A stretch of 64,000 nt of DNA, from positions 124,001 through 188,000 of the forward strand of contig NZ_JAPDOD010000001.1 in assembly GCF_027587205.1 (NCBI RefSeq), written 5' to 3'. Under the pieces are notes generated by a model. It was not told the DNA's origin, did no database searches, and saw nothing but the letters and a program-made list of their open reading frames with translations. A program made the translations under genes and the position numbers. Positions 1 to 64,000 of the stretch are shown here, in pieces; the stretch's first letter is position 1; each line of letters opens with the position of its first letter. The DNA comes from Solirubrobacter ginsenosidimutans (GTDB taxonomy: Bacteria > Actinomycetota > Thermoleophilia > Solirubrobacterales > Solirubrobacteraceae).

Positions 1-150
1 GAGCACCCGCCCGCTCGCGCCTTCGATGACCGCAGGCTCGCCGGCGAGGCGGCGGGCGTGGCGGAGCACGAACGTCGTCAGGTCGGAGCCCGGGATCTCG
101 GGATCGGGCCAGGGACTGCGGACCACCGTGTGCTCGTCGAGCGTCGACAT
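1..150 (-). CDS. Acyl-CoA ligase (4-coumarate-CoA ligase-like), N-terminal part
   Basis: The first 50 residues of a protein that runs off the left edge of the window. It starts MSTLDEHTVVRSPWPDPEIP and continues LTTFVLRHARRLAGEPAVIE, the usual opening of AMP-forming 4-coumarate/long-chain acyl-CoA ligases (substrate helix, then the 'GEPAVIEGASGR' strand that precedes the adenylation core). The ATG at 148-150 is preceded by a clear AGGAGG about 8 bases upstream. None of the catalytic motifs is in the window, so the substrate cannot be inferred. It is transcribed away from the PadR gene and shares its promoter region. Confidence 0.75.
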   Translation of the reverse strand, partial: MSTLDEHTVVRSPWPDPEIPGSDLTTFVLRHARRLAGEPAVIEGASGRVL

Positions 151-179
151 CGTCGACCTCCTAAGATGCAGCTTGCACC

Positions 180-206
180 GTACGGTTCGAACGGTTAGGA
201 CCGTAC
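180..206. promoter_or_regulatory. Inverted repeat in the acyl-CoA ligase/PadR divergent promoter
   Basis: GTACGGT at 180-186 and ACCGTAC at 200-206 form a perfect 7-bp inverted repeat with a 13-base spacer, between the two divergent start codons (150 and 222). The position suggests an operator, most simply for the adjacent PadR protein acting on itself and the ligase gene. PadR sites vary between families, so the assignment is inference. Confidence 0.45.
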
Positions 207-221
207 GCTACTATCCGCACC

Positions 222-773
222 ATGTCAACCGGTGTGCGACTCGGACCCGTCTCCTACCTCGTCCTCGGGCTCATCGAGATGCGTGGGCCGTCCACTCCCT
301 ATGACCTCAAGCGGATGGTGCAGCTCAGCGTGGGCAACTTCTGGCCATTTCCCCACACACAGCTCTACGAGGAGCCCAAGCGTCTCGCCCAAGCCGGTCT
401 GCTCGAGGAGACGCGCGAGGAAAGCGGCCGCCGCCGGCGCCACTACGCGATCACCGAGGCGGGCCGGCGGCCATTCGCCGAGTGGCTCTCCGAGCCCGTC
501 ACCACCCCCACCGAGTACCGGGACCTCGGGCTGCTCAAGCTCTTTTTCGCCGAACTCGCCACGCCCGAGGCCGTGCTCGCGCTCGCGCACGAGCAAGCTG
601 TCGCCCAACGCGCACAGCTCGCCGGCTACGAAGCGATCGTCGCGCGATTCAGCGGCCGGCCGGAGCTAGCCCAGCGCGTGCGCGCCGCCGAGCTCGGCGT
701 CCGCCTCGCCCGCGCTGCCGCAGAATTCTGGGAAGACGTCGTCGAGCGCGAGTCGCGGGCCGACGCCGCCTAA
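222..773 (+). CDS. PadR family transcriptional regulator
   Basis: A 183-residue winged-helix repressor. The N-terminal PadR domain spans about residues 8-85 (LGPVSYLVLGLIEMRGPSTP, then the wing with YAITEAGRRPFAEWL). The C-terminal helical dimerisation domain is of the Vir/PadR_C type. Length is normal for the long PadR subgroup. PadR proteins usually repress a neighbouring detoxification or export gene in response to small aromatic or hydrophobic compounds; here the divergent acyl-CoA ligase is the obvious target, which is inference. The start ATG lies 15 bases after the 180-206 inverted repeat. Confidence 0.9.
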   Translation: MSTGVRLGPVSYLVLGLIEMRGPSTPYDLKRMVQLSVGNFWPFPHTQLYEEPKRLAQAGLLEETREESGRRRRHYAITEAGRRPFAEWLSEPVTTPTEYRDLGLLKLFFAELATPEAVLALAHEQAVAQRAQLAGYEAIVARFSGRPELAQRVRAAELGVRLARAAAEFWEDVVERESRADAA

Positions 774-839
774 GGCGGGGCCTGGCACGGCCTGCCGTCG
801 GGGAGCGGCTGACGGGGTGGAACGCCGGCTCGCTCGCGA

Positions 840-1691
840 TCACACGCGGAGGCGTGTGGTGAGCGCGGCGATCTCGCGGTTGAAGCGCTCGGGGTCCTCG
901 AGGTGTGGCGCGTGACCGACGCCGTCGTACCAGGACGCTTTGGCGACCGGGCAGGTGGCGAGTATGTGCTCGGCCATCGCGGGCAGCGCGACGGTGTCGG
1001 CCCGGCCGTGCGTCACGAGCACGGGCACGGTGAGCGTGCGCAGCACGTCGTCGTCGTCGATCTCGCGCGCGGCGAGGTTCGCCCGCACCCGCGCGGGGAC
1101 GGCCATGTTCCAGCACACCGCGGTCTCCATGTCGGCCGTCGGCAGCGGCGTGGCCAGGCACGCCCGCACGAACGACCGCATGGTGGCGATGTTCGTCGGC
1201 AGATCGTCGGCGGTCGCGCCTGCGAAGTGGTCGAGAAACCCCGGGCCGATGAGTGTGCCGAAGGCCGCGGATCCGAGCTTGACGACGCCCTCGACGAAGT
1301 TGATCGCGCCGATGCGATCTTCGCCGTGCGCGCGCACGTAGTCGCAGATCACGAAGGCGCCATAGGACCAGCCGACGAGCACGGAGCGGTCGAGGGCGAG
1401 GTGCTCGATTATTGCCGCCAGGTCGTCGGCCCAGAGACGGCCGTCGGTGTAGTGCTCGGGCTCGAGCGGTGCCTCGGACATGCCGTGGCCGCGCAGGTCG
1501 AACGCGATGAGCCGGAACTCATCGGCCAGGGCGCTCTCGTACTGCGCGGCCCAGCAGAGGTGGTTCTGTGACCACCCGTGGATGAAGAGAATCGGCGGGC
1601 CGCCCGGGTCGCCCCACTCGCGAACGTGCAGCCGCAGGCCGTCGCCGCCCGTGACGGTGTGTACTTTGGTGCGCTGCGTCGCCGTTGCCAT
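840..1691 (-). CDS. Alpha/beta hydrolase
   Basis: A 283-residue alpha/beta-hydrolase-fold enzyme of the haloperoxidase/epoxide-hydrolase-like group. Visible are the oxyanion strand ILFIHGWSQNH (34-44), the nucleophile elbow GWSYG with Ser109, the acid strand VLVTHGRAD with Asp232, and the histidine loop GVGHAPH with His260. The substrate is unknown. The ATG at 1689-1691 (MATATQRTKV) is preferred over a further-upstream ATG because AAGGGA lies just before it and homology begins there. It is convergent with the PadR gene and divergent from the LuxR gene at 1832, so it may be the LuxR regulator's target. Confidence 0.88.
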   Translation of the reverse strand: MATATQRTKVHTVTGGDGLRLHVREWGDPGGPPILFIHGWSQNHLCWAAQYESALADEFRLIAFDLRGHGMSEAPLEPEHYTDGRLWADDLAAIIEHLALDRSVLVGWSYGAFVICDYVRAHGEDRIGAINFVEGVVKLGSAAFGTLIGPGFLDHFAGATADDLPTNIATMRSFVRACLATPLPTADMETAVCWNMAVPARVRANLAAREIDDDDVLRTLTVPVLVTHGRADTVALPAMAEHILATCPVAKASWYDGVGHAPHLEDPERFNREIAALTTRLRV

Positions 1692-1831
1692 TCGCGTCCC
1701 TTTCGTGTTCGTCGAGTGCGATCCGATCGTCCCTGGCAGCCGGCGGAGGCGCATCGGGCATCAGGCCTTATCTTGGCTCGGCGGGCCGCCGTATCTTGCG
1801 GTCGCCCGTGGCCTAGGGCGATACTCGCGGC

Positions 1832-4669
1832 ATGCAGATGCGCGCGAGCGCAGCGTTTGTCGGGCGCGTCCGAGAGCTCGAGGTGCTTGAGCGGGCGCTG
1901 AGCGCAACGCGGGCTGGAGGGGGCGCGACCGTGCTCCTCACCGGCGAAGCAGGGATCGGCAAGACGCGGTTGGCCTCCGAGCTCGTGACCCGCGCGCGCG
2001 GGGCCGGCTTCGAGGTGCTGCTCGGGCGCTCGCTGGACCTCGTCGGCACCGAGCTTGCCTTTCAGCCGCTCGCCGAGGCGCTGCGAGGGCTCGGAGGGAT
2101 CGGCCCTGGAGGCTCGCAGCGAGGCGTGTTCGAGGCGACGCTCGCGCTGCTGAGTGAGCGCGCCGGGGTCATCCCCGTACTGCTCATTCTCGAAGACCTG
2201 CACTGGGCCGACGCCTCAACGCTTGACATCGTCGTCTACCTCGCGCACAACCTCGACTCCCGGCGCGTCCTCCTGCTGGCGACGCTGCGCGCCGACGAGC
2301 CGGCATCGGCGGCCCGATTGCAGCGGCTGGCCGACGGCGTCCGGCGCTCCGGCGCGGGGCAGATCCTCGAGCTCGGGCCGCTCGAGCGCGCGGAGCTCGC
2401 GGCGCTGCTCGACGCGCGCGCCGGCGCCCTGTCGGCGGCGGTCACGACCGCGATCCTGACCCGTTCGCAGGGCAACCCGTTCTTTGCCGAGGAGCTGCTC
2501 AGCGCGGTCGGCGAGCGAGACGACGCCGAGCTCCCGCGCGGCCTGCGCGACGCGCTCTTGACGCGCGTGTCCGGACTGGACCGGCGCACACAGAGCCTCT
2601 TGCGCGTGGCCGCCGCCGCTGGACGCGACGTGTCGTACCCGCTGCTGGTCGCCGTCACGGCGCTCCCCGAACGCGACGTGCGCGAGTCGCTGCGGGCGGC
2701 GGTCGAGCATGGCGTCCTCGTGGCCGACCGGCGCGGCGGGCGCTACCGCTTCCGTCATGCGTTGCTCGCCGAGGCGGTCTACGGCACGGTCCTGCCCGGC
2801 GAGCAGGAGTGGCTGCACGCGCGCCTCGCCGACGAGCTGGCGCGCGGTGACGATGCCGGACCGGCCGAGCTCGCCCCGCATTGGGCGCTCGCCGGACGCA
2901 GCCGCGATGCGCTGACGGCATCGGTAGCCGCCGCACGCGAGGCGCAGGCCGTCTTCGGGCTCTCGGAAGCCCGCGGGCACCTCGAGCGCGCGCTCGCGCT
3001 CTGGGACGTCGTGCCCGACGCCTTCGAACTGACCGGCCTACGCCTCGACGAGCTGCTCGAGGAGACCGCGCTGCTCGCCAGCCAAACAGGCGACGCGCCG
3101 CGCGCGGTCGAGCTCACACAGCAAGCGATCGCGCTCGTCGGCGCGGGCGACCGGCGGCGCGCGGCGATTCTGCACGAGCGCCTGGGGACCTTCGAGTTCC
3201 AGCGCGGCGGGGGCGACACCTTTCTCGCCGCCTTCGAGCGCGCGGTCGCGCTCGTGCCCGCGCACCCGCAGTCCCGAGAGCGTGCGCGAGCGCTCGAGGC
3301 GCTCGCGCGCGGTCTGACCCTGTTGTGGCGCTACGACGAATCGCTCGCGGTGTGCGAGCAGGCCCTGGAGCTCGCGCGCGCGGTGGGTGCGCGCGACACC
3401 GAGCTGCGCGCACTGATGACGCTCGGCAGCGACCTCGCATATCTGGGCCGGGGTGACGACGGCCTCGCGCACCTGACGCGGGCCGTCCAGCTCGCCGCCG
3501 GCGATCCCGACGCGCTGCACCGCGCCTACGTCACCCTCACCGACGCGCTGACGATGCTCGGGCGGCCACGAGCGGCGGCGCAGCTTGCCGAGGATGGCCT
3601 CGCCGCGCTGAGTCGGTACGAGGCCGACCACACGGTTCTGGCCGCGAACTGGATCGAAGCGCTGCTGGCCATCGGCGAGTGGGACGCGGCGGACCGTGCG
3701 AGCGCCGCCGCGCTGCGCGCGGTGACCGCCAACTACCCGCACATGCCGCTCATCCTCCGCGCCGACCTCGAGCTCGGCCGCGGTCGCTTTGACGCCGCCC
3801 GTGTGCACCTTGACGCGGCCCGCGCCACCGTGCGCCACGAGCCCGGCCTGGCCTACCTGGACGCGTACGTCGCCGAGCTCGCTCTCTGGCAGCACCGGTG
3901 GACGGACGCCGCCGAGGCCGTTCACGATGGCCTGGCACGGGCCCGGCCCGCCTGGGGAGCGCAGATCCGCGTCTGGCTGTGCGCCAAGGGACTGCGCGCG
4001 CAGGCCGAGCTCACCTCGCTCGCCCGTGCCCGTCGCGACGCCGACGCCGTCCGCGGCGAGCGCACCACGGCCAGCGCGCTCCTGGCCGACGCCCGCCGCG
4101 CCGCCACCGAAGCTGCAGCCATCACCCCGAACGCCGCTGGCTGGCTCGCCCTCGCCGAGGCCGAGCACGACCGCGCCGAGGGCGCGGTGCGACCCGACCG
4201 GTGGGCCGACGCCGCCGACGCGTGGGAGCGACTCGAGCGCCCACCGCTCGCGGCCTATTGCCGCCTGCGCCAGGCCGAGGCGCTCGTCGCGGCCGGTGCG
4301 TCCCGCACCGAGGCGGGCGCGCCGCTACGCGCGGCGCACGCCATCGCCGCGCGGCTCGGCGCGGGCCCGCTGCTGCGCGAGCTCGAGCTGCTCGCCGCGC
4401 GGGCGCGACTCGATCCCGCGCCACTGCCCGCCCCCGCTCCCCAGGCCGCCAACGCGCTCACGGACCTCGGCCTGACACAGCGCGAGGCGCAAGTCCTCGC
4501 ACTCGTCGCCCGCGGCCTCACCAACCGCGAAATCGCCGCCGAGTTGGTCATCAGCGTGAAGACCGCCAGCGTGCACGTCTCGCACATCCTGCGCAAGCTC
4601 GACGCACCCAACCGCGTCGAGGCCGCCGCCATCGCCCACCGGCTCGCCCCGCCCCAAGCGCACGCCTGA
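1832..4669 (+). CDS. LuxR family regulator, LAL type (ATPase + LuxR HTH)
   Basis: A 945-residue large ATP-binding LuxR regulator. The N-terminal AAA/STAND ATPase has Walker A GEAGIGKT at residues 38-45 and Walker B LLILEDLHWAD at 117-127. A long helical TPR-like middle follows, and the C-terminus carries a LuxR-type HTH (LTQREAQVLALVARGLTNRE, then SVKTASVHVSHILRKL). Proteins of this class are ATP-dependent activators that sense a ligand through the middle region. It lies head-to-head with the alpha/beta hydrolase. The start could be either of two in-frame ATGs two codons apart (1832 or 1838). Confidence 0.92.
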   Translation: MQMRASAAFVGRVRELEVLERALSATRAGGGATVLLTGEAGIGKTRLASELVTRARGAGFEVLLGRSLDLVGTELAFQPLAEALRGLGGIGPGGSQRGVFEATLALLSERAGVIPVLLILEDLHWADASTLDIVVYLAHNLDSRRVLLLATLRADEPASAARLQRLADGVRRSGAGQILELGPLERAELAALLDARAGALSAAVTTAILTRSQGNPFFAEELLSAVGERDDAELPRGLRDALLTRVSGLDRRTQSLLRVAAAAGRDVSYPLLVAVTALPERDVRESLRAAVEHGVLVADRRGGRYRFRHALLAEAVYGTVLPGEQEWLHARLADELARGDDAGPAELAPHWALAGRSRDALTASVAAAREAQAVFGLSEARGHLERALALWDVVPDAFELTGLRLDELLEETALLASQTGDAPRAVELTQQAIALVGAGDRRRAAILHERLGTFEFQRGGGDTFLAAFERAVALVPAHPQSRERARALEALARGLTLLWRYDESLAVCEQALELARAVGARDTELRALMTLGSDLAYLGRGDDGLAHLTRAVQLAAGDPDALHRAYVTLTDALTMLGRPRAAAQLAEDGLAALSRYEADHTVLAANWIEALLAIGEWDAADRASAAALRAVTANYPHMPLILRADLELGRGRFDAARVHLDAARATVRHEPGLAYLDAYVAELALWQHRWTDAAEAVHDGLARARPAWGAQIRVWLCAKGLRAQAELTSLARARRDADAVRGERTTASALLADARRAATEAAAITPNAAGWLALAEAEHDRAEGAVRPDRWADAADAWERLERPPLAAYCRLRQAEALVAAGASRTEAGAPLRAAHAIAARLGAGPLLRELELLAARARLDPAPLPAPAPQAANALTDLGLTQREAQVLALVARGLTNREIAAELVISVKTASVHVSHILRKLDAPNRVEAAAIAHRLAPPQAHA

Positions 4670-4885
4670 CCCGGCATCAGACCGCTACAGAACTCGCGAC
4701 CACATGCTCCCCGAGGACGCCGCAGTCAAGCGGAGCGCACGCGGACGGTCATCGGGCTCTGCTCACTGTTCCCTTCCTCGACCGTCGCACCAGAGGTACT
4801 GCCCAGGCGCCACCACGCACCCGCCTGAACCTGTCCGCAGTCCCTTTCGCGTCAAGGGCGCGACGATCCGGCGGATTGTCGCCAG
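4670..4885. other. Non-coding stretch after the LuxR gene
   Basis: Nothing coding is convincing between the LuxR stop and the small membrane gene at 4989. The only structured element in this spacer is the repeat copy that follows at 4886. Confidence 0.5.
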
Positions 4886-4906
4886 TTCGCCGAGAAGAGC
4901 GACTTT
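4886..4906 (+). repeat. Dispersed directional repeat, copy 1 (divergent)
   Basis: Reads TTCGCCGAGAAGAGCGACTT followed by T, with one change in the CGTCGA half. It lies about 80 bases before a plus-strand gene and follows another plus-strand gene. Confidence 0.55.
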
Positions 4907-4988
4907 GCGTTCGCCTAACGGTGACGTCGGAGCCTGGGTGCGACACAGGTTGCTATCGCCACGGTCGCCGAATACCCTCGACGTCGTG

Positions 4989-5144
4989 ATGAAGATTGCG
5001 ATCGTCGCCGCGCTTGTGAGCGCCTACCTGCAACTCGGGTGGCTCGGGGTCGCTGCGGGACTCACGGGATGTGCGCTCGTGTGGGTCTTCGTCCTGATCT
5101 ACGCGCTCCGTTACGACGAGACCGATCTCGAAATCGAGCGCTAG
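4989..5144 (+). CDS. Small hydrophobic membrane protein
   Basis: A 51-residue protein starting MKIAIVAALVSAYLQLGWLG. Two hydrophobic stretches (about 3-20 and 22-40) end in an acidic tail DETDLEIER, so it is probably a two-helix membrane peptide with a cytoplasmic tail. The family is not recognised. The ATG at 4989 follows an in-frame GTG at 4986 that could also start translation. It stands alone between two copies of the dispersed repeat. Confidence 0.5.
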   Translation: MKIAIVAALVSAYLQLGWLGVAAGLTGCALVWVFVLIYALRYDETDLEIER

Positions 5145-5213
5145 GTCCCACAGCTCGGGCGACCGAGTAAGCGATCGCCTCGCGCTCACTCGACCCAGAA
5201 GGAACATCTCGAG

Positions 5214-5234
5214 TTCGTCGAATAGCGAGACTCT
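5214..5234 (+). repeat. Dispersed directional repeat, copy 2
   Basis: Reads TTCGTCGAATAGCGAGACTC then T. It lies between convergent genes, 70 bases after the stop of the small membrane gene and 105 bases beyond the stop of the isomerase gene. Confidence 0.75.
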
Positions 5235-5339
5235 GCTGGGTTTAGGGCATCCTCGCTTGGTCGCCAAGGCTGCGTGGATCGCCGCCGCCGTGTGAGCGCC
5301 GGCTCCGGCGAGCTCCGCTCACCGATCAGGCCGTGTCCG

Positions 5340-6110
5340 TTATGCCATCGCGCGCTCGAGGTACGCCAGCGAGGCGAGGGTGTCTGCAGTCGGCCGGTAC
5401 TCCAGACCGATGTGACCTGAGTAGCCGGCCTCGTCGAGCCGGCGCAGAACTGTGGGCCAGTCGATGACGCCCGTGCCGGGCTCGTGACGCCCGGCGTGGT
5501 CGGCCACGTGGACGTGGCCGATCAGGTCGCCCTTCCCTGCGATCGGAATACCGGGATCCTCGCCCATCACCGCCGAGTGGTAGACGTCGTAGAGGAGCTT
5601 CACGTGCGGCGAGCAGGCCTCCTCGACCAGACGCAGGCCGTGGCCGGTGCCGGTCACGAAGAAGCGTGGATGGTCGGTGTCATTGAGCGGCTCGAAGAGC
5701 AGAGTGAGCCCGTGGCGCCCCGCGATCTCCCCGCCCGTGCGCAGCGCCGCGACGATCGCCGCCTCCTGCTCCGCCGCGGGCACATCCGGCAGCCTCTCGC
5801 CCGAGGCGACCACCAGCGTCGCGCAGCCGAGCGTTGCGGCCGCGCGCGCGGAGTCCTCCGCAGCCTCCGCGAACTCCGCCAGCCGCCTGGCATCCACGAT
5901 CGGAACCTGCGGCTCGACGAGCATCATCACGATCGCCACCCCGCCCGCATGCGCCGCCTCGCCGACCGCCTCAAGGTCCTTGTCGCGCCAGTGCCAGAAC
6001 TCCACTCCGTCGAGCCCCGCGTCCGCAGCGCGGCGGACCCGCTCCGGGACGGGCGCTCCGTCTTCGGCGAACAACCACTCGATGCAAGCCGACCGTGCGA
6101 ATCTCGTCAT
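5340..6110 (-). CDS. TIM-barrel isomerase, hydroxypyruvate isomerase-like
   Basis: A 256-residue AP-endonuclease-2/xylose-isomerase-like TIM barrel. It matches the hydroxypyruvate isomerase (Hyi) pattern: TLLFEPLND with the metal-binding Glu, KLLYDVYHSAVMGEDP, GHVHVADHAGRHEPGTG with metal and substrate ligands, and GLEYRP near the end. Hyi interconverts hydroxypyruvate and tartronate semialdehyde in glyoxylate metabolism, but related barrels act on other keto-sugars. No glyoxylate carboligase or tartronate reductase gene is adjacent, so the substrate stays open. The gene stands alone between two repeat copies. Confidence 0.85.
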   Translation of the reverse strand: MTRFARSACIEWLFAEDGAPVPERVRRAADAGLDGVEFWHWRDKDLEAVGEAAHAGGVAIVMMLVEPQVPIVDARRLAEFAEAAEDSARAAATLGCATLVVASGERLPDVPAAEQEAAIVAALRTGGEIAGRHGLTLLFEPLNDTDHPRFFVTGTGHGLRLVEEACSPHVKLLYDVYHSAVMGEDPGIPIAGKGDLIGHVHVADHAGRHEPGTGVIDWPTVLRRLDEAGYSGHIGLEYRPTADTLASLAYLERAMA

Positions 6111-6194
6111 GGCGAAAGGATCCTCGCTCGACGCGGGCGCGCGCGTCGCGGTCCGGGACGGGATCGTGCAGCTGGCGTTCGGCAGAGAGTCGCT

Positions 6195-6215
6195 ACCGTC
6201 GACGAAAAAGACTTT
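6195..6215 (+). repeat. Dispersed directional repeat, copy 3 (divergent)
   Basis: Reads ACCGTCGACGAAAAAGACTT then T. It lies upstream of the isomerase start and beyond the cyclophilin stop, between two minus-strand genes. Confidence 0.55.
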
Positions 6216-6373
6216 CCGTGTGCTTACGCGTGTGGCCTGGCGGCGGCGCCGAGGCGGCGAGTGGGACCAGACGCTAGAACGTGGCTCATGCCTTCAGATC
6301 TCGTCGAGGATGCCGCGTTGCTGCTTGAGTTCGCTCAGCGAGATTGCGACTTCTCGGCCATTCGCGCCAGCGG

Positions 6374-7039
6374 TCAGCGTGCGCGGACGCGGATCGACTC
6401 GATGACCACGGGCGTGCTGGGCGAGCCCGTTGTCGGGTCGGCCTTGATCGAGTTGATCTTCGCGACGACGTCGCGGCCGCTGCTGACGGCGCCGAGCAGG
6501 GCGTAGTCGGGCGAGAGCGGGGCGGCCTCCTTGCCGCTGACGACGAAGAACTGCGAGCCGCTGGTGCCGACGCGCTCGCTGGCTGTCTTGGCCATCGCGA
6601 CAATGCCCTTGGCGTATTTGAGCTGCTTCGGCGGCGCCTCGACGACGCGGTAGCCGGGGCCGCCGGTGCCGTCACCCTTGGGATCGCCGCCCTGGATTAC
6701 GAAGTCGGCCACGATCCGGTGGAAGGTCAGGCCGTCGTAGAACCTCTGCTCGGCGAGCGACGCGAACGAGGCGGTCGTCTTGGGCGCGCGCTTGACCGCG
6801 AGGCGGATCTGGAAGCTGCCGCAGTTCGTGACTACGGTGGCGATGTAGACCCTGTGCGGATCGAGCCTGCGCTTGGGCTTGGCCGCGTGCACCTTATTGG
6901 GCTCGGCCGGGTCGACCGCGGTGCAGCCGTTGGCGTCGGGTGTCGAGACGACGGTGGCCACGCGGTCCAATGCGGAGCCGCAACCAACGACCGTGACCGC
7001 GACCGCGACCGCGACCGCGAGGATGAGAATCCGGCGCAT
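6374..7039 (-). CDS. Lipoprotein peptidyl-prolyl isomerase (cyclophilin)
   Basis: A 221-residue exported cyclophilin-type peptidyl-prolyl isomerase that would assist folding outside the membrane. The signal peptide MRRILILAVAVAVAVTVVGC ends in a lipobox (VVGC), predicting lipid attachment at Cys20. The cyclophilin domain covers about residues 65-220, with the signatures FHRIVADFVIQGGDPKGDG (catalytic Arg in FHRI), TGGPGY and SQFFVV. It is typical of actinobacterial secreted cyclophilins in length. The signal-peptide codons contain a perfect hexamer repeat (6995-7018). Confidence 0.93.
   Translation of the reverse strand: MRRILILAVAVAVAVTVVGCGSALDRVATVVSTPDANGCTAVDPAEPNKVHAAKPKRRLDPHRVYIATVVTNCGSFQIRLAVKRAPKTTASFASLAEQRFYDGLTFHRIVADFVIQGGDPKGDGTGGPGYRVVEAPPKQLKYAKGIVAMAKTASERVGTSGSQFFVVSGKEAAPLSPDYALLGAVSSGRDVVAKINSIKADPTTGSPSTPVVIESIRVRAR
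6995..7018. repeat. GACCGC hexamer repeat, four copies
   Basis: Four perfect tandem copies of GACCGC encode the alternating Ala-Val run in the hydrophobic core of the cyclophilin signal peptide. Slippage would change the signal-peptide length by two residues per unit without a frameshift. Confidence 0.85.
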
Positions 7040-7121
7040 GGTCGGGCCAAGAATAGGCGCAGTTGCCGGGTGCCGCCCGGGTCAGTGCCGGACGGCCCCA
7101 GGCCCGCGACCTCCACGCTTG

Positions 7122-7180
7122 TCGCGAGCGACCCGCTGCCCGTAGCTCGGTCGCGAGCGATCCGGCTGCCTATAGCTCCC
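7122..7180. repeat. Imperfect 29-30 bp tandem duplication
   Basis: The unit starting TCGCGAGCGACCCGCTGCCC at 7122 is repeated at 7151 as TCGCGAGCGATCCGGCTGCC; both continue into TAGCTC. It lies in the divergent spacer between the cyclophilin and the secreted protein. No function is seen. Confidence 0.75.
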
Positions 7181-7203
7181 CGGGAGGTCTGGTGGGTATC
7201 GAA

Positions 7204-7225
7204 ATCGTCGAGAAGCGGCACACTT
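7204..7225 (+). repeat. Dispersed directional repeat, copy 4
   Basis: Reads ATCGTCGAGAAGCGGCACAC then TT. It lies between divergent genes (starts at 7039 and 7365), so it cannot be a terminator of either. Confidence 0.8.
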
Positions 7226-7364
7226 CGTGCTGTGGCCCGATTGGCGGCGGAGTTCGGAGATCTCGCCGATGTCCTTTCGCGCGTATCGAGCGATCGTCGT
7301 ACTCGTGTACCGATGGGCTCTCATGGAGCGCTCTGCGCCCGCCTGAGACGATACGCCTGAAGCG

Positions 7365-8798
7365 ATGGCGAAACGGAGCCTCATCGGCGTCCTTGCGTTG
7401 TCGGCGCTGCTCGCGTGCAGCCCGGCGGCGCTCGCTTCGTCGCCGGCCCTCGTGGGCCCGCCGGGATCCTGCCCTGCGTCGGCGGGCACGACGATCGCGT
7501 CCGCCGGCGCTCTGACGGTCGGCACATGCGTGTCCGGTGGCGGGGGGAGCAGCTATGTCGAGTTCTGGAAGCTGTCGCTGACGGGCGGCGACCGCGTGCA
7601 GCTGACCGTGCCGTCGGCGGTCGCGTTGGAATTCGACCTCTACAGCAGCGACACGACCGACGACCGCTTCACCGCCGTTCGCCCGGTGGACGTCGAAGTC
7701 ACGTCGCCGGTCTCCGGGGCTGCGCAGGTGCTAACGATCCAGGCGCCGTACTCGGACACGTTCGTGCTGGCCGACTGCGAGCCGGTCGACTATGCGGCCA
7801 ACGGCGGCGACTGCCGCGGGGTCTTCACGGGGGGTGGGGCCAAGTACACGCGGATGACCCAGCCGTACGCGTTCACGTCTGCCGCCGTCGGCAACGCGTG
7901 CGCCTCGCCACCGCTACGGGCGGGATCGAAGCTCGCGCTGGGACCCGCCCTCACGATCGGCGCATGCGAGTCGGGCGGCGGTAACGACATCGACTACTGG
8001 ACCGTGGCGCTGAACGAGAACGACCAGCTTGAGCTCACCGTGCCGCCCGCAGCCGCCGATGTCGAGTTCGATCTGTACTCGCCCGGCACGACCGACGCTA
8101 CCTTCCCACGGGCCACCCCCACCGACTCGCGGCTCGCCGCCGCCACCCAGGGAGGCGCCACCTCCCAGGTCGCCACCTTGACGGCCGCGTCGGCCGGCAC
8201 CTACGTGCTCGCCGCCTGCGAACCCAAGGCATCAGCCACCATCGCCGGCAGCGACTGCCGCGGAATCGCCACCGGAACCGGCGCGGGCTACATCCTCCCG
8301 ATGAAGCCCTACACCTTCACGACCTCCACGATCCCCCAACCGGCGTACGACAACACCGGATACGACTCGACCTCCTACGACTTCAACTTCCCCGCGGACG
8401 CCTGGACCGCGAGCGACGACGCACCGGCCTACGGCAAGCTCTCCATCGCCACGCAGACCGTGTCGGTGTCCAAGAATCGAGCCCTGCGGCTGAGCATCCG
8501 CTGCGCCGGCGCGCCGTGCACCGGCAAGCTCACGCTCACCGCGGTCACGAAGACGAGAACCGCCAACGGCACCAAAAACAAGACCAAGAAGGCGACCGTC
8601 ATCGTGGCCAGCACCACACTCACGTCGCTGGACACGGGCACAACCCGCGCCTCGCTGATCCTCACCAAGGCCGGCCGGCGCCTCCTGCGGAACGCCGCCC
8701 GCGGCCGCCTGAGGACCACGGCGACCCTGAAATACGACACCGGCACGACCACCAAGTCCGCCCACGCCACCATCACGCTGCGCGCGGCCAACACGTGA
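7365..8798 (+). CDS. Secreted protein with two PPC-like beta domains
   Basis: A 477-residue exported protein of unknown function. The signal peptide is about residues 1-24 (MAKRSLIGVLALSALLACSP, cleavage near ALAS). Two tandem homologous beta domains follow, about 40-160 and 185-310; each has a GxCxSGGG...(F/D)YW motif, a FDLYSxxTTD strand and a VLAxCEP strand, resembling bacterial pre-peptidase (PPC) domains. The C-terminal third, about 345-477, is a beta-sandwich rich in Thr, Lys and Arg (CAGAPCTGKLTLT...) of the type that ends many secreted proteins of this group. No catalytic domain is visible. Confidence 0.85.
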   Translation: MAKRSLIGVLALSALLACSPAALASSPALVGPPGSCPASAGTTIASAGALTVGTCVSGGGGSSYVEFWKLSLTGGDRVQLTVPSAVALEFDLYSSDTTDDRFTAVRPVDVEVTSPVSGAAQVLTIQAPYSDTFVLADCEPVDYAANGGDCRGVFTGGGAKYTRMTQPYAFTSAAVGNACASPPLRAGSKLALGPALTIGACESGGGNDIDYWTVALNENDQLELTVPPAAADVEFDLYSPGTTDATFPRATPTDSRLAAATQGGATSQVATLTAASAGTYVLAACEPKASATIAGSDCRGIATGTGAGYILPMKPYTFTTSTIPQPAYDNTGYDSTSYDFNFPADAWTASDDAPAYGKLSIATQTVSVSKNRALRLSIRCAGAPCTGKLTLTAVTKTRTANGTKNKTKKATVIVASTTLTSLDTGTTRASLILTKAGRRLLRNAARGRLRTTATLKYDTGTTTKSAHATITLRAANT

Positions 8799-8905
8799 GC
8801 ACCCGCCGACTCGGATCCCCAGATCCGGCATCGGCCTAAGTGCTCCGCGACACGCTGTCCTCGGACCCTTGCAGAGCTCGCATGTTGTCGTGAGACAAGG
8901 ATCCT

Positions 8906-8926
8906 TCCGTCGATAGGCAACACTCT
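8906..8926 (+). repeat. Dispersed directional repeat, copy 5
   Basis: Reads TCCGTCGATAGGCAACACTC then T. It ends 4 bases before the GTG start of the next plus-strand gene. Confidence 0.6.
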
Positions 8927-8930
8927 GACG

Positions 8931-9260
8931 GTGGCGCCGGAACTGAAGCGCGTGCAGGTTCGCGCCATCGCCTACGATGCCGAGCCGATCGCTCGCCGGC
9001 TTCGCGTCGACTACATCACCCGACCCGCGCATCGGTTCGAGTCCGTTGCGGTGCAAGAGACGCCCGACGAGGTTCGAATCGCGATCTTCGCGACCGCGCC
9101 TCGGGGGCCGACGCGAGCCAGCGGACACATGCACTCCCTGATGATCGTCCTCGCCCAACCCGTGGGAACTCGCCGCGTCGTCGATACGCGGAGCGAGAGA
9201 GTCCTGCAGCGTCTGCCCGCGCCAGTCGATCCTCCACAGCCGGGTGGACCCGGCACCTAG
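8931..9260 (+). CDS. Small conserved hypothetical protein
   Basis: A 109-residue soluble protein (GTG start) that I do not assign to a named family. The central part ETPDEVRIAIFA...MIVLAQPVGTRRVVD resembles a widespread actinobacterial type of small protein whose strand 'VRETxxEVRI' is followed by 'VxLxxPLGxRxVVD'. The C-terminus is Pro-rich. No ribosome binding site stands out because the dispersed repeat abuts the start codon, so the repeat would form its 5' leader. Confidence 0.65.
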   Translation: MAPELKRVQVRAIAYDAEPIARRLRVDYITRPAHRFESVAVQETPDEVRIAIFATAPRGPTRASGHMHSLMIVLAQPVGTRRVVDTRSERVLQRLPAPVDPPQPGGPGT

Positions 9261-9265
9261 GCGAG

Positions 9266-9286
9266 TTCGTCGACAAACGAGACTCT
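9266..9286 (+). repeat. Dispersed directional repeat, copy 6
   Basis: Reads TTCGTCGACAAACGAGACTC then T. It sits in the 50-base gap between two convergent stop codons (9260 and 9311). Confidence 0.78.
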
Positions 9287-9310
9287 TGGGTTGAAGGCCG
9301 CCAACCAGCG

Positions 9311-9760
9311 TTAGTCATGAGCGAGGACGGCGCGAAGGTGCTCGACCGCCGTCGCGGGAAATGGATGTCGCCACTCGCGCGCGTACACATCCGCACCTTG
9401 ACGACGCTGAAGATTCTCGAGCGCGACCACAAACGGACCAACGACACGCTCGACCGAGCCGGCGAAGGCGACGGACGAGTCCGGCCCTTCCCGGCGGTCG
9501 GTGGTCAGGGCGAGGCGGATCTCATCTCCGGTGCGCGCAAGGTCGAGCCGGTGCTGCGTCGGCTCATCATTCCAGGACACTTGCCTCGTGGTCTCGAAGG
9601 AAGCGACAGCGAGAAGAGCAGACACGAGCTCGGCGATCGCGTCGTTTGGCGTAAAGGAGGCGTCGAAGGCATACCGCCGTGACCCAGCCACGATCGCGAC
9701 CGCGACCCAGCCGTTCATCGGTCCCTCGATGTCGACGCGCAGCTCATCCCGGATCGGCAA
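9311..9760 (-). CDS. Hypothetical protein, 149 aa
   Basis: A soluble protein that I do not recognise with certainty. It begins MPIRDELRVDIEGPMNGWVA; an alpha helix (NDAIAELVSALLAVA) is followed by the strand pair VSWNDEPTQHRLDLARTGDE and a C-terminal helix ending HPFPATAVEHLRAVLA. The 'W-(N/D)-DEP' strand pattern is seen in small actinobacterial proteins of unknown role. It is the only gene between repeat copies 6 and 7. Confidence 0.7.
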   Translation of the reverse strand: MPIRDELRVDIEGPMNGWVAVAIVAGSRRYAFDASFTPNDAIAELVSALLAVASFETTRQVSWNDEPTQHRLDLARTGDEIRLALTTDRREGPDSSVAFAGSVERVVGPFVVALENLQRRQGADVYAREWRHPFPATAVEHLRAVLAHD

Positions 9761-9804
9761 CGCGACGGATCATCACATCCAGCGGCCCGCCCTGCGCACG
9801 TAGT

Positions 9805-9850
9805 CGCTGCCCGCGACGCTCGACGCGGATTCGTCGAGAAGCACCACTTT
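9805..9850 (+). repeat. Dispersed directional repeat, copy 7, extended form
   Basis: The core (TTCGTCGAGAAGCACCACTT then T, 9830-9850) is preceded by 26 bases (9805-9830, starting CGCTGCCCGCGACGCTCGAC) that recur, identical, before the core at 12741. The repeat unit can therefore be about 45 bp long. The flanking genes are divergent (9760 and 10091). Confidence 0.85.
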
Positions 9851-10090
9851 CCCAACGAGCTTCGGGACTGTCATTGCCGCCGCGCCTAACGTCTACGAAG
9901 GGCAATGGGCCGAGGACGTCTCGCAATGGCGGCCTCGGGGGAGTAGCGTCCAAAGCGACTGGCCCTGTGGCCAATGATCCTGGCCTCGGATCGGCGGCAC
10001 GCCGACCCGTGGCGCGGACAGCATGCCGTGACCGTTTCCGTCGCGAGTGCTGGGCGGTACGCTCGTCGCGTAGCAAACGAGGAGGTTCCC

Positions 10091-10294
10091 ATGACCTTCA
10101 AGGTCGGAGATCGCGTGGTTGCCGAGGCGGAATCGACTGAGCGCGTCGCACGCTCCGGCACTGTCCGTGAAGTGCTGCGCGAGGCTCCCGCGGCGCGGTA
10201 TCGCATCGACTGGGACGACGGCCACTCAACGGTGTACACGCCCGCGGCCGGGGCGCTGCACGCGGCCCGCCAAGACGCCGAGCCGGCACGCTGA
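10091..10294 (+). CDS. DUF1918 domain protein
   Basis: A 67-residue protein matching DUF1918: KVGDRVVAEAESTERVARSG at the start, then GTVREVLREAP, YRIDWDDGHSTVYTP. These are small SH3-like beta-barrel proteins of unknown function, common in actinobacteria. The ATG at 10091 is chosen because AGGAGG lies 6-8 bases upstream and the domain begins at once; upstream in-frame codons lack homology. Confidence 0.92.
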   Translation: MTFKVGDRVVAEAESTERVARSGTVREVLREAPAARYRIDWDDGHSTVYTPAAGALHAARQDAEPAR

Positions 10295-10465
10295 CGCGAA
10301 ACTCAAGTCCGTCGGCACTCGCGGCCGGCGCAGAGTGCCCAAGACTTCGATTACGCCAGCGTCTCTACCCTCCGAGCGGTAGCGCGCTCCGGCGTCGCTC
10401 CGATCGAGAACCGGCTCGCTCGTCGGGCGTAAGCTCGACCCGTTGAACCGGATGAGGAGGTGACG

Positions 10466-10603
10466 ATGGCTCAGAGCAAGGAACCCGCGACCAATGAGCG
10501 GATTGTCCGTCTGCTCGAGGAGATCAAGGCGCAACTCGCTGACGTCAGCCAGAGGCAGGAGCAGATGGCGCATGACCTGACCCGGTTGCTCAAGCACGCG
10601 TAG
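10466..10603 (+). CDS. 45-aa coiled-coil small protein
   Basis: A very short gene: MAQSKEPATNERIVRLLEEI, then KAQLADVSQRQEQMAHDLTR and LLKHA. From residue 11 on it is one amphipathic helix with heptad-spaced Ile/Leu/Val/Met, so it is probably a coiled coil. GAGGAGG about 6 bases before the ATG is the strongest ribosome binding site nearby, which supports real translation. Function unknown. Confidence 0.75.
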   Translation: MAQSKEPATNERIVRLLEEIKAQLADVSQRQEQMAHDLTRLLKHA

Positions 10604-10845
10604 CCCCGCATCTCACGCCGACTTCTGGAGTGGCTCGTGAAGGGCGGCGCTGGGAGGCGCCCGCGATTGCCGCCTCGGCACCAGGGGTGGACCAGCCCGG
10701 CCAGCAAAGCCATTGGGACGGGCCTCCAAAGTGCTGGCTACCGGCCTGCGCCGGTGCCGTGCCGTCGATCCAGGGCACGCTCGAGTGGGGGCCCTCACCG
10801 TACGCGTGCGTCGATCGAGGGCGCTCGTCGCCGCGCGCACAGCGC

Positions 10846-11223
10846 TCAACGAAGTGAATCCCACCACTCGTGCGCCGCTTGCCGGGCGTCCTGCGCCCAT
10901 TGATCGGGAACTTCGACGTCGGGGAGGACCGCGATCTCTGCCAGATCACAGGCGATCGCGACGTGGGGATGTTGGTCGTCTGGCAGCGAGAAGCGCCACA
11001 TCACGATCAGCATCTCGCGGCCGGCAATGAGGATGGTGCCGATTTCGCCGGGTTCGTCTCGTCCGCCGTCCAGGATGGTCTGCGAGATCGGAAAGCCATG
11101 GTGTGGGCTCGCGCGATCGGCGACCTCAAAGAGCGCGGGGATCGCGCTCGGCTCGCCGAGTTCTCGTGCGAGTTCGTTGAAGCGGGCGATCTCACCGAGG
11201 TGGGTGTGCTTGGCGTACGCCAT
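10846..11223 (-). CDS. Hypothetical protein, 125 aa
   Basis: A 125-residue acidic soluble protein starting MAYAKHTHLGEIARFNELAR. No motif or family recognised; there is a beta-rich middle (GEIGTILIAGREMLIVMWRF) and a Trp-rich C-terminal helix ending WWDSL. The reading frame stays open upstream to 11352 through repeat copy 8, so a longer GTG-started form is possible, but the ATG at 11223 fits codon use better. Confidence 0.6.
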   Translation of the reverse strand: MAYAKHTHLGEIARFNELARELGEPSAIPALFEVADRASPHHGFPISQTILDGGRDEPGEIGTILIAGREMLIVMWRFSLPDDQHPHVAIACDLAEIAVLPDVEVPDQWAQDARQAAHEWWDSLR

Positions 11224-11334
11224 CGTGGCAGCGTACGCCCGGCCGTGCGAGCAGCCGTACACTCGGGAGCCGACGTTCGACGAGCGCCCGGTTCTCGCCC
11301 CCCCGCCGAGCGGTGCTAAGTCACGCTTCCGCCT

Positions 11335-11355
11335 GGCGTCGAGAAACGACACTTT
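11335..11355 (+). repeat. Dispersed directional repeat, copy 8
   Basis: Reads GGCGTCGAGAAACGACACTT then T. It lies between two minus-strand genes, upstream of one and beyond the stop of the other. Confidence 0.75.
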
Positions 11356-11388
11356 GCGGGTGCCGGCGCGCAGCAGCGCAAGCGCTGA

Positions 11389-12459
11389 TCAGCAGCCGCG
11401 TGCGCTTCGACCTCGGCGCGGGCAGCGCGTCAGGCGCAGGGTGATCGTCGCGTGGCTCCCCTCGGCCTCGACGTCCTTCGTGATGTCGATGTTCGGTCGG
11501 CCGAAGCGCGCCCCGACGTCCGGCTTGAACGCAGCCACGGTGCCGGAGCCCAGGACGGTGCGCACGGGGGCGGGGATGGTGCGACCGAGGTCGGCGGGCA
11601 CGTGGGGGGTGATCGCGCCCGGCGGGGCCGGCGGGCACACGATCGGCAGGGTGGTCTCGGTCGCCGACCCGGGCACGTCGCCCAGCCGGAAGCCGGACGC
11701 CAGCGCCAGGCCGCCGGTCACGGCCGAGAGGCCGTTCGCGCGCAGGCCGGCGGCGACGCGCTCCGGGCCTGCGCCCTTGACGTGGATGGTGACCTGACCG
11801 AGGCATGGGATCTTTCCGATGCTCTCGTCGGGGTTGCGCCACGTGGTGTTCATCGGCGTGGTGTGGCGCGTCAGGTGTTCGTACTCACTGCCCTTGATCT
11901 CGCCGGCGAAGGAGAACGAGGCGTCCTCGACGAGGTCGGCGGACGCGAGGAGCGCGGGCTCAACGCGGTCGCAGGCGATCGCGCCGCCGGCGGGCACGTC
12001 CGCCACATCGCGCGCCGTCTCCGGCGGGAGACGCGTCCCGGCGACCGAGCATTGGCGGAACACGATTGCGGCGCGGCTGGAGCGGAACGTCCAGCGCTGG
12101 TGCGCGAACGTCTCGATCGGGCCGCCGAGGCCGATCGTGCTCTGATGGAAGTCGACGTCGAGTTCGGCGCGATACCAGAGCCGGCTCGCGCGCCGGCGCA
12201 CGCAGGCCACGCGCGACTCCCTGGAGTAGTCCAGCCGCGCGTAGCCGGCGCGGCAGCGCTTGAAGCAAAGCGGCGGCTGCTGCTGGGCGGCGTTGATCTC
12301 ATAGCCGGCGCGACACGGCGGGCCGTGACGGTGCGGCGCGTGCGAATCGGGCGTGTACTCCGCCTGGGCGGCGTGCGTCGGCGCCTGGACGGCCAGCGCG
12401 GCGGCCGTCGCCAGCGCCGCCAGCAGCGCCACGCGGCCCGGTCGTTCCATGACTCGCAT
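11389..12459 (-). CDS. Secreted protein of unknown function
   Basis: A 356-residue exported protein. The signal peptide is about residues 1-31 (RVALLAALATAAALAVQAPT, AHAA-type cleavage). A His/Pro-rich segment and a Cys-containing region (CRAGYEINAAQQQPPLCFKR, CVRRR) come next, then a beta-rich body. I do not recognise a family. GAGAGG about 10 bases before the ATG at 12459 supports that start over a second ATG three codons later. It is the only gene between repeat copies 8 and 9. Confidence 0.75.
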   Translation of the reverse strand: MRVMERPGRVALLAALATAAALAVQAPTHAAQAEYTPDSHAPHRHGPPCRAGYEINAAQQQPPLCFKRCRAGYARLDYSRESRVACVRRRASRLWYRAELDVDFHQSTIGLGGPIETFAHQRWTFRSSRAAIVFRQCSVAGTRLPPETARDVADVPAGGAIACDRVEPALLASADLVEDASFSFAGEIKGSEYEHLTRHTTPMNTTWRNPDESIGKIPCLGQVTIHVKGAGPERVAAGLRANGLSAVTGGLALASGFRLGDVPGSATETTLPIVCPPAPPGAITPHVPADLGRTIPAPVRTVLGSGTVAAFKPDVGARFGRPNIDITKDVEAEGSHATITLRLTRCPRRGRSARGC

Positions 12460-12716
12460 GGCCCGTTCCTCTCATCGATTCCCCTGCATGCAGGCTCATG
12501 GGCCAGGGTGCCCGGCCGCGACGCCCGCCGCCAGAGACCCTTGGTGTAAACGAGGACCCCCTGGGTCAACGCGACAACCCTGTCGCCCCGGCGTGCTGCA
12601 GTCGCGCGCGCGACCGATACGTTCAGCCATGTCGCTGCTTGGGAAGGTCCTGATCGTCGTCAGGTCGCTAGATCGCGAACTTCAGCAGGGAGACGCTCAT
12701 CGAGAACATGCCTCAG

Positions 12717-12761
12717 CGCTGCCCGCGACGCTCGACGCGGATCGTCGACAAGCGGCACTTT
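12717..12761 (+). repeat. Dispersed directional repeat, copy 9, extended form
   Basis: Carries the same 26-base upstream extension as copy 7, then ATCGTCGACAAGCGGCACTT and T. The IS110 element begins 27 bases after its end. The rest of the 12460-12788 spacer shows no gene. Confidence 0.85.
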
Positions 12762-12803
12762 GCTGGCGGCGCGCACCGCGCTTCTCCTTTTGCTGCTCCT
12801 ATG

Positions 12804-13862
12804 TCAAGAGATTGATGGTGTGATCGTCTGATTCTGGGTGGTGGCGTCGGTCTGGAGCAAGTGCCAGAGGCGGCGGGTGAGGTGGCGTTTGAGGCAGCGG
12901 AGGGCTTCTTTGGTGCTCTTGCCTTCGGCGCGTTTGCGGGCGATGTAGTCCTGGGTCTCGGGGTGGCAGCGCAGGCGGGTGACGGCGATGCGGTGGATGG
13001 TGGCGTTGATCTGGCGGTTGCCGCCGCGGTCCAGGCGGTGGCGGTTGGTGTTGCCGGAGCTGACCGGAATCGGAGCGACGCCGGCGGCGCGCGCGAGCTT
13101 GGCGTCGCTGGTGAACCTGGCCGCGCCGGCGATCTCGCCGACCAGCTTGGCCGCGGTCAGCGGCCCAAGGCCTGGCTCGGACAGGAGCTGTGGCGCGATC
13201 TCGGCGACCAGGCCCGCGATCTCGGCCTCGAGCGCCTTGATCGTCTGCGAGAGCTCGCGGATGCGGCGTAGTTCGTCGCGGGCGATGCGGACGCGCATCG
13301 TCTGCTCGGTGCGCGCGAGCCGCCGGGCGATGCGTGGGCCCCAGGTGCCGTAGAACAGCGAGCTGCCGGGCAGTCGTAGCTCGGGCCAGAGGTCGTGCAG
13401 ATGCCACTGCATCGTGTTGTTGAGCGCAACGCGCTGACGAACGAGGCGTTCGCGATGGTCCACGAGCAGCCGCAGATCGAGCTCAGGGCCCTGCAGGTGC
13501 GCGGCCGGCAGGGCGTCCAGGCCCTCGCGCAGCGCCGCCCGCGCGACCGCGAGCGCGTCGATGCTGTCGGACTTGCCGCGCGCGCGGGCGCGACGCCGCG
13601 TGTCGGCCATCAGCGTCGTCGTCACGCGCAGGACGCGCTCGCCGCGTGCGATCAGAAACCGCTCGAAGGAGCCCGACACGTGCCGACAGTCCTCCAGCGC
13701 CCACACCCGTTCGCTGCCGAGCTCGCGCGCCCAAACCACAAGCGCGGCAAATCCCTTGGCGCCGACCTGCACGGTCTGCTCGCCCAGCAGCTCGCCGGTC
13801 GCCGCCGAGACCGCGGCGATCGTGTGCGAGCGCTTGTGGGTGTCCGCACCGAGCACGATCAT
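12804..13862 (-). CDS. IS110 family transposase (copy 1)
   Basis: A 352-residue DEDD transposase/recombinase. The N-terminal RuvC-like domain holds GADTHK (Asp7), ALEDCR (Glu57) and KSDSIDALAVARA (Asp99, Asp102), the full DEDD set. The C-terminal Tnp domain has EPGLGPLTAAKLVGEI and PVSSGNTNRHRLDRGG with the candidate catalytic Ser268/269. ATG at 13862 is chosen because GGAGG lies about 10 bases upstream and MIVLGADTHK is the usual IS110 start; the frame stays open further up. It is identical to the second copy, so transposition was recent. Confidence 0.95.
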   Translation of the reverse strand: MIVLGADTHKRSHTIAAVSAATGELLGEQTVQVGAKGFAALVVWARELGSERVWALEDCRHVSGSFERFLIARGERVLRVTTTLMADTRRRARARGKSDSIDALAVARAALREGLDALPAAHLQGPELDLRLLVDHRERLVRQRVALNNTMQWHLHDLWPELRLPGSSLFYGTWGPRIARRLARTEQTMRVRIARDELRRIRELSQTIKALEAEIAGLVAEIAPQLLSEPGLGPLTAAKLVGEIAGAARFTSDAKLARAAGVAPIPVSSGNTNRHRLDRGGNRQINATIHRIAVTRLRCHPETQDYIARKRAEGKSTKEALRCLKRHLTRRLWHLLQTDATTQNQTITPSIS

Positions 13863-14102
13863 GACCTCGTCCACCTCCACCTCGGATTGAGTGGACGCCC
13901 GGCGGACACGGCTTGCTGAGGGCGCTGCCACGCTCCTATCAAGTCACGCCGGACCTCCCGACCGGCGACGAGCGACACAGCAAAAGGTGGTCAGGCCCGA
14001 CGGCCGACAGCCTCAAAGAGAGTCAGCTCGCCGCCGGTCGCGGAGCCTTCACCTCGCATCGGACGTCACCGACGAACCAGATCCAAACAGCAAGCCTCGA
14101 AG
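13863..14102 (-). ncRNA. Candidate IS110 bridge-RNA region
   Basis: This 240-base segment lies between the element's outer end and the transposase start, identical in both copies (56339-56578 in copy 2). IS110-group elements make a structured RNA here that pairs with target and donor DNA. The location matches; no fold was computed, so loops and guides are not assigned. Confidence 0.4.
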
Positions 14103-14147
14103 TGAAAGCGCCGTCGCGGACCCTTCGCCGCGCTTGCCATGGTCCTG

Positions 14148-14807
14148 TCAGCGATCGGCTCCTGGTACGACGTTGACCGTCCAAATGCCGGTGAACGACC
14201 CACCGAACGCGAACGCGGAGACGACGAACGTGTGGCGGCCGGGCGGCAGGCCGCGCAGCACGCCGAGGTAGCCGACGACGACGACGGTCGTCGGTCCGGG
14301 CTCGGCCCCGAACGGGTTGCCGGGCTGCGACACGACACCGAACTGATCGGTGATGGTCAGGAAACGGTCGCTGAGGACGTTCTGCGGCGGGCCGCCGTCG
14401 ACGCTGACCGTGACCCGGACGACGTCTTGGCGGACGTTCGCCAGGGCGCACTCGCGCTGCTCGGCCGCCGTCTCTGCGAAGAACGGCGCCGGCTCCGCGT
14501 CCGAGCACGAGGCGCCAGGCAACGGGACGAGCACCTTCGTACCGGGCTTGACCGTGCAGGTGCTTCCGGGCTGGGCAGCCAGGACCTTGCCTCCTCCGAG
14601 CCGCCCGCACGCCGGGACCGACTCGCCGGTGTAGGAGGGTATGAATCCGGCGATCAAGACCTCCTCGGCGCTCACCCCGCCGCCGGAGGTAAACGGCGCG
14701 ACCTTGCCGGCGCCCGCGCCGGCGGGCGGGTCGGCCTGCGAGGCCGGCGTGATGACGGACAGCGCCGCGAGCGACGCGAGCAGAGCAACGGAGCGGTGGT
14801 ACTTCAT
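14148..14807 (-). CDS. Secreted beta-rich protein (paralogue of the 46432 gene)
   Basis: A 219-residue exported protein. The signal peptide is about residues 1-25 (MKYHRSVALLASLAALSVIT, cleavage near SQA). The body is beta-rich and ends GLPPGRHTFVVSAFAFGGSF then a terminal strand WTVNVV. The pattern VTVSVDGGPPQNV...(L/R)PPGRHT is shared with the protein at 46432-47127, so the two belong to one small secreted family of unknown role. ATG 14807 is chosen since the signal peptide begins there and GGGGG precedes it. Confidence 0.75.
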   Translation of the reverse strand: MKYHRSVALLASLAALSVITPASQADPPAGAGAGKVAPFTSGGGVSAEEVLIAGFIPSYTGESVPACGRLGGGKVLAAQPGSTCTVKPGTKVLVPLPGASCSDAEPAPFFAETAAEQRECALANVRQDVVRVTVSVDGGPPQNVLSDRFLTITDQFGVVSQPGNPFGAEPGPTTVVVVGYLGVLRGLPPGRHTFVVSAFAFGGSFTGIWTVNVVPGADR

Positions 14808-15412
14808 GACGAGCCCCCTGTGTCCGGTACGAGGCGAAACGGTGCCACAGCCACGAGGTCGGTGAACATGAGAACTCCAGGGCAGGCCCTGACTCGCCCC
14901 GGACCCGTGACGCGCCTCATCGGCTCCTCCGTAACGCCTATGCGGTTTCGTGACCTCGAAGCAGCGACGCACGAACACCCGACTGTCGCATTCGTGTGGC
15001 AGGACCGGCGAGCCGCAGCGACCGTCGCGCCAATGGCGGCCAGGATCATGCCGCGGCGTGCGTCGTGTGCGCTCAACTGCTCTCCCCCTCGGTTCAACCG
15101 TGGGTTGCGTGATGCATCCGAGCGGCGAGAAGCCGTCGCAGTGCTACAGAGCGCAGCTTGGAGGCCATGGCGCCGCCGTCGATGTCGAACCGGCTCTGAC
15201 GCCGCCGGCCCAGGACCGACCAACCGACTATCTACCTCTCATCAACCGCTGTCAACCCGGGCGTAGTGCCGCCCCTGACCACTGTCCAACGACGCCCACA
15301 TCGCGCGGAGCGCTCCTTCCAAGTGCGGTGCGCCCGGCTCCGGGAGGCCAACGGCAGCTGGCTTCGCGTGGTGGCATGGGAAGCGCGACGGCTGTGCTGT
15401 CTCGATGCTCCG
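14808..15412. other. Long spacer with no gene
   Basis: About 600 bases upstream of the secreted protein with no convincing coding frame: homology, codon bias and start signals are all absent. It leads into the hairpin at 15413. Confidence 0.5.
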
Positions 15413-15451
15413 CCTGAAAGCAGCCGCGACCCGCAGCGCGCTGCTTTCAGG
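15413..15451. terminator. Perfect 12-bp stem hairpin
   Basis: CCTGAAAGCAGC at 15413-15424 pairs exactly with GCTGCTTTCAGG at 15440-15451 around a 15-base loop. It lies 80 bases beyond the stop of the antiporter gene, so it could end transcription of the long minus-strand operon. It has no T tract. It also resembles the REP-like palindrome at 50984 and may be a repeat element instead. Confidence 0.5.
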
Positions 15452-15467
15452 TCGCGAAGTTCACGAG

Positions 15468-15489
15468 TTCGTCGAATAGCAGCACAATT
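15468..15489 (+). repeat. Dispersed directional repeat, copy 10
   Basis: Reads TTCGTCGAATAGCAGCACAA then TT. It lies 16 bases after the hairpin and 43 bases beyond the antiporter stop codon. No further copy occurs in the following 7 kb operon. Confidence 0.75.
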
Positions 15490-15531
15490 CGAGTGGGCGG
15501 CGGCTCTGTTTGGACGGGTGGACCCGTCGCT

Positions 15532-16779
15532 TCAGCTGGCATTGGCGCACGAGCTCCGGGCGGGTACGATCGGCACGATGGCTCGCAGTAGGGGGGAAGT
15601 CAAAAGCGTTGTGAAGATCGCCATCAGTGCTAGCAGCGTGAAGAGGCGATCGTCAATCAGTCCTTGTTCGCGGCCGACGGTTAGAAGGACGATCTCGATC
15701 ACCCCGCGGGTGTTCATCATCACGCCGATGGCGGCGGAGTCGCGCACGCTCTCGCGCGCGATGCGCGCTCCCGTGTAGGCACCGACGAATTTGCCCGCAC
15801 ACGCGGTCGCGAGGATGAGCGCGAGGTCCGCCAGATCGCTCTTTCTCAACCCGGGGATGTCCACCATCATTCCGGAGGTCACGAAGTAGATCGGGACGAG
15901 GAGGGCGCTGACGGGCGAGAGGCGCCGGCGGATCTCCGCGAGTGCAAGGTCCCTGTCCTGCCGTGGCATCGCCGCCCCAGTCAGGAAGGCGCCGAACGCG
16001 GCGTGGATGCCGATCGCCTCGGTGAGATAGGCGCCAGTGAGCGCCACGGGCACCACGAGCGCCTCGCGTGCCGGTGTCGCACTCCGCAGCAGGACACGGA
16101 GCAGTGGGCGTACGACCAGTGCGATGACGGCAACGAAGACGGCAGTCTCGACGAAGATCCGGATGTAGTCCCACGCTCCCCCCGCCTCGAGCGCCGTCAG
16201 CGCTATGGCGAGCGCGCTCCAGCCGACGATGTCGTCCACCGCTGCCGCGCTCAGCACCAGCACGCCCAGTCGGGTCTGCGACAGGCCGGTCTCCCGCAGG
16301 ATGCGGGCGAGGACCGGGAACGCCGTGAGGGACAGCGACGCGCCGACGAACAGGGCGAACGGCCAGAACGGCACCGGCGTACCGTCGACCGAGTCGTGGG
16401 TCTCGTGGAGGTGGACGGCGAGCGCCAGCCCGAGCGCGAATGGCAACAGCGTGGACGCGGCGGACACGGTGGCCGCCGCCGTCCCGCGCCGCCTGACGAG
16501 CCGCAGGTCGAGATCCCACCCGACGGTGAACATGAACAGCACGAGCCCGAGCTGGCCGATTTGTCGCAGGACAGTTGTCGCGTCTGCTGGAAAGAGGGCG
16601 CTCGACGGATCGCCGGGCAGCGCGCCCAGCAGTGTCGGCCCCAGCGCGATGCCCGCCACGAGCTCGCCGATCACCCCGGGTTGCCCGATGCGCTCGAACA
16701 GCATGCCGCCGGCCCGGGCAGCCAGCAGGATCACCGCGACATCCAGCACGATCCTGCCCGTCGTGAGCGTGGGGTGCAT
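15532..16779 (-). CDS. CPA2-family cation/proton antiporter
   Basis: A 415-residue integral membrane antiporter of the KefB/CPA2 type, with about 12 hydrophobic segments. It shows the family features IGQPGVIGELVAGIALGPTL (helix 2), SLTAFPVLARIL, the ion-binding AAAVDDIVGW Asp-Asp pair in the discontinuous helix, and MMNTRGVIEIVLLTVG. The TrkA-N/RCK regulatory domain that many relatives carry is absent, so it is a bare transport domain. It is the last gene of the five-gene minus-strand operon, starting 12 bases after the ATP-grasp gene's stop. Confidence 0.92.
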   Translation of the reverse strand: MHPTLTTGRIVLDVAVILLAARAGGMLFERIGQPGVIGELVAGIALGPTLLGALPGDPSSALFPADATTVLRQIGQLGLVLFMFTVGWDLDLRLVRRRGTAAATVSAASTLLPFALGLALAVHLHETHDSVDGTPVPFWPFALFVGASLSLTAFPVLARILRETGLSQTRLGVLVLSAAAVDDIVGWSALAIALTALEAGGAWDYIRIFVETAVFVAVIALVVRPLLRVLLRSATPAREALVVPVALTGAYLTEAIGIHAAFGAFLTGAAMPRQDRDLALAEIRRRLSPVSALLVPIYFVTSGMMVDIPGLRKSDLADLALILATACAGKFVGAYTGARIARESVRDSAAIGVMMNTRGVIEIVLLTVGREQGLIDDRLFTLLALMAIFTTLLTSPLLRAIVPIVPARSSCANAS

Positions 16780-16791
16780 CCCGGGAGCGGA

Positions 16792-18360
16792 TCAGAGTGG
16801 CGGCAACGCTGGCTCCGGAGGCGGGCCTGCCTCCTCGAGGAGCACGCGCTCGGCCCGCCGGAACTCGGTCTCGGCCTGCTCGCGGCTGTCGCCGACCGCG
16901 GTCAGCCCGACGCGGCCGAGCTCGGCGATCGTGCTCATCATGTGGAAGACGATGCCGGTCTGGCGAGCCTGGTCGAAGTGCATGCGGTTGCGGACGGCGA
17001 CGTCGAACAGGTCGTCGATCGACAGGGCACGCAGCAGGTCGGAATCGAGGTGGTCCGTGGCCAGGAGATGCTTCTCGCGCCCGCTCGGCGCGGTGAACAG
17101 CGCCGTGACGGGGTCATACGCACCGTCGGTGAGGAACTGCAGCGTCAGGAATGGGTGGGTCGTCCCGCCCTTGCGCAGGTTGATCTCGATCGCGTAGGCC
17201 CTCCACGACCCTTGGCCGTCGCGCACGACCACGAAGTCGACGGCGAAACGGCCGAGGACGCCCTCGCGCGCCAAGCGCTCTCCGATCTTGGCTGCCTCGC
17301 GGCTGATGGCCTGCGCGTAGCCGAAGTCGGCGGGGAACCGGCACCCGAGGTAGCTCTGACCGCTCGGGCCGCCGAGGAGCTGATCGTGCGTAGAGAGGAG
17401 CTCCACCTCGCCGTGCGGCGTCACCCGCAACTGGACGCTGGGACTGCGGAGCTCGGCACCGAGGAGACGCTCCTCCACGATGCCTCCGCCTGCGGCGAAC
17501 TGCGCGAGGTAGGCCTCGAGTCGCATGTCCGGATGCTCGAAGGCCATCGCCTCGACGCGGTGACGGAGTTCCGCCCGCTCGTCGGCGGAGCCGGGCGCCG
17601 GCAGGCCGCGCAGATCGACGAGCGCGTTGCCTCGCCCGGAGACACCGTCGTTGAGCTTGACGATCACCTCGGCGACGTTCGGTCTGGTCGCGCGCATGTC
17701 CGCGAGCGCCGCTACCACGCCGTCGAGATCGTGCAGGTCCTCGTAGCCGAGCGGGTGCGGGACGCCGGCCTCCGCGAACAGCCGCCGGCAGCCGGTCTTC
17801 GTGCCGAACGCGAGCAGGCGCGGATCGGCGCCGTAGAGCGGGATGCCGAGAGTCAGCGCGACGTCGCGCTCCAGCGTCGTGGTCGCGTAGGGCACGAGGT
17901 GGCAGCGGGAAGCGTCCGGGATCAGCCCGCGAATGTGCGCCAGAACGCGCGGACGTTCGAGCAGCTTCGCCGCGAGCGGTCGCGCCGAGCCGTCGTGGGT
18001 CGAGACCATGTGCAGGCGAGCACGGGCATGCCGGGGGATGACGCCTGGCAGCAGCCCGAGGTAGTAGTCGACGACGCTGTCGGGAACCGGGCGCCCCGTC
18101 ACGTAGATCACCCTCAGCCGCGGCTGCCGGAGCAGGAGCAGCAGGAAGAGCAGGCGCTCCTCGAGCGACTGCACCGCCGCTCCTCCCTGGGTCGAGTCCG
18201 GCGTCACGGATGGCACGACAACGATCGATTCGCCCGCCTGGTTGAGCCGCAGGGCGCTCCAGACGGGGAGGAGTCGCTGCTGGAGACGGGCGAATCGCGC
18301 GCTGCGCTCGTCGTCGCTCAATTCGCTGAGGCGCGGCGGGCTCTCGGCGACAGGGGTCAC
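16792..18360 (-). CDS. ATP-grasp peptide ligase, PGM1-related
   Basis: A 522-residue protein resembling the PGM1 peptide ligase of pheganomycin biosynthesis and its many uncharacterised relatives. The N-terminal part (to about 200) is the family's own domain. Then come an ATP-grasp fold with KLNDGVSGRGNALV (ATP-binding lysine and glycine loop) and a C-terminal metal/ATP site AYAIEINLRKGGTTHPF. Such enzymes join a carboxylate to an amine using ATP; the substrate is unknown here. The start ATGA overlaps the stop of the cyclase gene, so translation is coupled. Confidence 0.82.
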   Translation of the reverse strand: MTPVAESPPRLSELSDDERSARFARLQQRLLPVWSALRLNQAGESIVVVPSVTPDSTQGGAAVQSLEERLLFLLLLLRQPRLRVIYVTGRPVPDSVVDYYLGLLPGVIPRHARARLHMVSTHDGSARPLAAKLLERPRVLAHIRGLIPDASRCHLVPYATTTLERDVALTLGIPLYGADPRLLAFGTKTGCRRLFAEAGVPHPLGYEDLHDLDGVVAALADMRATRPNVAEVIVKLNDGVSGRGNALVDLRGLPAPGSADERAELRHRVEAMAFEHPDMRLEAYLAQFAAGGGIVEERLLGAELRSPSVQLRVTPHGEVELLSTHDQLLGGPSGQSYLGCRFPADFGYAQAISREAAKIGERLAREGVLGRFAVDFVVVRDGQGSWRAYAIEINLRKGGTTHPFLTLQFLTDGAYDPVTALFTAPSGREKHLLATDHLDSDLLRALSIDDLFDVAVRNRMHFDQARQTGIVFHMMSTIAELGRVGLTAVGDSREQAETEFRRAERVLLEEAGPPPEPALPPL

Positions 18361-19484
18361 ACTCCGGCCCGCGCCTCGTCGAGTCCGACCACGTTGTAGG
18401 CGCGCGCCGGACGAGAGAAGCCGCGCAGCGCCAGCTCGCCGATCGAATCGGCGACGACGATGTCCTCGGCCGCCGTGAAGACACGCTGGCTGATCAGGAT
18501 CTGCCGGGGTGCCGCAGCGCCGCAGAGTCGGGCCGCCAAGTTCGTGACGCTCCCGATCGCGGTGTAATCGGAGCGTCCCTCGAAGCCGATCTGGCCGAGC
18601 GTGGCGTGCCCCTGCGCGATGCCGACGCCGAAATCCAGCTCATGGCCCTGACGGCTCCATTCCTCGACCAGCTGCGTCACGCGACCGCGCATCGCAACGG
18701 CCATGCGCACGGCGCGCCGCGGCCCGTCAGGGCAGGGCAGTGGATCGTTGAAGATGACCATCAGCCCATCTCCGGCGAAGCGCTCCAGCGTGCCCTCGAA
18801 ACGATGGACGAGGTCGCCCAGGGCTGCGTGGTACTGGTTGAGCACCAGCATCAGGTCCTCGGGCTCCACCGTCTCCGCGAACGCGGTGAAGCCGCGCAGG
18901 TCGCAGAACACCACCGTGATCTCGCGGCGGTGGCTCTTGAGGAACGACTCGTCGCCGGAGGACATGACCAACTCGGCGAGCTGGGGCGAGAGGAAGCGCC
19001 GGAGCCGCCCCATCCGCTCCAGTGCGTCGACCTGTTCCTGCACCCTCTGCTCGAGTTGCCGGTTCCAGGCCGCGAGCTCGACCGCCTGCCTCTCGATCGT
19101 GTCGTGGTATCGCTTGATCCGCAGCAGCGAGCCGACGCGCGCGAGCAACTCGGCGTGATCGAACGGCTTGGCAATGAAGTCGTCCGCGCCCGACTCGATG
19201 GCGACGACCTTCTCCTGTTCGCCGCTGGCCGTGATCATCACGATCGGCAGGAAGCGCGTCGCGGGATCGGCTCGCAGCGTCCGGCAGACCTCGTAGCCGT
19301 CCATCTCCGGCATCACGATGTCGAGCAGGACGAGATCGATCGGCTCGGACGCCACGCGCTGCAGCGCCTCATGGCCCGACGTGGCCTGCACGACGGTGTA
19401 GCCGCGGGGTGCGAGCACCGCCTCCAGGAGCCGGACGTTCTGCGGCAGGTCGTCGACGACGAGAATGATCGCGGGTTCGGTCAC
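18357..19484 (-). CDS. Response regulator fused to class III nucleotide cyclase
   Basis: A 375-residue REC-cyclase. The receiver domain (about 5-120) has the acidic pair VVDD, the phospho-acceptor in LVLLDIVMPEMDGYE and the Lys in FIAKPF. A coiled coil (130-170) links to a class III adenylate/guanylate cyclase domain (about 185-370) with metal sites FCDLRGFTAF and RFAGDGLMVIFND and the ribose/transition-state segment TNLAARLC. Phosphorylation by the operon's histidine kinase would control cAMP/cGMP synthesis. It overlaps both neighbours by 4 bases. Confidence 0.93.
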   Translation of the reverse strand: MTEPAIILVVDDLPQNVRLLEAVLAPRGYTVVQATSGHEALQRVASEPIDLVLLDIVMPEMDGYEVCRTLRADPATRFLPIVMITASGEQEKVVAIESGADDFIAKPFDHAELLARVGSLLRIKRYHDTIERQAVELAAWNRQLEQRVQEQVDALERMGRLRRFLSPQLAELVMSSGDESFLKSHRREITVVFCDLRGFTAFAETVEPEDLMLVLNQYHAALGDLVHRFEGTLERFAGDGLMVIFNDPLPCPDGPRRAVRMAVAMRGRVTQLVEEWSRQGHELDFGVGIAQGHATLGQIGFEGRSDYTAIGSVTNLAARLCGAAAPRQILISQRVFTAAEDIVVADSIGELALRGFSRPARAYNVVGLDEARAGV

Positions 19485-19873
19485 GCGCGCCTCCCAGCTT
19501 CCGCAGCGGCCACCACGGCGGTGAGCTGCCCCGAGAGCTCGCGCACGTCAAGCGGCTTGCCGAGGTACGCGTCGAAGCCCGCGGCGAGGAATCGGTCGCG
19601 GTCCTCCTTCATCGCGAACGCGGTCACCGCGACGACGGGGATGTCGGCCGTCGCCGGGTCGGCTCTGAGTCGCGAAAGCGCCTCGACGCCGCTCATGCCC
19701 GGCAGCTGGACGTCCATGAGCACAAGCCGGGGCCGCTCGGCCTGCGCCAGTGCGAGACCGTCCTCGGCGTTCGACGCCTCCAGGATCGCGTGGCCGGCAT
19801 GGCTGAGCACGTCTCGGGTCAGCTTCCGGTTATAGGGGTCGTCGTCGATGACGAGAATGGCTTGGCCGGTCAC
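19481..19873 (-). CDS. Single-domain response regulator
   Basis: A 130-residue stand-alone receiver of the DivK/CheY type: ILVIDDDPYN acidic pocket, RLVLMDVQLPGMSG with the phospho-acceptor Asp, VTAFAM with the conserved Thr and LGKPLD with the Lys. It has no output domain, so it probably relays phosphate or acts by protein contact. It is sandwiched between the hybrid kinase and the REC-cyclase with 4-base overlaps on both sides. Confidence 0.93.
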   Translation of the reverse strand: MTGQAILVIDDDPYNRKLTRDVLSHAGHAILEASNAEDGLALAQAERPRLVLMDVQLPGMSGVEALSRLRADPATADIPVVAVTAFAMKEDRDRFLAAGFDAYLGKPLDVRELSGQLTAVVAAAEAGRRA

Positions 19874-22533
19874 GACGGTTCGTTGGATGGGACGGTCGGT
19901 GCGGAGGCGACCCGACCGACGAGGTCGACGAGTTCGGCAGGTTGGAACGTCCCCTTTTGGGCGAGGAAGCTGATCCGGCCGGCGAGTCGCTCGTGGTCAG
20001 CCGGCGTGATCTCCTTGGAGGTGAGGACGACGATCGGGACGTCGGCGACCGTTGGATCGGCGCGCAGTCGCTCGATCACCTCAAAGCCGTCGACATCAGG
20101 CATCAGCAGGTCGAGCAGGACGACCGAGGGGCGCTCGCGCCGCACGAGTTCCACCCCCTCCTCGCCGCCGCGCGCACGCAGGACCGACCACCCCACCGGC
20201 GCGAGCACGGCTTCGACGAGTTCGAGATCGAGCGGGTCGTCATCGATCACCACGACCGTACGCACGCCCTTGGGCGGTGCGACGCAGCGTCCGAGCGCTT
20301 CGAGCAACGCCTCTCGGTCGATCGGCTTCACGAGGTACTCCGAGGCGCCGAGGGCGAACCCTGCGCCCCGCTCGTCGAGCATCGATGCGATCACGACCGG
20401 GATCGCGGCCGTCGCGGGATCGGCCTTGAGCCGCGTCAGCAGGTCCCAGCCGCTGAGACCGGGCAGGAGGATGTCGAGGATCACCGCCCGCGGGCTGAGC
20501 CGCCGCACCAGCTCGAGGCCCTCAAGGCCGTCGCCGGTGATGGAGACCGTGTATCCGGCACCGTCCAGGTAGACCCGCATCAGATCGGCGGAGCGGCGGT
20601 CGTCTTCCACCACTAGGACGCTGCCCGCGGATGAGCCACCATCCGGCACCGGCGTCGTGGCTTTCAGCGGTCGATCAACCCCCGGCGGCGAGGGAATCCC
20701 GACGGGAATCGCGAACGTGAACGTGCTGCCCACCCCGAGCTCGCTGTCCATCCAGAGGCGACCGCCGTGGAGACCGACGATCTGCCGAGAGAGCGTCAGG
20801 CCGAGACCGGTGCCCTCCTTGTTGCTCCGTGCCTCACGGCCGCCTCGCTGGAACGCTTCGAAGATCCGCTCGCGTTCGGACTCGGCGATTCCGATGCCTG
20901 TGTCGCGCACGCTGACCTTCGCGTTGCCGTCGACCAGCCCCGCGGTCACGACGACCGAGCCTCGGTCCGGTGTGAACTTGACGGCGTTGCTGAGCAGGTT
21001 CAGAACGACCTGCCTCAGCTTGAGCTCGTCCCCGAGGATGCTGCCGAGGTCCGCCGCAACCTCGAGGCTGACCGAGATGCCGTGCCGGTCGGCGCGCTCC
21101 CGCACCATCGCGACCCCTTGCGCCAGGAGGTCGGGGAGCGACACGGCGGCGAGCTCCAGCTCCATCCGGCCCGCTTCGACCTTCGACAGATCGAGGATCT
21201 CGTTGATCAGCTCGAGGAGATGACGTCCCGAGTCGCGTATGTCGCCGACGTACTCCGCCTGGCGCTCGTTCAGCTCGCCGAACATCCTGTCCAACAGCAC
21301 GTCCGAAAAGCCGATGACCGAGTTCAACGGCGTCCGCAGCTCGTGCGACATGCTCGCCAGGAACTCCGACTTGTGGCGGCTCGCGACCTCGAGTTGACGC
21401 GTCTTGTCCTCCAGTTCGCGGAAGACTCGGGCGTTGTTGATCGCCACCGTCGACTGGCTGGCCAAGGTCTCGAGTAGAGCGACCGTCGGCTTGGGAAGCG
21501 CGCCCGGCACCTTGCTGCGGACGGTGAGCGCGCCGATGATCTCCTGCTCGCGTCGGAGTGGGACGGTGACCAGAGATCGCCACCCGTGACGGCGGAGTTC
21601 CTCGATGTGGAGGTCAGGCGGCTCGCGGTCGAGATCCTCGGCCTGCGCGGCTTCACCCGCGATCGCCGCGCGCCCGATGAACGTCTCGCCGACCCGGATC
21701 CGTATGGACGTGAGGGCCTCCGCGAGCTCTGCGCTGGTACCGAAGCAGGTCCGCAGCACAAACTCGGCCGTCGATGGCTCGTACTCGAAAATGGAACCGC
21801 CGTCTGCTCCGGACAACTCGACCGCCCGGGTCACGATCGTGTTGAGCACCTCGTCGAGGTCGAGGCTCAAGCTGACGGCCTGGCTGACCTCACCGAGTGC
21901 GCGCAACTCGTCGACCGACCGCGCCTGCTCTCGACTCCGCTGCTCGAGTTCCCGGAACAGCCGCACGTTCTGGATCGCGATCAGGCCTTGTGCGGCGAAC
22001 GTCGTGACAAGCCCGATCTCCCGGTCGTCGAACGGCTCGACCCGCGAGCGCCAGACCGCAACGACTCCGACGACACGGCCCTCGGCCAGCATCGGGACGC
22101 CGAGCAGCGTGCGGAAGCCGCCGAGTTGTTGCGCGCGGTGCCATTCGTATTTCGGGTCCGCGGCGGCGTCGGAGATCTGCACCGTGCGCTTCTCGAGCGC
22201 CACGCGGCCCACGAGCGTCCCCGGGCCTTGCGGGATGGGATGCTGCTCCAAGTACCGCCGGTGCTCCGGCCGCCCGCCCAGGGCGACCTCGAGCCGGTAG
22301 ACGTCGCCTTCGAGCTGGTGGACGTACCCCCCATCAGCGGCGCAGAGCCGGATGGCGTGACGGACCACCGTCTCGAAGACCGGCCGCAACTCGAAGTCCG
22401 AGCGCCCGATGGTCTCGAGCACCTGGCTCGTCGCGCTCTGCTGCTCCAACGCGTCGGCGAGGTATCGCGTTAGCCGATCGACCCGCTCGTCGGGCGGGGT
22501 TGCCTCTGGCTGGGCGGCCACCGCGGGGTCCAA
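19870..22533 (-). CDS. Hybrid histidine kinase (2 GAF, HisKA, HATPase, 2 REC)
   Basis: An 887-residue soluble hybrid kinase. There are two GAF sensor domains (about 40-195 and 215-375), the HisKA H-box SHELRTPLN with His397, and a HATPase_c domain (about 495-610: NLLSNAVKF, DTGIGIAESE, GTGLGLTLS). Two receivers follow, with phospho-acceptors Asp687 (AVILDILLPGLSG) and Asp808 (VVLLDLLMPDVDG). No membrane segment is present, so it senses a cytoplasmic signal. It is the first gene of the operon and its product probably feeds the two following receivers. Confidence 0.95.
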   Translation of the reverse strand: MDPAVAAQPEATPPDERVDRLTRYLADALEQQSATSQVLETIGRSDFELRPVFETVVRHAIRLCAADGGYVHQLEGDVYRLEVALGGRPEHRRYLEQHPIPQGPGTLVGRVALEKRTVQISDAAADPKYEWHRAQQLGGFRTLLGVPMLAEGRVVGVVAVWRSRVEPFDDREIGLVTTFAAQGLIAIQNVRLFRELEQRSREQARSVDELRALGEVSQAVSLSLDLDEVLNTIVTRAVELSGADGGSIFEYEPSTAEFVLRTCFGTSAELAEALTSIRIRVGETFIGRAAIAGEAAQAEDLDREPPDLHIEELRRHGWRSLVTVPLRREQEIIGALTVRSKVPGALPKPTVALLETLASQSTVAINNARVFRELEDKTRQLEVASRHKSEFLASMSHELRTPLNSVIGFSDVLLDRMFGELNERQAEYVGDIRDSGRHLLELINEILDLSKVEAGRMELELAAVSLPDLLAQGVAMVRERADRHGISVSLEVAADLGSILGDELKLRQVVLNLLSNAVKFTPDRGSVVVTAGLVDGNAKVSVRDTGIGIAESERERIFEAFQRGGREARSNKEGTGLGLTLSRQIVGLHGGRLWMDSELGVGSTFTFAIPVGIPSPPGVDRPLKATTPVPDGGSSAGSVLVVEDDRRSADLMRVYLDGAGYTVSITGDGLEGLELVRRLSPRAVILDILLPGLSGWDLLTRLKADPATAAIPVVIASMLDERGAGFALGASEYLVKPIDREALLEALGRCVAPPKGVRTVVVIDDDPLDLELVEAVLAPVGWSVLRARGGEEGVELVRRERPSVVLLDLLMPDVDGFEVIERLRADPTVADVPIVVLTSKEITPADHERLAGRISFLAQKGTFQPAELVDLVGRVASAPTVPSNEPS

Positions 22534-22646
22534 TATCCTTCACCTCTGTCGAGGGCCTACGACGCCCCCGGACGGCGGTCACGCGAGCATACACCCGCCT
22601 GTCAAGCCACAACTGACGCTTAGCGACGACGATCGCACGCGCTGGA

Positions 22647-22935
22647 GTGATGGACGCGCTGCTCGACGGTCTTGGCGGGGGACCGCGAGCGAGCGCGGAT
22701 CGTGCTCGCGATCGCCGACGGTGCGGGATCCAGCGCCTGGAAGGCATCTACGACCAAATCTCATCGACGAGGTCCAGGAATCTCGGCGGCTGGGACCTCG
22801 AGGTCCTGGACCTGCCGTTCGCTGCCGACTTCGACGTCACGGCCAGGTCTCCATGGCATGAACTTCGGGGTCTCCAAGGGCAGCACGTTCGACCGGGTGC
22901 TGATCTTTGATCTTCCCGACCGTCCTGATGCGTAA
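22647..22935 (+). pseudogene. UvrD-type helicase fragment, frameshifted
   Basis: Pieces of one superfamily I helicase lie in different frames on the plus strand: RLEGIYDQI, then LIDEVQ (Walker B) in another frame, GGWDLEVLDLPFAADFDV back in the first, and MNFGVSKGSTFDRVLIFDLP (22858 on) in the third. In intact helicases these read through as YDQ-ILIDEVQDL-GWDLEVL and, later, NFG-SKG-TFDRVLI. The fragment is therefore a shortened, multiply frameshifted remnant. About 165 bases separate it from repeat copy 11. Confidence 0.65.
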
Positions 22936-23100
22936 GTATCTCGAGCACCGCGACTCGAGCCGGCTGAAGCGCCCAGAGAGTCTCTGCGTCGCGGTGGAAA
23001 CGATGGCCTGCGCTGGCCCCACAGCTCAGCCGCAGCCGACTTTGCCACACCGCCGCAGCATCGCCGCATTGTGATCTACCCGGCGGGATCGTAACCGGCT

Positions 23101-23142
23101 ACGGACGCCGAACGACACGCCTTCGTCGAGAAGCACCACTTT
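23101..23142 (+). repeat. Dispersed directional repeat, copy 11, extended form
   Basis: The core TTCGTCGAGAAGCACCACTT then T (23122-23142) is preceded by ACGGACGCCGAACGACACGC, a second kind of upstream extension that recurs with one change at 45315-45335. Confidence 0.85.
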
Positions 23143-23162
23143 CGCCCCGGAACCTTTGCTCT

Positions 23163-23729
23163 TCAGCCTCGCTCTCGGCGGCTTCGCCGTTGCACTCGGC
23201 GGCGTTGCTTGGCCGCATCTCGCAGACCCTGCGAGAGCAGGTGCAGGATCGAGTCGCGGAGTGGGTCCAGGATCTGCGCAATCTCGAGTTGCTCAAACGG
23301 AATCCGATGCGGTACCGGCCAGTCGACGCGCGGACCGAGACGCCACGCACCGTCGTTGTTTTCAAGTCGCGCTTGGAAGCCGACGTCACCGGCATCGTTG
23401 ACCGCTAAGACGACCAACCAGTCGATGCGTCCTGAGAGCGTGCTTCGGTAAGTAGCCCACAGAGCTACCGCGACTTCAGCGGCCTCGGCCTCGATGATGC
23501 TCTCGGCCACGCGCTTGCGAAAGTTGAGCGGATTTCTGCCGCGGTCGGCGCGCGAGTCGTCGGCCTCTCCGCCGCTGGGACGGCGCTCGATCCAGTCGGT
23601 CTCCTGCCCGCCAAAGTCCGCGACACACACGAGCCAATCCAACGACGGGCCTGCGAGAAACGCGTGGTCTTGCGTCGCTCGCTCCCAAACTCGCCCCACG
23701 AGTCGAAGCGGTGGGCAAACGGCCATCAC
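23163..23729 (-). CDS. Hypothetical protein, 188 aa
   Basis: A protein of unknown family with a plausible alternating helix/strand body (LDWLVCVADFGGQETDWIER, AESIIEAEAAEVAVALWATY, IDWLVVLAVNDAGDVGFQAR) and a very basic C-terminus (RRRVQRRSRRERG). Two adjacent Met codons could start it. There is no recognisable domain, signal peptide or membrane helix. The gene lies alone between repeat copy 11 and the operon at 23920. Confidence 0.5.
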   Translation of the reverse strand: MMAVCPPLRLVGRVWERATQDHAFLAGPSLDWLVCVADFGGQETDWIERRPSGGEADDSRADRGRNPLNFRKRVAESIIEAEAAEVAVALWATYRSTLSGRIDWLVVLAVNDAGDVGFQARLENNDGAWRLGPRVDWPVPHRIPFEQLEIAQILDPLRDSILHLLSQGLRDAAKQRRRVQRRSRRERG

Positions 23730-23906
23730 GCGACCATAGGAAGATCAAGCGCTCGTCGGTCACCACGACGGTGACGGTCACGGTCAAGTCATCGGCGAAG
23801 GGCGCCAAGAGCGTGTCATCGCACAACACCCTGAAGATCAACAAGAACGCGAAGCGAGGTAGGTCGCCGAACAGACTCGACCCCGGGAACGATCGCCCCA
23901 GGGTGG

Positions 23907-23919
23907 TGTCCTATAGGAC

Positions 23920-23920
<1 letters not shown>
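23907..23920. promoter_or_regulatory. 14-bp perfect palindrome at the operon start
   Basis: TGTCCTATAGGACA is fully self-complementary, and its last base is the A of the first operon gene's ATG. A palindrome embracing a TATAGG-like -10 region and the start codon suits a repressor operator; the cognate regulator is not identified in the window. Confidence 0.55.
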
Positions 23921-24902
<982 letters not shown>

Positions 24903-24915
<13 letters not shown>

Positions 24916-25301
24916 CGATCCGTGACCACATGATGATCGCCCACAGCCTGCGCGGAGAGGTGTTCGGGCCGGCGCAGAGCCTGCACGGCGGCACCTACGT
25001 CGTCGATGCCACGTTCCGGCGCGCCACCCTCGACGACGACGGGATCGTCGTGGACATCGGCCGCGCTGCCGAGGCGCTGGGGGTCGTGGTGTCCGAGCTC
25101 ACCTACCGCAACCTCGACGACGAGGCGGGCTTCGCCGGGGTGAACACCACGACCGAGGTGCTCGCCCGGACCGTCGCCGATCGGCTCGCCGACTGCGCGC
25201 GGACCGGCGGCCTCGGCGACGGCGGACGGCAGCTCGACGGTCTGACCGTGACGCTGCACGAGTCCCACATCGCGTGGGCGAGCTACGAGCGATCGCTGTG
25301 A
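24903..25301 (+). CDS. Divergent 6-pyruvoyl/6-carboxy-tetrahydropterin synthase homologue
   Basis: A 132-residue T-fold protein of the PTPS/QueD family (GTG start, overlapping the dehydrogenase by 13 bases). Landmarks are MMIAHSL with His14, [13 protein letters not shown] with His28, NTTTEVLA and [11 protein letters not shown] with Glu120. Compared with E. coli QueD (Cys27, Asp70, His71, Glu110 plus three zinc histidines), the Cys position is Ala24, the LHGH motif is LHGG so one zinc ligand is lost, and the Asp-His dyad is Thr-Tyr (67-68). Only the Glu is kept. It is therefore unlikely to make carboxy- or pyruvoyl-tetrahydropterin in the known way, although the fold should still bind a pterin or purine. 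Confidence 0.88.
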
Positions 25302-26365
25302 CCGAGGTCCACGTCATCGTCCCGGAGGGCATCGACGACCCGGAGCGGCCGAGCGGTGGCAACACCTACGACCGCCGGGTGTGCGCCGGGCTCGCCGCGC
25401 TCGGCTCGGTGGTGTACGAGCGCCCGGTGGCCGGCGCCTGGCCGCGGCCCGACGCGTCGGGGCATACCGCGCTGGCGCGCGCTGTCGAGCGGATCCCGGA
25501 CGGCGCCGTGGTGCTGCTCGACGGGCTGATCGCCTGCGCCGCTCCCGAGGTGCTCGTTCCCCACGCGTGCCGGGTGCGGCAGGTCGTCCTCGTCCACATG
25601 CCGCTGGGCCACCGCCCGCCGGACGCCGAGGCCGGCGCGGTCCGGGCCCGCGAGCGCGACGTCCTGGCGGCGGCGGTCGCCGTCGTCGCGACGAGCGCCT
25701 GGACCCGGCGCCGGCTGGGGGAGCTGTATGCGCTGCCGGCCGACCGGGTGCATGTGGCCGAGCCCGGCGTCGACGAGGCCGATCTCGCGCCCGGAAGCGC
25801 TGCCGGGGGCGCGCTGCTGTGCGTGGCGGCGGTGACGCCCGACAAGGGTCACGACGTGTTGCTCGGCGGGCTGGCGACGGCGATGGACCTGCCCTGGCGC
25901 TGCGCGTGCGTGGGCAGCCTGCTCCGTGACGCGCCGTTCGCCGACGGTGTGCGCCGCCGCGCGCGGGCGGGCGGGCTGGGTGATCGGGTGCGTTTCCCGG
26001 GACCGTGCACCGGCGCGTCGCTCGACGGCGCGTACGCCGCGGCGGACCTGCTCGTGCTCGCCTCGCACGCCGAGACGTACGGCATGGTGGTCACCGAGGC
26101 CCTGGCTCGCGGCCTGCCGGTGCTCGCCACGGAGGTCGGCGGCGTGCCGGAGGCCCTCGGGCACGGGGCGGACGGCACCCGCCCAGGACTGCTCGTCACG
26201 CCCGGCGATTCCGCCGCCCTCGGTGTCGGCCTGCGGGCCTGGCTGGTCGATGCCGAGCTCCGCGGGCGCCTACGGAGGGCCGCCCGCCAGCGGCGCGCGT
26301 CGCTGCGCCGGTGGCCGGCCACGACGGCGGTCGTCGCCGGCGTCCTCGCGGGAGCGGCGCGATGA
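25298..26365 (+). CDS. Glycosyltransferase family 4
   Basis: A 355-residue GT-B glycosyltransferase. The C-terminal donor domain shows [13 protein letters not shown] and the EX7E motif in [16 protein letters not shown], followed by [13 protein letters not shown], typical of GT4 enzymes that use nucleotide sugars with retention. The acceptor is unknown. The start is GTG at 25298, giving a GTGA overlap with the stop of the PTPS-like gene; a longer frame exists but lacks homology. A dead, inverted relative of this gene lies at 31696-31840. Confidence 0.9.
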
Positions 26366-27186
26366 GCGCGACGGGGGTCCGCGTCAGCCCGCAGTGGCTC
26401 GTGCTGCGCGAGCCCGCCGACGCCGCGGCGCGCTCGGCCCGGCTCGCCGAGCGCCTCGCGGGCCACCTCTCCGGGACCGATCGCCTCGTCATCCACGACC
26501 TCGGCGGCGGCAGCGGCGCGATGGGCCGCTGGCTCGCGCCTCGGCTGTCGGGGCCGCAGCATTGGGTCGTGCACGATCGCGACGCCGACCTCCTGGACCT
26601 CGCCGTCGCCGCTGCGCCGGGCCCGGCGGCCGATGGCGCCGCGGTCACCGTCGAGGCGCGGATGTCGGACATCACGCGGCTGACGCCGGACGACCTGTCC
26701 GGCGCCGATGTGATCGTCGCCTCCGCGCTGCTCGACATCCTGAGCACGAACGATTTGCGCGGGGTCCTGGATGTCTGGACCGGGATCGAGCGGTGTCCTC
26801 TGCTGCTCACGCTCACGGTCGTGGGGTGCGTCGTCCTGACCCCGGGCGATCCCTTGGACGCCCGGATCGGCGCCGCGTTCAACGCCCATCAACGCCGCAC
26901 GACGACGGCCGGGCGCCTGCTCGGCCCGGACGCCGTCGCGGCCGCCGTCGAGCAGCTCCGCCTGACGGGCGCCGAGGTCATCGTCGCGCCGAGCCCCTGG
27001 ACGCTCGATGCGGCCCGCGCGGACCTGACGCGGGAGTGGTTGCACGGATGGGTCGCTGCCGCGTGCGCGCAGACGCCCGCGCTGGCGGTCGAGGCCGGCG
27101 CCTACCGCGACGTACGCCTGGCCCAGGCCGCCGCCGGGGAGCTCGCCGTCACCGTTGACCACGCCGACCTGCTGGTGCTGCGATGA
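26362..27186 (+). CDS. SAM-dependent methyltransferase (class I)
   Basis: A 274-residue Rossmann methyltransferase: motif I LVIHDLGGGSGAMGRWLAP, acidic motif II WVVHDRDADLLDLA, and ADVIVASALLDIL as motif IV. There is no DPPY-type motif, so it is not obviously an N-methylase of nucleic acid. Its start overlaps the glycosyltransferase stop (ATGA), so both are translated together. It presumably modifies the glycolipid or pterin product of the cluster, which is inference. Confidence 0.88.
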   Translation: MSATGVRVSPQWLVLREPADAAARSARLAERLAGHLSGTDRLVIHDLGGGSGAMGRWLAPRLSGPQHWVVHDRDADLLDLAVAAAPGPAADGAAVTVEARMSDITRLTPDDLSGADVIVASALLDILSTNDLRGVLDVWTGIERCPLLLTLTVVGCVVLTPGDPLDARIGAAFNAHQRRTTTAGRLLGPDAVAAAVEQLRLTGAEVIVAPSPWTLDAARADLTREWLHGWVAAACAQTPALAVEAGAYRDVRLAQAAAGELAVTVDHADLLVLR

Positions 27187-27833
27187 GGTGGGCCGGCATC
27201 GCCGGCCACCACCGTGACGCTCTCCGTCCTGGTCTGGCGGCTAGGCACGGCGGTGGCGGCGTTCTACCGCTCGCTCTTCCTCAACGTCACGCTGCCGGGC
27301 GGGATGGTCGGCGACGTCCATCGCGGCATCAGGCACGGCTGCGACACCAGCGACGTCGCCCGCGACCGGTCCCGGTGGGGAGGGTGCGCGACGCCGTTGT
27401 GCGCGACCCGCGCGGCGGCCTGCTGGCTCGGCAAGCGTGGCCGGCCATCGCGCTCGCTTCCGCGCTGGTCGTGGCGGGGCACGCCATGAACTTCCTGATC
27501 GCCGCGCGGACGGCCGGAGCAACCGCGTCACCATCCCGGATGCTGTCGCTAGCGCTGCTCATGCTGCTGGGCGCCGCGCTGCCCAACATCGGCGGCTGGG
27601 GGCTGCGCGAGGGCGTGACGGCTTGGGCGTTCGCCGCGGCCGGACTGGGCGCACCCCTCGGGGTCGCCACCGCGGTGGTCTACGGCGTGATGGTGTTCGC
27701 CGCCAGCCTGCCGGGTGCCGCGGTCCTCGTCGTCGACTGGGTTCGCCGCACCCCGTCGGCGCCCTCGCTCGAGCAGCCGGCCGGCCGCGTGCTCAGGGTC
27801 CCTGCGCGGCCGGAGGCAGCCCCGGATGCCTGA
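27183..27833 (+). pseudogene. Lysylphosphatidylglycerol-synthase-like flippase, broken
   Basis: The segment FYRSLFLNVTLPGGMVGDVH (27214 frame) is the hallmark of the LPG-synthase/AglD-like membrane flippase family. The next recognisable part, AWPAIALASALVVAGHAMNF and NIGGWGLREGVTAWAFAAAG, lies in a different frame (the 27183 frame). Between them the middle helices are missing, and an N-terminal helix seems lost. The locus is about 650 bases where about 950 are expected. Start and stop still overlap both neighbours, so the operon spacing survives but the protein would not. Sequencing error could explain the frame change, not the deletion. Confidence 0.72.
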
Positions 27834-28515
27834 GCGCCCCTACACCATGTTGAGCTGCAGCGTGTCGCTGGACGGCTATCTCGGTGACCACACCCCGCGC
27901 CTCGCGCTGTCCAACGACGCCGACTTCGACCGGGTCGACGCGGTGCGCGCCTCCTGCGACGCGATCATGGTCGGCGCCGTCACCGTGCGTGCGGACAACC
28001 CGCGCCTGCTCGTGCGGTCGCAGGCGCGCCGCGACGCGCGCACGGCGCGCGGTCTGACCCCGTCGCCGATGAAGATCACCGTGACCGACCGGGCGGACCT
28101 CGACGCTCACTCGGACTTCTTCACGACTGGCGAGACCGAGAAGCTCGTCTACACCTCGAGTGCGCGGGTGCCCGACGCCTGCGCGCGGCTCGGGCTGGTG
28201 GCGACGATCGTCGACGGCGGCCCGTGCGTGCGGATGCGCCGCCTCAGCGAAGACCTCGCCGACCGCGGCGTGAAGCGGCTCATGGTCGAAGGCGGCGGCG
28301 TCGTGCACACCCAGTTCCTGGCCGACGACCTCGTCGACGAGTTGCAGCTCGTCATCGCACCGGTGTTCGTCGGCGACTCGAGCGCTCCGCGCTTCGTGAG
28401 CGACGCGCGCTTCCCCTGGCACTGCGGCCGGCGCGCGCGGCTCGCCGAGACGCGCCAGATCGACGACGTCGTCCTGCTGCGCTACGCGCTCTCACCGCGG
28501 TTCGCCGACCGATGA
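27826..28515 (+). CDS. RibD C-terminal-type reductase
   Basis: A 229-residue dihydrofolate-reductase-fold protein of the RibD_C family. Landmarks: SCSVSLDGYLGD, the NADPH/substrate loop IMVGAVTVRADNPRLLVR, VEGGGVVHTQFL with the conserved Glu-Gly-Gly, and ELQLVIAPVFVGDSSAPRF. RibD_C enzymes reduce ribosylamino-pyrimidines in flavin synthesis; beside a PTPS homologue the substrate may be a pterin-like or pyrimidine intermediate. ATG 27826 has GGAGG upstream and overlaps the flippase stop by 8 bases. Confidence 0.9.
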   Translation: MPERPYTMLSCSVSLDGYLGDHTPRLALSNDADFDRVDAVRASCDAIMVGAVTVRADNPRLLVRSQARRDARTARGLTPSPMKITVTDRADLDAHSDFFTTGETEKLVYTSSARVPDACARLGLVATIVDGGPCVRMRRLSEDLADRGVKRLMVEGGGVVHTQFLADDLVDELQLVIAPVFVGDSSAPRFVSDARFPWHCGRRARLAETRQIDDVVLLRYALSPRFADR

Positions 28516-30866
28516 CCAAGCGACGGACATCCCGGTGGACGGGCCTGGCGGCCGGCCTGCTCGCCCAGGCGCTCCTGCTCGCCGTCCTAGAGACGACGGC
28601 CGGCGTCGGCGTGGCCGGACTCGCCGTCGGCGCGGCCTGCGCCGTGATCATCGCGGCGGCGCTCGCCCGCGGCCTCGCCCGCCGGCCGGGGGAGGAGCTG
28701 GGGCCGGCGTCGTGGGTGACGTTGGCCCGGGCCACGCTCGCCGTCGGCGTCGCCGCGCTGACCGTGGAGTCGTTCACCCACGACGTGCCGGTCGCGCTCC
28801 TCGTGGTGCTCTCCGCGGTCGCCCTCGTGCTGGATCTGGCCGACGGGCCGTTGGCGCGGCGCACCGGGACGGCCACCGCGCTGGGCGCGCGCTTCGACGG
28901 CGAGATCGACGCGTTCCTGATCCTCGCCCTCAGCGTCTACGTCGTGCCCGCGTACGGCGCGTGGGTGCTCGCGGCCGGGGCGGCGCGCTACGTGTTCCTC
29001 GCCGGCGAGTGCCTGCTGCCGTGGATGCGCGCATCGATCCCGCGGCGGGAGTGGCGCCGGGTGGCCGCCGGGACGCAGGGGGTCGTGCTGACCGTCGCCG
29101 CCGCCGACGTCCTGCCCCACACGCTCATGGAAATCCTTCTGGCCGCGGCGCTCGCCCTGCTCGCTGCCTCGTTCGGGAGCGTCGTGTGGTGGCTGTGGCG
29201 CCACCGGGCCGAGGCGCCCGCAATCGAGGCCGATGCCGTGCGGCCCGCGCCCGGGCCGGTGCGCACCGGCGTCGCGACGGCGATCAGCGCCCTCGCGCTG
29301 GTGCTCGTCTGGGTCGCCGTCGTCGCGCCCGACCACCCGAACCGGCTCACGCTCGGCGGGTTTGCGCGGCTCCCGCTGGAGCTGCTCGCCGTCGTCGCGC
29401 TGGCCGTCCTGCTTCCCACGGCGCCGCGCCGCATGCTCGCCGTCATCGCCGGAGCGGTGCTGAGCGTGCTCCTCCTCGTGAAAGTGCTCAACATCGGGTT
29501 CTTCACGGCGTTCGACCGACCGTTCAAGCCCGTTGACGACTCGGGCTACCTGGGCATCGGCATCGAAACGCTGCGCGACGGGGTGGGGAGGTCGTACGCC
29601 GACCTCGTCGTCGTCGTCGCGGCCGTGTTGAGCGTCGTGGTCCTCGCCATCCCGGTCCTGGCGCTGCTGCGTGTGACCCGGGTTGCGGCCGCCCACCGGG
29701 ACTGGGCGCTGCGGTCGGCTGCGGTGCTCGGTGCGCTGTGGGTCGCTTTGTACGTCGCCGGCACGCCAGTCGCCTCGTCGAGCACCGCCTCGCTGGCGGT
29801 GCAGGAGGTGCGGTTGGTGCACACCGGCCTGGCCGATCGCGGCGCGCTGGCCCGGGAGCTCACCCACGACCGCTTCCGCGCCACGCCCGGCGACCAGCTG
29901 CTCACCGGCCTGCGCGGCAAGGACGTCCTGCTCGTGTTCGTGGAGAGCTACGGCAAGGTCGCGATCCAGGGCTCGTCGCTCTCGCCGGGGGTCGACGCCG
30001 TGCTGCACCGCGGCAGCGCCCAGCTGCAGGCCGCGGGCTTCTCCGCGCGCAGCGCGTTCCTCACCTCGCCGACGTTCGGCGGCCTCAGCTGGCTCGCCCA
30101 CTCGACGATGCAGTCGGGGATCAAGGTCGACGGGCAGCGGCGCTACAACCAGCTCGTCGCGGACAACCGCCTCACGCTGACGGCGGCGTTCAAGCGCGCC
30201 GGGTGGCGGGCGGTCGGCGCGCTCCCGGCCAACCACCGGGCGTGGCCGGAGGGCTTCAGCTACTACCACTACGACAAGATCTATGACCGCCGCAACCTCG
30301 GCTACCGCGGTCCCGGCTTCGGCCTGCCGCCGATGCCCGACCAGTACGCCTTGGCCGCTCTCCAGCGGCGCGAGCTCGCCCCGCCCGACCGCAAGCCGCT
30401 CTTCGCCGAGGTCGACCTGATCTCCAGCCACACGCCGTGGACGAAGATCCCGCGGCTCATCCCCTGGGATCAGGTCGGCGACGGCTCGATCTTCAACCGC
30501 ATCCCGCCGGCCGCGTCGTCGCGGGCCTCGCTCCTGGGCGACTCCACGCGGGCCCGCAAGGCCTACGGGCAGTCGATCGAGTACTCGCTGAGCACGCTCT
30601 TCTCGTTCGTGCAGCGCTACGGCAACGACAACACCGTCCTCGTCGTCCTCGGCGACCATCAGCCCTCGACGGTCGTCAGCGGCCAGGGCGCGAGCCACGA
30701 CGTGCCGATCTCGGTCATCGCCCACGACCCCAAGGTGCTGGACCAGATCGCCGGATGGCGCTGGCAGGACGGCCTGCTGCCGAGTTCGCAGGCACCGGTC
30801 TGGCCGATGGCCGCGTTCCGCGATCGCTTTCTCGGCGCGTTCGGCTCGACGCCATCGAGCGACTGA
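28512..30866 (+). CDS. CDP-alcohol phosphatidyltransferase fused to LTA-synthase-like sulfatase
   Basis: A 784-residue polytopic protein joining two enzymes. The N-terminal half carries the exact CDP-alcohol phosphotransferase motif DG-x2-AR-x8-G-x3-D-x3-D at 111-133, with flanking membrane helices. Further helices (about 255-415) lead to an alkaline-phosphatase/sulfatase-fold domain from about 470: FVESYG (metal ligand), SPTFGGLSWLAHS, and VVLGDHQPS (metal Asp-His), as in lipoteichoic acid synthases. It would make a phospholipid-like headgroup linkage and move or hydrolyse phosphoglycerol-type groups outside the membrane. ATG overlaps the reductase stop. Fusion of these two activities is unusual. 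Confidence 0.88.
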   Translation: MTKRRTSRWTGLAAGLLAQALLLAVLETTAGVGVAGLAVGAACAVIIAAALARGLARRPGEELGPASWVTLARATLAVGVAALTVESFTHDVPVALLVVLSAVALVLDLADGPLARRTGTATALGARFDGEIDAFLILALSVYVVPAYGAWVLAAGAARYVFLAGECLLPWMRASIPRREWRRVAAGTQGVVLTVAAADVLPHTLMEILLAAALALLAASFGSVVWWLWRHRAEAPAIEADAVRPAPGPVRTGVATAISALALVLVWVAVVAPDHPNRLTLGGFARLPLELLAVVALAVLLPTAPRRMLAVIAGAVLSVLLLVKVLNIGFFTAFDRPFKPVDDSGYLGIGIETLRDGVGRSYADLVVVVAAVLSVVVLAIPVLALLRVTRVAAAHRDWALRSAAVLGALWVALYVAGTPVASSSTASLAVQEVRLVHTGLADRGALARELTHDRFRATPGDQLLTGLRGKDVLLVFVESYGKVAIQGSSLSPGVDAVLHRGSAQLQAAGFSARSAFLTSPTFGGLSWLAHSTMQSGIKVDGQRRYNQLVADNRLTLTAAFKRAGWRAVGALPANHRAWPEGFSYYHYDKIYDRRNLGYRGPGFGLPPMPDQYALAALQRRELAPPDRKPLFAEVDLISSHTPWTKIPRLIPWDQVGDGSIFNRIPPAASSRASLLGDSTRARKAYGQSIEYSLSTLFSFVQRYGNDNTVLVVLGDHQPSTVVSGQGASHDVPISVIAHDPKVLDQIAGWRWQDGLLPSSQAPVWPMAAFRDRFLGAFGSTPSSD

Positions 30867-30869
30867 GCC

Positions 30870-31634
30870 ATGCCGACGCAGCACGACCGCACGCGGTACG
30901 ACCGGGCGCTGCACGGCGCGCGGGTGTCGGCGTACGCGGCCGGCGAGTTCGTCGGACAAGAGAGCTTCATGACCGCCGGCGAGATCCGGGCCCTGGCCGA
31001 GCGGGCCGGCATCGGCCCCGGGGTCGCGGTGCTCGACCTCTGCTGCGGCGTCGGCGGACCCGGGCGCTTGATCACGCGGGAGTTGGGCTGCGACTACCTG
31101 GGCGTGGACGCCAGCGCGAGCGCCGTCGCGATCGCCCGTCAGCGCGCCGGCGACCGGCCGTGCCGCTTCGCGATCGGCCAGATCCCGCCCCTCCCGGCCG
31201 GTTCCTTCGATGTCGTGCTCCTGCTCGAGACGATGCTCGCCTTCGCGGACAAGGACGCCCTGCTGCGCGCCATCGCCGCGGCGCTGCGGCCGGGCGGGCG
31301 CTTCGCGTTCACGCTCGAAGAGGGGGCGCCGCTCACGCCGGGCGCGCGGGCGGCGATGCCCGCCGCCGACACCGTCCGGCCCGCCCGGCTCGACGAGATC
31401 TGCACGCTGCTGGAGCGGGCAGGGCTCGGCCTCGCATGGCAGGCGGACCACAGCGCCGCCCACCTCGCGACGGCGGAGGCGCTGACGGCGGCCTTCACCG
31501 CGGATGCCACGCGCATCGCCGCCGAGATCGGCCAACGCGCACTGGACGAGCTGCTCGCCGCCCACCGCCTGTGGATCGAGTGGCTGCGCGAGGGCCGGGT
31601 CCGCAAACTCGCGCTGGTGGCGGAGCGGGTCTAG
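30870..31634 (+). CDS. SAM-dependent methyltransferase, cluster end
   Basis: A 254-residue class I methyltransferase: motif I VLDLCCGVGGPGRLI, acidic strand YLGVDASASAVAIA, motif IV FDVVLLLETMLAF and post-motif LRPGGRFAFTLEEG. It begins 3 bases after the sulfatase fusion's stop, so it belongs to the same operon. It resembles ubiquinone/sterol-type small-molecule methyltransferases; the substrate is unknown. Just beyond its end lie dead gene pieces, so the functional cluster stops here. Confidence 0.87.
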   Translation: MPTQHDRTRYDRALHGARVSAYAAGEFVGQESFMTAGEIRALAERAGIGPGVAVLDLCCGVGGPGRLITRELGCDYLGVDASASAVAIARQRAGDRPCRFAIGQIPPLPAGSFDVVLLLETMLAFADKDALLRAIAAALRPGGRFAFTLEEGAPLTPGARAAMPAADTVRPARLDEICTLLERAGLGLAWQADHSAAHLATAEALTAAFTADATRIAAEIGQRALDELLAAHRLWIEWLREGRVRKLALVAERV

Positions 31635-31695
31635 TGGCCGACGGTCTCGTTACCGCGCGGCGTTCCCATAGCGTCTGCCGCCGCTCGTGGGCGGA

Positions 31696-31840
31696 AGGCA
31701 GGCCGCGCGCCAGCGCCTCGGTGACTGCCATGCCATACGTCTCGGCCCGCGAGGCCAGCACCAGCACATCCGCGCCGGCGTAGCTGCGGTCCAGATCGGC
31801 TCCAGTCCGTGGGCCTGGAAGCGCACGCGGCCATCGAGCC
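31696..31840 (-). pseudogene. Glycosyltransferase 4 remnant
   Basis: On the minus strand, DRSYAGADVLVLASRAETYG then [12 protein letters not shown] is the donor-site EX7E segment of a GT4 enzyme, preceded in another frame by AGLDGRVRFQA. It closely matches the intact enzyme at 25298 ([27 protein letters not shown]), so it is probably a truncated, inverted duplicate. No start or stop framework survives. Confidence 0.7.
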
Positions 31841-31859
31841 CGGCGCATCCGCGCCACCG

Positions 31860-32230
31860 CCGCGACCCACGCGTGGCTCGTCGACGAGGACCACGAAGGC
31901 GCGATCGCCGGCGACGCGCACGGCGGCGTCCACCGCACTCGCGCGGCCCTATCGCTGGACGACCGAAGTCACGGTCCACATCGACCGTCACGCCACCGCA
32001 AAGGCGTCGGTCGCGCGCTGTACGTCGCGCTGCTCGACCGCGGCTACCAGCCTGGCGGTCGCGGGCATCACGCTGCCCAACGATGCGAGCGTCGGCCGGC
32101 ACGGGTCGCTCGGCTTCGAGCGTGTCGGGGGGTTTGCCGGCATCGGCTGGAAGCACGGCCGCTGGCACGACGTCGGCTGGTACCAGCTCCAACTGCACAA
32201 CCCGCACGACGCGCCGCCGCCGCGGGTGGG
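31860..32230 (+). pseudogene. GNAT (phosphinothricin-acetyltransferase-like) remnant
   Basis: Consecutive pieces of one acetyltransferase appear in three frames: THAWLVDEDHEGAIAG, then PYRWTTEVTVHIDRHA, then KGVGRALYVALLDR (acetyl-CoA loop), then LAVAGITLPNDASVGRHGSL and GFERVGGFAGIGWKHGRWHD. These are in the order found in PAT/Bar-type enzymes. Several frameshifts and no start codon make it a dead gene. Confidence 0.7.
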
Positions 32231-32277
32231 CGGTGCACCAGGTACAAGCGCACCTGGTAGCGTCGCGGCGACGCACG

Positions 32278-32745
32278 ATGGCGCTCAGAACGGAGAGCCG
32301 TGTAACAATCGCCAGCAGTGCCCTTGAGGTGTGGGCGTACCTCTGTGACGTCGGACGCTGGCCGGAGTGGGCGCCGACGGTTCTCGAATGTCGCGTTCGC
32401 GGAGGCGCTGCGCTTCAGCCCGGTTCGCGGCTGGAGCAGCGGGCGAAGGGGCCACTCTGGTGGACTCACGACCGGGCCCAGGACGTGACCGTTGTCGAGG
32501 CGCCCCGCTACTTGGCGTTCGCGGGCCCGATGGGCACTTCCGCGGCGCGCTGGGGAATGGAGCTCGAGCCGACGCCCGCTGGGCAGACCGAGGCCAAGAT
32601 GTGGATCGAGGTCGACCTCGGGGGCATCATGCGCGTGATTCCCGGCCGGATTCTCCAAGGCAGGATTCAGCGTGTAAGCGATCGCGAGATGGCGGCGATC
32701 AAAGCCGCGGTGGAGTCCGCGACGCCGGGCGGCCCGGATTCCTAG
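32278..32745 (+). CDS. SRPBCC (polyketide cyclase/START-like) protein
   Basis: A 155-residue SRPBCC-fold protein: the opening ESRVTIASSALEVWAYLCDV then GRWPEWAPTV is the standard first strand and helix of the family, with a beta grip domain and a long C-terminal helix (REMAAIKAAVESA). Such proteins bind hydrophobic ligands in a deep cavity; no ligand is evident. ATG 32278 is chosen from homology. Confidence 0.85.
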   Translation: MALRTESRVTIASSALEVWAYLCDVGRWPEWAPTVLECRVRGGAALQPGSRLEQRAKGPLWWTHDRAQDVTVVEAPRYLAFAGPMGTSAARWGMELEPTPAGQTEAKMWIEVDLGGIMRVIPGRILQGRIQRVSDREMAAIKAAVESATPGGPDS

Positions 32746-32798
32746 ATGGTGTGCGCGCGCGGTTCTACCGCGACGCTACCGAGATCGAGGAGCACACC

Positions 32799-33554
32799 GT
32801 GAGCGAGATCGACCGTAGGCGAGAGCATCTGATCGAGACATACCGCAAGAAGGCCAAGCACTACGACATCACCTCCCGGCTCTACCCCGCGCCTGGCTAC
32901 CCCCAACGGGCACAACGCCGACGGGCCGTACACGCACTCGGCCTTCGACCGGGTGACAGCGTGATCGACATCGCATGTGGCACGGGTCTGAACTTCCCGC
33001 TGATCGAGGAGGCGATCGGTCCCGACGGCCGGATCGTCGGGGTCGATCTCACCGACGCGATGCTCGCCCGTGCCCAGGATCGGATAGCGACGAACGCCTG
33101 GAGCAACATCCGCCTCGTGCAGGCCGACGCGGGTGACTTCGACTTCCCAACTGAGGTCGACGCGATCCTGTCCACGTACGCGCTGACACAGGTGCCCGAG
33201 TGCGCAGACGTCATCTCCCACGGTGCCGCAGCCCTCTCCAGAGGCGGACGGTGGGTCGCGCTGGATCTCAAGGTTCCCAACAACACGCCTCGCTGGCTGG
33301 CGAAACTCGGAACCGCAACCGTGCGGCCTTTCGCCTCCATAGATGAGTGGATCATGCGCCGTCCGTGGGAGGCGATTCGCACAGCCATGCAGAAGGAACT
33401 GGCCGATCTCACATGGACCGAGTTGTTCTTCGGGACCGCATTCCTCGCTGCCGGGTCCCGCGGCACCCGAACCGTCGCCATCCGCGGCCGCAGCGATGAC
33501 GACCCGTGCGGTGCGGTTTCGGTGCGGTCGGTGCCCCGATCTGACCGCTCCTGA
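32799..33554 (+). CDS. Methyltransferase, UbiE-like
   Basis: A 251-residue class I SAM methyltransferase starting at GTG 32799 with GAGGAG 8-10 bases upstream (VSEIDRRREHLIETYRKKAK). Motif I VIDIACGTGLNFPLIEEAIG, acidic strand IVGVDLTDAMLARAQ, and AILSTYALTQVPE give the standard fold. The early YRKKAKHYDITSRLYPAPGY resembles UbiE/PhcB-type enzymes acting on lipids or quinones. It begins about 50 bases after the SRPBCC stop, possibly one transcription unit. Confidence 0.87.
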   Translation: MSEIDRRREHLIETYRKKAKHYDITSRLYPAPGYPQRAQRRRAVHALGLRPGDSVIDIACGTGLNFPLIEEAIGPDGRIVGVDLTDAMLARAQDRIATNAWSNIRLVQADAGDFDFPTEVDAILSTYALTQVPECADVISHGAAALSRGGRWVALDLKVPNNTPRWLAKLGTATVRPFASIDEWIMRRPWEAIRTAMQKELADLTWTELFFGTAFLAAGSRGTRTVAIRGRSDDDPCGAVSVRSVPRSDRS

Positions 33555-34109
33555 TCGTTCCTCACCGCCTTCGCCGGACGCAATGCGCAGCGGCGACACG
33601 AAGCGGAAACGGCGTAGGGCCACCGGTCCGTGGAGAACCACGTCGCGTTCGCGACGCTGGCATCACCCGGTAGCCCGGCGCGCCGACCGAGAGTGCGACC
33701 TACCAGCCGCCGATATGGCGGATCGTCGAACTGGGCACAGTTCTGCGGCGGCCAGCGCCCGCTGCTATTCGTTTGCATTGCGCAGTGAACGCGGCGTCGA
33801 AACCGGCGGGCCGCCACTGGCGGATTTCCTACAGCAGGCCGCCTACAAGCTCGGCGGCACACCCGCCTGCCTCGCGGTCGCGCGCAAGCGCGGCACACAT
33901 AGCGAGCAGCATGATTCGAGCAGGCCGGGACCTCGCTTGTCATCGCGCCGGCAGTCGAGTTGTCGATTTCGTCGTACGTGCGTGTTGATGCGGAGGTGGC
34001 AAGACGGCCGGTCGTGTTTGCAAGCTTCGACGCAAGTGGCCAACCTCGATGCGACGCGCGGGGTCATCCCGCACGAGACCTTCACACCGACTGCAGAAGG
34101 ACGGCTCTC
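33555..34109. other. Spacer without a convincing gene
   Basis: About 550 bases before the carboxypeptidase. No frame has family similarity or a good start. A short stretch near 33830-33900 (KLGGTPACLAVARKRGTH) faintly recalls an IS110 C-terminus but is too short to call. Confidence 0.4.
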
Positions 34110-35279
34110 GTGTATCGCAGACCACGCGACGAATTCCAAGACTCCACGATCATCTCTCGGCGATCGCCTCCTGAGGCGAAAGTTCGCGGGCTCGCCGCCC
34201 GTGCGCGGGTTTGGATCGGTGCCGGTGCGACGGTGGCTTCGCTCGCCGTCGTGGCCGCGGCCGCCAGCGCCGAGCCGACACGCGGCGGCGATCCCGGCGG
34301 GAACACCGGCGGCGCCGTCCTTGATGACTCGGTGGCCGGCCTCGACCCCCACATCCAGATCGCGCCGGCGTTCCCGCAGACGACGGCGGCGGCGGCCATC
34401 GTCGTCGACCGCGCCACGGGTACGGTGCTCGGCTCGAACAAGCCAGACAGGCGCTGGGCGCCGGCCAGCACGACGAAGATCATGACCGGGCTGCTGACCG
34501 CCGAGAAGATTCGCGCGGGAACGGTGTCGCTATCGGACACCGTGACGATCCAGAGCGACGTCAGCATCGAGGGCGGCAAGTCGATCGGTCTGGCGCCCGG
34601 CGACACGATCTCGCTGCAGGATCTGCTCAACATCACGCTGATCGATTCCGACGGCGACGCGGCGTCGGCGGTCGGCACATACGTCGGCAGCCAGCCGTGG
34701 GGTGACCCGAGCTGGATGGGCCGGGCGCAGTTCGTGCAGTGGATGAACGACCGCGCGGGCGAGCTCGGTCTGACCAACACCCGCTACATCGACATCGCCG
34801 GGCGCGATCCCGAGGACCTCGGCCGCGAGAACGACGACGGGCTCTGGCCGCCCGACGGCTACTGGCCGACGCAGGAGGTGTGCTCCGGCAACGACTTCAA
34901 CAACCCGCCGTGCGGCCACTACACGACCGCGCGTGACCTGGCCGCGCTCGCGCGGGTCGCGCTCGACGAGCCGCTGTTCGCGCGGATCGTTGCGCGCCCC
35001 TCCTGGCGCACGACGACGTGGCGCAGCGCGAGCGGTGGGGTGCTCGACCGGACCGTCTACAGCAGCAATGAGCTGCTGCCCGGCGGGACCGCGGCATACC
35101 CCGGCGCCTACGGTGTGAAGACCGGGACGACGAACATGGCGCGCCAGAACCTCGTCTCCGCCGCCGCCACGTCCACCAAGGACGTCATCGCGGTCGTGTT
35201 GGGCTCCGACGACGATTCCACGGTGCCTGGCGACCGCTACACCGACAGCCGCGCGCTGCTGGACTGGGCGCTGCGATAG
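34110..35279 (+). CDS. Serine-type D-Ala-D-Ala carboxypeptidase (DacA/PBP5-like)
   Basis: A 389-residue penicillin-binding protein of the S11 family that trims D-alanine from peptidoglycan stem peptides. An N-terminal membrane anchor/signal is at about 38-60 (WIGAGATVASLAVVAAAASA). The active-site motifs are SxxK as ASTTKIM, the second motif as SDG in IDSDGDAAS (normally SxN), and KTG in GVKTGTTN. The Asn-to-Gly change in the second motif is odd and may alter activity. GTG 34110 is preferred for its AGAAGGA upstream. Confidence 0.9.
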   Translation: MYRRPRDEFQDSTIISRRSPPEAKVRGLAARARVWIGAGATVASLAVVAAAASAEPTRGGDPGGNTGGAVLDDSVAGLDPHIQIAPAFPQTTAAAAIVVDRATGTVLGSNKPDRRWAPASTTKIMTGLLTAEKIRAGTVSLSDTVTIQSDVSIEGGKSIGLAPGDTISLQDLLNITLIDSDGDAASAVGTYVGSQPWGDPSWMGRAQFVQWMNDRAGELGLTNTRYIDIAGRDPEDLGRENDDGLWPPDGYWPTQEVCSGNDFNNPPCGHYTTARDLAALARVALDEPLFARIVARPSWRTTTWRSASGGVLDRTVYSSNELLPGGTAAYPGAYGVKTGTTNMARQNLVSAAATSTKDVIAVVLGSDDDSTVPGDRYTDSRALLDWALR

Positions 35280-35287
35280 CGCGGTCG

Positions 35288-35510
35288 TTACGCGGGCTCG
35301 TCCTGCGCGACGCGGCCAACGGCATCGGTCGCCTCCTCATGCGAGAGGCCGATGCCGGTCAGCACGCCAGTGGCGGTCGAGCGGACCTGGCCGACGAGCA
35401 CGCTGACGGACAGGTTCGCCGTGCCGCCCAATGAACCAGTGCTGTGTCGAGCTGCTCCTCATCCACGCAGAACGTCGACCTCGATTGCCGTTCGGAAGGC
35501 GGCGGTGAGT
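35288..35510 (-). pseudogene. Membrane transporter-type C-terminal remnant
   Basis: On the minus strand, LTAAFRTAIEVDVLR, VDEEQLDTALVH and NLSVSVLVGQVRSTATGVLT then GIGLSHEEATDAVGRV form a continuous protein only if frames are switched twice. The ending resembles C-termini of FUSC-like aromatic-acid exporters, but this is a weak match. It has no start codon and is taken as a decayed fragment. Confidence 0.45.
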
Positions 35511-35646
35511 CCATGTTCGGGACTCTGAAGAGGTCAAGGCGCCCGGGTCAGACAGCCCATAAGTAGATGGCGATAAGACGGTGCTGCCATCCCCTGCGTT
35601 GCAGCGGCGACCGGATCAGCCCCTGGGCAGATGCCGAAGCGTCGGA

Positions 35647-35667
35647 AGCGTCGACAGGAAGCACTTT
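35647..35667 (+). repeat. Dispersed directional repeat, copy 12 (variant)
   Basis: Reads AGCGTCGACAGGAAGCACTT then T. It lies 34 bases beyond the DUF5701 stop codon. Confidence 0.6.
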
Positions 35668-35700
35668 CGCTCCTCGCGCGCAAAGCAGCGGTGATGCGGA

Positions 35701-36288
35701 TCAGGCAGCGCGTTGCTCACACGAAGCGGTTCCGAGCCAGGTGTGGGGATTTCGGTCCCAGCACCAGCCCAGCTTCGGCTTGCCGTCGCTGATCCAGAAC
35801 GCCGGTACGCGTTGGTCACCACGTCGCGAGCCCGCCATCGAGAAGCCCCAATTCTTGGCGATGACGTCGGGCTGCTGGAGGACGAGCGCGATGCCTTCGT
35901 CGAGGGTCAACGGCGAGCGGCCGGCGTCCAGGATGTCGCGCAACGCATCCTCAGGACAAACATTCCGCGACTCGGCGCCGAGGTCGATGCCAGTCGCGAC
36001 GTACGCGTCGGCCACCGGCAGCTGGACGGCATCAATAGGCACGAACGTCTCGAGCTCGTCCAGCTCGAGGTGACCGAGAACGAGGGGTCGACCGTGCCGC
36101 TCAACACGCGCGGCAGCCGCAGCGACGGGAACGACGTTGCGGGAGAGCACGAGCACCGAGCGCTCCAGTCGCCTCTGTGGACGTGCGACCTCAACGGTCG
36201 CTCTGAACGATGCTTCGTCGATGCTGATGCCCCGCGCCACCAGCGCGCCGACCTGGTCATCGAACGACAGCGTCACCATCTCAACCAT
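35701..36288 (-). CDS. DUF5701 family protein
   Basis: A 195-residue protein with the characteristic C-terminus of DUF5701: VLQQPDVIAKNWGFSMAGSR then GDQRVPAFWISDGKPKLGWC and WDRNPHTWLGTASC. The N-terminal half is alpha/beta with FDDQVGALVARGISIDEASF. No function is known for the family. ATG 36288 is chosen over a TTG three codons upstream. It is the only gene between repeat copy 12 and the inverted copy at 36380. Confidence 0.82.
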   Translation of the reverse strand: MVEMVTLSFDDQVGALVARGISIDEASFRATVEVARPQRRLERSVLVLSRNVVPVAAAAARVERHGRPLVLGHLELDELETFVPIDAVQLPVADAYVATGIDLGAESRNVCPEDALRDILDAGRSPLTLDEGIALVLQQPDVIAKNWGFSMAGSRRGDQRVPAFWISDGKPKLGWCWDRNPHTWLGTASCEQRAA

Positions 36289-36379
36289 GCGAGACAACCT
36301 ATCGTCGCCGATCTGACGCTTCCGTGACCCGCCGCTTCTCGCTTCGCCTGGAAGGAGCTGCGCGTCGCGGCGACGGCCG

Positions 36380-36402
36380 AAAGTGGCGAGATTGTGGACG
36401 AG
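36380..36402 (-). repeat. Dispersed directional repeat, the only minus-strand copy
   Basis: The reverse complement reads CTCGTCCACAATCTCGCCAC then TTT, and upstream of it CCCGCGACGCTCG matches the extension of copies 7 and 9. It lies 41 bases beyond the end of the integrase pseudogene. Confidence 0.6.
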
Positions 36403-36442
36403 CGTCGCGGGGTTGGCAGCGCGTCGCCTGGCGTCATACCGA

Positions 36443-37110
36443 TCAGCGGGCTCGCGGCAGCGTGAGCTCCATCCTGGCGGGGATCATCGGCGGGCGGCGG
36501 GCGTGGACGGTGTCGATGATCTCGTCGGGTCGATGCCTCGGAGGTAGATCGAGGTCACGCCCAGGTTGCGGTGTCCGAGTTGGCGTTGGATGACGTTCAG
36601 TGGCACGCCCTCGCGCACAGATCGAGCGCGTGGGCGTGGCGGAGCTGGTGCGGCGTGAAGCGCCGACGCACGCCGGCCCGCGCCGCACGCCTCGCGCGCG
36701 GCAGACGAGTGCCATGCCCGCCCGCGCGTGCGGCCGTCGATCACGCAGAACAGCGGACCTACCGGCATCGCCTGGCGCGCGCGCAGCCATGGCTCGAGTT
36801 CCTCGAAGCCCCGGTCGTCCATCCCGACCTCGCGACGCCGACCGCCTTTGCCGCGACGCACCAGCACCGACCCGCGGCGCGCGTCGAGGTCGAGCTCAGT
36901 CAGATCGAGCGCCTCCTGGAGCGAAGGCCGGCGCGCCACAGGACTACGATCAGGCCACGGGCACGGTCGCCGTGTAGCCCATCGCCGCAGCAACGCATCA
37001 CCTGGATGATCTCCTCCGTGCGCGGTGGGTCAGGCGGGTAGCGCCGACCTTTGGTGCAAGATCGGCGTCCGGCGCGATACCCGGGCATGGCGGCCGGTGA
37101 GCGGCGGCGA
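36443..37110 (-). pseudogene. Tyrosine recombinase (XerC/D-like integrase), frameshifted
   Basis: Pieces in order on the minus strand: RYPPDPPRTEEIIQVMRCCG, LIVVLWRAGLR, then in a second frame QEALDLTELDLDARRGSVLV and GKGGRRREVGMD, then FTPHQLRHAHALDLCAR in a third (the HxxR box), then GVPLNVIQRQLGHRNLGVTS and IYLRGID, then PDEIIDTVHARRPPMI. The catalytic Arg, His-x-x-Arg, His and Tyr are each present but never in one frame, so it is dead by at least three frameshifts. It is flanked by repeat copies at 36380 and 37263. Confidence 0.85.
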
Positions 37111-37262
37111 CCGAACGAATCCAGCGGCGGTGTACCGGACACCACAGCTCCTCGTGATCTTGAGGCCGATGAACGGCTCTATCACGACGACGCAGCTGCC
37201 TCAATCGGCGACCGTCGTGTCGGCTTCGCGACCGTCCGGGCCGACGGCCGCAGCGGGACGGA

Positions 37263-37283
37263 TTCGTCGACAAGCAGCACTCT
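37263..37283 (+). repeat. Dispersed directional repeat, copy 13
   Basis: Reads TTCGTCGACAAGCAGCACTC then T. It lies upstream of the integrase remnant; the surrounding 37111-37457 shows no gene. Confidence 0.8.
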
Positions 37284-37457
37284 GTCGGCGGCTCCAGGGC
37301 TGCTGCGTTTGCCTCGAGGCCGCAGCGGCGTTGGACCGTCAAGCCGCTGCACGCGCCTGTGGAACGGGTTGCTGCGCCTCGCGTTGACAGGAGTCCGCCT
37401 TGAGACATGACGGGTGATCGAGGCACCCGAGGCCGGCGCCGAGGGTCGACGTGCGCC

Positions 37458-37643
37458 TCAGTGCCGACACTCCTTGCGCCAGGAGCGCCTTTCGTTGAGC
37501 GCGACGATGATCCGGATCGTCAGGTAGAACGTCCACGGCGGTGACGCCGGGGCCGGCTTCTGGCCCAGCTTGCGCCACGCCCAAGGCCCGAGCGTGGCCG
37601 CGACGTAGAACAGAGCTCCGGACACTGTGGCTCGGCGCGGCAT
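37458..37643 (-). CDS. Small membrane-associated protein, 61 aa
   Basis: MPRRATVSGALFYVAATLGP then WAWRKLGQKPAPASPPWTFY and LTIRIIVALNERRSWRKE: one or two short hydrophobic helices with basic ends. Family unknown. It diverges from the molybdopterin oxidoreductase 47 bases away, which argues for a real gene, but a longer start (37682) is possible. Confidence 0.4.
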   Translation of the reverse strand: MPRRATVSGALFYVAATLGPWAWRKLGQKPAPASPPWTFYLTIRIIVALNERRSWRKECRH

Positions 37644-37690
37644 GGTGTTGAGCCTGCGGAGGAACGGATGTAGCGTCTGCATAGAGGATC

Positions 37691-40093
37691 GTGAAGGGCA
37701 GCGAGCGACAAGCGCGGACGCCGACGTTTTGCGCGTTGTGTGTGTCTCGTTGCGGCGCGACCGCGGTGACCGTCGACGGGCGCTTCACCGCGCTTGAGCC
37801 CGACCCGGCGCACCCAACCGGGCGAGCGCTGTGCGTGAAGGGCAAGGCGGCGCCGGCGATCGTGGGCCATGCCGATCGGGTGCTGCACCCGTTGCGTCGT
37901 ACGGCGCCGAAGGGCGCGGAGGACCCGGCGTGGGAGCGCATCAGCTGGGACGACGCGATCGACACCGTCGCCGCGCGGCTCAGCGCGATCGCGACCACAT
38001 CGGGGCCGGAGTCGGTCGTGTTCGCCGCCGCGTCGCCGTCGACCTCGGCGATCAGCGACTCGGTGGACTGGATCGTGCGATTGCGCCGCGCATTCGGCAG
38101 TCCGAATTTCACCTGCTCGATGGAGCTGTGCGGATGGGGGCGGTATCTCGCCTCGATGTACACGTTCGGCGCGCCGGTGCCGGGGGCATTCATGCCCGAC
38201 CTCGAGCGGGCCGGCTGCATCCTGTACTGGGGCTACAACCCGTCGGTCGCCCGGCTCGTGCACGCGACCGCGACGGTCGACGCCCGCCGGCGAGGGGCGA
38301 AGCTCGTGGCGATCGACCCGCGCCGCGCGGGGCTCGCGTCGAGCGCCGACCACTGGTTGCGGGTGCGCCCGGGGAGCGACGGCGCGCTCGCCATCGCGAT
38401 CGTCGGCGTTCTGCTCGAGCGCGGGTTCTACGACGTCGAGTTCGTCCGTCGCTGGACGAACGCGCCGCTTCTGGTGCGGGCCGACACGGGACGGCTGCTG
38501 CGCTCGGAGGAAGCGGGCGGCGCCGAGCCGGGACGCTACGTCGCGTGGGACGCCGTCGCCGCGAGGCCGGTGAGCTATGACCCGACGACACGCAGCTACG
38601 GCGTCGACGAGGCGCGACTCGCGCTGGAGGGCCGCTACACCGTGGGCGGCCTGGAGTGCCGTCCGGTCCTCGCCGAGCTCGCGGACCACTGCCGCGAGTA
38701 CACGCCGGACGCGGCGGCCGAGATCACCGGGGTGCCGGCGGCGGACATCGCCCGCGTCGCGGAGACCCTGTGGACGTCCCGACCGGTCGCGTTCTACACA
38801 TGGAGCGGCCTCGAGCAGCACAGCGGCACGACCCAGACGATCCGCGCGATCAACGTGCTCTACGCCCTGCTCGGTTGCCTCGACGCGCCAGGCGGCAACG
38901 TGCTCTTCACCCCGGTACCGACCAACCCGGTCGACGGGCTCGATCTGCTCGCGCCCGAGCAGCGCGCGAAGGCGTTCGGCCTCGACGAGCGGCCACTCGG
39001 ACCCGCGCGGTTTGAGTTCACCACCGGCTCGGACTTCTACGCGGCAGCACTCGACGGCCGCGCCCGAGCGCTCGTGAACTTCGGCGCCAACCTCGTCGTG
39101 GCCCAGGGCGACAGCGCACGGGGCCGCGACGCGCTCACGCAGCTCGATTTCGCCGTCCACGCCGACACGTTCCTGAGCCCCACGGCCGACCTCGCCGACA
39201 TCGTCCTTCCGGTCGCGACCCCGTTCGAGGTCGAGGCGCTGCGAATCGGCTTCGAGGTCAACCAGCAGGCCCAGTCACTGGTTCAGCTGCGACGGCCGGT
39301 CCAGCCGCCGCGCGGCGAGGCGCGCTCCGACCTGGAGATCGTCTTCGCGTTGGCGAAGCGGCTCGGCCTCGGCGCCCAGTTCTGGGACGGCGACATCGAT
39401 GCTGCGTGGCGACACCAGCTCGCGCCGAGCGGGATCACGCTCGAGCAGCTCCGCGCGCAGCCGGCCGGGATCGCGCTGCCGCTCAAGACCGTCCACCGTA
39501 AGCACGCACGGATCAGGGACGGCATCCCCGCCGGGTTCCGCACCCCCTCGGGCAAGGTCGAGCTGCTGTCCGAAACGCTCGCCGAGCACGGGCACCCGGC
39601 GCTTCCGACGTTCACCGAGCCCGCCATCAGCCCACGGTCGCGGCCGGACCTCGCCGTCCGCTACCCGCTCGTGCTGACGTGCGCCAAGTCGGTGCGGTTC
39701 GCCGAGTCCCAGCACCGGCAGATCGCCACGCTGCGCCGTGCCACACCCGACCCGCAGCTCGAGCTCCACCCCGACGCGGCCGCAGCACGGGCGATCACCG
39801 CCGGGGACTGGGTGCGGATCGTGACCCCCAACGGCGCCGTCCGCGCCCGCGCGCGCCTGAACTCGACCCTTGACCCCGGAGTCGTGTGCGGCCAGCACGG
39901 CTGGTGGCAGGGATGCGCCGAGCTCGGGCTTCCGGGCTATCCCCCGTACGGTCCGGACAGCGCCAATCTCAACCTGATCCTGCGCCAGGAGCCCAGCGAC
40001 CCGGTCAGCGGCAGTGCCCCGCTTCGCGCATCGCTCTGCGAGGTCGAGCGGATTGACACCCAGAACGCCGCCACTGCACGGGCGGCCCGCTGA
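37691..40093 (+). CDS. Molybdopterin-dependent oxidoreductase (DMSO reductase family)
   Basis: An 800-residue molybdo-bis-pterin enzyme. The N-terminal [4Fe-4S] site is FCALCVSRCGATAVTV with a fourth Cys in RALCVKGKAAP. The pterin-binding domains include YWGYNPSVARLVHATA, IDPRRAGLASSADHWLRVRP, and WSGLEQHSGTTQTIRAINVL then LGCLDAPGGN. The C-terminal dinucleotide-binding domain starts near VLTCAKSVRFAESQHRQI. No Tat signal is seen and no electron-transfer subunit is adjacent, so it is probably cytoplasmic and alone. GTG start. The substrate cannot be read from sequence. Confidence 0.92.
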   Translation: MKGSERQARTPTFCALCVSRCGATAVTVDGRFTALEPDPAHPTGRALCVKGKAAPAIVGHADRVLHPLRRTAPKGAEDPAWERISWDDAIDTVAARLSAIATTSGPESVVFAAASPSTSAISDSVDWIVRLRRAFGSPNFTCSMELCGWGRYLASMYTFGAPVPGAFMPDLERAGCILYWGYNPSVARLVHATATVDARRRGAKLVAIDPRRAGLASSADHWLRVRPGSDGALAIAIVGVLLERGFYDVEFVRRWTNAPLLVRADTGRLLRSEEAGGAEPGRYVAWDAVAARPVSYDPTTRSYGVDEARLALEGRYTVGGLECRPVLAELADHCREYTPDAAAEITGVPAADIARVAETLWTSRPVAFYTWSGLEQHSGTTQTIRAINVLYALLGCLDAPGGNVLFTPVPTNPVDGLDLLAPEQRAKAFGLDERPLGPARFEFTTGSDFYAAALDGRARALVNFGANLVVAQGDSARGRDALTQLDFAVHADTFLSPTADLADIVLPVATPFEVEALRIGFEVNQQAQSLVQLRRPVQPPRGEARSDLEIVFALAKRLGLGAQFWDGDIDAAWRHQLAPSGITLEQLRAQPAGIALPLKTVHRKHARIRDGIPAGFRTPSGKVELLSETLAEHGHPALPTFTEPAISPRSRPDLAVRYPLVLTCAKSVRFAESQHRQIATLRRATPDPQLELHPDAAAARAITAGDWVRIVTPNGAVRARARLNSTLDPGVVCGQHGWWQGCAELGLPGYPPYGPDSANLNLILRQEPSDPVSGSAPLRASLCEVERIDTQNAATARAAR

Positions 40094-40097
40094 TGCG

Positions 40098-40541
40098 TCA
40101 CGCCACCTCGAAGTCGTGGCGGGAGGCGATCTCGCCGATCTTCTCGCGAGTGAGCGGCTGATCGGCCGCGGCGGCAGCCAGTTCGCGCATGTATCGCTCG
40201 AAGCCCGCCGGAGTGTTGAAGTTGAGGAAGCGCACGGGCTCGGGGCTGGGGTTCGAGAACGTGTGGACGACGCCGGGCGGAACGCACGCGAACCCGCCCG
40301 GTCCGACCTCGTGGACCTCGTCCTCGACCTGCATCGTCAGCGTCCCCGACAGCACGTAGAACATGTCATGCAACGTCCGGTGGCGATGCGGTGGCGGGCC
40401 GGGAAACCCGGGCTCGATCGTCGTCTCCGACAAGAAGAACGACCCGGCCGTCTGCTCGCTCCCGGCCTTGATCAAGATCGATGAGCCTCCGCCGGCGGCA
40501 AGTCGTTCGCCCTCGCTCGGGCCTAGCACGGTGGCTTTCAC
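40098..40541 (-). CDS. Cupin domain protein
   Basis: A 147-residue single-domain cupin: PGFPGPPPHRHRTLHDMFYV then LSGTLTM gives the first conserved motif with His ligands, and GPGGFACVPPGVVHTFSNPS the second with the last His. It would bind one divalent metal. Function unknown. It converges with the molybdo-enzyme; their stops are 4 bases apart. Confidence 0.9.
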   Translation of the reverse strand: MKATVLGPSEGERLAAGGGSSILIKAGSEQTAGSFFLSETTIEPGFPGPPPHRHRTLHDMFYVLSGTLTMQVEDEVHEVGPGGFACVPPGVVHTFSNPSPEPVRFLNFNTPAGFERYMRELAAAAADQPLTREKIGEIASRHDFEVA

Positions 40542-40717
40542 GCGTCAGATCCTGCCATGGCTGCCCGTGCCAGTGGCGTTGGCCGATCCGCCCGTATGTC
40601 GCCGCTCTCGATCCCGGCGCGCTCCGCGCCGTCCCGGACGCCGAACGCGCAACCGCCTCGGCCTCAGCCCGCACGGGTGAGGATCACACGATCTGCGCGG
40701 ACCGGACGAGGATCAGG

Positions 40718-41638
40718 TCAGCGCACGAGCGTGGTGCCGAGCCGGTCTGCCAGCCGCACGCTGGCCTCGATCTCCAGCTTGCGGATCGAAACGGATTCGA
40801 TGCTGATCCCGAACGGAACGCCCAGGCGACGGCAGAAGGACATCAGTTCGAGCGCGGTTGCCGCGGCATGCTCGACGGACTCGTCGAGAGTGTCCTTGGC
40901 GTGGCGCAGGTCGTTCTCGATCCAGCGAGGCACGTCGATGCCGAGCCATCGGAGGAACTCCAAGGTCCTCATCGAGCCACACACCGACAGGGTGAACACG
41001 ATCGGGACCGGATCGATACCGCGGTCGCGACACTCGTAGGCGTAGTCGGACACCAGGTTCTTGGCTGCGTTGACGTCGTAGACGATCTGGGTGACGAAGT
41101 ACGAGCACCCGGCCTCTTGCTTGGCGACCAGACGAAGATGCTCGGCGCCTTTGCGAGTGTGCCGTTCAGGTATGGCCACGCCGCCTAGGAGCAGATCCGG
41201 GTTCACTTCGGTGCGCAACTGCTGGGCCATGCGCAGCGTCGTCGCCACGGGCTTCTCTCGCGAGGAAGCGCCGACGAAGACAGCCATCCGCCCGGCGGTG
41301 TCCTGGGTCCTCATCCAGTCGCGAAGGTCTTGCTCGGTGTACTTCGCCGTCGCGCGATAGACGACGACCGGTGTGTGCCATGCCTGGAGGTATCGATCCA
41401 GATAGTCGGCCGGGTCCATCGTCGGCAAGAACGGGAACGGTCGTTCGTCGGGGTTGCGGTCGGACTCGTCGTCGATGTCATAGAGGATCAAGCCGTCCAC
41501 GCCGAGGGGTTCCAGGCGCTCGAGGGTGACGTCGGCGATCTCCTGGGCCTGCTCCACACTGGTCGACAACCGTGGTGGGGTCAGGGCGAACAGCAGGAAC
41601 TCTCCCTGGCGGGAGACGATGCGACGCTGAAGATCCAC
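40718..41638 (-). CDS. Methylenetetrahydrofolate-reductase-like protein
   Basis: A 306-residue TIM barrel similar to MetF-type methylenetetrahydrofolate reductases: VDGLILYDIDDESDRNPDER near the N-terminus, LRTEVNPDLLLGGVAIPERH, the KQEAGCSYFVTQIVYDVNAA strand and FTLSVCGSMRTLEFLRWLGI. The ordinary FAD/NADH set of MetF is not obvious and the protein belongs to a divergent subgroup, so the exact reaction is open. GTG 41638 is chosen; the longer frame upstream lacks homology and contains repeat copy 14. Confidence 0.75.
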   Translation of the reverse strand: MDLQRRIVSRQGEFLLFALTPPRLSTSVEQAQEIADVTLERLEPLGVDGLILYDIDDESDRNPDERPFPFLPTMDPADYLDRYLQAWHTPVVVYRATAKYTEQDLRDWMRTQDTAGRMAVFVGASSREKPVATTLRMAQQLRTEVNPDLLLGGVAIPERHTRKGAEHLRLVAKQEAGCSYFVTQIVYDVNAAKNLVSDYAYECRDRGIDPVPIVFTLSVCGSMRTLEFLRWLGIDVPRWIENDLRHAKDTLDESVEHAAATALELMSFCRRLGVPFGISIESVSIRKLEIEASVRLADRLGTTLVR

Positions 41639-41793
41639 GTTCGCAAGGCTATCTGGGGTAGGACGGGCCACTGAGCGGGAGCCGGCAGCTCGAGCGCGCT
41701 CTCGGTCTTCGCAACCCCCGATAGCCGCCGGGAATCCGCGTATCGCCGCGCTGTTATTACACGCCAAGCTACGGAGCCGGTCAGAGTGCCCAG

Positions 41794-41814
41794 AGCGTCG
41801 ACGAGGAACACTTT
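41794..41814 (+). repeat. Dispersed directional repeat, copy 14 (variant)
   Basis: Reads AGCGTCGACGAGGAACACTT then T. It lies between two minus-strand genes, 122 bases beyond the stop of the enolase-family gene. Confidence 0.6.
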
Positions 41815-41935
41815 CGCTTCCGGTCCCCATGTGCCCGCGCGCGGTCTTCGAGAGGGTCTGAACGACCGAGAGCGCGGGGCCTTTGCCTTGCGACTGCGCG
41901 CCCGCCCGCGGTCGACTCGTCGGTCTTACGCCGCG

Positions 41936-43105
41936 CTAACGGGCTGAGGGTGGGGCGAAGTCGTGCGGCTCGGGGACGAGCAATCGCTTGCCGGCAGCGT
42001 CAGGACGGACGTGCGGGCCGTTCGCTTTGCCCCAGTCCGCCTTCTCCGCCACTGCGGCGATGGCGGTTTCGTCCACGGTCAGGCCAAGGCCTGGCTGATC
42101 GCCGAGGACGATCGAGCCGTCCGCGAACTCTTGGTCCACTGTGATTCCCACGGGCGCGGCGAGGTCCTGGACCTCCGTGGCGATGTGGTTCGGGACCGCG
42201 GCGGCGGCGTGTGCGAGCGGGTTGCCGTTGTACGCAACCGGGCTGACCAGGAGGTCGAACGCGTGTGCCAACGCGGACACCCGGAGGAAGTGGGTGATGC
42301 CCCACATGCTTCCCGTCTGCACGACGTCGACGGCGCCGGCCTGGACGAGGGGGCGGAACTGCTCGAGGCCGGTGAGGTTCTCGCCGGTCGCGACCGCCGC
42401 GCGCACCGCACGGCTGATCTGGGCGTGCCCGTCCGCGTCCCAGCGGCGTACGGGCTCCTCGATCCACGCGAGGTCGACCTGCTCCTCAAGGCGTTGAATG
42501 TAGGCGATCGCCTCCTTGCGCGACCACCCCTCGTTGGCATCGAGCATCAGCCTCGGCGACGCACTCGCGGCCTCGTACACCTCGTGGACGAGCCGGAGGC
42601 GGCGAAGGTCGCCCGCTAGATCGAGGCCGCCCTTGAGCTTGGCCGCCCGGAACCCACGATCGGCGAAGGTCGTGTGGAGCTGAAGGAGCTCGTCGTCCTC
42701 AAGCGGTCCATCAAGCCCTGAGGCGTACGCGGGGACCACTCGGTCACGGGCACCGAGCATGCGCCACAGTGGCAGATCCGCGGCCTTCGCCTTGAGATCC
42801 CAGATTGCCATGTCGAGTGCACCGATCGCGCCGAAGACGGCGCCGGCATGCCCCGCTTTGAACACGGCCGCCAGCATGCGGTCATAGAGGGCGGTGACGG
42901 CTCGTGGGTCCTCCCCGACGATCGCAGGAAACACCGCCTCGAGACCGTCGCGCGAGCCTAGACCGACGCCGGTGAGCCCCACGTCGGTCTCCACCAAGAC
43001 GATCGGCACGACGGTCACGCCGGAGACGACAGACCCGTTGATATCGCCGATGGGACGGCCCCAACGATGCACCGTCATCAGTGTGCGGTAGCCGGTGATA
43101 CGCAT
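41936..43105 (-). CDS. Enolase superfamily (mandelate racemase/MLE-like) enzyme
   Basis: A 389-residue member of the mandelate racemase/muconate lactonizing group. The capping domain is followed by a barrel with the KxK acid/base pair (Lys156, Lys158 in AAKLKGG) and the metal ligands Asp189 with Asn191 (LMLDANEGWS), Glu216/217 (IEEPV) and Glu242 (TGENL). The usual later His is not evident; QTGSMWGITHFLRV and SPVAYNGNPL occupy that region. It probably dehydrates or epimerises an acid sugar; the substrate is unknown. Confidence 0.9.
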   Translation of the reverse strand: MRITGYRTLMTVHRWGRPIGDINGSVVSGVTVVPIVLVETDVGLTGVGLGSRDGLEAVFPAIVGEDPRAVTALYDRMLAAVFKAGHAGAVFGAIGALDMAIWDLKAKAADLPLWRMLGARDRVVPAYASGLDGPLEDDELLQLHTTFADRGFRAAKLKGGLDLAGDLRRLRLVHEVYEAASASPRLMLDANEGWSRKEAIAYIQRLEEQVDLAWIEEPVRRWDADGHAQISRAVRAAVATGENLTGLEQFRPLVQAGAVDVVQTGSMWGITHFLRVSALAHAFDLLVSPVAYNGNPLAHAAAAVPNHIATEVQDLAAPVGITVDQEFADGSIVLGDQPGLGLTVDETAIAAVAEKADWGKANGPHVRPDAAGKRLLVPEPHDFAPPSAR

Positions 43106-43231
43106 GCCTGCATCTTCTCCCTAATGCGCGCGCTGTCGCGCACACTAACCCGCGGCCGGCCCCCTGGCCGCCCGCTCGCATCCGTGCGACCGATGAGTCC
43201 TCGCGGGGGGCTCGAGGTCTACCGTCGACAG

Positions 43232-43547
43232 ATGAGCCCAGACCTGATCGGCGGATGCGCGTGCGGGGCCGTGACCTACACGGTGGCCGACGCGTTCGAA
43301 TACGCGAACAACTGTCACTGCACGCGCTGCCGCGCCTCGACCGGCACGGCCTTCAAGGCCTTCGCCGGAATCCCACGCGAACGACTCCGGCTCAGGACAG
43401 GCGCCGATGCACTGCTCGTGGTCGGACAGCCCGGCGCCAACGACACCCGCTGCGCGCGCTGCGGCTCACTCCTGTTCTCGGTAGCGAGCGCGGGGAAACC
43501 CTGGGATCGTGTTCATTGCGTCAACATCCCGCAGGATGTAGGGTCGC
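43232..43547 (+). pseudogene. GFA-domain gene, 3' truncated
   Basis: MSPDLIGGCACGAVTYTVAD and NCHCTRCRASTGTAFKAFAG carry the zinc-binding CxC and CxxC of glutathione-dependent formaldehyde-activating-like (GFA) proteins, and TRCARCGSLLFS the second CxxC. Homology stops at KPWDRVHC; the normal C-terminal 25-30 residues are absent and the frame runs on into the next gene in the wrong register. It was probably cut by the junction near 43535. Confidence 0.65.
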
Positions 43548-43550
43548 GTC

Positions 43551-44372
43551 GTGCGCCAGCGCACACGGACAGAGTTGCGGCAAGCCCGCGGGGCTTCGGA
43601 GCCCGAGCAGCCCTCCGGAGCGCGTCCGGGCACACTCACCGTCGACCAAGTGCGGGCACTTCAGCGCAGCGCCGGCAATGCGGCGACGGCCAATCTGATG
43701 CGTTTCTCGCGCGTCTCAGCGCCGGGCGTAGCCCGCAGCAACGGCAAGTACCGGCTCTCGCAGAATGGCGCCTACCTGGTGGAGCCGGCAACTGGGTCCA
43801 TGTATGCACACAAGCTCGCGACGGCGCCTCGCTCCTGCGCAGCGACCGGCCAGTCCCATCCGAAGTCGGCCGACTACATCGAATACGCACCCTCGATGGG
43901 TTTCATCACCGATTGCCTGCACACCGCTGAGGAGATTGTCCACGGCAAGTCGCTCGCCCAGGAGGGCGACTACACGAAGGTTGCGGGGACCGGCGAGGCC
44001 TTTGGTCTCGGCGAGGACGAGAACATCAAAGCGGCCAAGAAGTACAAGAAGGAGGCCGACAAGCTCGGGGGAAAGGCGCCTGTCAACGACGGTGCGGCTC
44101 CGGGGGTCGGCCAGGCATTCGTGATCGTGGACACGACACCCAAAAAGAACAAGTCGTCGTTCCGCTACCCGTACCACGCGGCCGGCGTGATTGCTCGCGA
44201 CGGCGATGACGCCGTGACGATGGAGATGTTCGCGTCCGACGAGGACGCGATGGACGTCGATCGCGGTAGCGAGCCGCCGCAGTTCCAGATGTACGGACCC
44301 GGGCTGACGTTCCACAGCGCGTGGAGTTCGCACTACGCGACCCCGGTCACCATCGTGATCGAAAAGGCATAA
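43551..44372 (+). CDS. Protein with LQRSAGN motif (contractile-injection-cargo-like)
   Basis: A 273-residue protein (GTG start) beginning with a disordered basic/Pro segment. A helix TVDQVRALQRSAGNAATANL follows; LQRSAGNxAV near the N-terminus is common in cargo and accessory proteins of extracellular contractile injection systems and in DUF4157-type polymorphic toxins. The remainder is a compact alpha/beta domain (HPKSADYIEYAPSMGFITDC, GQAFVIVDTTPKKNKSSFRY, PYHAAGVIARDGDDAVTMEM) without a recognised enzyme signature. No injection-system gene occurs in the window. Confidence 0.78.
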   Translation: MRQRTRTELRQARGASEPEQPSGARPGTLTVDQVRALQRSAGNAATANLMRFSRVSAPGVARSNGKYRLSQNGAYLVEPATGSMYAHKLATAPRSCAATGQSHPKSADYIEYAPSMGFITDCLHTAEEIVHGKSLAQEGDYTKVAGTGEAFGLGEDENIKAAKKYKKEADKLGGKAPVNDGAAPGVGQAFVIVDTTPKKNKSSFRYPYHAAGVIARDGDDAVTMEMFASDEDAMDVDRGSEPPQFQMYGPGLTFHSAWSSHYATPVTIVIEKA

Positions 44373-44570
44373 CGAGAACCGGGAGCAAGCCGACGCGTGG
44401 ACCCGCATGGACGCGCACCGTCGGAAGCCCGGATATCCATTCGGCAGCGCGCGACGGCCGCGCCGCGTTGGCGCCCCGCTTGCATCGCACGCACGCGCCG
44501 AAGCACGACGGCAACAACACGGTGCCCGCCAGCGTGAGCCGGTACACCGGGCATGGCTCAGAGCCTCCCA
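44373..44570. other. Spacer without a gene
   Basis: No coding frame is convincing between the LQRSAGN protein and repeat copy 15; the spacer continues to the RibD-like start at 44711. Confidence 0.4.
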
Positions 44571-44591
44571 ACCGTCGAAACGAAGCACTCT
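44571..44591 (+). repeat. Dispersed directional repeat, copy 15 (variant)
   Basis: Reads ACCGTCGAAACGAAGCACTC then T. It lies 120 bases upstream of the next plus-strand gene. Confidence 0.6.
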
Positions 44592-44710
44592 GGCCCCGGC
44601 GGGCGGCGCACAACATCGGACTCGCCCTTCAATTTCAAATCACCGCGTCGATGAATTCGCGGCCGAGTCGCAGTCTGAGGTGCGATGCAAACACCGACAC
44701 GAGGCGCGAG

Positions 44711-45277
44711 ATGAGCGACACCGAGCCCCAGACCGCGAGCGGCAAAGTGCTCTGGCACTTCTTGATGTCCCTCGACGGATTCGTCGCAGGGCCTAATCAC
44801 GAGATGGACTGGATGTCCGGGGTCTCGGTTCGCCCAGGCCTGCATGACGAGTACATCGAGACGACCGGCGCCGTGCTCGGGGGTCGCGACGGCTGGAACG
44901 TCGTGAACGAGAACCGGCCGTACGGCGGAGCATGGAAGGGGCCGATCTTCGTGCTCACCCATCACCCCGAGGACGCGCTGCCCGCCGACGATGTCACGTT
45001 CTTGAACTGTGGCCCGGCCGAGGCGGTGCGGATCGGGCTGGAGGCGGCCGGCGGCAAGAACCTCGAGGTGTTCTCGCCCACGATCGGCCGTCAGCTCCTC
45101 GAGCTCGGGCTGATCGACGAGATCGACCTGCACGTGGCGCCGATCCTGCTCGGCGAGGGCATCCGGCTCTACGACAACCCAGGAAGCGACCCGATCCGCC
45201 TTCACCGAGTCCACGAAGGCGACCCGACACTGGCGATCAACGCCCGATACCGACCCGCCACACCGCGGCCTTCATGA
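44711..45277 (+). CDS. RibD C-terminal/dihydrofolate reductase family protein
   Basis: A 188-residue DHFR-fold protein: VLWHFLMSLDGFVAGPNHEM at the N-terminus, VLGGRDGWNVVNENRPYGGA, PIFVLTHHPEDALPAD, VFSPTIGRQLLELGLIDEID and HVAPILLGEGIRLY. These stand-alone RibD_C proteins are widespread in actinobacteria with unknown substrates. It is one of three in this window (also 27826 and 56706). It stands alone between repeat copies 15 and 16. Confidence 0.9.
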   Translation: MSDTEPQTASGKVLWHFLMSLDGFVAGPNHEMDWMSGVSVRPGLHDEYIETTGAVLGGRDGWNVVNENRPYGGAWKGPIFVLTHHPEDALPADDVTFLNCGPAEAVRIGLEAAGGKNLEVFSPTIGRQLLELGLIDEIDLHVAPILLGEGIRLYDNPGSDPIRLHRVHEGDPTLAINARYRPATPRPS

Positions 45278-45314
45278 CGTCGCGGACCCCAGAGACCACG
45301 ACGACCGCCGGCGC

Positions 45315-45356
45315 ACGGACGCCGAACAACACGCCTTCGTCGATAAGCAGCACTCT
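45315..45356 (+). repeat. Dispersed directional repeat, copy 16, extended form
   Basis: The core TTCGTCGATAAGCAGCACTC then T (45336-45356) is preceded by ACGGACGCCGAACAACACGC, one base different from the extension of copy 11. Confidence 0.85.
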
Positions 45357-45436
45357 TCGCTGCTACGTCGACGACTCGCTCTGGCCCTCCAGACCGCCGA
45401 AGCCTCTGGTGCCTCTCGCCCGGGTAGCGCCTTCTC

Positions 45437-45619
45437 GTGTCGCAGCTGCTCTCCAACCCGCCGCGATGGCTGCGCATAGCCGCTCTCGTAGTCATCCTCG
45501 CTGCGCCCGTGCAGTGCCTGCTCGGTGCACACTCTGTGGGCGATTGGCTGTGGGCAGGCGCGATAGCCGTCGCCGCCGTGCTTGTCGGAGCCGGGCTCAT
45601 CCTCGATCGCAAGCGCTAG
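45437..45619 (+). CDS. Small two-helix membrane protein, 60 aa
   Basis: MSQLLSNPPRWLRIAALVVI then LAAPVQCLLGAHSVGDWLWA and GAIAVAAVLVGAGLILDRKR: two clear transmembrane helices (about 12-30 and 36-55) with a basic cytoplasmic end. GTG start. Family not recognised. It is the only gene between repeat copies 16 and 17. Confidence 0.6.
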   Translation: MSQLLSNPPRWLRIAALVVILAAPVQCLLGAHSVGDWLWAGAIAVAAVLVGAGLILDRKR

Positions 45620-45680
45620 CCATCCACCCAGACTCGCGCGCGCTCTGCGTGCCTGTGAGGCCGTCGGCGAGGATGCACGA

Positions 45681-45701
45681 AGCGTCGAGAAGCGAGACTT
45701 T
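45681..45701 (+). repeat. Dispersed directional repeat, copy 17
   Basis: Reads AGCGTCGAGAAGCGAGACTT then T. It ends 5 bases before the ATG of the GNAT gene, leaving no room for a separate ribosome binding site. Confidence 0.78.
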
Positions 45702-45706
45702 GCGCG

Positions 45707-46144
45707 ATGGCGCCTGACGACAAAGGGACGACACGACTCACGGCGGCGGAGCGGGCTGTAGCCCGGGCCTTGGCCGACGAGATCAACCGCTTCAACGTCC
45801 AGACGACTGGCATCGATGATTTCGAGGAGCTGTTGGTCACCGAGACCGACGAGGACGGGGCCCTGATCGGTGGGATTTACGGTTGGACCTGGGGCAGTAC
45901 GTGCTGGATCGATGCCCTCTGGGTCCGCGAAGACACGCGCGGCCGGCGCGTCGGCAGCCGCCTGCTGCAGGGCGCGGAACGCATCGCGCTCGCCCGTGGC
46001 TGCCTCCAACTGGCGCTCGACACGCACAGCTTCCAAGCGCCTGACTTCTATACGCGAAACGGATTCGAGGTCGTAGGCGATCTCCCGGACTATCCCGTCG
46101 GCCATTCCAAGTTCCTCATGCGCAAGCGCGCCAGCGGGGGATAG
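45707..46144 (+). CDS. GNAT family N-acetyltransferase
   Basis: A 145-residue [24 protein letters not shown] (strands 3-4), then the acetyl-CoA loop [20 protein letters not shown] (R/Q-x-x-G-x-G/A form RGRRVG), [20 protein letters not shown] and [20 protein letters not shown] as the C-terminal strand with substrate loop. Small-molecule or protein acetylation; substrate unknown. It directly follows repeat copy 17. Confidence 0.9.
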
Positions 46145-46431
46145 AAGGCCGGGCGCCCGACGCGCTTCCGTCGACACTAGGTTGCTGACACGGTCGTACG
46201 CACTTCATGGCGGGCATGGGGCGCGCACTTCTCTTCGAGCGCGTCCTTGGCTCCTCCCGTCGTCCATTGCGATAGCGCCGTCCGTCGCCGGCCTGGCTAT
46301 CGCGTGTGCCTCAAACGGCAGCGAACGCGGCCGTACCAGGTCGAGCGGCGGTCGTTCGAAGCTCCGTCGTCGCCCGGCCAGAAGGCCGCTGGGGCGCGGG
46401 CCTTCTGCGCAATGGATTGCAACCAGCTTCT

Positions 46432-47127
46432 CTAGTCGTCGCCGTGGTCGCGGTCGTCGGAGTGGCCGCCTCGAACGACCTTGAGGATGATCGTGATGAA
46501 GAGTTCGCGGGAATTGTCAGGGTGGACTACTTCGAGCGTGACGGTGTGGCGGCCGGGCCGCAGCGAGTGGACCACGACGCCCCATCCGTGGGCGGTGAAG
46601 GTCAGGGGGGTTCCCGCAGGCACGTGGAAGTCGTTGTCGGCGGGCAACGCGATCGTTCGTTGTGGCGAGATGAGCTCAAACCGTGGCCTGACGATGTTGA
46701 TGGGGTCGCCGTTGTCGACGGTGACGTTGAGCTCCTTCAAGGACTCCTGGCTGACGGCCCTGGCGCACGCGAGCTGCTCTCGTTCGGTCACAGGGAACGG
46801 ATCCTCGAGGTCGTCGCAGAAGGAGCCGAAGCCGACGTACAGTCGCGAGCGTGGCGTGGCCGTGCACCTCGCGATTCCGTCGTCTCCTCCGTGCCCTTGC
46901 AGCACGTCGGGCGCGAGCGTCGTGCAGGTTCCCTGGAAGGTGGCGTTGCTGCCGCTGAGCGACCGTGCCCATGCCTCGGCCTGCAATTCGCCGCCGGTGA
47001 GTCCGCCGCCGCGCGCGGGTGAGATCACGGCGCGTCCGTGGTCGTTGTGTTGGTGAGCGGCGGTGGCGGGCGCTGCGCACAGCGCGATCGCCAGGGCCGT
47101 CAGAACGGTATGACGTAGATGCCTCAT
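46432..47127 (-). CDS. Secreted beta-rich protein (paralogue of the 14148 gene)
   Basis: A 231-residue exported protein with signal peptide about 1-24 (HTVLTALAIALCAAPATAAH). The body has LNVTVDNGDPINIVRPRFEL, AGTPLTFTAHGWGVVVHSLR and PGRHTVTLEVVHPDN then a last strand; the order matches the protein at 14148-14807. Both fit a secreted immunoglobulin-like beta protein, function unknown. It precedes the small protein at 47155 on the same strand with 27 bases between, a possible operon. Confidence 0.78.
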   Translation of the reverse strand: MRHLRHTVLTALAIALCAAPATAAHQHNDHGRAVISPARGGGLTGGELQAEAWARSLSGSNATFQGTCTTLAPDVLQGHGGDDGIARCTATPRSRLYVGFGSFCDDLEDPFPVTEREQLACARAVSQESLKELNVTVDNGDPINIVRPRFELISPQRTIALPADNDFHVPAGTPLTFTAHGWGVVVHSLRPGRHTVTLEVVHPDNSRELFITIILKVVRGGHSDDRDHGDD

Positions 47128-47154
47128 GGCACCCTCCTTTGAATCGGTAGCGGA

Positions 47155-47451
47155 TCAGCGGGTGGGGCGAACGCCGGCGCGCGAGCCTGCCCAGGCGCCG
47201 CCGACGGCGAGCAGGACGATCGCGGCGGCGGCGGCGGCCCCGATGCCGGCCGAGCCCCAGTCGAGTCCTCTGTCGTTGCGGCGGATGACGGTCGGGGCGG
47301 GTGCGTGCGCTTGGGACGCTCCAGCCGCGGGCGGAGTGGGCGGTGCGGAGGTAGGGATGGTTTGCACGGGGCGCGCGCCGGCGGCTGGTGTGGCGAGGGC
47401 CGTGGCGGCGAGGGCGCCGGCAACGGCGCCCCTGAGACGGCGGGGCGGCAT
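47155..47451 (-). CDS. Small exported/membrane-anchored protein
   Basis: A 98-residue protein: signal peptide MPPRRLRGAVAGALAATALA, a Pro/Ala-rich outer segment, and one C-terminal transmembrane helix (SAGIGAAAAAAIVLLAVGGA then WAGSRAGVR). It looks like a short single-pass surface protein of the kind common beside secreted proteins in these bacteria. It diverges from the BTAD regulator, with the shared promoter at 47452-47599. Confidence 0.65.
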   Translation of the reverse strand: MPPRRLRGAVAGALAATALATPAAGARPVQTIPTSAPPTPPAAGASQAHAPAPTVIRRNDRGLDWGSAGIGAAAAAAIVLLAVGGAWAGSRAGVRPTR

Positions 47452-47599
47452 GATGGACCTCGGCTGAGGTGTGCGGGACGCCCGGGAGGCTGCCGCGGCC
47501 CGGTCGATCGCCGGTCGATTCTGGGTCAGTGGCCGGTCGATTCGCGGTGGCCGTCGCGGGAGTAGGCTCGCTCTGTCACTCCTCCGCCGTTCCTGCGGC

Positions 47600-50500
47600 A
47601 TGGACATCCGCCTTCTCGGACCGATCGAGACCAGTCTCGACAGCGGGCCCGCTGCGCTCGGGCCCAGGCAGCAGCGTGCCGTGCTGGCGATGCTCGCGTT
47701 GGAGCTCAATCGCACGGTGTCGACCGATCGGCTGATCGAGGGGTTGTGGGGCGAGCGGGCGCCTCCGAGCGCGCCCAAGCTCGTGCAGCTCTACGTGTCG
47801 CAGTTGCGCAAGCTGCTCGGCGCGGAGGCCGAGATCGTCACCCGCGGCCGCGGCTATGAGCTGCGCCTGGCGGCCGATCGCGTCGATGCCGCCCGGTTTG
47901 AGTGTCTCGTCGCTGAGGCCGCCGAGGCCAACGGCCCGGGCGCTGGGCTCGCGCGCGAGGCGCTCGCGTTGTGGCGCGGGCCGGCGCTGGCCGACGTCGC
48001 TGATGAGCCGTTCGCCGGTGCGGAGATCCGCCGGTTGGACGAGCTGCGGTTGCGCGCGACCGAGCTCGCGATCGATGGCGAGCTGGCCGCGGGCCGGCAT
48101 CGCGAGCTGATCGGCGAGCTCGAGGCGCTGGTGGCCGCGCATCCGCTCTCTGAGCCGCTGCACGGGCAGCGGATGCTGGCGCTGTATCGCTCCGGCCGCC
48201 AGGCCGAGGCGCTGGCGGCCTATCGGCACGCCCGCCGGGTTTTGGTCGACGAGATCGGCGTCGAGCCCGATCGCGAGCTGCGGCGCCTGCATGACGCGAT
48301 CTTGCGCCAGGACGCCGCGCTGGATCTGCCCGCCGCCGTGGCGCCGTCTGCCGCGGTGTCGTCTCCGGTGGTGGCCGGGGGCCGCGCGCCGCCGGTCGTG
48401 GCACGGACGCCGGGTCGGCGCGTGCTCGTTGCCGTGGCGGCGCTCGTGTTGGTCGGCGGGCTCGCGGTCTTCGCCGTCGGCCGCTGGAGCGGGCCCGAGC
48501 GGATCGCGTCGATCGACGAGAATGCGGTCGGCGTGATCGACCCGGGATCGGGGCAGATCACGGCGCAGTATCCGGTCGGGCGGGGAGCAAGCGCGCTCGC
48601 CGTCGGCGGCGGGTCGGTCTGGGTTGCCAACGCGGGCGACGGCACCGTGTCGCGGATCGAGCCCGGGCGCGATCAGATCGTGACGATCCCCGTCGGCGAG
48701 GGCCCGTCGGATCTTGCGTTCGCGGCCGGATCGCTGTGGGTCACCGATCGAGGCGGCGCGGTGTGGCAGATCAGCCCCGCGGTCAATCGGGTCGTGCGCA
48801 GGATCGCCGCGGGCAACGCCCCGCGTGGCATCGTCGCCGGGTTCGGGGCCCTGTGGGTGGCCTCCGAGGCAGACCGCACTGTGACCCGGATCGACCTGGA
48901 GCGCGGAGCGGTGACGCGCGAGATCGATCTGGGCGCGAACCCCACGGCGCTCGCTGTCGGCGAGGGTGCCGTGTGGGTCACGAGCGAGGAGGGCGCGACC
49001 GTGTTTCGGATCGAGCCGCGCTCGGGCGACGTGGTGAAGACGATCGCCGTCGGCAACGGCCCGGTCGACGTGGCGGTTGCAGGCGGGGCGGCGTGGACCG
49101 CGAACCGCCAGGACGCGACCGTCTCGCGCGTCGACGCTGCGACCGACGCGGTCACCGACATCGTCAAGGTGCCACGCGATCCGAGCGCGATCGCAGCCGG
49201 CGACGGCGGGGTGTGGGTTACGAGCTCGACCGATGGGACCGTCTCGCGGATCGACCCCGTGACGCGGCGGACAGCCGAGCCGATCGCGGTGAAGAGCAGT
49301 CCGATCGCGATCGCCGTCGCCGACGGCAAGGTGTGGACGGCGGCGCTCGCGGCGCCGGCGACCCACCGCGGCGGAACACTGCGGGTGGAGGCGAACCCGC
49401 TCGACTACGACCGCCTCGAGCCCGCCAGCTACGGCGACCTCACAGCCGACGCACTGCTCTCGCTCGCCTACGACGGCCTCGTTGCCTACCGGCGCGCCGG
49501 CGGCGCGATGTTCGGCCCGCTCGTCGGTGCTCTCGCCACCGACGTCCCGCCCCCGAGCCCTGATGGGCGAACCTACGTCTTCAAGCTGCGACCGAAGCTG
49601 CGCTACTCCGACGGCTCGCCCGTCCGCCCGGAGGACTTCCGCGCCTCGCTCGAAGCCCTCTTCCGCCGCGATCCCGGGCTCGGGTCGTACTACCAGGGGA
49701 TCGTGGGCGGGCAACGGTGCGCGAGACGGCCCGCGAGATGCGACCTGTCCGCCGGGATCGTGGCCGACGCGCGCCGGCGCACCATCACAATTCACCTGAC
49801 GCGACCCGACGGTGAGTTCCTCCACGGGCTTGCGTACTCGCTTGCGGTCGTCGCGCCGGCCGCGCAGCCCTTCGGCCGCGCGCAGCCTCCGGGAACCGGG
49901 CCCTACCGGATCGTCAGCTACGACCGAAAGCGCGGCGCGCGGCTCGTCCGCAACCCGCATTTCGGTGCGTCGTCGCCGGGTGCGCGCCCCGACGGCTTCG
50001 CCGACGAGATCGTCGTCCGCGTCAACCCTCACCGCGACGCCGAAGTCGCCGCCGTCCAGCGCGGAGAAGCCGACGTCGTGCCCGTCGTCGGGCCGTTCGG
50101 CGGTGCTGTGCACGCCAGCCTGCCGGCGCTCGCGACCCGCAACGCGGGACAGCTCCACACCACTGCCATGCCCGAACTGGACTACATGTTCCTCAACGTG
50201 CGCACGCCCCCGTTCGACGACCCGCGCGTCCGGCGCGCGCTCAACTACGCCGTCGACCGGCACGCGATCACCACGCTCGCCGGCGGGCCCGACCTCGCCC
50301 AACCCACCTGCCAGTTGCTGCCGCCCGGCTTCCCGAACTACCGACCGTCGTGTCCATACACGCTGCACCCGAGCCCCGGCGGCGGCTGGAGCGCGCCCGA
50401 CCTCGAACGAGCGCGGCACCTGATCGAGCAGTCTCAGACCAAGGGCACGAAGGTCACGGTCTGGATCAACCGCGAAAAGCGCGACATAGCCCGCTACTTC

Positions 50501-50935
50501 GTCTCGCTCCTGCGCGAACTCGGCTACCACAGCTCACTGCGCGTCTTCGGTGACTACCAGACCTACCGCAACGCGATGGCCCGTTCGCGCACGCCGCCGC
50601 AGATGGGCATCGACGGCTGGGCCGCTGACTCCTCAGCTCCATCGAACTTCGTGCCACCGTTCCGGTGCGCAGCGATCGCCCCCCGGTCGCCCGGCAACGA
50701 AAACCTGGCCCGATTCTGCGACCGCCGCCTCGAGTCGCGGATCGAGGCGGCGCTGGCCGCTCCCGGCCCGCGCGCCGACGCGCTCTGGAGGGGTGTATAC
50801 CGCGACCTTGAGGCCGCGGCGCCCGCCATCCCGCTCGTCAATCGCCGCGCCATCACCTTGGTCTCAAAGCGCGTCGGCAACTACCAGCATCACCCCGTCT
50901 GGACGACGCTCCTCGAGCAGCTCTGGATCCGCTAA
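47600..50935 (+). CDS. BTAD regulator fused to propeller and solute-binding domain
   Basis: An 1111-residue single-pass membrane protein. An OmpR-like winged helix (about 1-90) and a BTAD helical repeat (about 95-240) face the cytoplasm. One transmembrane helix (274-294, VLVAVAALVLVGGLAVFAVG) follows. Outside are a YVTN-type beta-propeller (about 305-590, repeats of VWVxxxxDGTVSRI) and a family 5 solute-binding protein domain (about 605-1111: GTLRVEANPLDYDRLEPASY, LSDGSPVRPEDF-like, DPRVRRALNYAVDRHAI). The binding domain would sense a peptide or sugar outside and change DNA binding inside. ATG 47600 is set by the domain start. Confidence 0.92.
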   Translation: MDIRLLGPIETSLDSGPAALGPRQQRAVLAMLALELNRTVSTDRLIEGLWGERAPPSAPKLVQLYVSQLRKLLGAEAEIVTRGRGYELRLAADRVDAARFECLVAEAAEANGPGAGLAREALALWRGPALADVADEPFAGAEIRRLDELRLRATELAIDGELAAGRHRELIGELEALVAAHPLSEPLHGQRMLALYRSGRQAEALAAYRHARRVLVDEIGVEPDRELRRLHDAILRQDAALDLPAAVAPSAAVSSPVVAGGRAPPVVARTPGRRVLVAVAALVLVGGLAVFAVGRWSGPERIASIDENAVGVIDPGSGQITAQYPVGRGASALAVGGGSVWVANAGDGTVSRIEPGRDQIVTIPVGEGPSDLAFAAGSLWVTDRGGAVWQISPAVNRVVRRIAAGNAPRGIVAGFGALWVASEADRTVTRIDLERGAVTREIDLGANPTALAVGEGAVWVTSEEGATVFRIEPRSGDVVKTIAVGNGPVDVAVAGGAAWTANRQDATVSRVDAATDAVTDIVKVPRDPSAIAAGDGGVWVTSSTDGTVSRIDPVTRRTAEPIAVKSSPIAIAVADGKVWTAALAAPATHRGGTLRVEANPLDYDRLEPASYGDLTADALLSLAYDGLVAYRRAGGAMFGPLVGALATDVPPPSPDGRTYVFKLRPKLRYSDGSPVRPEDFRASLEALFRRDPGLGSYYQGIVGGQRCARRPARCDLSAGIVADARRRTITIHLTRPDGEFLHGLAYSLAVVAPAAQPFGRAQPPGTGPYRIVSYDRKRGARLVRNPHFGASSPGARPDGFADEIVVRVNPHRDAEVAAVQRGEADVVPVVGPFGGAVHASLPALATRNAGQLHTTAMPELDYMFLNVRTPPFDDPRVRRALNYAVDRHAITTLAGGPDLAQPTCQLLPPGFPNYRPSCPYTLHPSPGGGWSAPDLERARHLIEQSQTKGTKVTVWINREKRDIARYFVSLLRELGYHSSLRVFGDYQTYRNAMARSRTPPQMGIDGWAADSSAPSNFVPPFRCAAIAPRSPGNENLARFCDRRLESRIEAALAAPGPRADALWRGVYRDLEAAAPAIPLVNRRAITLVSKRVGNYQHHPVWTTLLEQLWIR

Positions 50936-50983
50936 CGCGCATCACGGTCGGCCCCCTCTCTAGCCGCCCGGATGGATGCACCA

Positions 50984-51019
50984 GCGCGCTTCTCCTTCCG
51001 CCTGAACGGAGCAGCGCGC
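50984..51019. repeat. REP-like palindrome
   Basis: GCGCGCTTCTCC at 50984-50995 pairs with GGAGCAGCGCGC at 51008-51019 (one mismatch) around a 12-base loop. The arm CGCTTCTCC is the sequence found beside IS110 copy 1, so this may be an unoccupied version of the insertion target. It also lies beyond the stop of the BTAD gene and could act as a terminator. Confidence 0.6.
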
Positions 51020-51041
51020 CGATGGGCGCTGGCCGTCTCTA

Positions 51042-51063
51042 GGTCGTCGAGGAGCAGCACAAT
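51042..51063 (+). repeat. Dispersed directional repeat, copy 18
   Basis: Reads GGTCGTCGAGGAGCAGCACA then AT. It lies between convergent genes, 46 bases beyond the stop of the membrane protein at 51110. Confidence 0.72.
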
Positions 51064-51109
51064 CGAGACGACGCCGACTGCGTAAGCGCCGCCGATCGTG
51101 GGTTAGGCG

Positions 51110-51457
51110 CTAGGCCGCAAACACGTAGAGGTACGCGTAGATGAGCAATGCTGCGTAGAGGGCCAAGCCGATACCGAACGCCGTGGCGATCGACGCGACT
51201 GCCAGCGACGCCGCGCGGTCTCGCGAGCCGCCGGACCGCCGGCAGTGACGAAACGCCAAGCCGGCCGTCGTCACGGCTCCCGCCATGATCGAGGGTGCCG
51301 CGGTGAAGACGAGAAGCACGTCATCGAACGCGCCCGCGCTCCAGGATGCGAGGACCGCGAACACAAGCAGCCCGCCTAGCGGAAAGCAGCCGTAGAGCAA
51401 CCACGTTTTCGGGCGCTGCCCTCGCAAGGAGCGTGGGGTGTCTGACCTGCCGTCCAC
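51110..51457 (-). CDS. Small polytopic membrane protein
   Basis: A 115-residue protein with three hydrophobic helices (about 20-40, 47-66 and 87-112: TWLLYGCFPLGGLLVFAVLA, VLLVFTAAPSIMAGAVTTAG, AFGIGLALYAALLIYAYLYV). No family recognised. It is the only gene between repeat copies 18 and 19. Confidence 0.7.
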   Translation of the reverse strand: MDGRSDTPRSLRGQRPKTWLLYGCFPLGGLLVFAVLASWSAGAFDDVLLVFTAAPSIMAGAVTTAGLAFRHCRRSGGSRDRAASLAVASIATAFGIGLALYAALLIYAYLYVFAA

Positions 51458-51588
51458 TCGACGAACCTATCGCGCACACCCCAGTCCGGAGCAGCCGCGG
51501 CCGTGCCGCTGCGTGTCATCGAGAGGGCAGCAATCCGCGTGCCGATTGGCGCCGCCGCGTTGACACGGAGTCCCTGCAAAGTGCTGGA

Positions 51589-51609
51589 GGCGTCGACAAG
51601 CAGCACTCT
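51589..51609 (+). repeat. Dispersed directional repeat, copy 19
   Basis: Reads GGCGTCGACAAGCAGCACTC then T. It lies 26 bases beyond the end of the abortive-infection pseudogene. Confidence 0.8.
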
Positions 51610-51634
51610 CGACACCGCCGCCTGCGAGTGGGCT

Positions 51635-52487
51635 TTACGCCTCTCCGGACCCGTCGCGCTTACGCTCGTGCCACGTCTCGAGCACGAACTCGACGATGGC
51701 GCGAGCTGAGTTCGCGGCAAGGCGCGCGTGACGGGCAAGTGCCGGCGAACACGCGGTCCGACCGTGACCGAGCCCAAGTTCGTTACGCAGCTCCGCCAAG
51801 CCTTGAACTGCCGTGGCGAGATTCTGGAGACGCGATGTGCGGCGGCCGAGCCCTTCGCGCTAGCTGGCACCGCTTCGCGGCTGAGCCGCAGCTCTCTGGC
51901 AACTAGCTTGTAGAGATCGGTCAACCCAGCTGCTCGCGGGTACTCGACGCCGTTGTCGTCGAGCACGAACTTGAAGCTGCTCTCTAACCAGTTCTTTGGC
52001 CGAGCCCATAGCTGCCGCCGGGTCCGCAGCGATCCCTGCTTCGATGCGCCGAGGGGCTCCATCAACACGCGCGGCTCACTCAGCCGGTCAAACTTCTCCA
52101 CGGCGAGCGTTGGCGCGGTCGCGCCGAGCACCAGGTTGCCGTCGTCATCGACGGGAGCGCCGTCGCGTTGCAGTGCTCGCACCAGCGCGCGCGCATCATC
52201 AAGCAGTGGGTCGTCGTTCGGATCCGGGGTCGGACCGAACCAGCTGCTCGCGCTCCGGCGTCCCCAATCATCGACGGCGACCAGTAGACAGATACTCCCG
52301 GATCCGAGAGGTCGAGGCCTGCCTCTGCGGCTTCGCAGACCGAGCGACGGGCGCGCCCCTCGGTCGCTCGGAAGCCCGGCGGAAGCACAAAACCGTGGGC
52401 TTCGTAGACGTCCTCGATGGTCCGGACGGTGCCGAGAGACGTCGCCATATCGGCGAACTTCTGCTGCGATCGGCGAGAAAGCTGCAC
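51635..52487 (-). pseudogene. Abortive-infection family protein, frameshifted
   Basis: On the minus strand the order is: MQLSRRSQQKFADMATSLGT (52487 start), then in another frame DDARALVRALQRDGAPVDDD, then ATAPTLAVEKFDRLSEPRVL, FKFVLDDNGVEYPRAAGLTD and LYKLVARELRLSREAVPASA KGS, and finally the C-terminal FVLETWHERKRDG in a third frame. This is the layout of abortive-infection (Abi) C-terminal family proteins, which act in phage defence. At least three frameshifts make it non-functional. It is bracketed by repeat copies at 51589 and 52573. Confidence 0.72.
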
Positions 52488-52572
52488 GCCGTCAGCCTAG
52501 GGTTGTTCAGACCCCCCGTCGACCACCGTCGCGCGTCGCAGCAGCGCCATTGATGCCGGCCATCGCGTCCAG

Positions 52573-52593
52573 ATCGTCGAGAAGCGGCACGTC
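52573..52593 (+). repeat. Dispersed directional repeat, copy 20
   Basis: Reads ATCGTCGAGAAGCGGCACGT then C; the last bases differ. It lies 86 bases upstream of the start of the abortive-infection pseudogene. Confidence 0.7.
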
Positions 52594-52659
52594 CTCAAGC
52601 GGTTGGGTCGCCGACCCCGGGTCGGGCGCCAGCGAAGGCTTCGCGGCCAGGGTTGACCG

Positions 52660-52985
52660 CGGCAGGCCGTCGTTCGCCGCCCCCGGACCTGCATCGGGCA
52701 GGACGCGCCCGCCGAGCCCGACCTAGTGACCTCGGCGCTCATCGTCGCGCTCGCCTCCTCGGGCTCCCCTACTGGCTCGAGCTCGCGGCGCTGCGCCGAC
52801 TCCCGGAGGCGGTGTTCGGCGTGCTGATGTCGCTCGACCCGGCGGTCGCCGCGCTGGCCGGCTTTCTCATGCTCGACCAGAACCTCGGTGCGCACGAGCT
52901 GCTCGCGATCGCGATTTTGATGGTGGCCAGCCGCGGGGCCGGCAGCCTCAGCCACCGACAACGATCTCGCCAGTCCGTGCGCAAG
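52660..52985 (+). pseudogene. EamA-family exporter C-terminal remnant
   Basis: SALIVALASS, then in the next frame GLPYWLELAALRRLPEAVFG then VLMSLDPAVAALAGFLMLDQ and NLGAHELLAIAILMVASRGA are the last helices of an RhtA-like EamA transporter (PYWLE-x-ALR-LP...VLMSLxPAVAALAGF). Everything before the last three helices is gone, and the join is frameshifted. Confidence 0.72.
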
Positions 52986-53054
52986 TGTCCAACCTCGGCG
53001 CGTCGTGAGGGGTCTTCGTTCTCGACAACCCCCACCACCCACGGAAGGACCGAC

Positions 53055-53381
53055 ATGGCGTTCGGACAGACACAGACGAAGAACCTGGAGATCAAGTTCG
53101 TCAATAAGACGGACCTGACGCTCTTCATCCCCGAGACGGGGCACCGGGTGAAGAACCCAGGTGCCCTCGAAGGGTGGAACGACATGACGCTCGGCGGCAG
53201 CATCACGAACCTGAAGCCCGGGCAGTCGCGCAGCGTCGTACAGACGGTGAGCGTCAAGCAGGACGACGACATCGAGATGGAAATCCACTACAGCGCGCCG
53301 AGCGGGCGCGACTTCACGCAGCTCTTCAGCGGCCTGAACACCAACGACAAGCTCGCGGTGCTCTCGCTCACCCACCACTAG
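53055..53381 (+). CDS. Hypothetical beta-rich protein, 108 aa
   Basis: MAFGQTQTKNLEIKFVNKTD then LTLFIPETGHRVKNPGALEG and further strands. ATG 53055 is chosen for GGAAGGA upstream. Alternating hydrophobic strands with few helices suggest a small beta-sandwich; no signal peptide. Distantly reminiscent of aegerolysin-type or inclusion-body proteins, but no motif supports it. Confidence 0.6.
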   Translation: MAFGQTQTKNLEIKFVNKTDLTLFIPETGHRVKNPGALEGWNDMTLGGSITNLKPGQSRSVVQTVSVKQDDDIEMEIHYSAPSGRDFTQLFSGLNTNDKLAVLSLTHH

Positions 53382-53385
53382 GCCG

Positions 53386-53700
53386 TCAGCCGAGCGCGTA
53401 GCGGAGCCAGTGCGGTGAGACGGCCTCGAGCCGCCAGCCCCTGGCCCGCGACGCGTCGGCGACGAGCTTCCAGCGCAGCGCGAACTCGCGCTGGCGGTGG
53501 AACGAGCCGTGGAGAGCGAACGCGGCCGGTCCCGGGCGTAGGCGGCGCGAGCTTGGCCCGAAGCGGTAGGTGCAGCACGAGCGTGGTACCGCGCAGTCGC
53601 AGTGGAGTCGCGTCAAGCTCCGCAACGGCGCGCAGGACGACGTGGTCGGAGCCCGCGTCGAGCGGCGCCGGGTCGCCGAAGATCGCGCAATCGTCGAGGA
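53386..53700 (-). pseudogene. Decayed hypothetical gene
   Basis: Two in-order halves in different frames: IFGDPAPLDAGSDHVVLRAV with LDATPLRLRGTTLVLHLPLR, then GPAAFALHGSFHRQREFALR with WKLVADASRARGWRLEAVSP HWLRYALG. Each half looks coding, together they would make one protein of about 105 residues. Family unknown. Repeat copy 21 overlaps its presumed start. Confidence 0.4.
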
Positions 53701-53710
53701 GCAGCACTGC
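53690..53710 (+). repeat. Dispersed directional repeat, copy 21
   Basis: Reads ATCGTCGAGGAGCAGCACTG then C. It overlaps the upstream end of the decayed gene at 53386. Confidence 0.7.
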
Positions 53711-53795
53711 CGACGAAGTCGAACAACGCCTGCGGCAACTCCCAGCTGAGATTGGCGTCGTGGTCGCGCAACCGTTCGACGGCGCCGATCGGGCG

Positions 53796-54034
53796 TCAGC
53801 GTCGGATGTTCCTTCGACGGCGTCGCAGTGCCCGGGCGATCAGCCACACGGTCACGAACACGAAGGTCCCAGCGCCGGCCCAGAACATGCGCGCGTAGTT
53901 CGCAGCCGCCGTGTCGGATGGGCAATCGCCGGAGTCGCAGAGCGCCGTGCCGATCGAGCCGAGCATTCCTACGGCGCACGCCGCGGCGCCAGAAGGAGCA
54001 CGTAGCCCCAGATCAGCACGCGGACGGTGCGCAT
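53796..54034 (-). pseudogene. Small membrane protein with a frameshift
   Basis: MRTVRVLIWGYVLLLAP (ATG 54034) breaks off at a stop; the next frame gives GMLGSIGTALCDSGDCPSDT, AAANYARMFWAGAGTFVFVT and VWLIARALRRRRRNIRR, an otherwise sensible two-helix protein. One lost or gained base near 53985 would restore it. A shorter protein from the internal ATG at 53966 could still be made. Confidence 0.5.
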
Positions 54035-54226
54035 CGCTGTTGCATCGGCAGAATCGGTGGCGATCTCAAGTGTGCTGACGTCGTCCGTTCGCATCCCGCA
54101 TCCGTCGATTGGGGCACTCTTGCGGGCTTCTCGGCTTTAGGCGCCCTTCGAGTGATGTCCCGGCGTCGAGTCTGAATTGACGCTCGGCGCCAAAGGGCAG
54201 AGAATCGACTCGACAAAGGAGGTTCT

Positions 54227-54451
54227 ATGGCGAGGAAGATGGCTGACTGCCGTCGCTGGCCGAGCGACACCAACTGCTCGCTCACCATCATCGGTGAAGA
54301 GGAGGAAGTCATTCGCGCCGCCGCCGAGCACGCCGCCTCAGTGCACGGACACGAGGACACGCCGGAGCTACGCGAACAGATGCGCGAGTTCCTCGAGCCG
54401 GCGGATGCCTATTCGAACGAGCCGCGCGCGCAGGAACCGCTGCCCGGCTAG
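54227..54451 (+). CDS. DUF1059 family protein
   Basis: A 74-residue protein: MARKMADCRRWPSDTNCSLT then IIGEEEEVIRAAAEHAASVH GHEDTPELREQM. It has the DUF1059 pattern (two Cys, then E-E-V...H-A...HGH). AAAGGAGG lies about 5 bases before the ATG. Function unknown; the fold is a small alpha/beta stress-associated type. Confidence 0.92.
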   Translation: MARKMADCRRWPSDTNCSLTIIGEEEEVIRAAAEHAASVHGHEDTPELREQMREFLEPADAYSNEPRAQEPLPG

Positions 54452-54540
54452 ATGGAAGGCGCGCCGCCGCCACAGCAGCGCGGCGCGCCAACCGATCTGT
54501 GAGCAGCGCGACAGGCCAGCACGATCCGCAGAGCGCTCAG

Positions 54541-54561
54541 ATCGTCGAGAAGCGGCACACT
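54541..54561 (+). repeat. Dispersed directional repeat, copy 22
   Basis: Reads ATCGTCGAGAAGCGGCACAC then T. It lies 90 bases after DUF1059 and 121 bases beyond the stop of the next (minus-strand) gene. Confidence 0.8.
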
Positions 54562-54681
54562 CGCGCCCGTGGGGCTCGCGCTGGGTATCGACTAGGTGTG
54601 GGCGCGCGTCGCCATACACCTAATCCGAGCTCACTACGACGGGCCCAGTCACGCAGCACCTCGGCGCGCCGAGCTCAAGCG

Positions 54682-55161
54682 TCAGTCCGTACCAGGGCTT
54701 GGTTTCCGCCTCCACGAGACCATCGGTTCGTTCCACAACACGCCCGACTCAGGCACCGGTATGCGGATCGGCTCGGGGATCGCCGGTCGCTGGTCGACGG
54801 GTGTCGCGTCGCAGCGCCGCTGGGTTTCGCGCGCTGCGTCGGTGATGTCCCACGCAATGCCATAGTCGGCCGGAGGATCGGGACCGTCGAAGCCGTCGCG
54901 TCGAACGTCGGTGAGGAGATCGGCAAAGCGATCTCGCGCCCAGAAGTCGAACCACCGCGCGAGGTCCCCGACACCGGGATCAAGAGCACTACAGGCGGGT
55001 CCGGAGCTGTATTGCCAGAGTGTTCCGGATCGGCCGCAGACCTCGATCGTGAACTCTGTCGAGACCTCGAACCCAATGCCCACCGGACCATAGGCGTCCA
55101 CGACGGCGAGCATTCGAACGATGGTGGATCCGCGGAGCGACACGAGACGACCATTGTGCAC
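54682..55161 (-). CDS. Hypothetical protein, 159 aa
   Basis: Starts MHNGRLVSLRGSTIVRMLAV. A middle segment GDLARWFDFWARDRFADLLT and a Pro-rich end (IPEPIRIPVPESG) are visible, with no known family. It is bracketed by repeat copy 22 and a weak copy at 55183, so it is another single-gene interval. Confidence 0.45.
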   Translation of the reverse strand: MHNGRLVSLRGSTIVRMLAVVDAYGPVGIGFEVSTEFTIEVCGRSGTLWQYSSGPACSALDPGVGDLARWFDFWARDRFADLLTDVRRDGFDGPDPPADYGIAWDITDAARETQRRCDATPVDQRPAIPEPIRIPVPESGVLWNEPMVSWRRKPSPGTD

Positions 55162-55182
55162 GGGGGTTCACCGAGGTCCTAG

Positions 55183-55203
55183 ATCATCGAGAAATGAAGT
55201 CAT
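55183..55203 (+). repeat. Weak repeat-like site
   Basis: ATCATCGAGAAATGAAGTCA then T keeps only the left half of the repeat. It lies 38 bases before a full copy and may be a decayed duplicate. Confidence 0.3.
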
Positions 55204-55220
55204 CCCGACACGGCGGCGCT

Positions 55221-55241
55221 TTCGTCGACAAGCGACACTTG
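55221..55241 (+). repeat. Dispersed directional repeat, copy 23
   Basis: Reads TTCGTCGACAAGCGACACTT then G. The second IS110 element starts 23 bases after it, close to the 27 bases seen for copy 9 and the first element. Confidence 0.85.
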
Positions 55242-55264
55242 TCGGCGCGCGCGTCGCTGCTCCC

Positions 55265-56578
55265 TTTGCTGCTCCTATGTCAAGAGATTGATGGTGTGAT
55301 CGTCTGATTCTGGGTGGTGGCGTCGGTCTGGAGCAAGTGCCAGAGGCGGCGGGTGAGGTGGCGTTTGAGGCAGCGGAGGGCTTCTTTGGTGCTCTTGCCT
55401 TCGGCGCGTTTGCGGGCGATGTAGTCCTGGGTCTCGGGGTGGCAGCGCAGGCGGGTGACGGCGATGCGGTGGATGGTGGCGTTGATCTGGCGGTTGCCGC
55501 CGCGGTCCAGGCGGTGGCGGTTGGTGTTGCCGGAGCTGACCGGAATCGGAGCGACGCCGGCGGCGCGCGCGAGCTTGGCGTCGCTGGTGAACCTGGCCGC
55601 GCCGGCGATCTCGCCGACCAGCTTGGCCGCGGTCAGCGGCCCAAGGCCTGGCTCGGACAGGAGCTGTGGCGCGATCTCGGCGACCAGGCCCGCGATCTCG
55701 GCCTCGAGCGCCTTGATCGTCTGCGAGAGCTCGCGGATGCGGCGTAGTTCGTCGCGGGCGATGCGGACGCGCATCGTCTGCTCGGTGCGCGCGAGCCGCC
55801 GGGCGATGCGTGGGCCCCAGGTGCCGTAGAACAGCGAGCTGCCGGGCAGTCGTAGCTCGGGCCAGAGGTCGTGCAGATGCCACTGCATCGTGTTGTTGAG
55901 CGCAACGCGCTGACGAACGAGGCGTTCGCGATGGTCCACGAGCAGCCGCAGATCGAGCTCAGGGCCCTGCAGGTGCGCGGCCGGCAGGGCGTCCAGGCCC
56001 TCGCGCAGCGCCGCCCGCGCGACCGCGAGCGCGTCGATGCTGTCGGACTTGCCGCGCGCGCGGGCGCGACGCCGCGTGTCGGCCATCAGCGTCGTCGTCA
56101 CGCGCAGGACGCGCTCGCCGCGTGCGATCAGAAACCGCTCGAAGGAGCCCGACACGTGCCGACAGTCCTCCAGCGCCCACACCCGTTCGCTGCCGAGCTC
56201 GCGCGCCCAAACCACAAGCGCGGCAAATCCCTTGGCGCCGACCTGCACGGTCTGCTCGCCCAGCAGCTCGCCGGTCGCCGCCGAGACCGCGGCGATCGTG
56301 TGCGAGCGCTTGTGGGTGTCCGCACCGAGCACGATCATGACCTCGTCCACCTCCACCTCGGATTGAGTGGACGCCCGGCGGACACGGCTTGCTGAGGGCG
56401 CTGCCACGCTCCTATCAAGTCACGCCGGACCTCCCGACCGGCGACGAGCGACACAGCAAAAGGTGGTCAGGCCCGACGGCCGACAGCCTCAAAGAGAGTC
56501 AGCTCGCCGCCGGTCGCGGAGCCTTCACCTCGCATCGGACGTCACCGACGAACCAGATCCAAACAGCAAGCCTCGAAG
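55265..56578 (-). mobile_element. IS110-family insertion sequence, copy 2
   Basis: Same orientation as copy 1 and no difference detected over 1314 bp. Flanks: CGCTGCTCC just outside one end (55255-55263) and CGACAGCG outside the other (56579-56586). The 240-base segment 56339-56578 is the matching candidate bridge-RNA region. Confidence 0.92.
55280..56338 (-). CDS. IS110 family transposase (copy 2)
   Basis: A 352-residue protein, residue for residue the same as the copy at 12804-13862, with the same DEDD residues and the same GGAGG-led ATG. The shared sequence extends through both non-coding ends, so the pair probably arose by one recent transposition. Confidence 0.95.
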   Translation of the reverse strand: MIVLGADTHKRSHTIAAVSAATGELLGEQTVQVGAKGFAALVVWARELGSERVWALEDCRHVSGSFERFLIARGERVLRVTTTLMADTRRRARARGKSDSIDALAVARAALREGLDALPAAHLQGPELDLRLLVDHRERLVRQRVALNNTMQWHLHDLWPELRLPGSSLFYGTWGPRIARRLARTEQTMRVRIARDELRRIRELSQTIKALEAEIAGLVAEIAPQLLSEPGLGPLTAAKLVGEIAGAARFTSDAKLARAAGVAPIPVSSGNTNRHRLDRGGNRQINATIHRIAVTRLRCHPETQDYIARKRAEGKSTKEALRCLKRHLTRRLWHLLQTDATTQNQTITPSIS

Positions 56579-56705
56579 CGACAGCGTTAGTCAACAGGGC
56601 GAGTAGGCGAGCAAGAGCCGCTGACACGTCGGAGTCCTTGTCTAGCTAGCTAAGGACCCCGATCTGAACATCGCCTCCTGTGGTTGCAGCGTCGGTGATC
56701 AGGGC

Positions 56706-57320
56706 TCAGCTCGTTGCGTATTGCGGGCGCCCCACCGGTCGGAAGACCTGGATCGTCACGCCCTTCGCGTCGACGTGCGAGTCGACCAGCTCGAGCGCGT
56801 GGTCGGGGCCGGTCTCGGGGAGCAGCCTCGTGCCCTGGCCGAGGATCACCGGGATGACGACCAGCGTCATCTCGTCGACCAGGTCGTTGTCCAGCAGCCA
56901 CCGGATCAGGACGCCGCTGCCGTGCACCTGCAGCTCGCCGCCCGGCGTGGCCTTCAGGTCCGCGATGGCGCCCGCGAGGTCATCAGGCAGGACGGTGGTG
57001 CCCGCCCACGCCGGGTCGACCAGGGTGGTAGAGGCCACGTACTTGGGCCGGCTGTCCAGGGCCCGCCAGGTGGGCACCCAGCCGGGGACCTCGTCGATTG
57101 TCAGGGACCCCCACGAGCCGGCGAAGATCTCGTACGTCCGCCGGCCGAACAGGAACGCGTCGGCGCGCGCGTAGGTGTCGTTGATGAACTTCGTAGTGCT
57201 CTCGTCGCCCGTGCCCCGCGCCCAGCCGCCGCGCTCGAATTCGTTCCGGGGGTCGTCGTGGCCGCCGTTTCCCTGCATAACTCCGTCGATGGTGACCTGC
57301 GTCATGGTCGTCAGCTTCAT
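56706..57320 (-). CDS. RibD C-terminal/dihydrofolate reductase family protein
   Basis: A 204-residue DHFR-fold protein: MKLTTMTQVTIDGVMQGNGG, FINDTYARADAFLFGRRTYE then IFAGSWG, KYVASTTLVDPAWAGTTVLP, LQVHGSGVLIRWLLDNDLVD and MTLVVIPVILGQGTRLLPET. This is the common stand-alone RibD_C type with 'FGRRTYE' and a short Gly-rich Q-GNGG loop. A TetR remnant sits just upstream, perhaps its former regulator. Confidence 0.92.
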   Translation of the reverse strand: MKLTTMTQVTIDGVMQGNGGHDDPRNEFERGGWARGTGDESTTKFINDTYARADAFLFGRRTYEIFAGSWGSLTIDEVPGWVPTWRALDSRPKYVASTTLVDPAWAGTTVLPDDLAGAIADLKATPGGELQVHGSGVLIRWLLDNDLVDEMTLVVIPVILGQGTRLLPETGPDHALELVDSHVDAKGVTIQVFRPVGRPQYATS

Positions 57321-57354
57321 GTCGTCGCTCCTGGTGCGGTTGTGCCGCTCCTCG

Positions 57355-57542
57355 TGAGCGGCTCACCCTTACGACGAAGGGGATGGCCTCGATCCGACAT
57401 CGGGGCGCATGCCGCGATCTCGTTCACGCTCACCGCGTGCACGCCGCGCTCGCAGAAGAGCTGCGGTGCGGCGTCGAGGATGCGGCTGGAGCACGACATC
57501 AACGCGACGTCGAACGCGTCGGCGACGGCAGGCAGGTGCTGG
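57355..57542 (-). pseudogene. TetR regulator N-terminal remnant
   Basis: VALMSCSSRILDAAPQLFCE then RGVHAVSVNEIAA is the helix-turn-helix opening of a TetR repressor. After IAACAPMS the homology ends, and no ligand-binding domain follows in any frame, so it is a truncated gene. It is directly upstream of the reductase gene, a usual place for a TetR regulator. Confidence 0.65.
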
Positions 57543-57768
57543 GTCAGCGTCGGCTTGGCCGGCGAGGAGGACTATGTCGGCTACGCCCGCCGCGACGAAC
57601 TCCTCCACGACGTGCTAGAGCACCGGCCGGCCCGCGAGGGGGAGCAGCTCCTTTCGGAACCGTGTGGGTCGCCAGTCGCAGCCGCGTGCCCGGCGGGTTT
57701 CACACTGTCGTGGGTCTCAGTTGACGAGTGAGCGATGCATCTCGGGCACGGCGGCGGTCTGTAGGGAT

Positions 57769-58674
57769 ATGAGCACACTCGTTTCGACTCTTGATGATCA
57801 TTGGCGGGCCACCAACGCGTCCGCCGCCGAAGCCGGCCTGTCGCCGGAGGAGTTCGCCGCACTGAACGCCCGCTGGGGGGACGTGACCGCCGAGCCGGGC
57901 GCGGTCGACTACGCCGAGATCAACGCCGGCGGCGTGCCCGCCCTGTGGGCTGTCCCGCACGACGTGGGCGGCGGCGTGATCGTCTGCATGCACGGCGGCG
58001 GCTTCATCGGCGGCTCCGTGTGGACGCACCGCAAGCTCTTCGGGCACCTCGCCAAGGCGGCGGGCGCGCGAGCGCTGATCGTCGAGTACCACCACACGCC
58101 GATGCACCAGCACCCCGTGCAGGTCGACCAGTGCACTGACGTCTACGGTTGGCTGCTCGAGCAGGGCGTCGCCGCGCGCGACGTCGCCTTCAGCGGCGAC
58201 AGCGCGGGCGGCGGCCTGGCCCTTACCACCGTGCTGCGCGCGCGTCAGCGCGGGCTTCCCGATCCCGCGGCGCTGCTGCTGCTGTCGCCGTGGACCGACA
58301 TGACCTTCGACTACCCCTCGATCGAGACCAACCGGCCGACCGATCTGCTGTTCGGCGACCCGTCGCCCGCGGACCTGCACGGCCTGGCCGCGCTGTTCCT
58401 CGGGCCCGACGGCGACGCGCGGGATCCGCTGGCGAGCCCAGCGTTCGCCGACCTCGTCGGGATGCCGCCGATGTACGTCCAGGTCGGCGGCGCCGAGATG
58501 CTGCTCGACGACGCCCGGCGGCTCGTCGCGCGCGCCGAGCAGGCCGGCGTCGCCGTGCGGCTGGACGTCGTCGACGGCCAGCAGCACACCTTCCAATTCG
58601 ACGCGGGCCACGGCGACCCGGCGGACGCCGCGATCGCGAGGCTCGGGGCATGGGTCTCGCCGCTGATCGGCTGA
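57769..58674 (+). CDS. Alpha/beta hydrolase, hormone-sensitive-lipase type
   Basis: A 301-residue esterase of the HSL group: oxyanion motif VIVCMHGGGFIGGSVW (HGGG), nucleophile FSGDSAGGGLALT (Ser of GDSAG), Asp in the loop LLLSPWTDMTFDYP and later GAEMLLDDARRL, and the active-site His in GQQHTFQFDA. Acts on short acyl esters; substrate unknown. ATG 57769 is set by a nearby TAGGGA. It overlaps the sigma factor gene by one base (TGATG). Confidence 0.9.
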   Translation: MSTLVSTLDDHWRATNASAAEAGLSPEEFAALNARWGDVTAEPGAVDYAEINAGGVPALWAVPHDVGGGVIVCMHGGGFIGGSVWTHRKLFGHLAKAAGARALIVEYHHTPMHQHPVQVDQCTDVYGWLLEQGVAARDVAFSGDSAGGGLALTTVLRARQRGLPDPAALLLLSPWTDMTFDYPSIETNRPTDLLFGDPSPADLHGLAALFLGPDGDARDPLASPAFADLVGMPPMYVQVGGAEMLLDDARRLVARAEQAGVAVRLDVVDGQQHTFQFDAGHGDPADAAIARLGAWVSPLIG

Positions 58675-59618
58675 TGCGCGAAGTGCCCTTCGTCGCGGCC
58701 ACCGAGGCCTACCGCGCCGAGCTGCTCCAGCACTGCTACCGGATGCTCGGCTCGGGCGCGGACGCCGAGGATCTCGTGCAGGAGACGTATATGCGCGCGT
58801 GGCGCGGCTGGGCGGGCTTTCAGGGTCGGTCCTCCGTGCGGGTGTGGCTCCACCGCATCGCCACGAACGCGTGCCTCTCCGCGCTGGAGGGACGTCCGCG
58901 CCGGGCGCTGCCGAACGGCCTCGGCGCACCCGGGGACGACCCGTCCCAGCCCCTTCCCGAGGATCGCGACGTGCTGTGGGTGCAGCCGTTGCCCGACCCC
59001 GCCGACGTGGCGACCGCCAACGCCAGCCTGCGACTGGCGATGATCGCCAGCCTGCAACAGCTGCCGCCGCGCCAGCGCGCGGTGCTCATCCTGCGCGACG
59101 CGCTCGACTGGAAGACCGAAGAGATCGCGGACGCGCTCGGCACGACCGTACCCGCCACCCGCAGCATCCTGCAACGCGCCCGCGCCAAGCTCTCCGAGGC
59201 GCCGCTCGACGAGCGCGACGTCGTCGAGCCGACCGAGCCCGAGGTCCGCGCGCTCCTCGACGGCTACATCACGGCCTTCGAGCAAGCCGACATCCACTCA
59301 CTGGAACGCGTCCTGCGTGACGACGCCACGCTCGAGGGGACGAAGTCGAAGACATGGTTTAGCGGCAAACGGACCTGCCTAGAGTTCATCGGGCGTTCTC
59401 TGCACCAGCCCGGCGCCTGGCGCCTGATCCCGACGACGGCTAACGGGCAGCCCGCCGCCGCCGCGTACTGGCACGGCACGCCCTACGCGATCGTGGTCCT
59501 CACGATCGCCCGCGACGGCATCACCGCGATGACCGTGTTCACCGACACCGCGCTCTTCCCTCGGTTCGGGCTGCCCGCCAGCGCGCCGCCGCACCCGGGG
59601 CTGACCAACGGGGACTAG
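58674..59618 (+). CDS. ECF RNA polymerase sigma factor (SigX5-like) with SnoaL tail
   Basis: A 314-residue extracytoplasmic-function sigma factor: region 2 YRAELLQHCYRMLGSGADAE then DLVQETYMRAWRGWAGFQGR, region 4 LQQLPPRQRAVLILRDALDW then EEIADALGTTVPATRSILQR. The extra C-terminal SnoaL-like domain (about 195-310, ending GLPAS) is the mark of the SigX5/SigJ type, where the tail replaces an anti-sigma factor as the control element. ATG 58674 overlaps the esterase stop, so the pair is one operon and the esterase may be in its regulon. Confidence 0.93.
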   Translation: MREVPFVAATEAYRAELLQHCYRMLGSGADAEDLVQETYMRAWRGWAGFQGRSSVRVWLHRIATNACLSALEGRPRRALPNGLGAPGDDPSQPLPEDRDVLWVQPLPDPADVATANASLRLAMIASLQQLPPRQRAVLILRDALDWKTEEIADALGTTVPATRSILQRARAKLSEAPLDERDVVEPTEPEVRALLDGYITAFEQADIHSLERVLRDDATLEGTKSKTWFSGKRTCLEFIGRSLHQPGAWRLIPTTANGQPAAAAYWHGTPYAIVVLTIARDGITAMTVFTDTALFPRFGLPASAPPHPGLTNGD

Positions 59619-59624
59619 ACCTGC

Positions 59625-59888
59625 TCAGCCGGCTCGAGGAACGCGGCCAGCCCCATACCAGTCCGCGAAGCGGCGATGCACGGGCCCTAGCTTCCGATGC
59701 TCCGCCTGCGGATCTGTGCCAGCTATCTCCTCCTCGCGCACCGGAGCCCACAGCTCGCATTCGCCGCTTTCGCACACGGTGATCTGGCCCGCCGTCTCGC
59801 CTCGGGTCACCGCTAGCCACGCCGAGGCGCTTTCCCGCCCGTCATCGGGACTGCGCTCCAACGTCGCGTCAATGCCTCGCGCCTTCAA
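59625..59888 (-). CDS. Small hypothetical protein, possibly frameshifted
   Basis: An 87-residue protein, MKARGIDATLERSPDDGRES then ASAWLAVTRGETAGQITVCE and SGECELWAPVREEEIAGTDP. The pattern ARGID...SPDD...AWL...GQ-TV--SGECEL is familiar from small actinobacterial hypotheticals. Upstream, MVEQLASS (ATG 59935) and ERTDLKARGID would join in-frame but for one shift and a stop, so the original start was probably longer. Confidence 0.5.
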   Translation of the reverse strand: MKARGIDATLERSPDDGRESASAWLAVTRGETAGQITVCESGECELWAPVREEEIAGTDPQAEHRKLGPVHRRFADWYGAGRVPRAG

Positions 59889-60021
59889 GTCGGTGCGCTC
59901 CCGTTCTTACGAGGATGCGAGTTGCTCGACCATTTCAGCGGCAGTCTGACGGGCGACTGCTTCTTTTCGCCTCAAGCAGCGACGACGCCACGCGCCGGCG
60001 GTAGCGTCGCGAGGTATCGAA

Positions 60022-60042
60022 ACCGTCGAGAAGAGGGACTCT
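60022..60042 (+). repeat. Dispersed directional repeat, copy 24
   Basis: Reads ACCGTCGAGAAGAGGGACTC then T. It lies 21 bases beyond the stop of the next minus-strand gene. Confidence 0.72.
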
Positions 60043-60062
60043 CGGACGTTCCGGAGCGCCGG

Positions 60063-60395
60063 TCAATCGGGCAGCCAGCGTGTGCCGTCCGAGTCAGGTG
60101 GACCGGGCGAAAGGGCGTCGGCGGCCTCCAGGGCTTCCTTCCAATTGGCGACGACTGTGCCCGCCCAGCCGATTCGCGAGGCGCGATCGGACGCATCGCG
60201 AGGCACCGCTTCCACGCGATAGGCAACCCGCCCGCCGGGAAAGCGCTCGGCGGTGCACCCGATTACGAGGTCGAGTCCGTCCAAGCGAGCATCACAGTTG
60301 GTCGCGCCTGCCGGCGGAAATCGCTCAATCTGCTCCGCGGCGGCGCGAAGTACGTCGCGCGCAAAGACGTCGTCCTCTTCCGAGCTGGTGACCAT
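60063..60395 (-). CDS. Hypothetical protein, 110 aa
   Basis: MVTSSEEDDVFARDVLRAAA then EQIERFPPAGATNCDARLDG LDLVIGCTAERFPGGRVAYR and VEAVPRDASDRASRIGWAGT. Soluble alpha/beta, no recognised family. It is the only gene between repeat copies 24 and 25. Confidence 0.55.
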   Translation of the reverse strand: MVTSSEEDDVFARDVLRAAAEQIERFPPAGATNCDARLDGLDLVIGCTAERFPGGRVAYRVEAVPRDASDRASRIGWAGTVVANWKEALEAADALSPGPPDSDGTRWLPD

Positions 60396-60462
60396 CAGGT
60401 CACGGTAGCCGCCGCCGCGACACCGGACACCGATCGCGCCGGAGGCAGGGCAGAAGGTTCGA

Positions 60463-60483
60463 ATTCGTCGATGGGCACCATTT
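60463..60483 (+). repeat. Dispersed directional repeat, copy 25 (divergent)
   Basis: Reads ATTCGTCGATGGGCACCATT then T. It lies in the spacer between divergent genes (starts at 60395 and 60663). Confidence 0.5.
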
Positions 60484-60662
60484 CGTCCACAGCAGCGATC
60501 CCGACCGTGTGACCGAGACGATCACACCACCAACCGCACGAGCCCAGCCGCGGCCGTCCCGGCCTCGACCGGCGGAACGCGAAGGCCAGGGGCGGCTATG
60601 CGCCAGGACTCCACCGACCCACGCGTGCGACCCCCGTCCACTCGTTGTGGAACGCTTCACCG

Positions 60663-63185
60663 GTGCTCGACGGGATCAGCGAAGGCGATCCGGCCCGGAT
60701 CGCGCGGGCGTTGCGCGGCCTGCCCGAGGGCAAGCGGCGCGCGCTCGCGCCCGAGCTACTGCGGCACGCGCGCGGCCTCTCGGGCGACTACTACCGGGAG
60801 TCCGTGGTGCACGTCGCGCTGCTTGGCACGGCGACGCTGAAGGAGATCCGGCGTCTCGGCGGCTGGTCGGCTTCGATGGTCAACGCCGAGTACGGCCTGG
60901 CCGTGCTTCTGGACCGGCGCCCCGACTGGCTGCAGGAGTACGCGGAGTGGCGGCTCACCGCCGATCGCTTCGAGTCCCCGTGGCCGCTCGTGCGCGGGCT
61001 CGTCCGCGCGGGCGCGATCGAGCGCCCGGGGCCACCGTACCTGAGCGCGCTGATCGCCGAGGGCCGTGCCGAGGGCAGCGGCGGCCGGGCGGCCCGGCTC
61101 GTCGCCGACGACCCGGCGCTGCTCGATCGCGAGCTGTGGGACCTGCTCGTCGCGGACACAGGTCCGGAGTCGCTGCGCGCCGCCGACGTCAGCAACGAGT
61201 GGACGAAGGGCGCCGGCTTCAACACGGTGATCGCGGAATGCGCGGCCGACGGCCGGATGCCCCGTGAGCGCGTGCTCGACGCGCTCTTGGACGGGCTCGC
61301 GAACGACATGATCGCCTACCGTGCGCCCTGGCACACGAAGCTCTGGAAGGCACTCGCGCCGACCCGGGTGGAGCTCGCGGCCCGCGCGGACCGGCTGCGC
61401 GTATTGCTCGGCGCGGCGGCCGACCCGATCGTCGCGTTCGCGGTCGAGCAGATCACGCACGCGCAGGTTCCGGTGGCGGCGGACGACCTCGCCCCCGCGC
61501 TGGCGGCGAGCTCGAAGAAGACCGTCCGCGGAGCGCTCAAGCTGCTGGACGACGAGTCCCTCAATGCGACGATCGCCCTCGGGCACCCGGACGCCGCCAT
61601 CCAGGGCGCGGTGCTCGATCGGCTCGAGCGCACGACGCTCGACGACCGTGCCCGCGAGGCGCTGCTCCAGCACCTGGACCTGCTGGCCGCGACCCAGCGC
61701 CCGCGCGCCGAGGCGCTGCTCGGCCTGGAGCTCAAGGCCGCGGCACCGAAAGTCTGCGTCGACGTCGGCGACATCCCGCCCGCGATCCAGGCGGCGCTGA
61801 ACTTCGGCGGACCGCTGCCGCCGGCGCCGATCGCGGGCGAGCCGGTGCTGGGTGAGCCGATCGCACCGATTGCGACCGTAGAGGAGCTCGCCGAGGCCTT
61901 GCGCACGTATCACGACGCGTTCCCGCAAGAGGAGCGCAAGCTGGACGCAATCCTGCGCTTCTGCGGCACGCGGGAACCGTTCGAGGGCCCGCTCGCCCCC
62001 CTGGTGGAGAAGCTCCGCGAGGTGGCCACGAGCGGCGCGATGATCTCGACGTCCGGTGCCGCCGCCAGCTGGCTGACCGGGCGGGCGCCCGTGCTTCGCC
62101 CCGACCACTCGGCCCGGGCGCGCCGGATCGCCGCGGTGGGCGCGCGGGCGGCACGTGGCGAAGCCGGACCGCTGCTGGGACTGCCTACGCACGTCGGCGC
62201 GTGGATCGACCCACGCGTGCTGGTCGAGCGCGTCGTCGCGTCGGGGTCGGGAGTGGACGAGGTCGAGTTCACGCAAGCGCTGCTCCGGCTCGCCCCGGAC
62301 GGACGTGCGGAGGCGCTCGCCATCGCTGTCGGCGTGCCCGGCGATGTCGGCACGGTGCTGCGCTGCGCGCTCGGGGGCGAGCCCGTCGAGGATGAGGGGA
62401 TGGCCGCGACCGCCGCGCGGGCTGCCGCCGGGCTCACGCCGTTCCTGATCGACGTCGCGCATCGCGCGGAGATGCCGCGCCCTGACTCCAGGCTGCAGGT
62501 GCGCCTGGCCGAGCCGCTCGCGCCGTTCGGCGGTGGCCCACTCGGCGACCTCCTCACCGCGGTGAGCAGCAGAGACCGGTCCGACTACGCCGATCCTGAC
62601 ACCTTCCCGGCGCGCCGTGAGCTCCCCGCGGCTGCGGTGCTCGCGAACATCGGCCGGGGCCTCCAAGACGAGGCCGCGCCCTTCGGCACCGGGGCGCTGC
62701 TGCGGCGGCTGCTTCCCCCGTGGGAGCCGATCGCGCCGCTGTCGCTGCGGGTCGCGGTGCTCGCGCTGGGCTCGCGGGAGCCCGTCGATCACCTGCTCGC
62801 CGTGGACCTGCTGATCGCCGCGATCGACGACGGTCGCGTCGACGCGCTGCCGCCCGACGACGTCGGGTTGCTCAAGCCGAACCGGCTCGCGGTGAGCCTC
62901 ACTCGGATCGCTGAGTCCGGCCCACTTCGGCGCGTGGTCGTGCGGGAGCTTCTCGACGCGTCCATCCACCTGGTGCCGGCCCGGTTCGGCCCGCTGCTCG
63001 TGCTCTTCGACGAGCTGTGCGCGCAGACCGGTACCGGGCCGCGGACCTCGCGGGACCATCTGGCCACGCTCGGGCACAAGGCGGCGAAGGCGCTCGTGAA
63101 GCGCGGCGGCGAACCGGCGGAGCAGGAGGCGCAGCTCGCGTTCGCCGCCCGCGTGCGCCGGGCACGACGCTGGAGCGACGCATGA
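60663..63185 (+). CDS. DUF6493 family protein
   Basis: An 840-residue HEAT-repeat-like helical protein of the DUF6493 type: LDGISEGDPARIARALRGLP, PWPLVRGLVRAGAIERPGPP YLSALI, LRVLLGAAADPIVAFAVEQI, ALKLLDDESLNATIALGHPD and the long C-terminal alpha solenoid ending LATLGHKAAKALVKRGG. GTG 60663 is chosen; a TTG six codons earlier could also serve. No enzymatic motif is seen. The next gene starts inside its stop (ATGA) and is a paralogue. Confidence 0.85.
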   Translation: MLDGISEGDPARIARALRGLPEGKRRALAPELLRHARGLSGDYYRESVVHVALLGTATLKEIRRLGGWSASMVNAEYGLAVLLDRRPDWLQEYAEWRLTADRFESPWPLVRGLVRAGAIERPGPPYLSALIAEGRAEGSGGRAARLVADDPALLDRELWDLLVADTGPESLRAADVSNEWTKGAGFNTVIAECAADGRMPRERVLDALLDGLANDMIAYRAPWHTKLWKALAPTRVELAARADRLRVLLGAAADPIVAFAVEQITHAQVPVAADDLAPALAASSKKTVRGALKLLDDESLNATIALGHPDAAIQGAVLDRLERTTLDDRAREALLQHLDLLAATQRPRAEALLGLELKAAAPKVCVDVGDIPPAIQAALNFGGPLPPAPIAGEPVLGEPIAPIATVEELAEALRTYHDAFPQEERKLDAILRFCGTREPFEGPLAPLVEKLREVATSGAMISTSGAAASWLTGRAPVLRPDHSARARRIAAVGARAARGEAGPLLGLPTHVGAWIDPRVLVERVVASGSGVDEVEFTQALLRLAPDGRAEALAIAVGVPGDVGTVLRCALGGEPVEDEGMAATAARAAAGLTPFLIDVAHRAEMPRPDSRLQVRLAEPLAPFGGGPLGDLLTAVSSRDRSDYADPDTFPARRELPAAAVLANIGRGLQDEAAPFGTGALLRRLLPPWEPIAPLSLRVAVLALGSREPVDHLLAVDLLIAAIDDGRVDALPPDDVGLLKPNRLAVSLTRIAESGPLRRVVVRELLDASIHLVPARFGPLLVLFDELCAQTGTGPRTSRDHLATLGHKAAKALVKRGGEPAEQEAQLAFAARVRRARRWSDA

Positions 63186-64000
63186 CGGCGCTTCCCACGA
63201 ACCTCTCCGAGCTGATCACCGGACTGCACGGCCTTCCGGAGCCCGAACGACGCAAGCACGCCCCGGGGCTGCTGCGGTCGGTGCGTGCAATCACGACCGA
63301 CTCGAGCTCGGACGCGCACGTCCGCTGGGGCGAGATCGCGCTGCTGCAGGTCGCGCTCGCCGGAACCGCGACGTTCACCGAGATCCGCCGGCTCGGCCGC
63401 TGGTGGGCGGTGCAGATCGATCCTGAGCTAGGCGCGGCGGTGCTGCTCGACCGGCGTCCGGCCTGGTTGGCGGACTACGTGGCTTGGCTGCTCGGCGCCG
63501 ACGAGACCAACCCGCCGTGGACGTTGGTGCGGGCGCTCGTGCAGGCCGGAGCGATCGAACGCCCACCGGCGCCGCTCTATCTGAACGCGCTGGTCACGCA
63601 CGGGAGAGACATCGGCGCCCGCCGCGCCGTGCAGCGCGACCCTGCGCTGCTCGAGCACGAGTTCTGGGCGCTGCTGACGGCGGACACGGGCCAGGAGTCG
63701 CTGCGTGCCGCCGACGTCAGCAACGAGTGGACGAAGGGCGCCGGCTTCAACGCGGTGATCGCGGAGTGCGCGGCGGACGGCCGGATGCCGCGCGAGCGCG
63801 TGCTCGACGCGCTGCTCGACGGGCTCGCCAACGACATGATCGCCTACCGGGCGACCTGGCACACGAAGCTGTGGAAGGACCTCGCGCCGACCCGCGCCGA
63901 GCGCATCGCCCGCGTGGACCGGCTGCGCGTGCTGCTCGGCGCGGCGGTCGAGCCGATCGTGGGGTTCGCCGTCGAGGAGCTCGCCCGGTCCGGCGTCGCG
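63182..64000 (+). CDS. DUF6493 family protein, second tandem copy, 5' part
   Basis: The first 273 residues of a paralogue of the preceding gene, running off the right edge. It starts MTALPTNLSELITGLHGLPE and continues WWAVQIDPELGAAVLLDRRP and PPWTLVRALVQAGAIERPPA. The stretch from about 63712 to 63870 is nearly identical in DNA to 61192-61350 of the first gene, while flanking parts are clearly diverged. Confidence 0.85.
   Translation, partial: MTALPTNLSELITGLHGLPEPERRKHAPGLLRSVRAITTDSSSDAHVRWGEIALLQVALAGTATFTEIRRLGRWWAVQIDPELGAAVLLDRRPAWLADYVAWLLGADETNPPWTLVRALVQAGAIERPPAPLYLNALVTHGRDIGARRAVQRDPALLEHEFWALLTADTGQESLRAADVSNEWTKGAGFNAVIAECAADGRMPRERVLDALLDGLANDMIAYRATWHTKLWKDLAPTRAERIARVDRLRVLLGAAVEPIVGFAVEELARSGVA

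Follow-up and report, generated by a model that had tools for sequence, protein, structure and literature searches.

The window, by which we mean the whole 64,000-nt stretch of Solirubrobacter ginsenosidimutans DNA analysed here, carries a short directional repeat in the spaces between its genes. Fifteen matches with at most two mismatches to a first-pass pattern were found in the window, all on the plus strand, where dinucleotide shuffling gives an expectation of 0.02, and the repeat is real rather than a product of base composition. Alignment of degenerate copies together with a matrix scan raised the number of plus-strand copies to 25, all with a matrix score of at least 23.7, a circular measure here since the matrix was derived from the window's own copies; the next-best scores in the window were 15.6 (the mirror image of the site at 6197), 11.6 and 10.9. 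The earlier note had counted about 26 plus-strand copies, which largely stands, and one on the minus strand, which does not: the matrix scan of the window yielded no credible minus-strand copy, and the sole minus-strand match with three mismatches, at 22610, scores below 10. It had likewise described a repeat of 20 bp; the repeat is there, but the site is 33 bp long.

Fifteen of the sites, which we annotate as cassette boundary sites on the plus strand, are supported by both pattern match and matrix, and lie at 7192–7224 (central hexamer at 7206), 8894–8926 (8908), 9818–9850 (9832), 11323–11355 (11337), 12729–12761 (12743), 23110–23142 (23124), 35635–35667 (35649), 37251–37283 (37265), 41782–41814 (41796), 45324–45356 (45338), 45669–45701 (45683), 51577–51609 (51591), 52561–52593 (52575), 54529–54561 (54543) and 55209–55241 (55223). 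Ten more, also on the plus strand, come from degenerate-copy alignment and matrix, at 4874–4906 (variant hexamer CGCCGA at 4888), 5202–5234 (CGTCGA at 5216), 6183–6215 (6197), 9254–9286 (9268), 15456–15488 (15470), 44559–44591 (44573), 51031–51063 (51045), 53678–53710 (53692), 60010–60042 (60024) and 60452–60484 (60466). The positions first reported for the copies, which start at the preceding TT or AT, were correct to 2–3 bases. An IS110-family element starts about 45 bp downstream of the site at 12729–12761, and a second IS110 copy about 42 bp downstream of that at 55209–55241.

By our own gene calls, which give a coding fraction of 0.69, none of 24 window sites falls inside a gene (a set defined by a second matrix at a score of at least 20, below which one of the 25 drops), bearing out the intergenic location first proposed, and the operons at 15532–22533 and 23920–31634 contain no site, as had been claimed. 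The idea of one gene per interval holds for the single-gene intervals that the earlier note listed but fails for several others, which carry multiple genes or no callable gene; intervals of 7 to 12 kb carrying ordinary operons are also present. Three of ten window proteins scanned had no Pfam family, and the window gave no Rfam match at the gathering score.

The 33-bp site consists of about 14 partly conserved upstream bases, with A at −13, C at −6 and WT at −2/−1, followed by a 19-bp core, and takes the form of two imperfect inverted arms flanking the hexamer CGTCGA, which is nearly invariant (222 of 233 sites). When 12 loci were scanned with the arms only, centres other than CGTCGA occurred at chance level (27 in real against 28 in shuffled sequence).

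One-orientation arrays of similar sites are present in S. soli, CPCC 204708, S. taibaiensis, S. pauli and genome G138. Neighbouring sites lay on the same strand in 179 of 179 pairs (score at least 20, at most 5 kb apart, in loci fetched because they hold matches), and 3 of 234 sites fell inside called genes where 111 were expected. A replication-oriented signal of the KOPS or Chi type, which the earlier note had offered as an alternative, would agree with the use of a single strand throughout the window; it is nevertheless rejected as extremely improbable, since the sites are clustered and almost exclusively intergenic, and since S. pauli carries oppositely oriented arrays, one on the minus and one on the plus strand, with 14 kb between them and both to one side of dif. 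Among seven array loci, the only Rfam matches were tRNAs and one riboswitch, all in a single locus (L203).

Several comparisons place the ends of units at the hexamer. The 5182-bp contig C211 of CPCC 204708 has CGTCGA at its start and at its end; on either side exactly 71 bases are shared with two contigs, whose sequences diverge at CGTCGA. Contigs C393 and C200 of this strain have in common a 71-base end starting TCGTCGA. Between species, a cassette pair from S. taibaiensis and G138 (1007 and 1006 bp, 96.7% identity) is similar up to both flanking sites and no further (inside 0.96 and 0.96, outside 0.56 and 0.59), and a second pair from CPCC 204708 and G138 (508 and 507 bp) is 80.7% identical (inside 0.75 and 0.86, outside 0.64 and 0.64). 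Such clean correspondence is limited to 2 of 13 shared-cassette pairs, with 2 more similar up to one end. In the window, a 4.7-kb block at 46307–51016 shares 88% identity with S. taibaiensis (C915:64082–68774); one of its ends lies within 50 bp of a site hexamer in both genomes (51045 in the window), and the other is not at any detected site. The cassette starting from the site at 60010–60042 is common to S. soli (L108:1248–1706), with 77.5% identity over 324 bp, a similarity that is internal to the unit. With one direction per array, and with some homologous units starting and stopping at the hexamer across arrays and species, the reading of the repeats as cassette boundaries, first proposed from the window, is upheld by the comparison of relatives.

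Nineteen arrays are closed downstream by a distinct site with the core TGTGGA, which lies on the same strand as the array and 0.2 to 8.3 kb beyond its last detected site, and most of these terminal sites are surrounded by TTCGA/TCGAA repeats. A 2.0-kb terminal unit that is 92% identical between S. taibaiensis and S. soli stops in both species at the final base of TGTGGA. A conserved non-coding stretch, which matched no Rfam family above threshold, adjoins 6 of 17 terminals. When 22 loci, among them the window, were scanned with relaxed settings, a terminal site was detected in one (L215), and another matrix added two; with so few terminal sites in the relaxed and later scans, many arrays, or array pieces, are without a detected terminal. 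The full terminal matrix found none in the window, where a possible remnant at 36379–36411 on the plus strand keeps the left half (GAAAGTGGCGAGAT) and the hexamer TGTGGA at 36393, the right half not being conserved (arm score only 4.3). By inspection only, the terminals of S. pauli L275 and CPCC 204708 L274 adjoin apparent type IV secretion genes.

In some arrays, a tyrosine recombinase gene lies beside the terminal site, its 3′ end 34 bp from TGTGGA in S. soli, 64 bp in S. pauli and about 56 bp in the window, where the site is a half-site. All of these genes point at TGTGGA, and those of S. pauli and the window are broken; the window gene, a member of family A at 36474–37127 on the minus strand with its 3′ end toward the half-site, has 169 aa open, and the HxxR stretch is missing from this frame. 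For 14 of 20 terminals, a set made up of the 19 and the window half-site, the outside sequence covered (4.5 kb at most, and shorter in two loci) had no tyrosine recombinase. Serine recombinases gave 20 matches in six genomes, and no fetched array had one within 15 kb.

Family A (about 237 aa) is intact in one S. pauli array, whereas in S. soli, S. taibaiensis and the window the copies inside arrays are broken or partial; the intact S. pauli protein is encoded at C2:2419394–2420104. The family was rejected as the sole, array-specific enzyme: 55 of 232 genomes of the order hold a member, CPCC 204708 has no close relative (none was found in genomes G002 and G003), and no array of the site occurs at 15 family A loci or at three loci of G139. 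Four of these 15 loci gave single weak matches scoring 11.6 to 17.9, one of them a mirror pair, and 11 gave none. Half-sites showed no overall enrichment near family A 3′ ends (38 flanks), three of which have a strong right half 38–45 bp downstream. Family B (E ≤ 1e-30) was found in G067, which had no site in the scan, and in G139, which had a few, and was not found in G002, G003, G004 or G138. S. soli encodes an intact family B protein at C35:6683–7567.

Clustering at 38% identity left XerC/XerD as the only tyrosine recombinase group in all array genomes searched, as would suit a system like dif modules in which these housekeeping enzymes recombine the sites and no dedicated integrase exists. 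The chromosomal dif of S. soli, CPCC 204708, S. taibaiensis and S. pauli also has a central hexamer, TCGACG, that exactly equals CGTCGA read on the opposite strand. When dif arms were scored with the site matrix, however, likeness beyond the hexamer was not significant, as other CGTCGA places score just as well in 4.5% of cases in S. pauli and in 7% in S. taibaiensis; moreover, G138 has CGTCGA arrays although its dif hexamer is TCAACG, G026 shows one pattern match although its dif hexamer is TCGACG, and site orientation is uniform instead of alternating as in dif modules. We consider this explanation unlikely. Somewhat more probable, if still doubtful, is that the arrays are relics whose assembling recombinase has been lost in most lineages, cassettes now being shared through homologous recombination and conjugative elements. 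The mostly broken or partial state of the recombinase genes in or beside arrays (window, S. pauli family B, S. soli and S. taibaiensis family A) fits such a history, as do the apparent type IV secretion genes at the two terminals inspected; the alternative hexamer junctions within one strain and the 96.7% identical cassette in two species instead indicate recent exchange.

A true integron array (CALIN) with unusual attC sites would match the architecture, namely one-orientation sites, a distinct terminal site and varied cassette genes, but we regard it as very improbable. The attC boxes have no fixed position: 5 were counted no more than 60 bp from 24 window sites, where 2.8 are expected. Arm covariation was absent in all seven groups, one of them of two sites only. 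Mean hairpin z-scores for the window sites were −0.5 and −0.6 on the two strands (mononucleotide shuffles), so the attC-like hairpin suggested earlier found no backing in either folding or covariation. In a scan with the integron-integrase model TIGR02249, limited to the three array-linked recombinases, families A and B reached 58 and 62 bits and family C (S. pauli L204:8225–9343) 60 bits, against a cut-off of 265.

Our preferred reading, which rests on sequence comparison and which we hold to be likely, is that the repeats are double-stranded recombination sites of an integron-like gene-cassette array served by a putative tyrosine recombinase. A cassette would start with CGTCGA and the right arm, continue through what is often a single gene of either orientation and finish with a left arm, the following CGTCGA opening the next cassette. 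The tyrosine recombinase would most likely bind both inverted arms and exchange strands inside the 6-bp hexamer; neighbouring direct sites would release a circle, and circles could re-enter at another site, all insertions taking one orientation because CGTCGA is not palindromic. The larger TGTGGA site downstream of many arrays may act as an attI-like platform, and the tyrosine recombinase gene that adjoins it in some arrays is a candidate for the enzyme. Against the preferred reading stands the difference between TGTGGA and CGTCGA, recombination between which would be barred by a strict overlap-homology rule; nor was any circular form observed.

FimB/FimE and Cre/lox-type sites also have short inverted arms around a central overlap, and these systems are known to invert or resolve single segments, not cassette arrays. 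Integrons are described as extremely rare in Actinobacteria in one report (PMC9024848). The Solirubrobacter arrays resemble them in their often single-gene units, their one-orientation sites and, in many arrays, a distinct terminal site, in some with a tyrosine recombinase gene beside it. They differ in that the site is short, its 6-bp hexamer flanked by two conserved inverted arms, and is without attC boxes (the site alignments have no conserved columns of the R and L boxes, RYYYAAC and GTTRRRY), folding signal or within-genome arm covariation; in addition, the recombinases fall far under the IntI cut-off and the recombinase gene is directed toward the terminal site. The dif modules of Acinetobacter plasmids, as set out in PMC13141974, are likewise bounded by short sites whose arms flank a 6-bp spacer, with crossover at pdif; for excision, the sites must point the same way and carry similar spacers. 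In the Solirubrobacter arrays, the contig branches and some of the limits of homology also fall at the 6-bp hexamer; in contrast, C and D modules alternate and their spacers vary, whereas Solirubrobacter sites keep a uniform orientation and a nearly invariant hexamer between arms that are not dif arms. In the literature accessible to us, which took in few subscription papers and no bioRxiv preprints, we found no description of these arrays or of their site. We see an even chance that they represent a third class of bacterial gene-cassette system, independent of integrons and dif modules. In it, cassettes would be exchanged through double-stranded 33-bp core sites whose 6-bp overlap hardly varies and would accumulate upstream of a composite terminal site of different overlap, beside which interchangeable tyrosine recombinases dock; the system would have spread across Solirubrobacter both on chromosomes and on conjugative elements. 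If so, a differently built form of cassette capture in a common soil lineage would mean that gene-cassette arrays arose more than once and would open a store of so far unseen mobile genes, and the system would offer a ready test of a recombinase serving arrays without folded single-stranded sites.

In the window, the 19-bp pattern of the earlier note matched 15 times at two or fewer mismatches, always on the plus strand, compared with an expectation of 0.02. Once more mismatches were allowed and the copies aligned, the number of plus-strand sites rose to 25, spanning 4888 to 60466 (positions refer to the hexamer start), which bears out the one-strand repeat described there. A matrix built from the aligned copies scored all 25 sites at 23.7 or more and everything else in the window at 15.6 or less; because it derives from these same copies, independent support comes from the pattern count and from other genomes. 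Each site spans 33 bp, with the hexamer CGTCGA between left and right arms that form an imperfect inverted repeat; individual sites in S. pauli come close to cGAAGTAGCGgaat-CGTCGA-nAAGCGCTACTTC.

An exact-pattern scan of 84,980 species genomes returned 75 stretches, of which 10 are from Solirubrobacter (S. soli, S. deserti and CPCC 204708, S. taibaiensis). Further same-strand sites lie in eight of these ten, whereas a second match, a weak one, was found in just one of the 65 other stretches (L061), and we therefore took those 65 as chance. The genomes labelled S. deserti CPCC 204708 and Solirubrobacter sp. CPCC 204708 have a common strain number and were counted as a single strain. In the family, 146 genomes were scanned at one mismatch or fewer, and more than two matches occurred only in S. 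soli (G001), CPCC 204708 (G002, G003), S. taibaiensis (G004), S. pauli (G137) and a further genome, G138; another, G139, had one match with two weaker sites nearby.

In all we collected 233 distinct sites, using a second matrix built on 139 sites. The loci had been fetched for holding site matches, a selection that favours neither strand, and neighbouring sites within 5 kb faced the same way in 179 of 179 pairs, at a median spacing of 817 bp; 3 of 234 sites fell inside called genes, where 111 were expected. Across arrays, either chromosomal direction occurs. In S. pauli, a minus-strand array (C2:2,422,511 to 2,418,083) is followed about 14 kb on by a plus-strand array (C2:2,436,059 to 2,452,969), both on one side of dif (C2:1,491,905), which argues against the alternative of a replication-oriented site.

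The hexamer, the putative crossover point, reads CGTCGA at 222 of these 233 sites, and when arms alone were scanned it was the commonest centre (224 of 448), followed by TCGACG (49, mostly the mirror reading of CGTCGA), TCCACA (15) and TGTGGA (13); in 12 control loci, non-CGTCGA centres stood at chance level (27 real, 28 shuffled). Left and right arms did not covary within any of seven groups, one with only two sites (p 0.14 to 1.0). Pooling all sites gave a clear excess (1203 vs 1146, sd 15), over half of it at position pair -7/12, which we ascribe to differences between species. This absence of covariation within groups is in keeping with arms that belong to different cassettes and with a site read as double-stranded DNA, not with the folded, attC-like hairpin suggested earlier.

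Evidence that the units between sites move comes from the CPCC 204708 assembly, in which contig C211 (5182 bases) has overlaps of exactly 71 bases with four others, C69 and C399 on one side, C93 and C424 on the opposite side. The C93 and C424 copies diverge directly after ...CGCAACCGTCGA, and the C69 and C399 copies meet at CGTCGACAAACA, so that one block appears to lie between two alternative neighbours on the left and two on the right, each joint falling on the hexamer, a branching judged from the ends of contigs rather than from read coverage. At a second node, C393 and C200 have 71 common bases starting TCGTCGA. When 217 intervals were compared between loci, the aligned length exceeded 55% of the shorter interval in 13 pairs. 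Similarity reaches both sites and stops there in two: S. taibaiensis/G138 (1007 and 1006 bp, 96.7%; identity 0.96/0.96 inside the ends, 0.56/0.59 outside) and CPCC 204708/G138 (508 and 507 bp; 0.75/0.86 inside, 0.64/0.64 outside), unrelated flanks giving about 0.6. Two more have a clean boundary at one end alone; the remaining nine, among them the window cassette 60024-60466 that also occurs in S. soli (77.5% over 324 bp), show similarity that is confined to the interior or weak near the ends. At L125:4974-4983, two units of different origin join without a site; about 84 bp appear to be lost on each side relative to S. soli and CPCC 204708, which suggests that a site may have been deleted there. 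The window operon 23920-31634 contains stretches 78-83% identical to S. soli contig C26, and for one of its proteins the top named match is an S. soli sequence (86%), with other sequences reaching 95%; S. soli is thus the nearest named relative seen for the window, whose probable genus is Solirubrobacter.

Arrays may end at a distinct terminal site with core TGTGGA, mostly with TTCGA...TCGAA repeats on both sides (L137 lacks the left, L215 the right). We took 17 in G001, G003, G004, G137 and G138 and two more via S. soli arms, after excluding L262, L271 and L272 (three mismatches, no repeats) and the G002 duplicates L260 and L265. All 19 lie on the array's strand, 0.2 to 8.3 kb beyond the most downstream site detected in it; in some cases the array itself amounts to one, two or three detected sites, and past the S. 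soli C10 terminal there is a further weak site (13.9). Relaxed scanning of 22 loci, among them the window and 15 from S. soli, yielded L215 alone, so a terminal site went undetected in many arrays or parts of arrays. S. taibaiensis and S. soli have in common a 2.0-kb unit (92%) that ends in both at the last TGTGGA base, with different sequences beyond, so TGTGGA, too, has the appearance of a crossover. One S. pauli array opens with a site (L202:9409) that reads CGTGGA, intermediate between CGTCGA and TGTGGA, as expected if the two site types had formed a hybrid. In the window, sites 4888-35649 may belong to one array, whose end would be a TGTGGA half-site (left half only) at 36393, adjoining a broken recombinase gene (36474-37127); a second array would run from 37265 to 60466, a division suggested by that one half-site.

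A conserved, GC-rich and possibly structured non-coding stretch of about 60-340 bp, mostly 78-93% identical, occurs just outside six of the 17 terminal sites and at other places as well (L199:4903-5159, L206:7286-7644, L210:921-1262, L197, L121 and L135, and also L124:18812-19155 and L277:6113-6454); no Rfam family scored above its threshold. By inspection, genes resembling type IV secretion operons follow two terminal sites (L275:11248-16600, L274:612-5200), and some arrays may accordingly ride on conjugative elements.

Two families of tyrosine recombinase, A and B, were found beside or inside arrays. An intact 295-aa family B gene in S. soli ends 34 bp from a terminal site, a broken relative in S. 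pauli ends 64 bp from one, and the broken family A gene of the window ends about 56 bp from the half-site, all three directed towards the site. At three more terminals (L280, L138 and, by our own profile, L215) another tyrosine recombinase lies 1.6 to 3 kb further out. Against this, 14 of 20 terminals, the window half-site included, had no tyrosine recombinase in the outside sequence examined, family B was not found in G002, G003, G004 or G138, and family A also turns up in many genomes that lack arrays with this site. Taking the low profile scores of family B given below into account as well, we give somewhat less than even credence to family A or B supplying the array enzyme. Strong right half-sites lie 42-45 bp past the family A gene end at L290 (G220) and L291 (G209), and likewise at 38 bp in S. 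soli.

Two IS110-family copies in the window, at 12788-14110 and 55265-56586, each start shortly downstream of a site, at distances of about 45 and 42 bp; they are 99% identical over 1369 aligned bp and identically oriented, and an S. soli relative (L114:17816) lies about 77 bp past another site. Targeting of the site by this element is possible; other insertion sequences have been reported at pdif sites (PMC10132070).

In the accessible portion of the open literature, we found no account of this array system. The dif centre is TCGACG, the exact reverse complement of CGTCGA, in G001, G003, G004 and G137 (e.g. L282:1501), and TCAACG in G138 and G139; identity with dif modules was rejected by test, as both arms and orientation differ. 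The best solved relatives of family B are Xer proteins, with IntI4 last of seven, and its bit scores fell far below the cut-offs for XerC (131/335), XerD (112/330) and IntI (62/265). With no IntI among the recombinases scanned and no attC, the system is by test not an integron, but it would work much like one, with same-facing sites, units that are often single genes and, in some arrays, a special end site.
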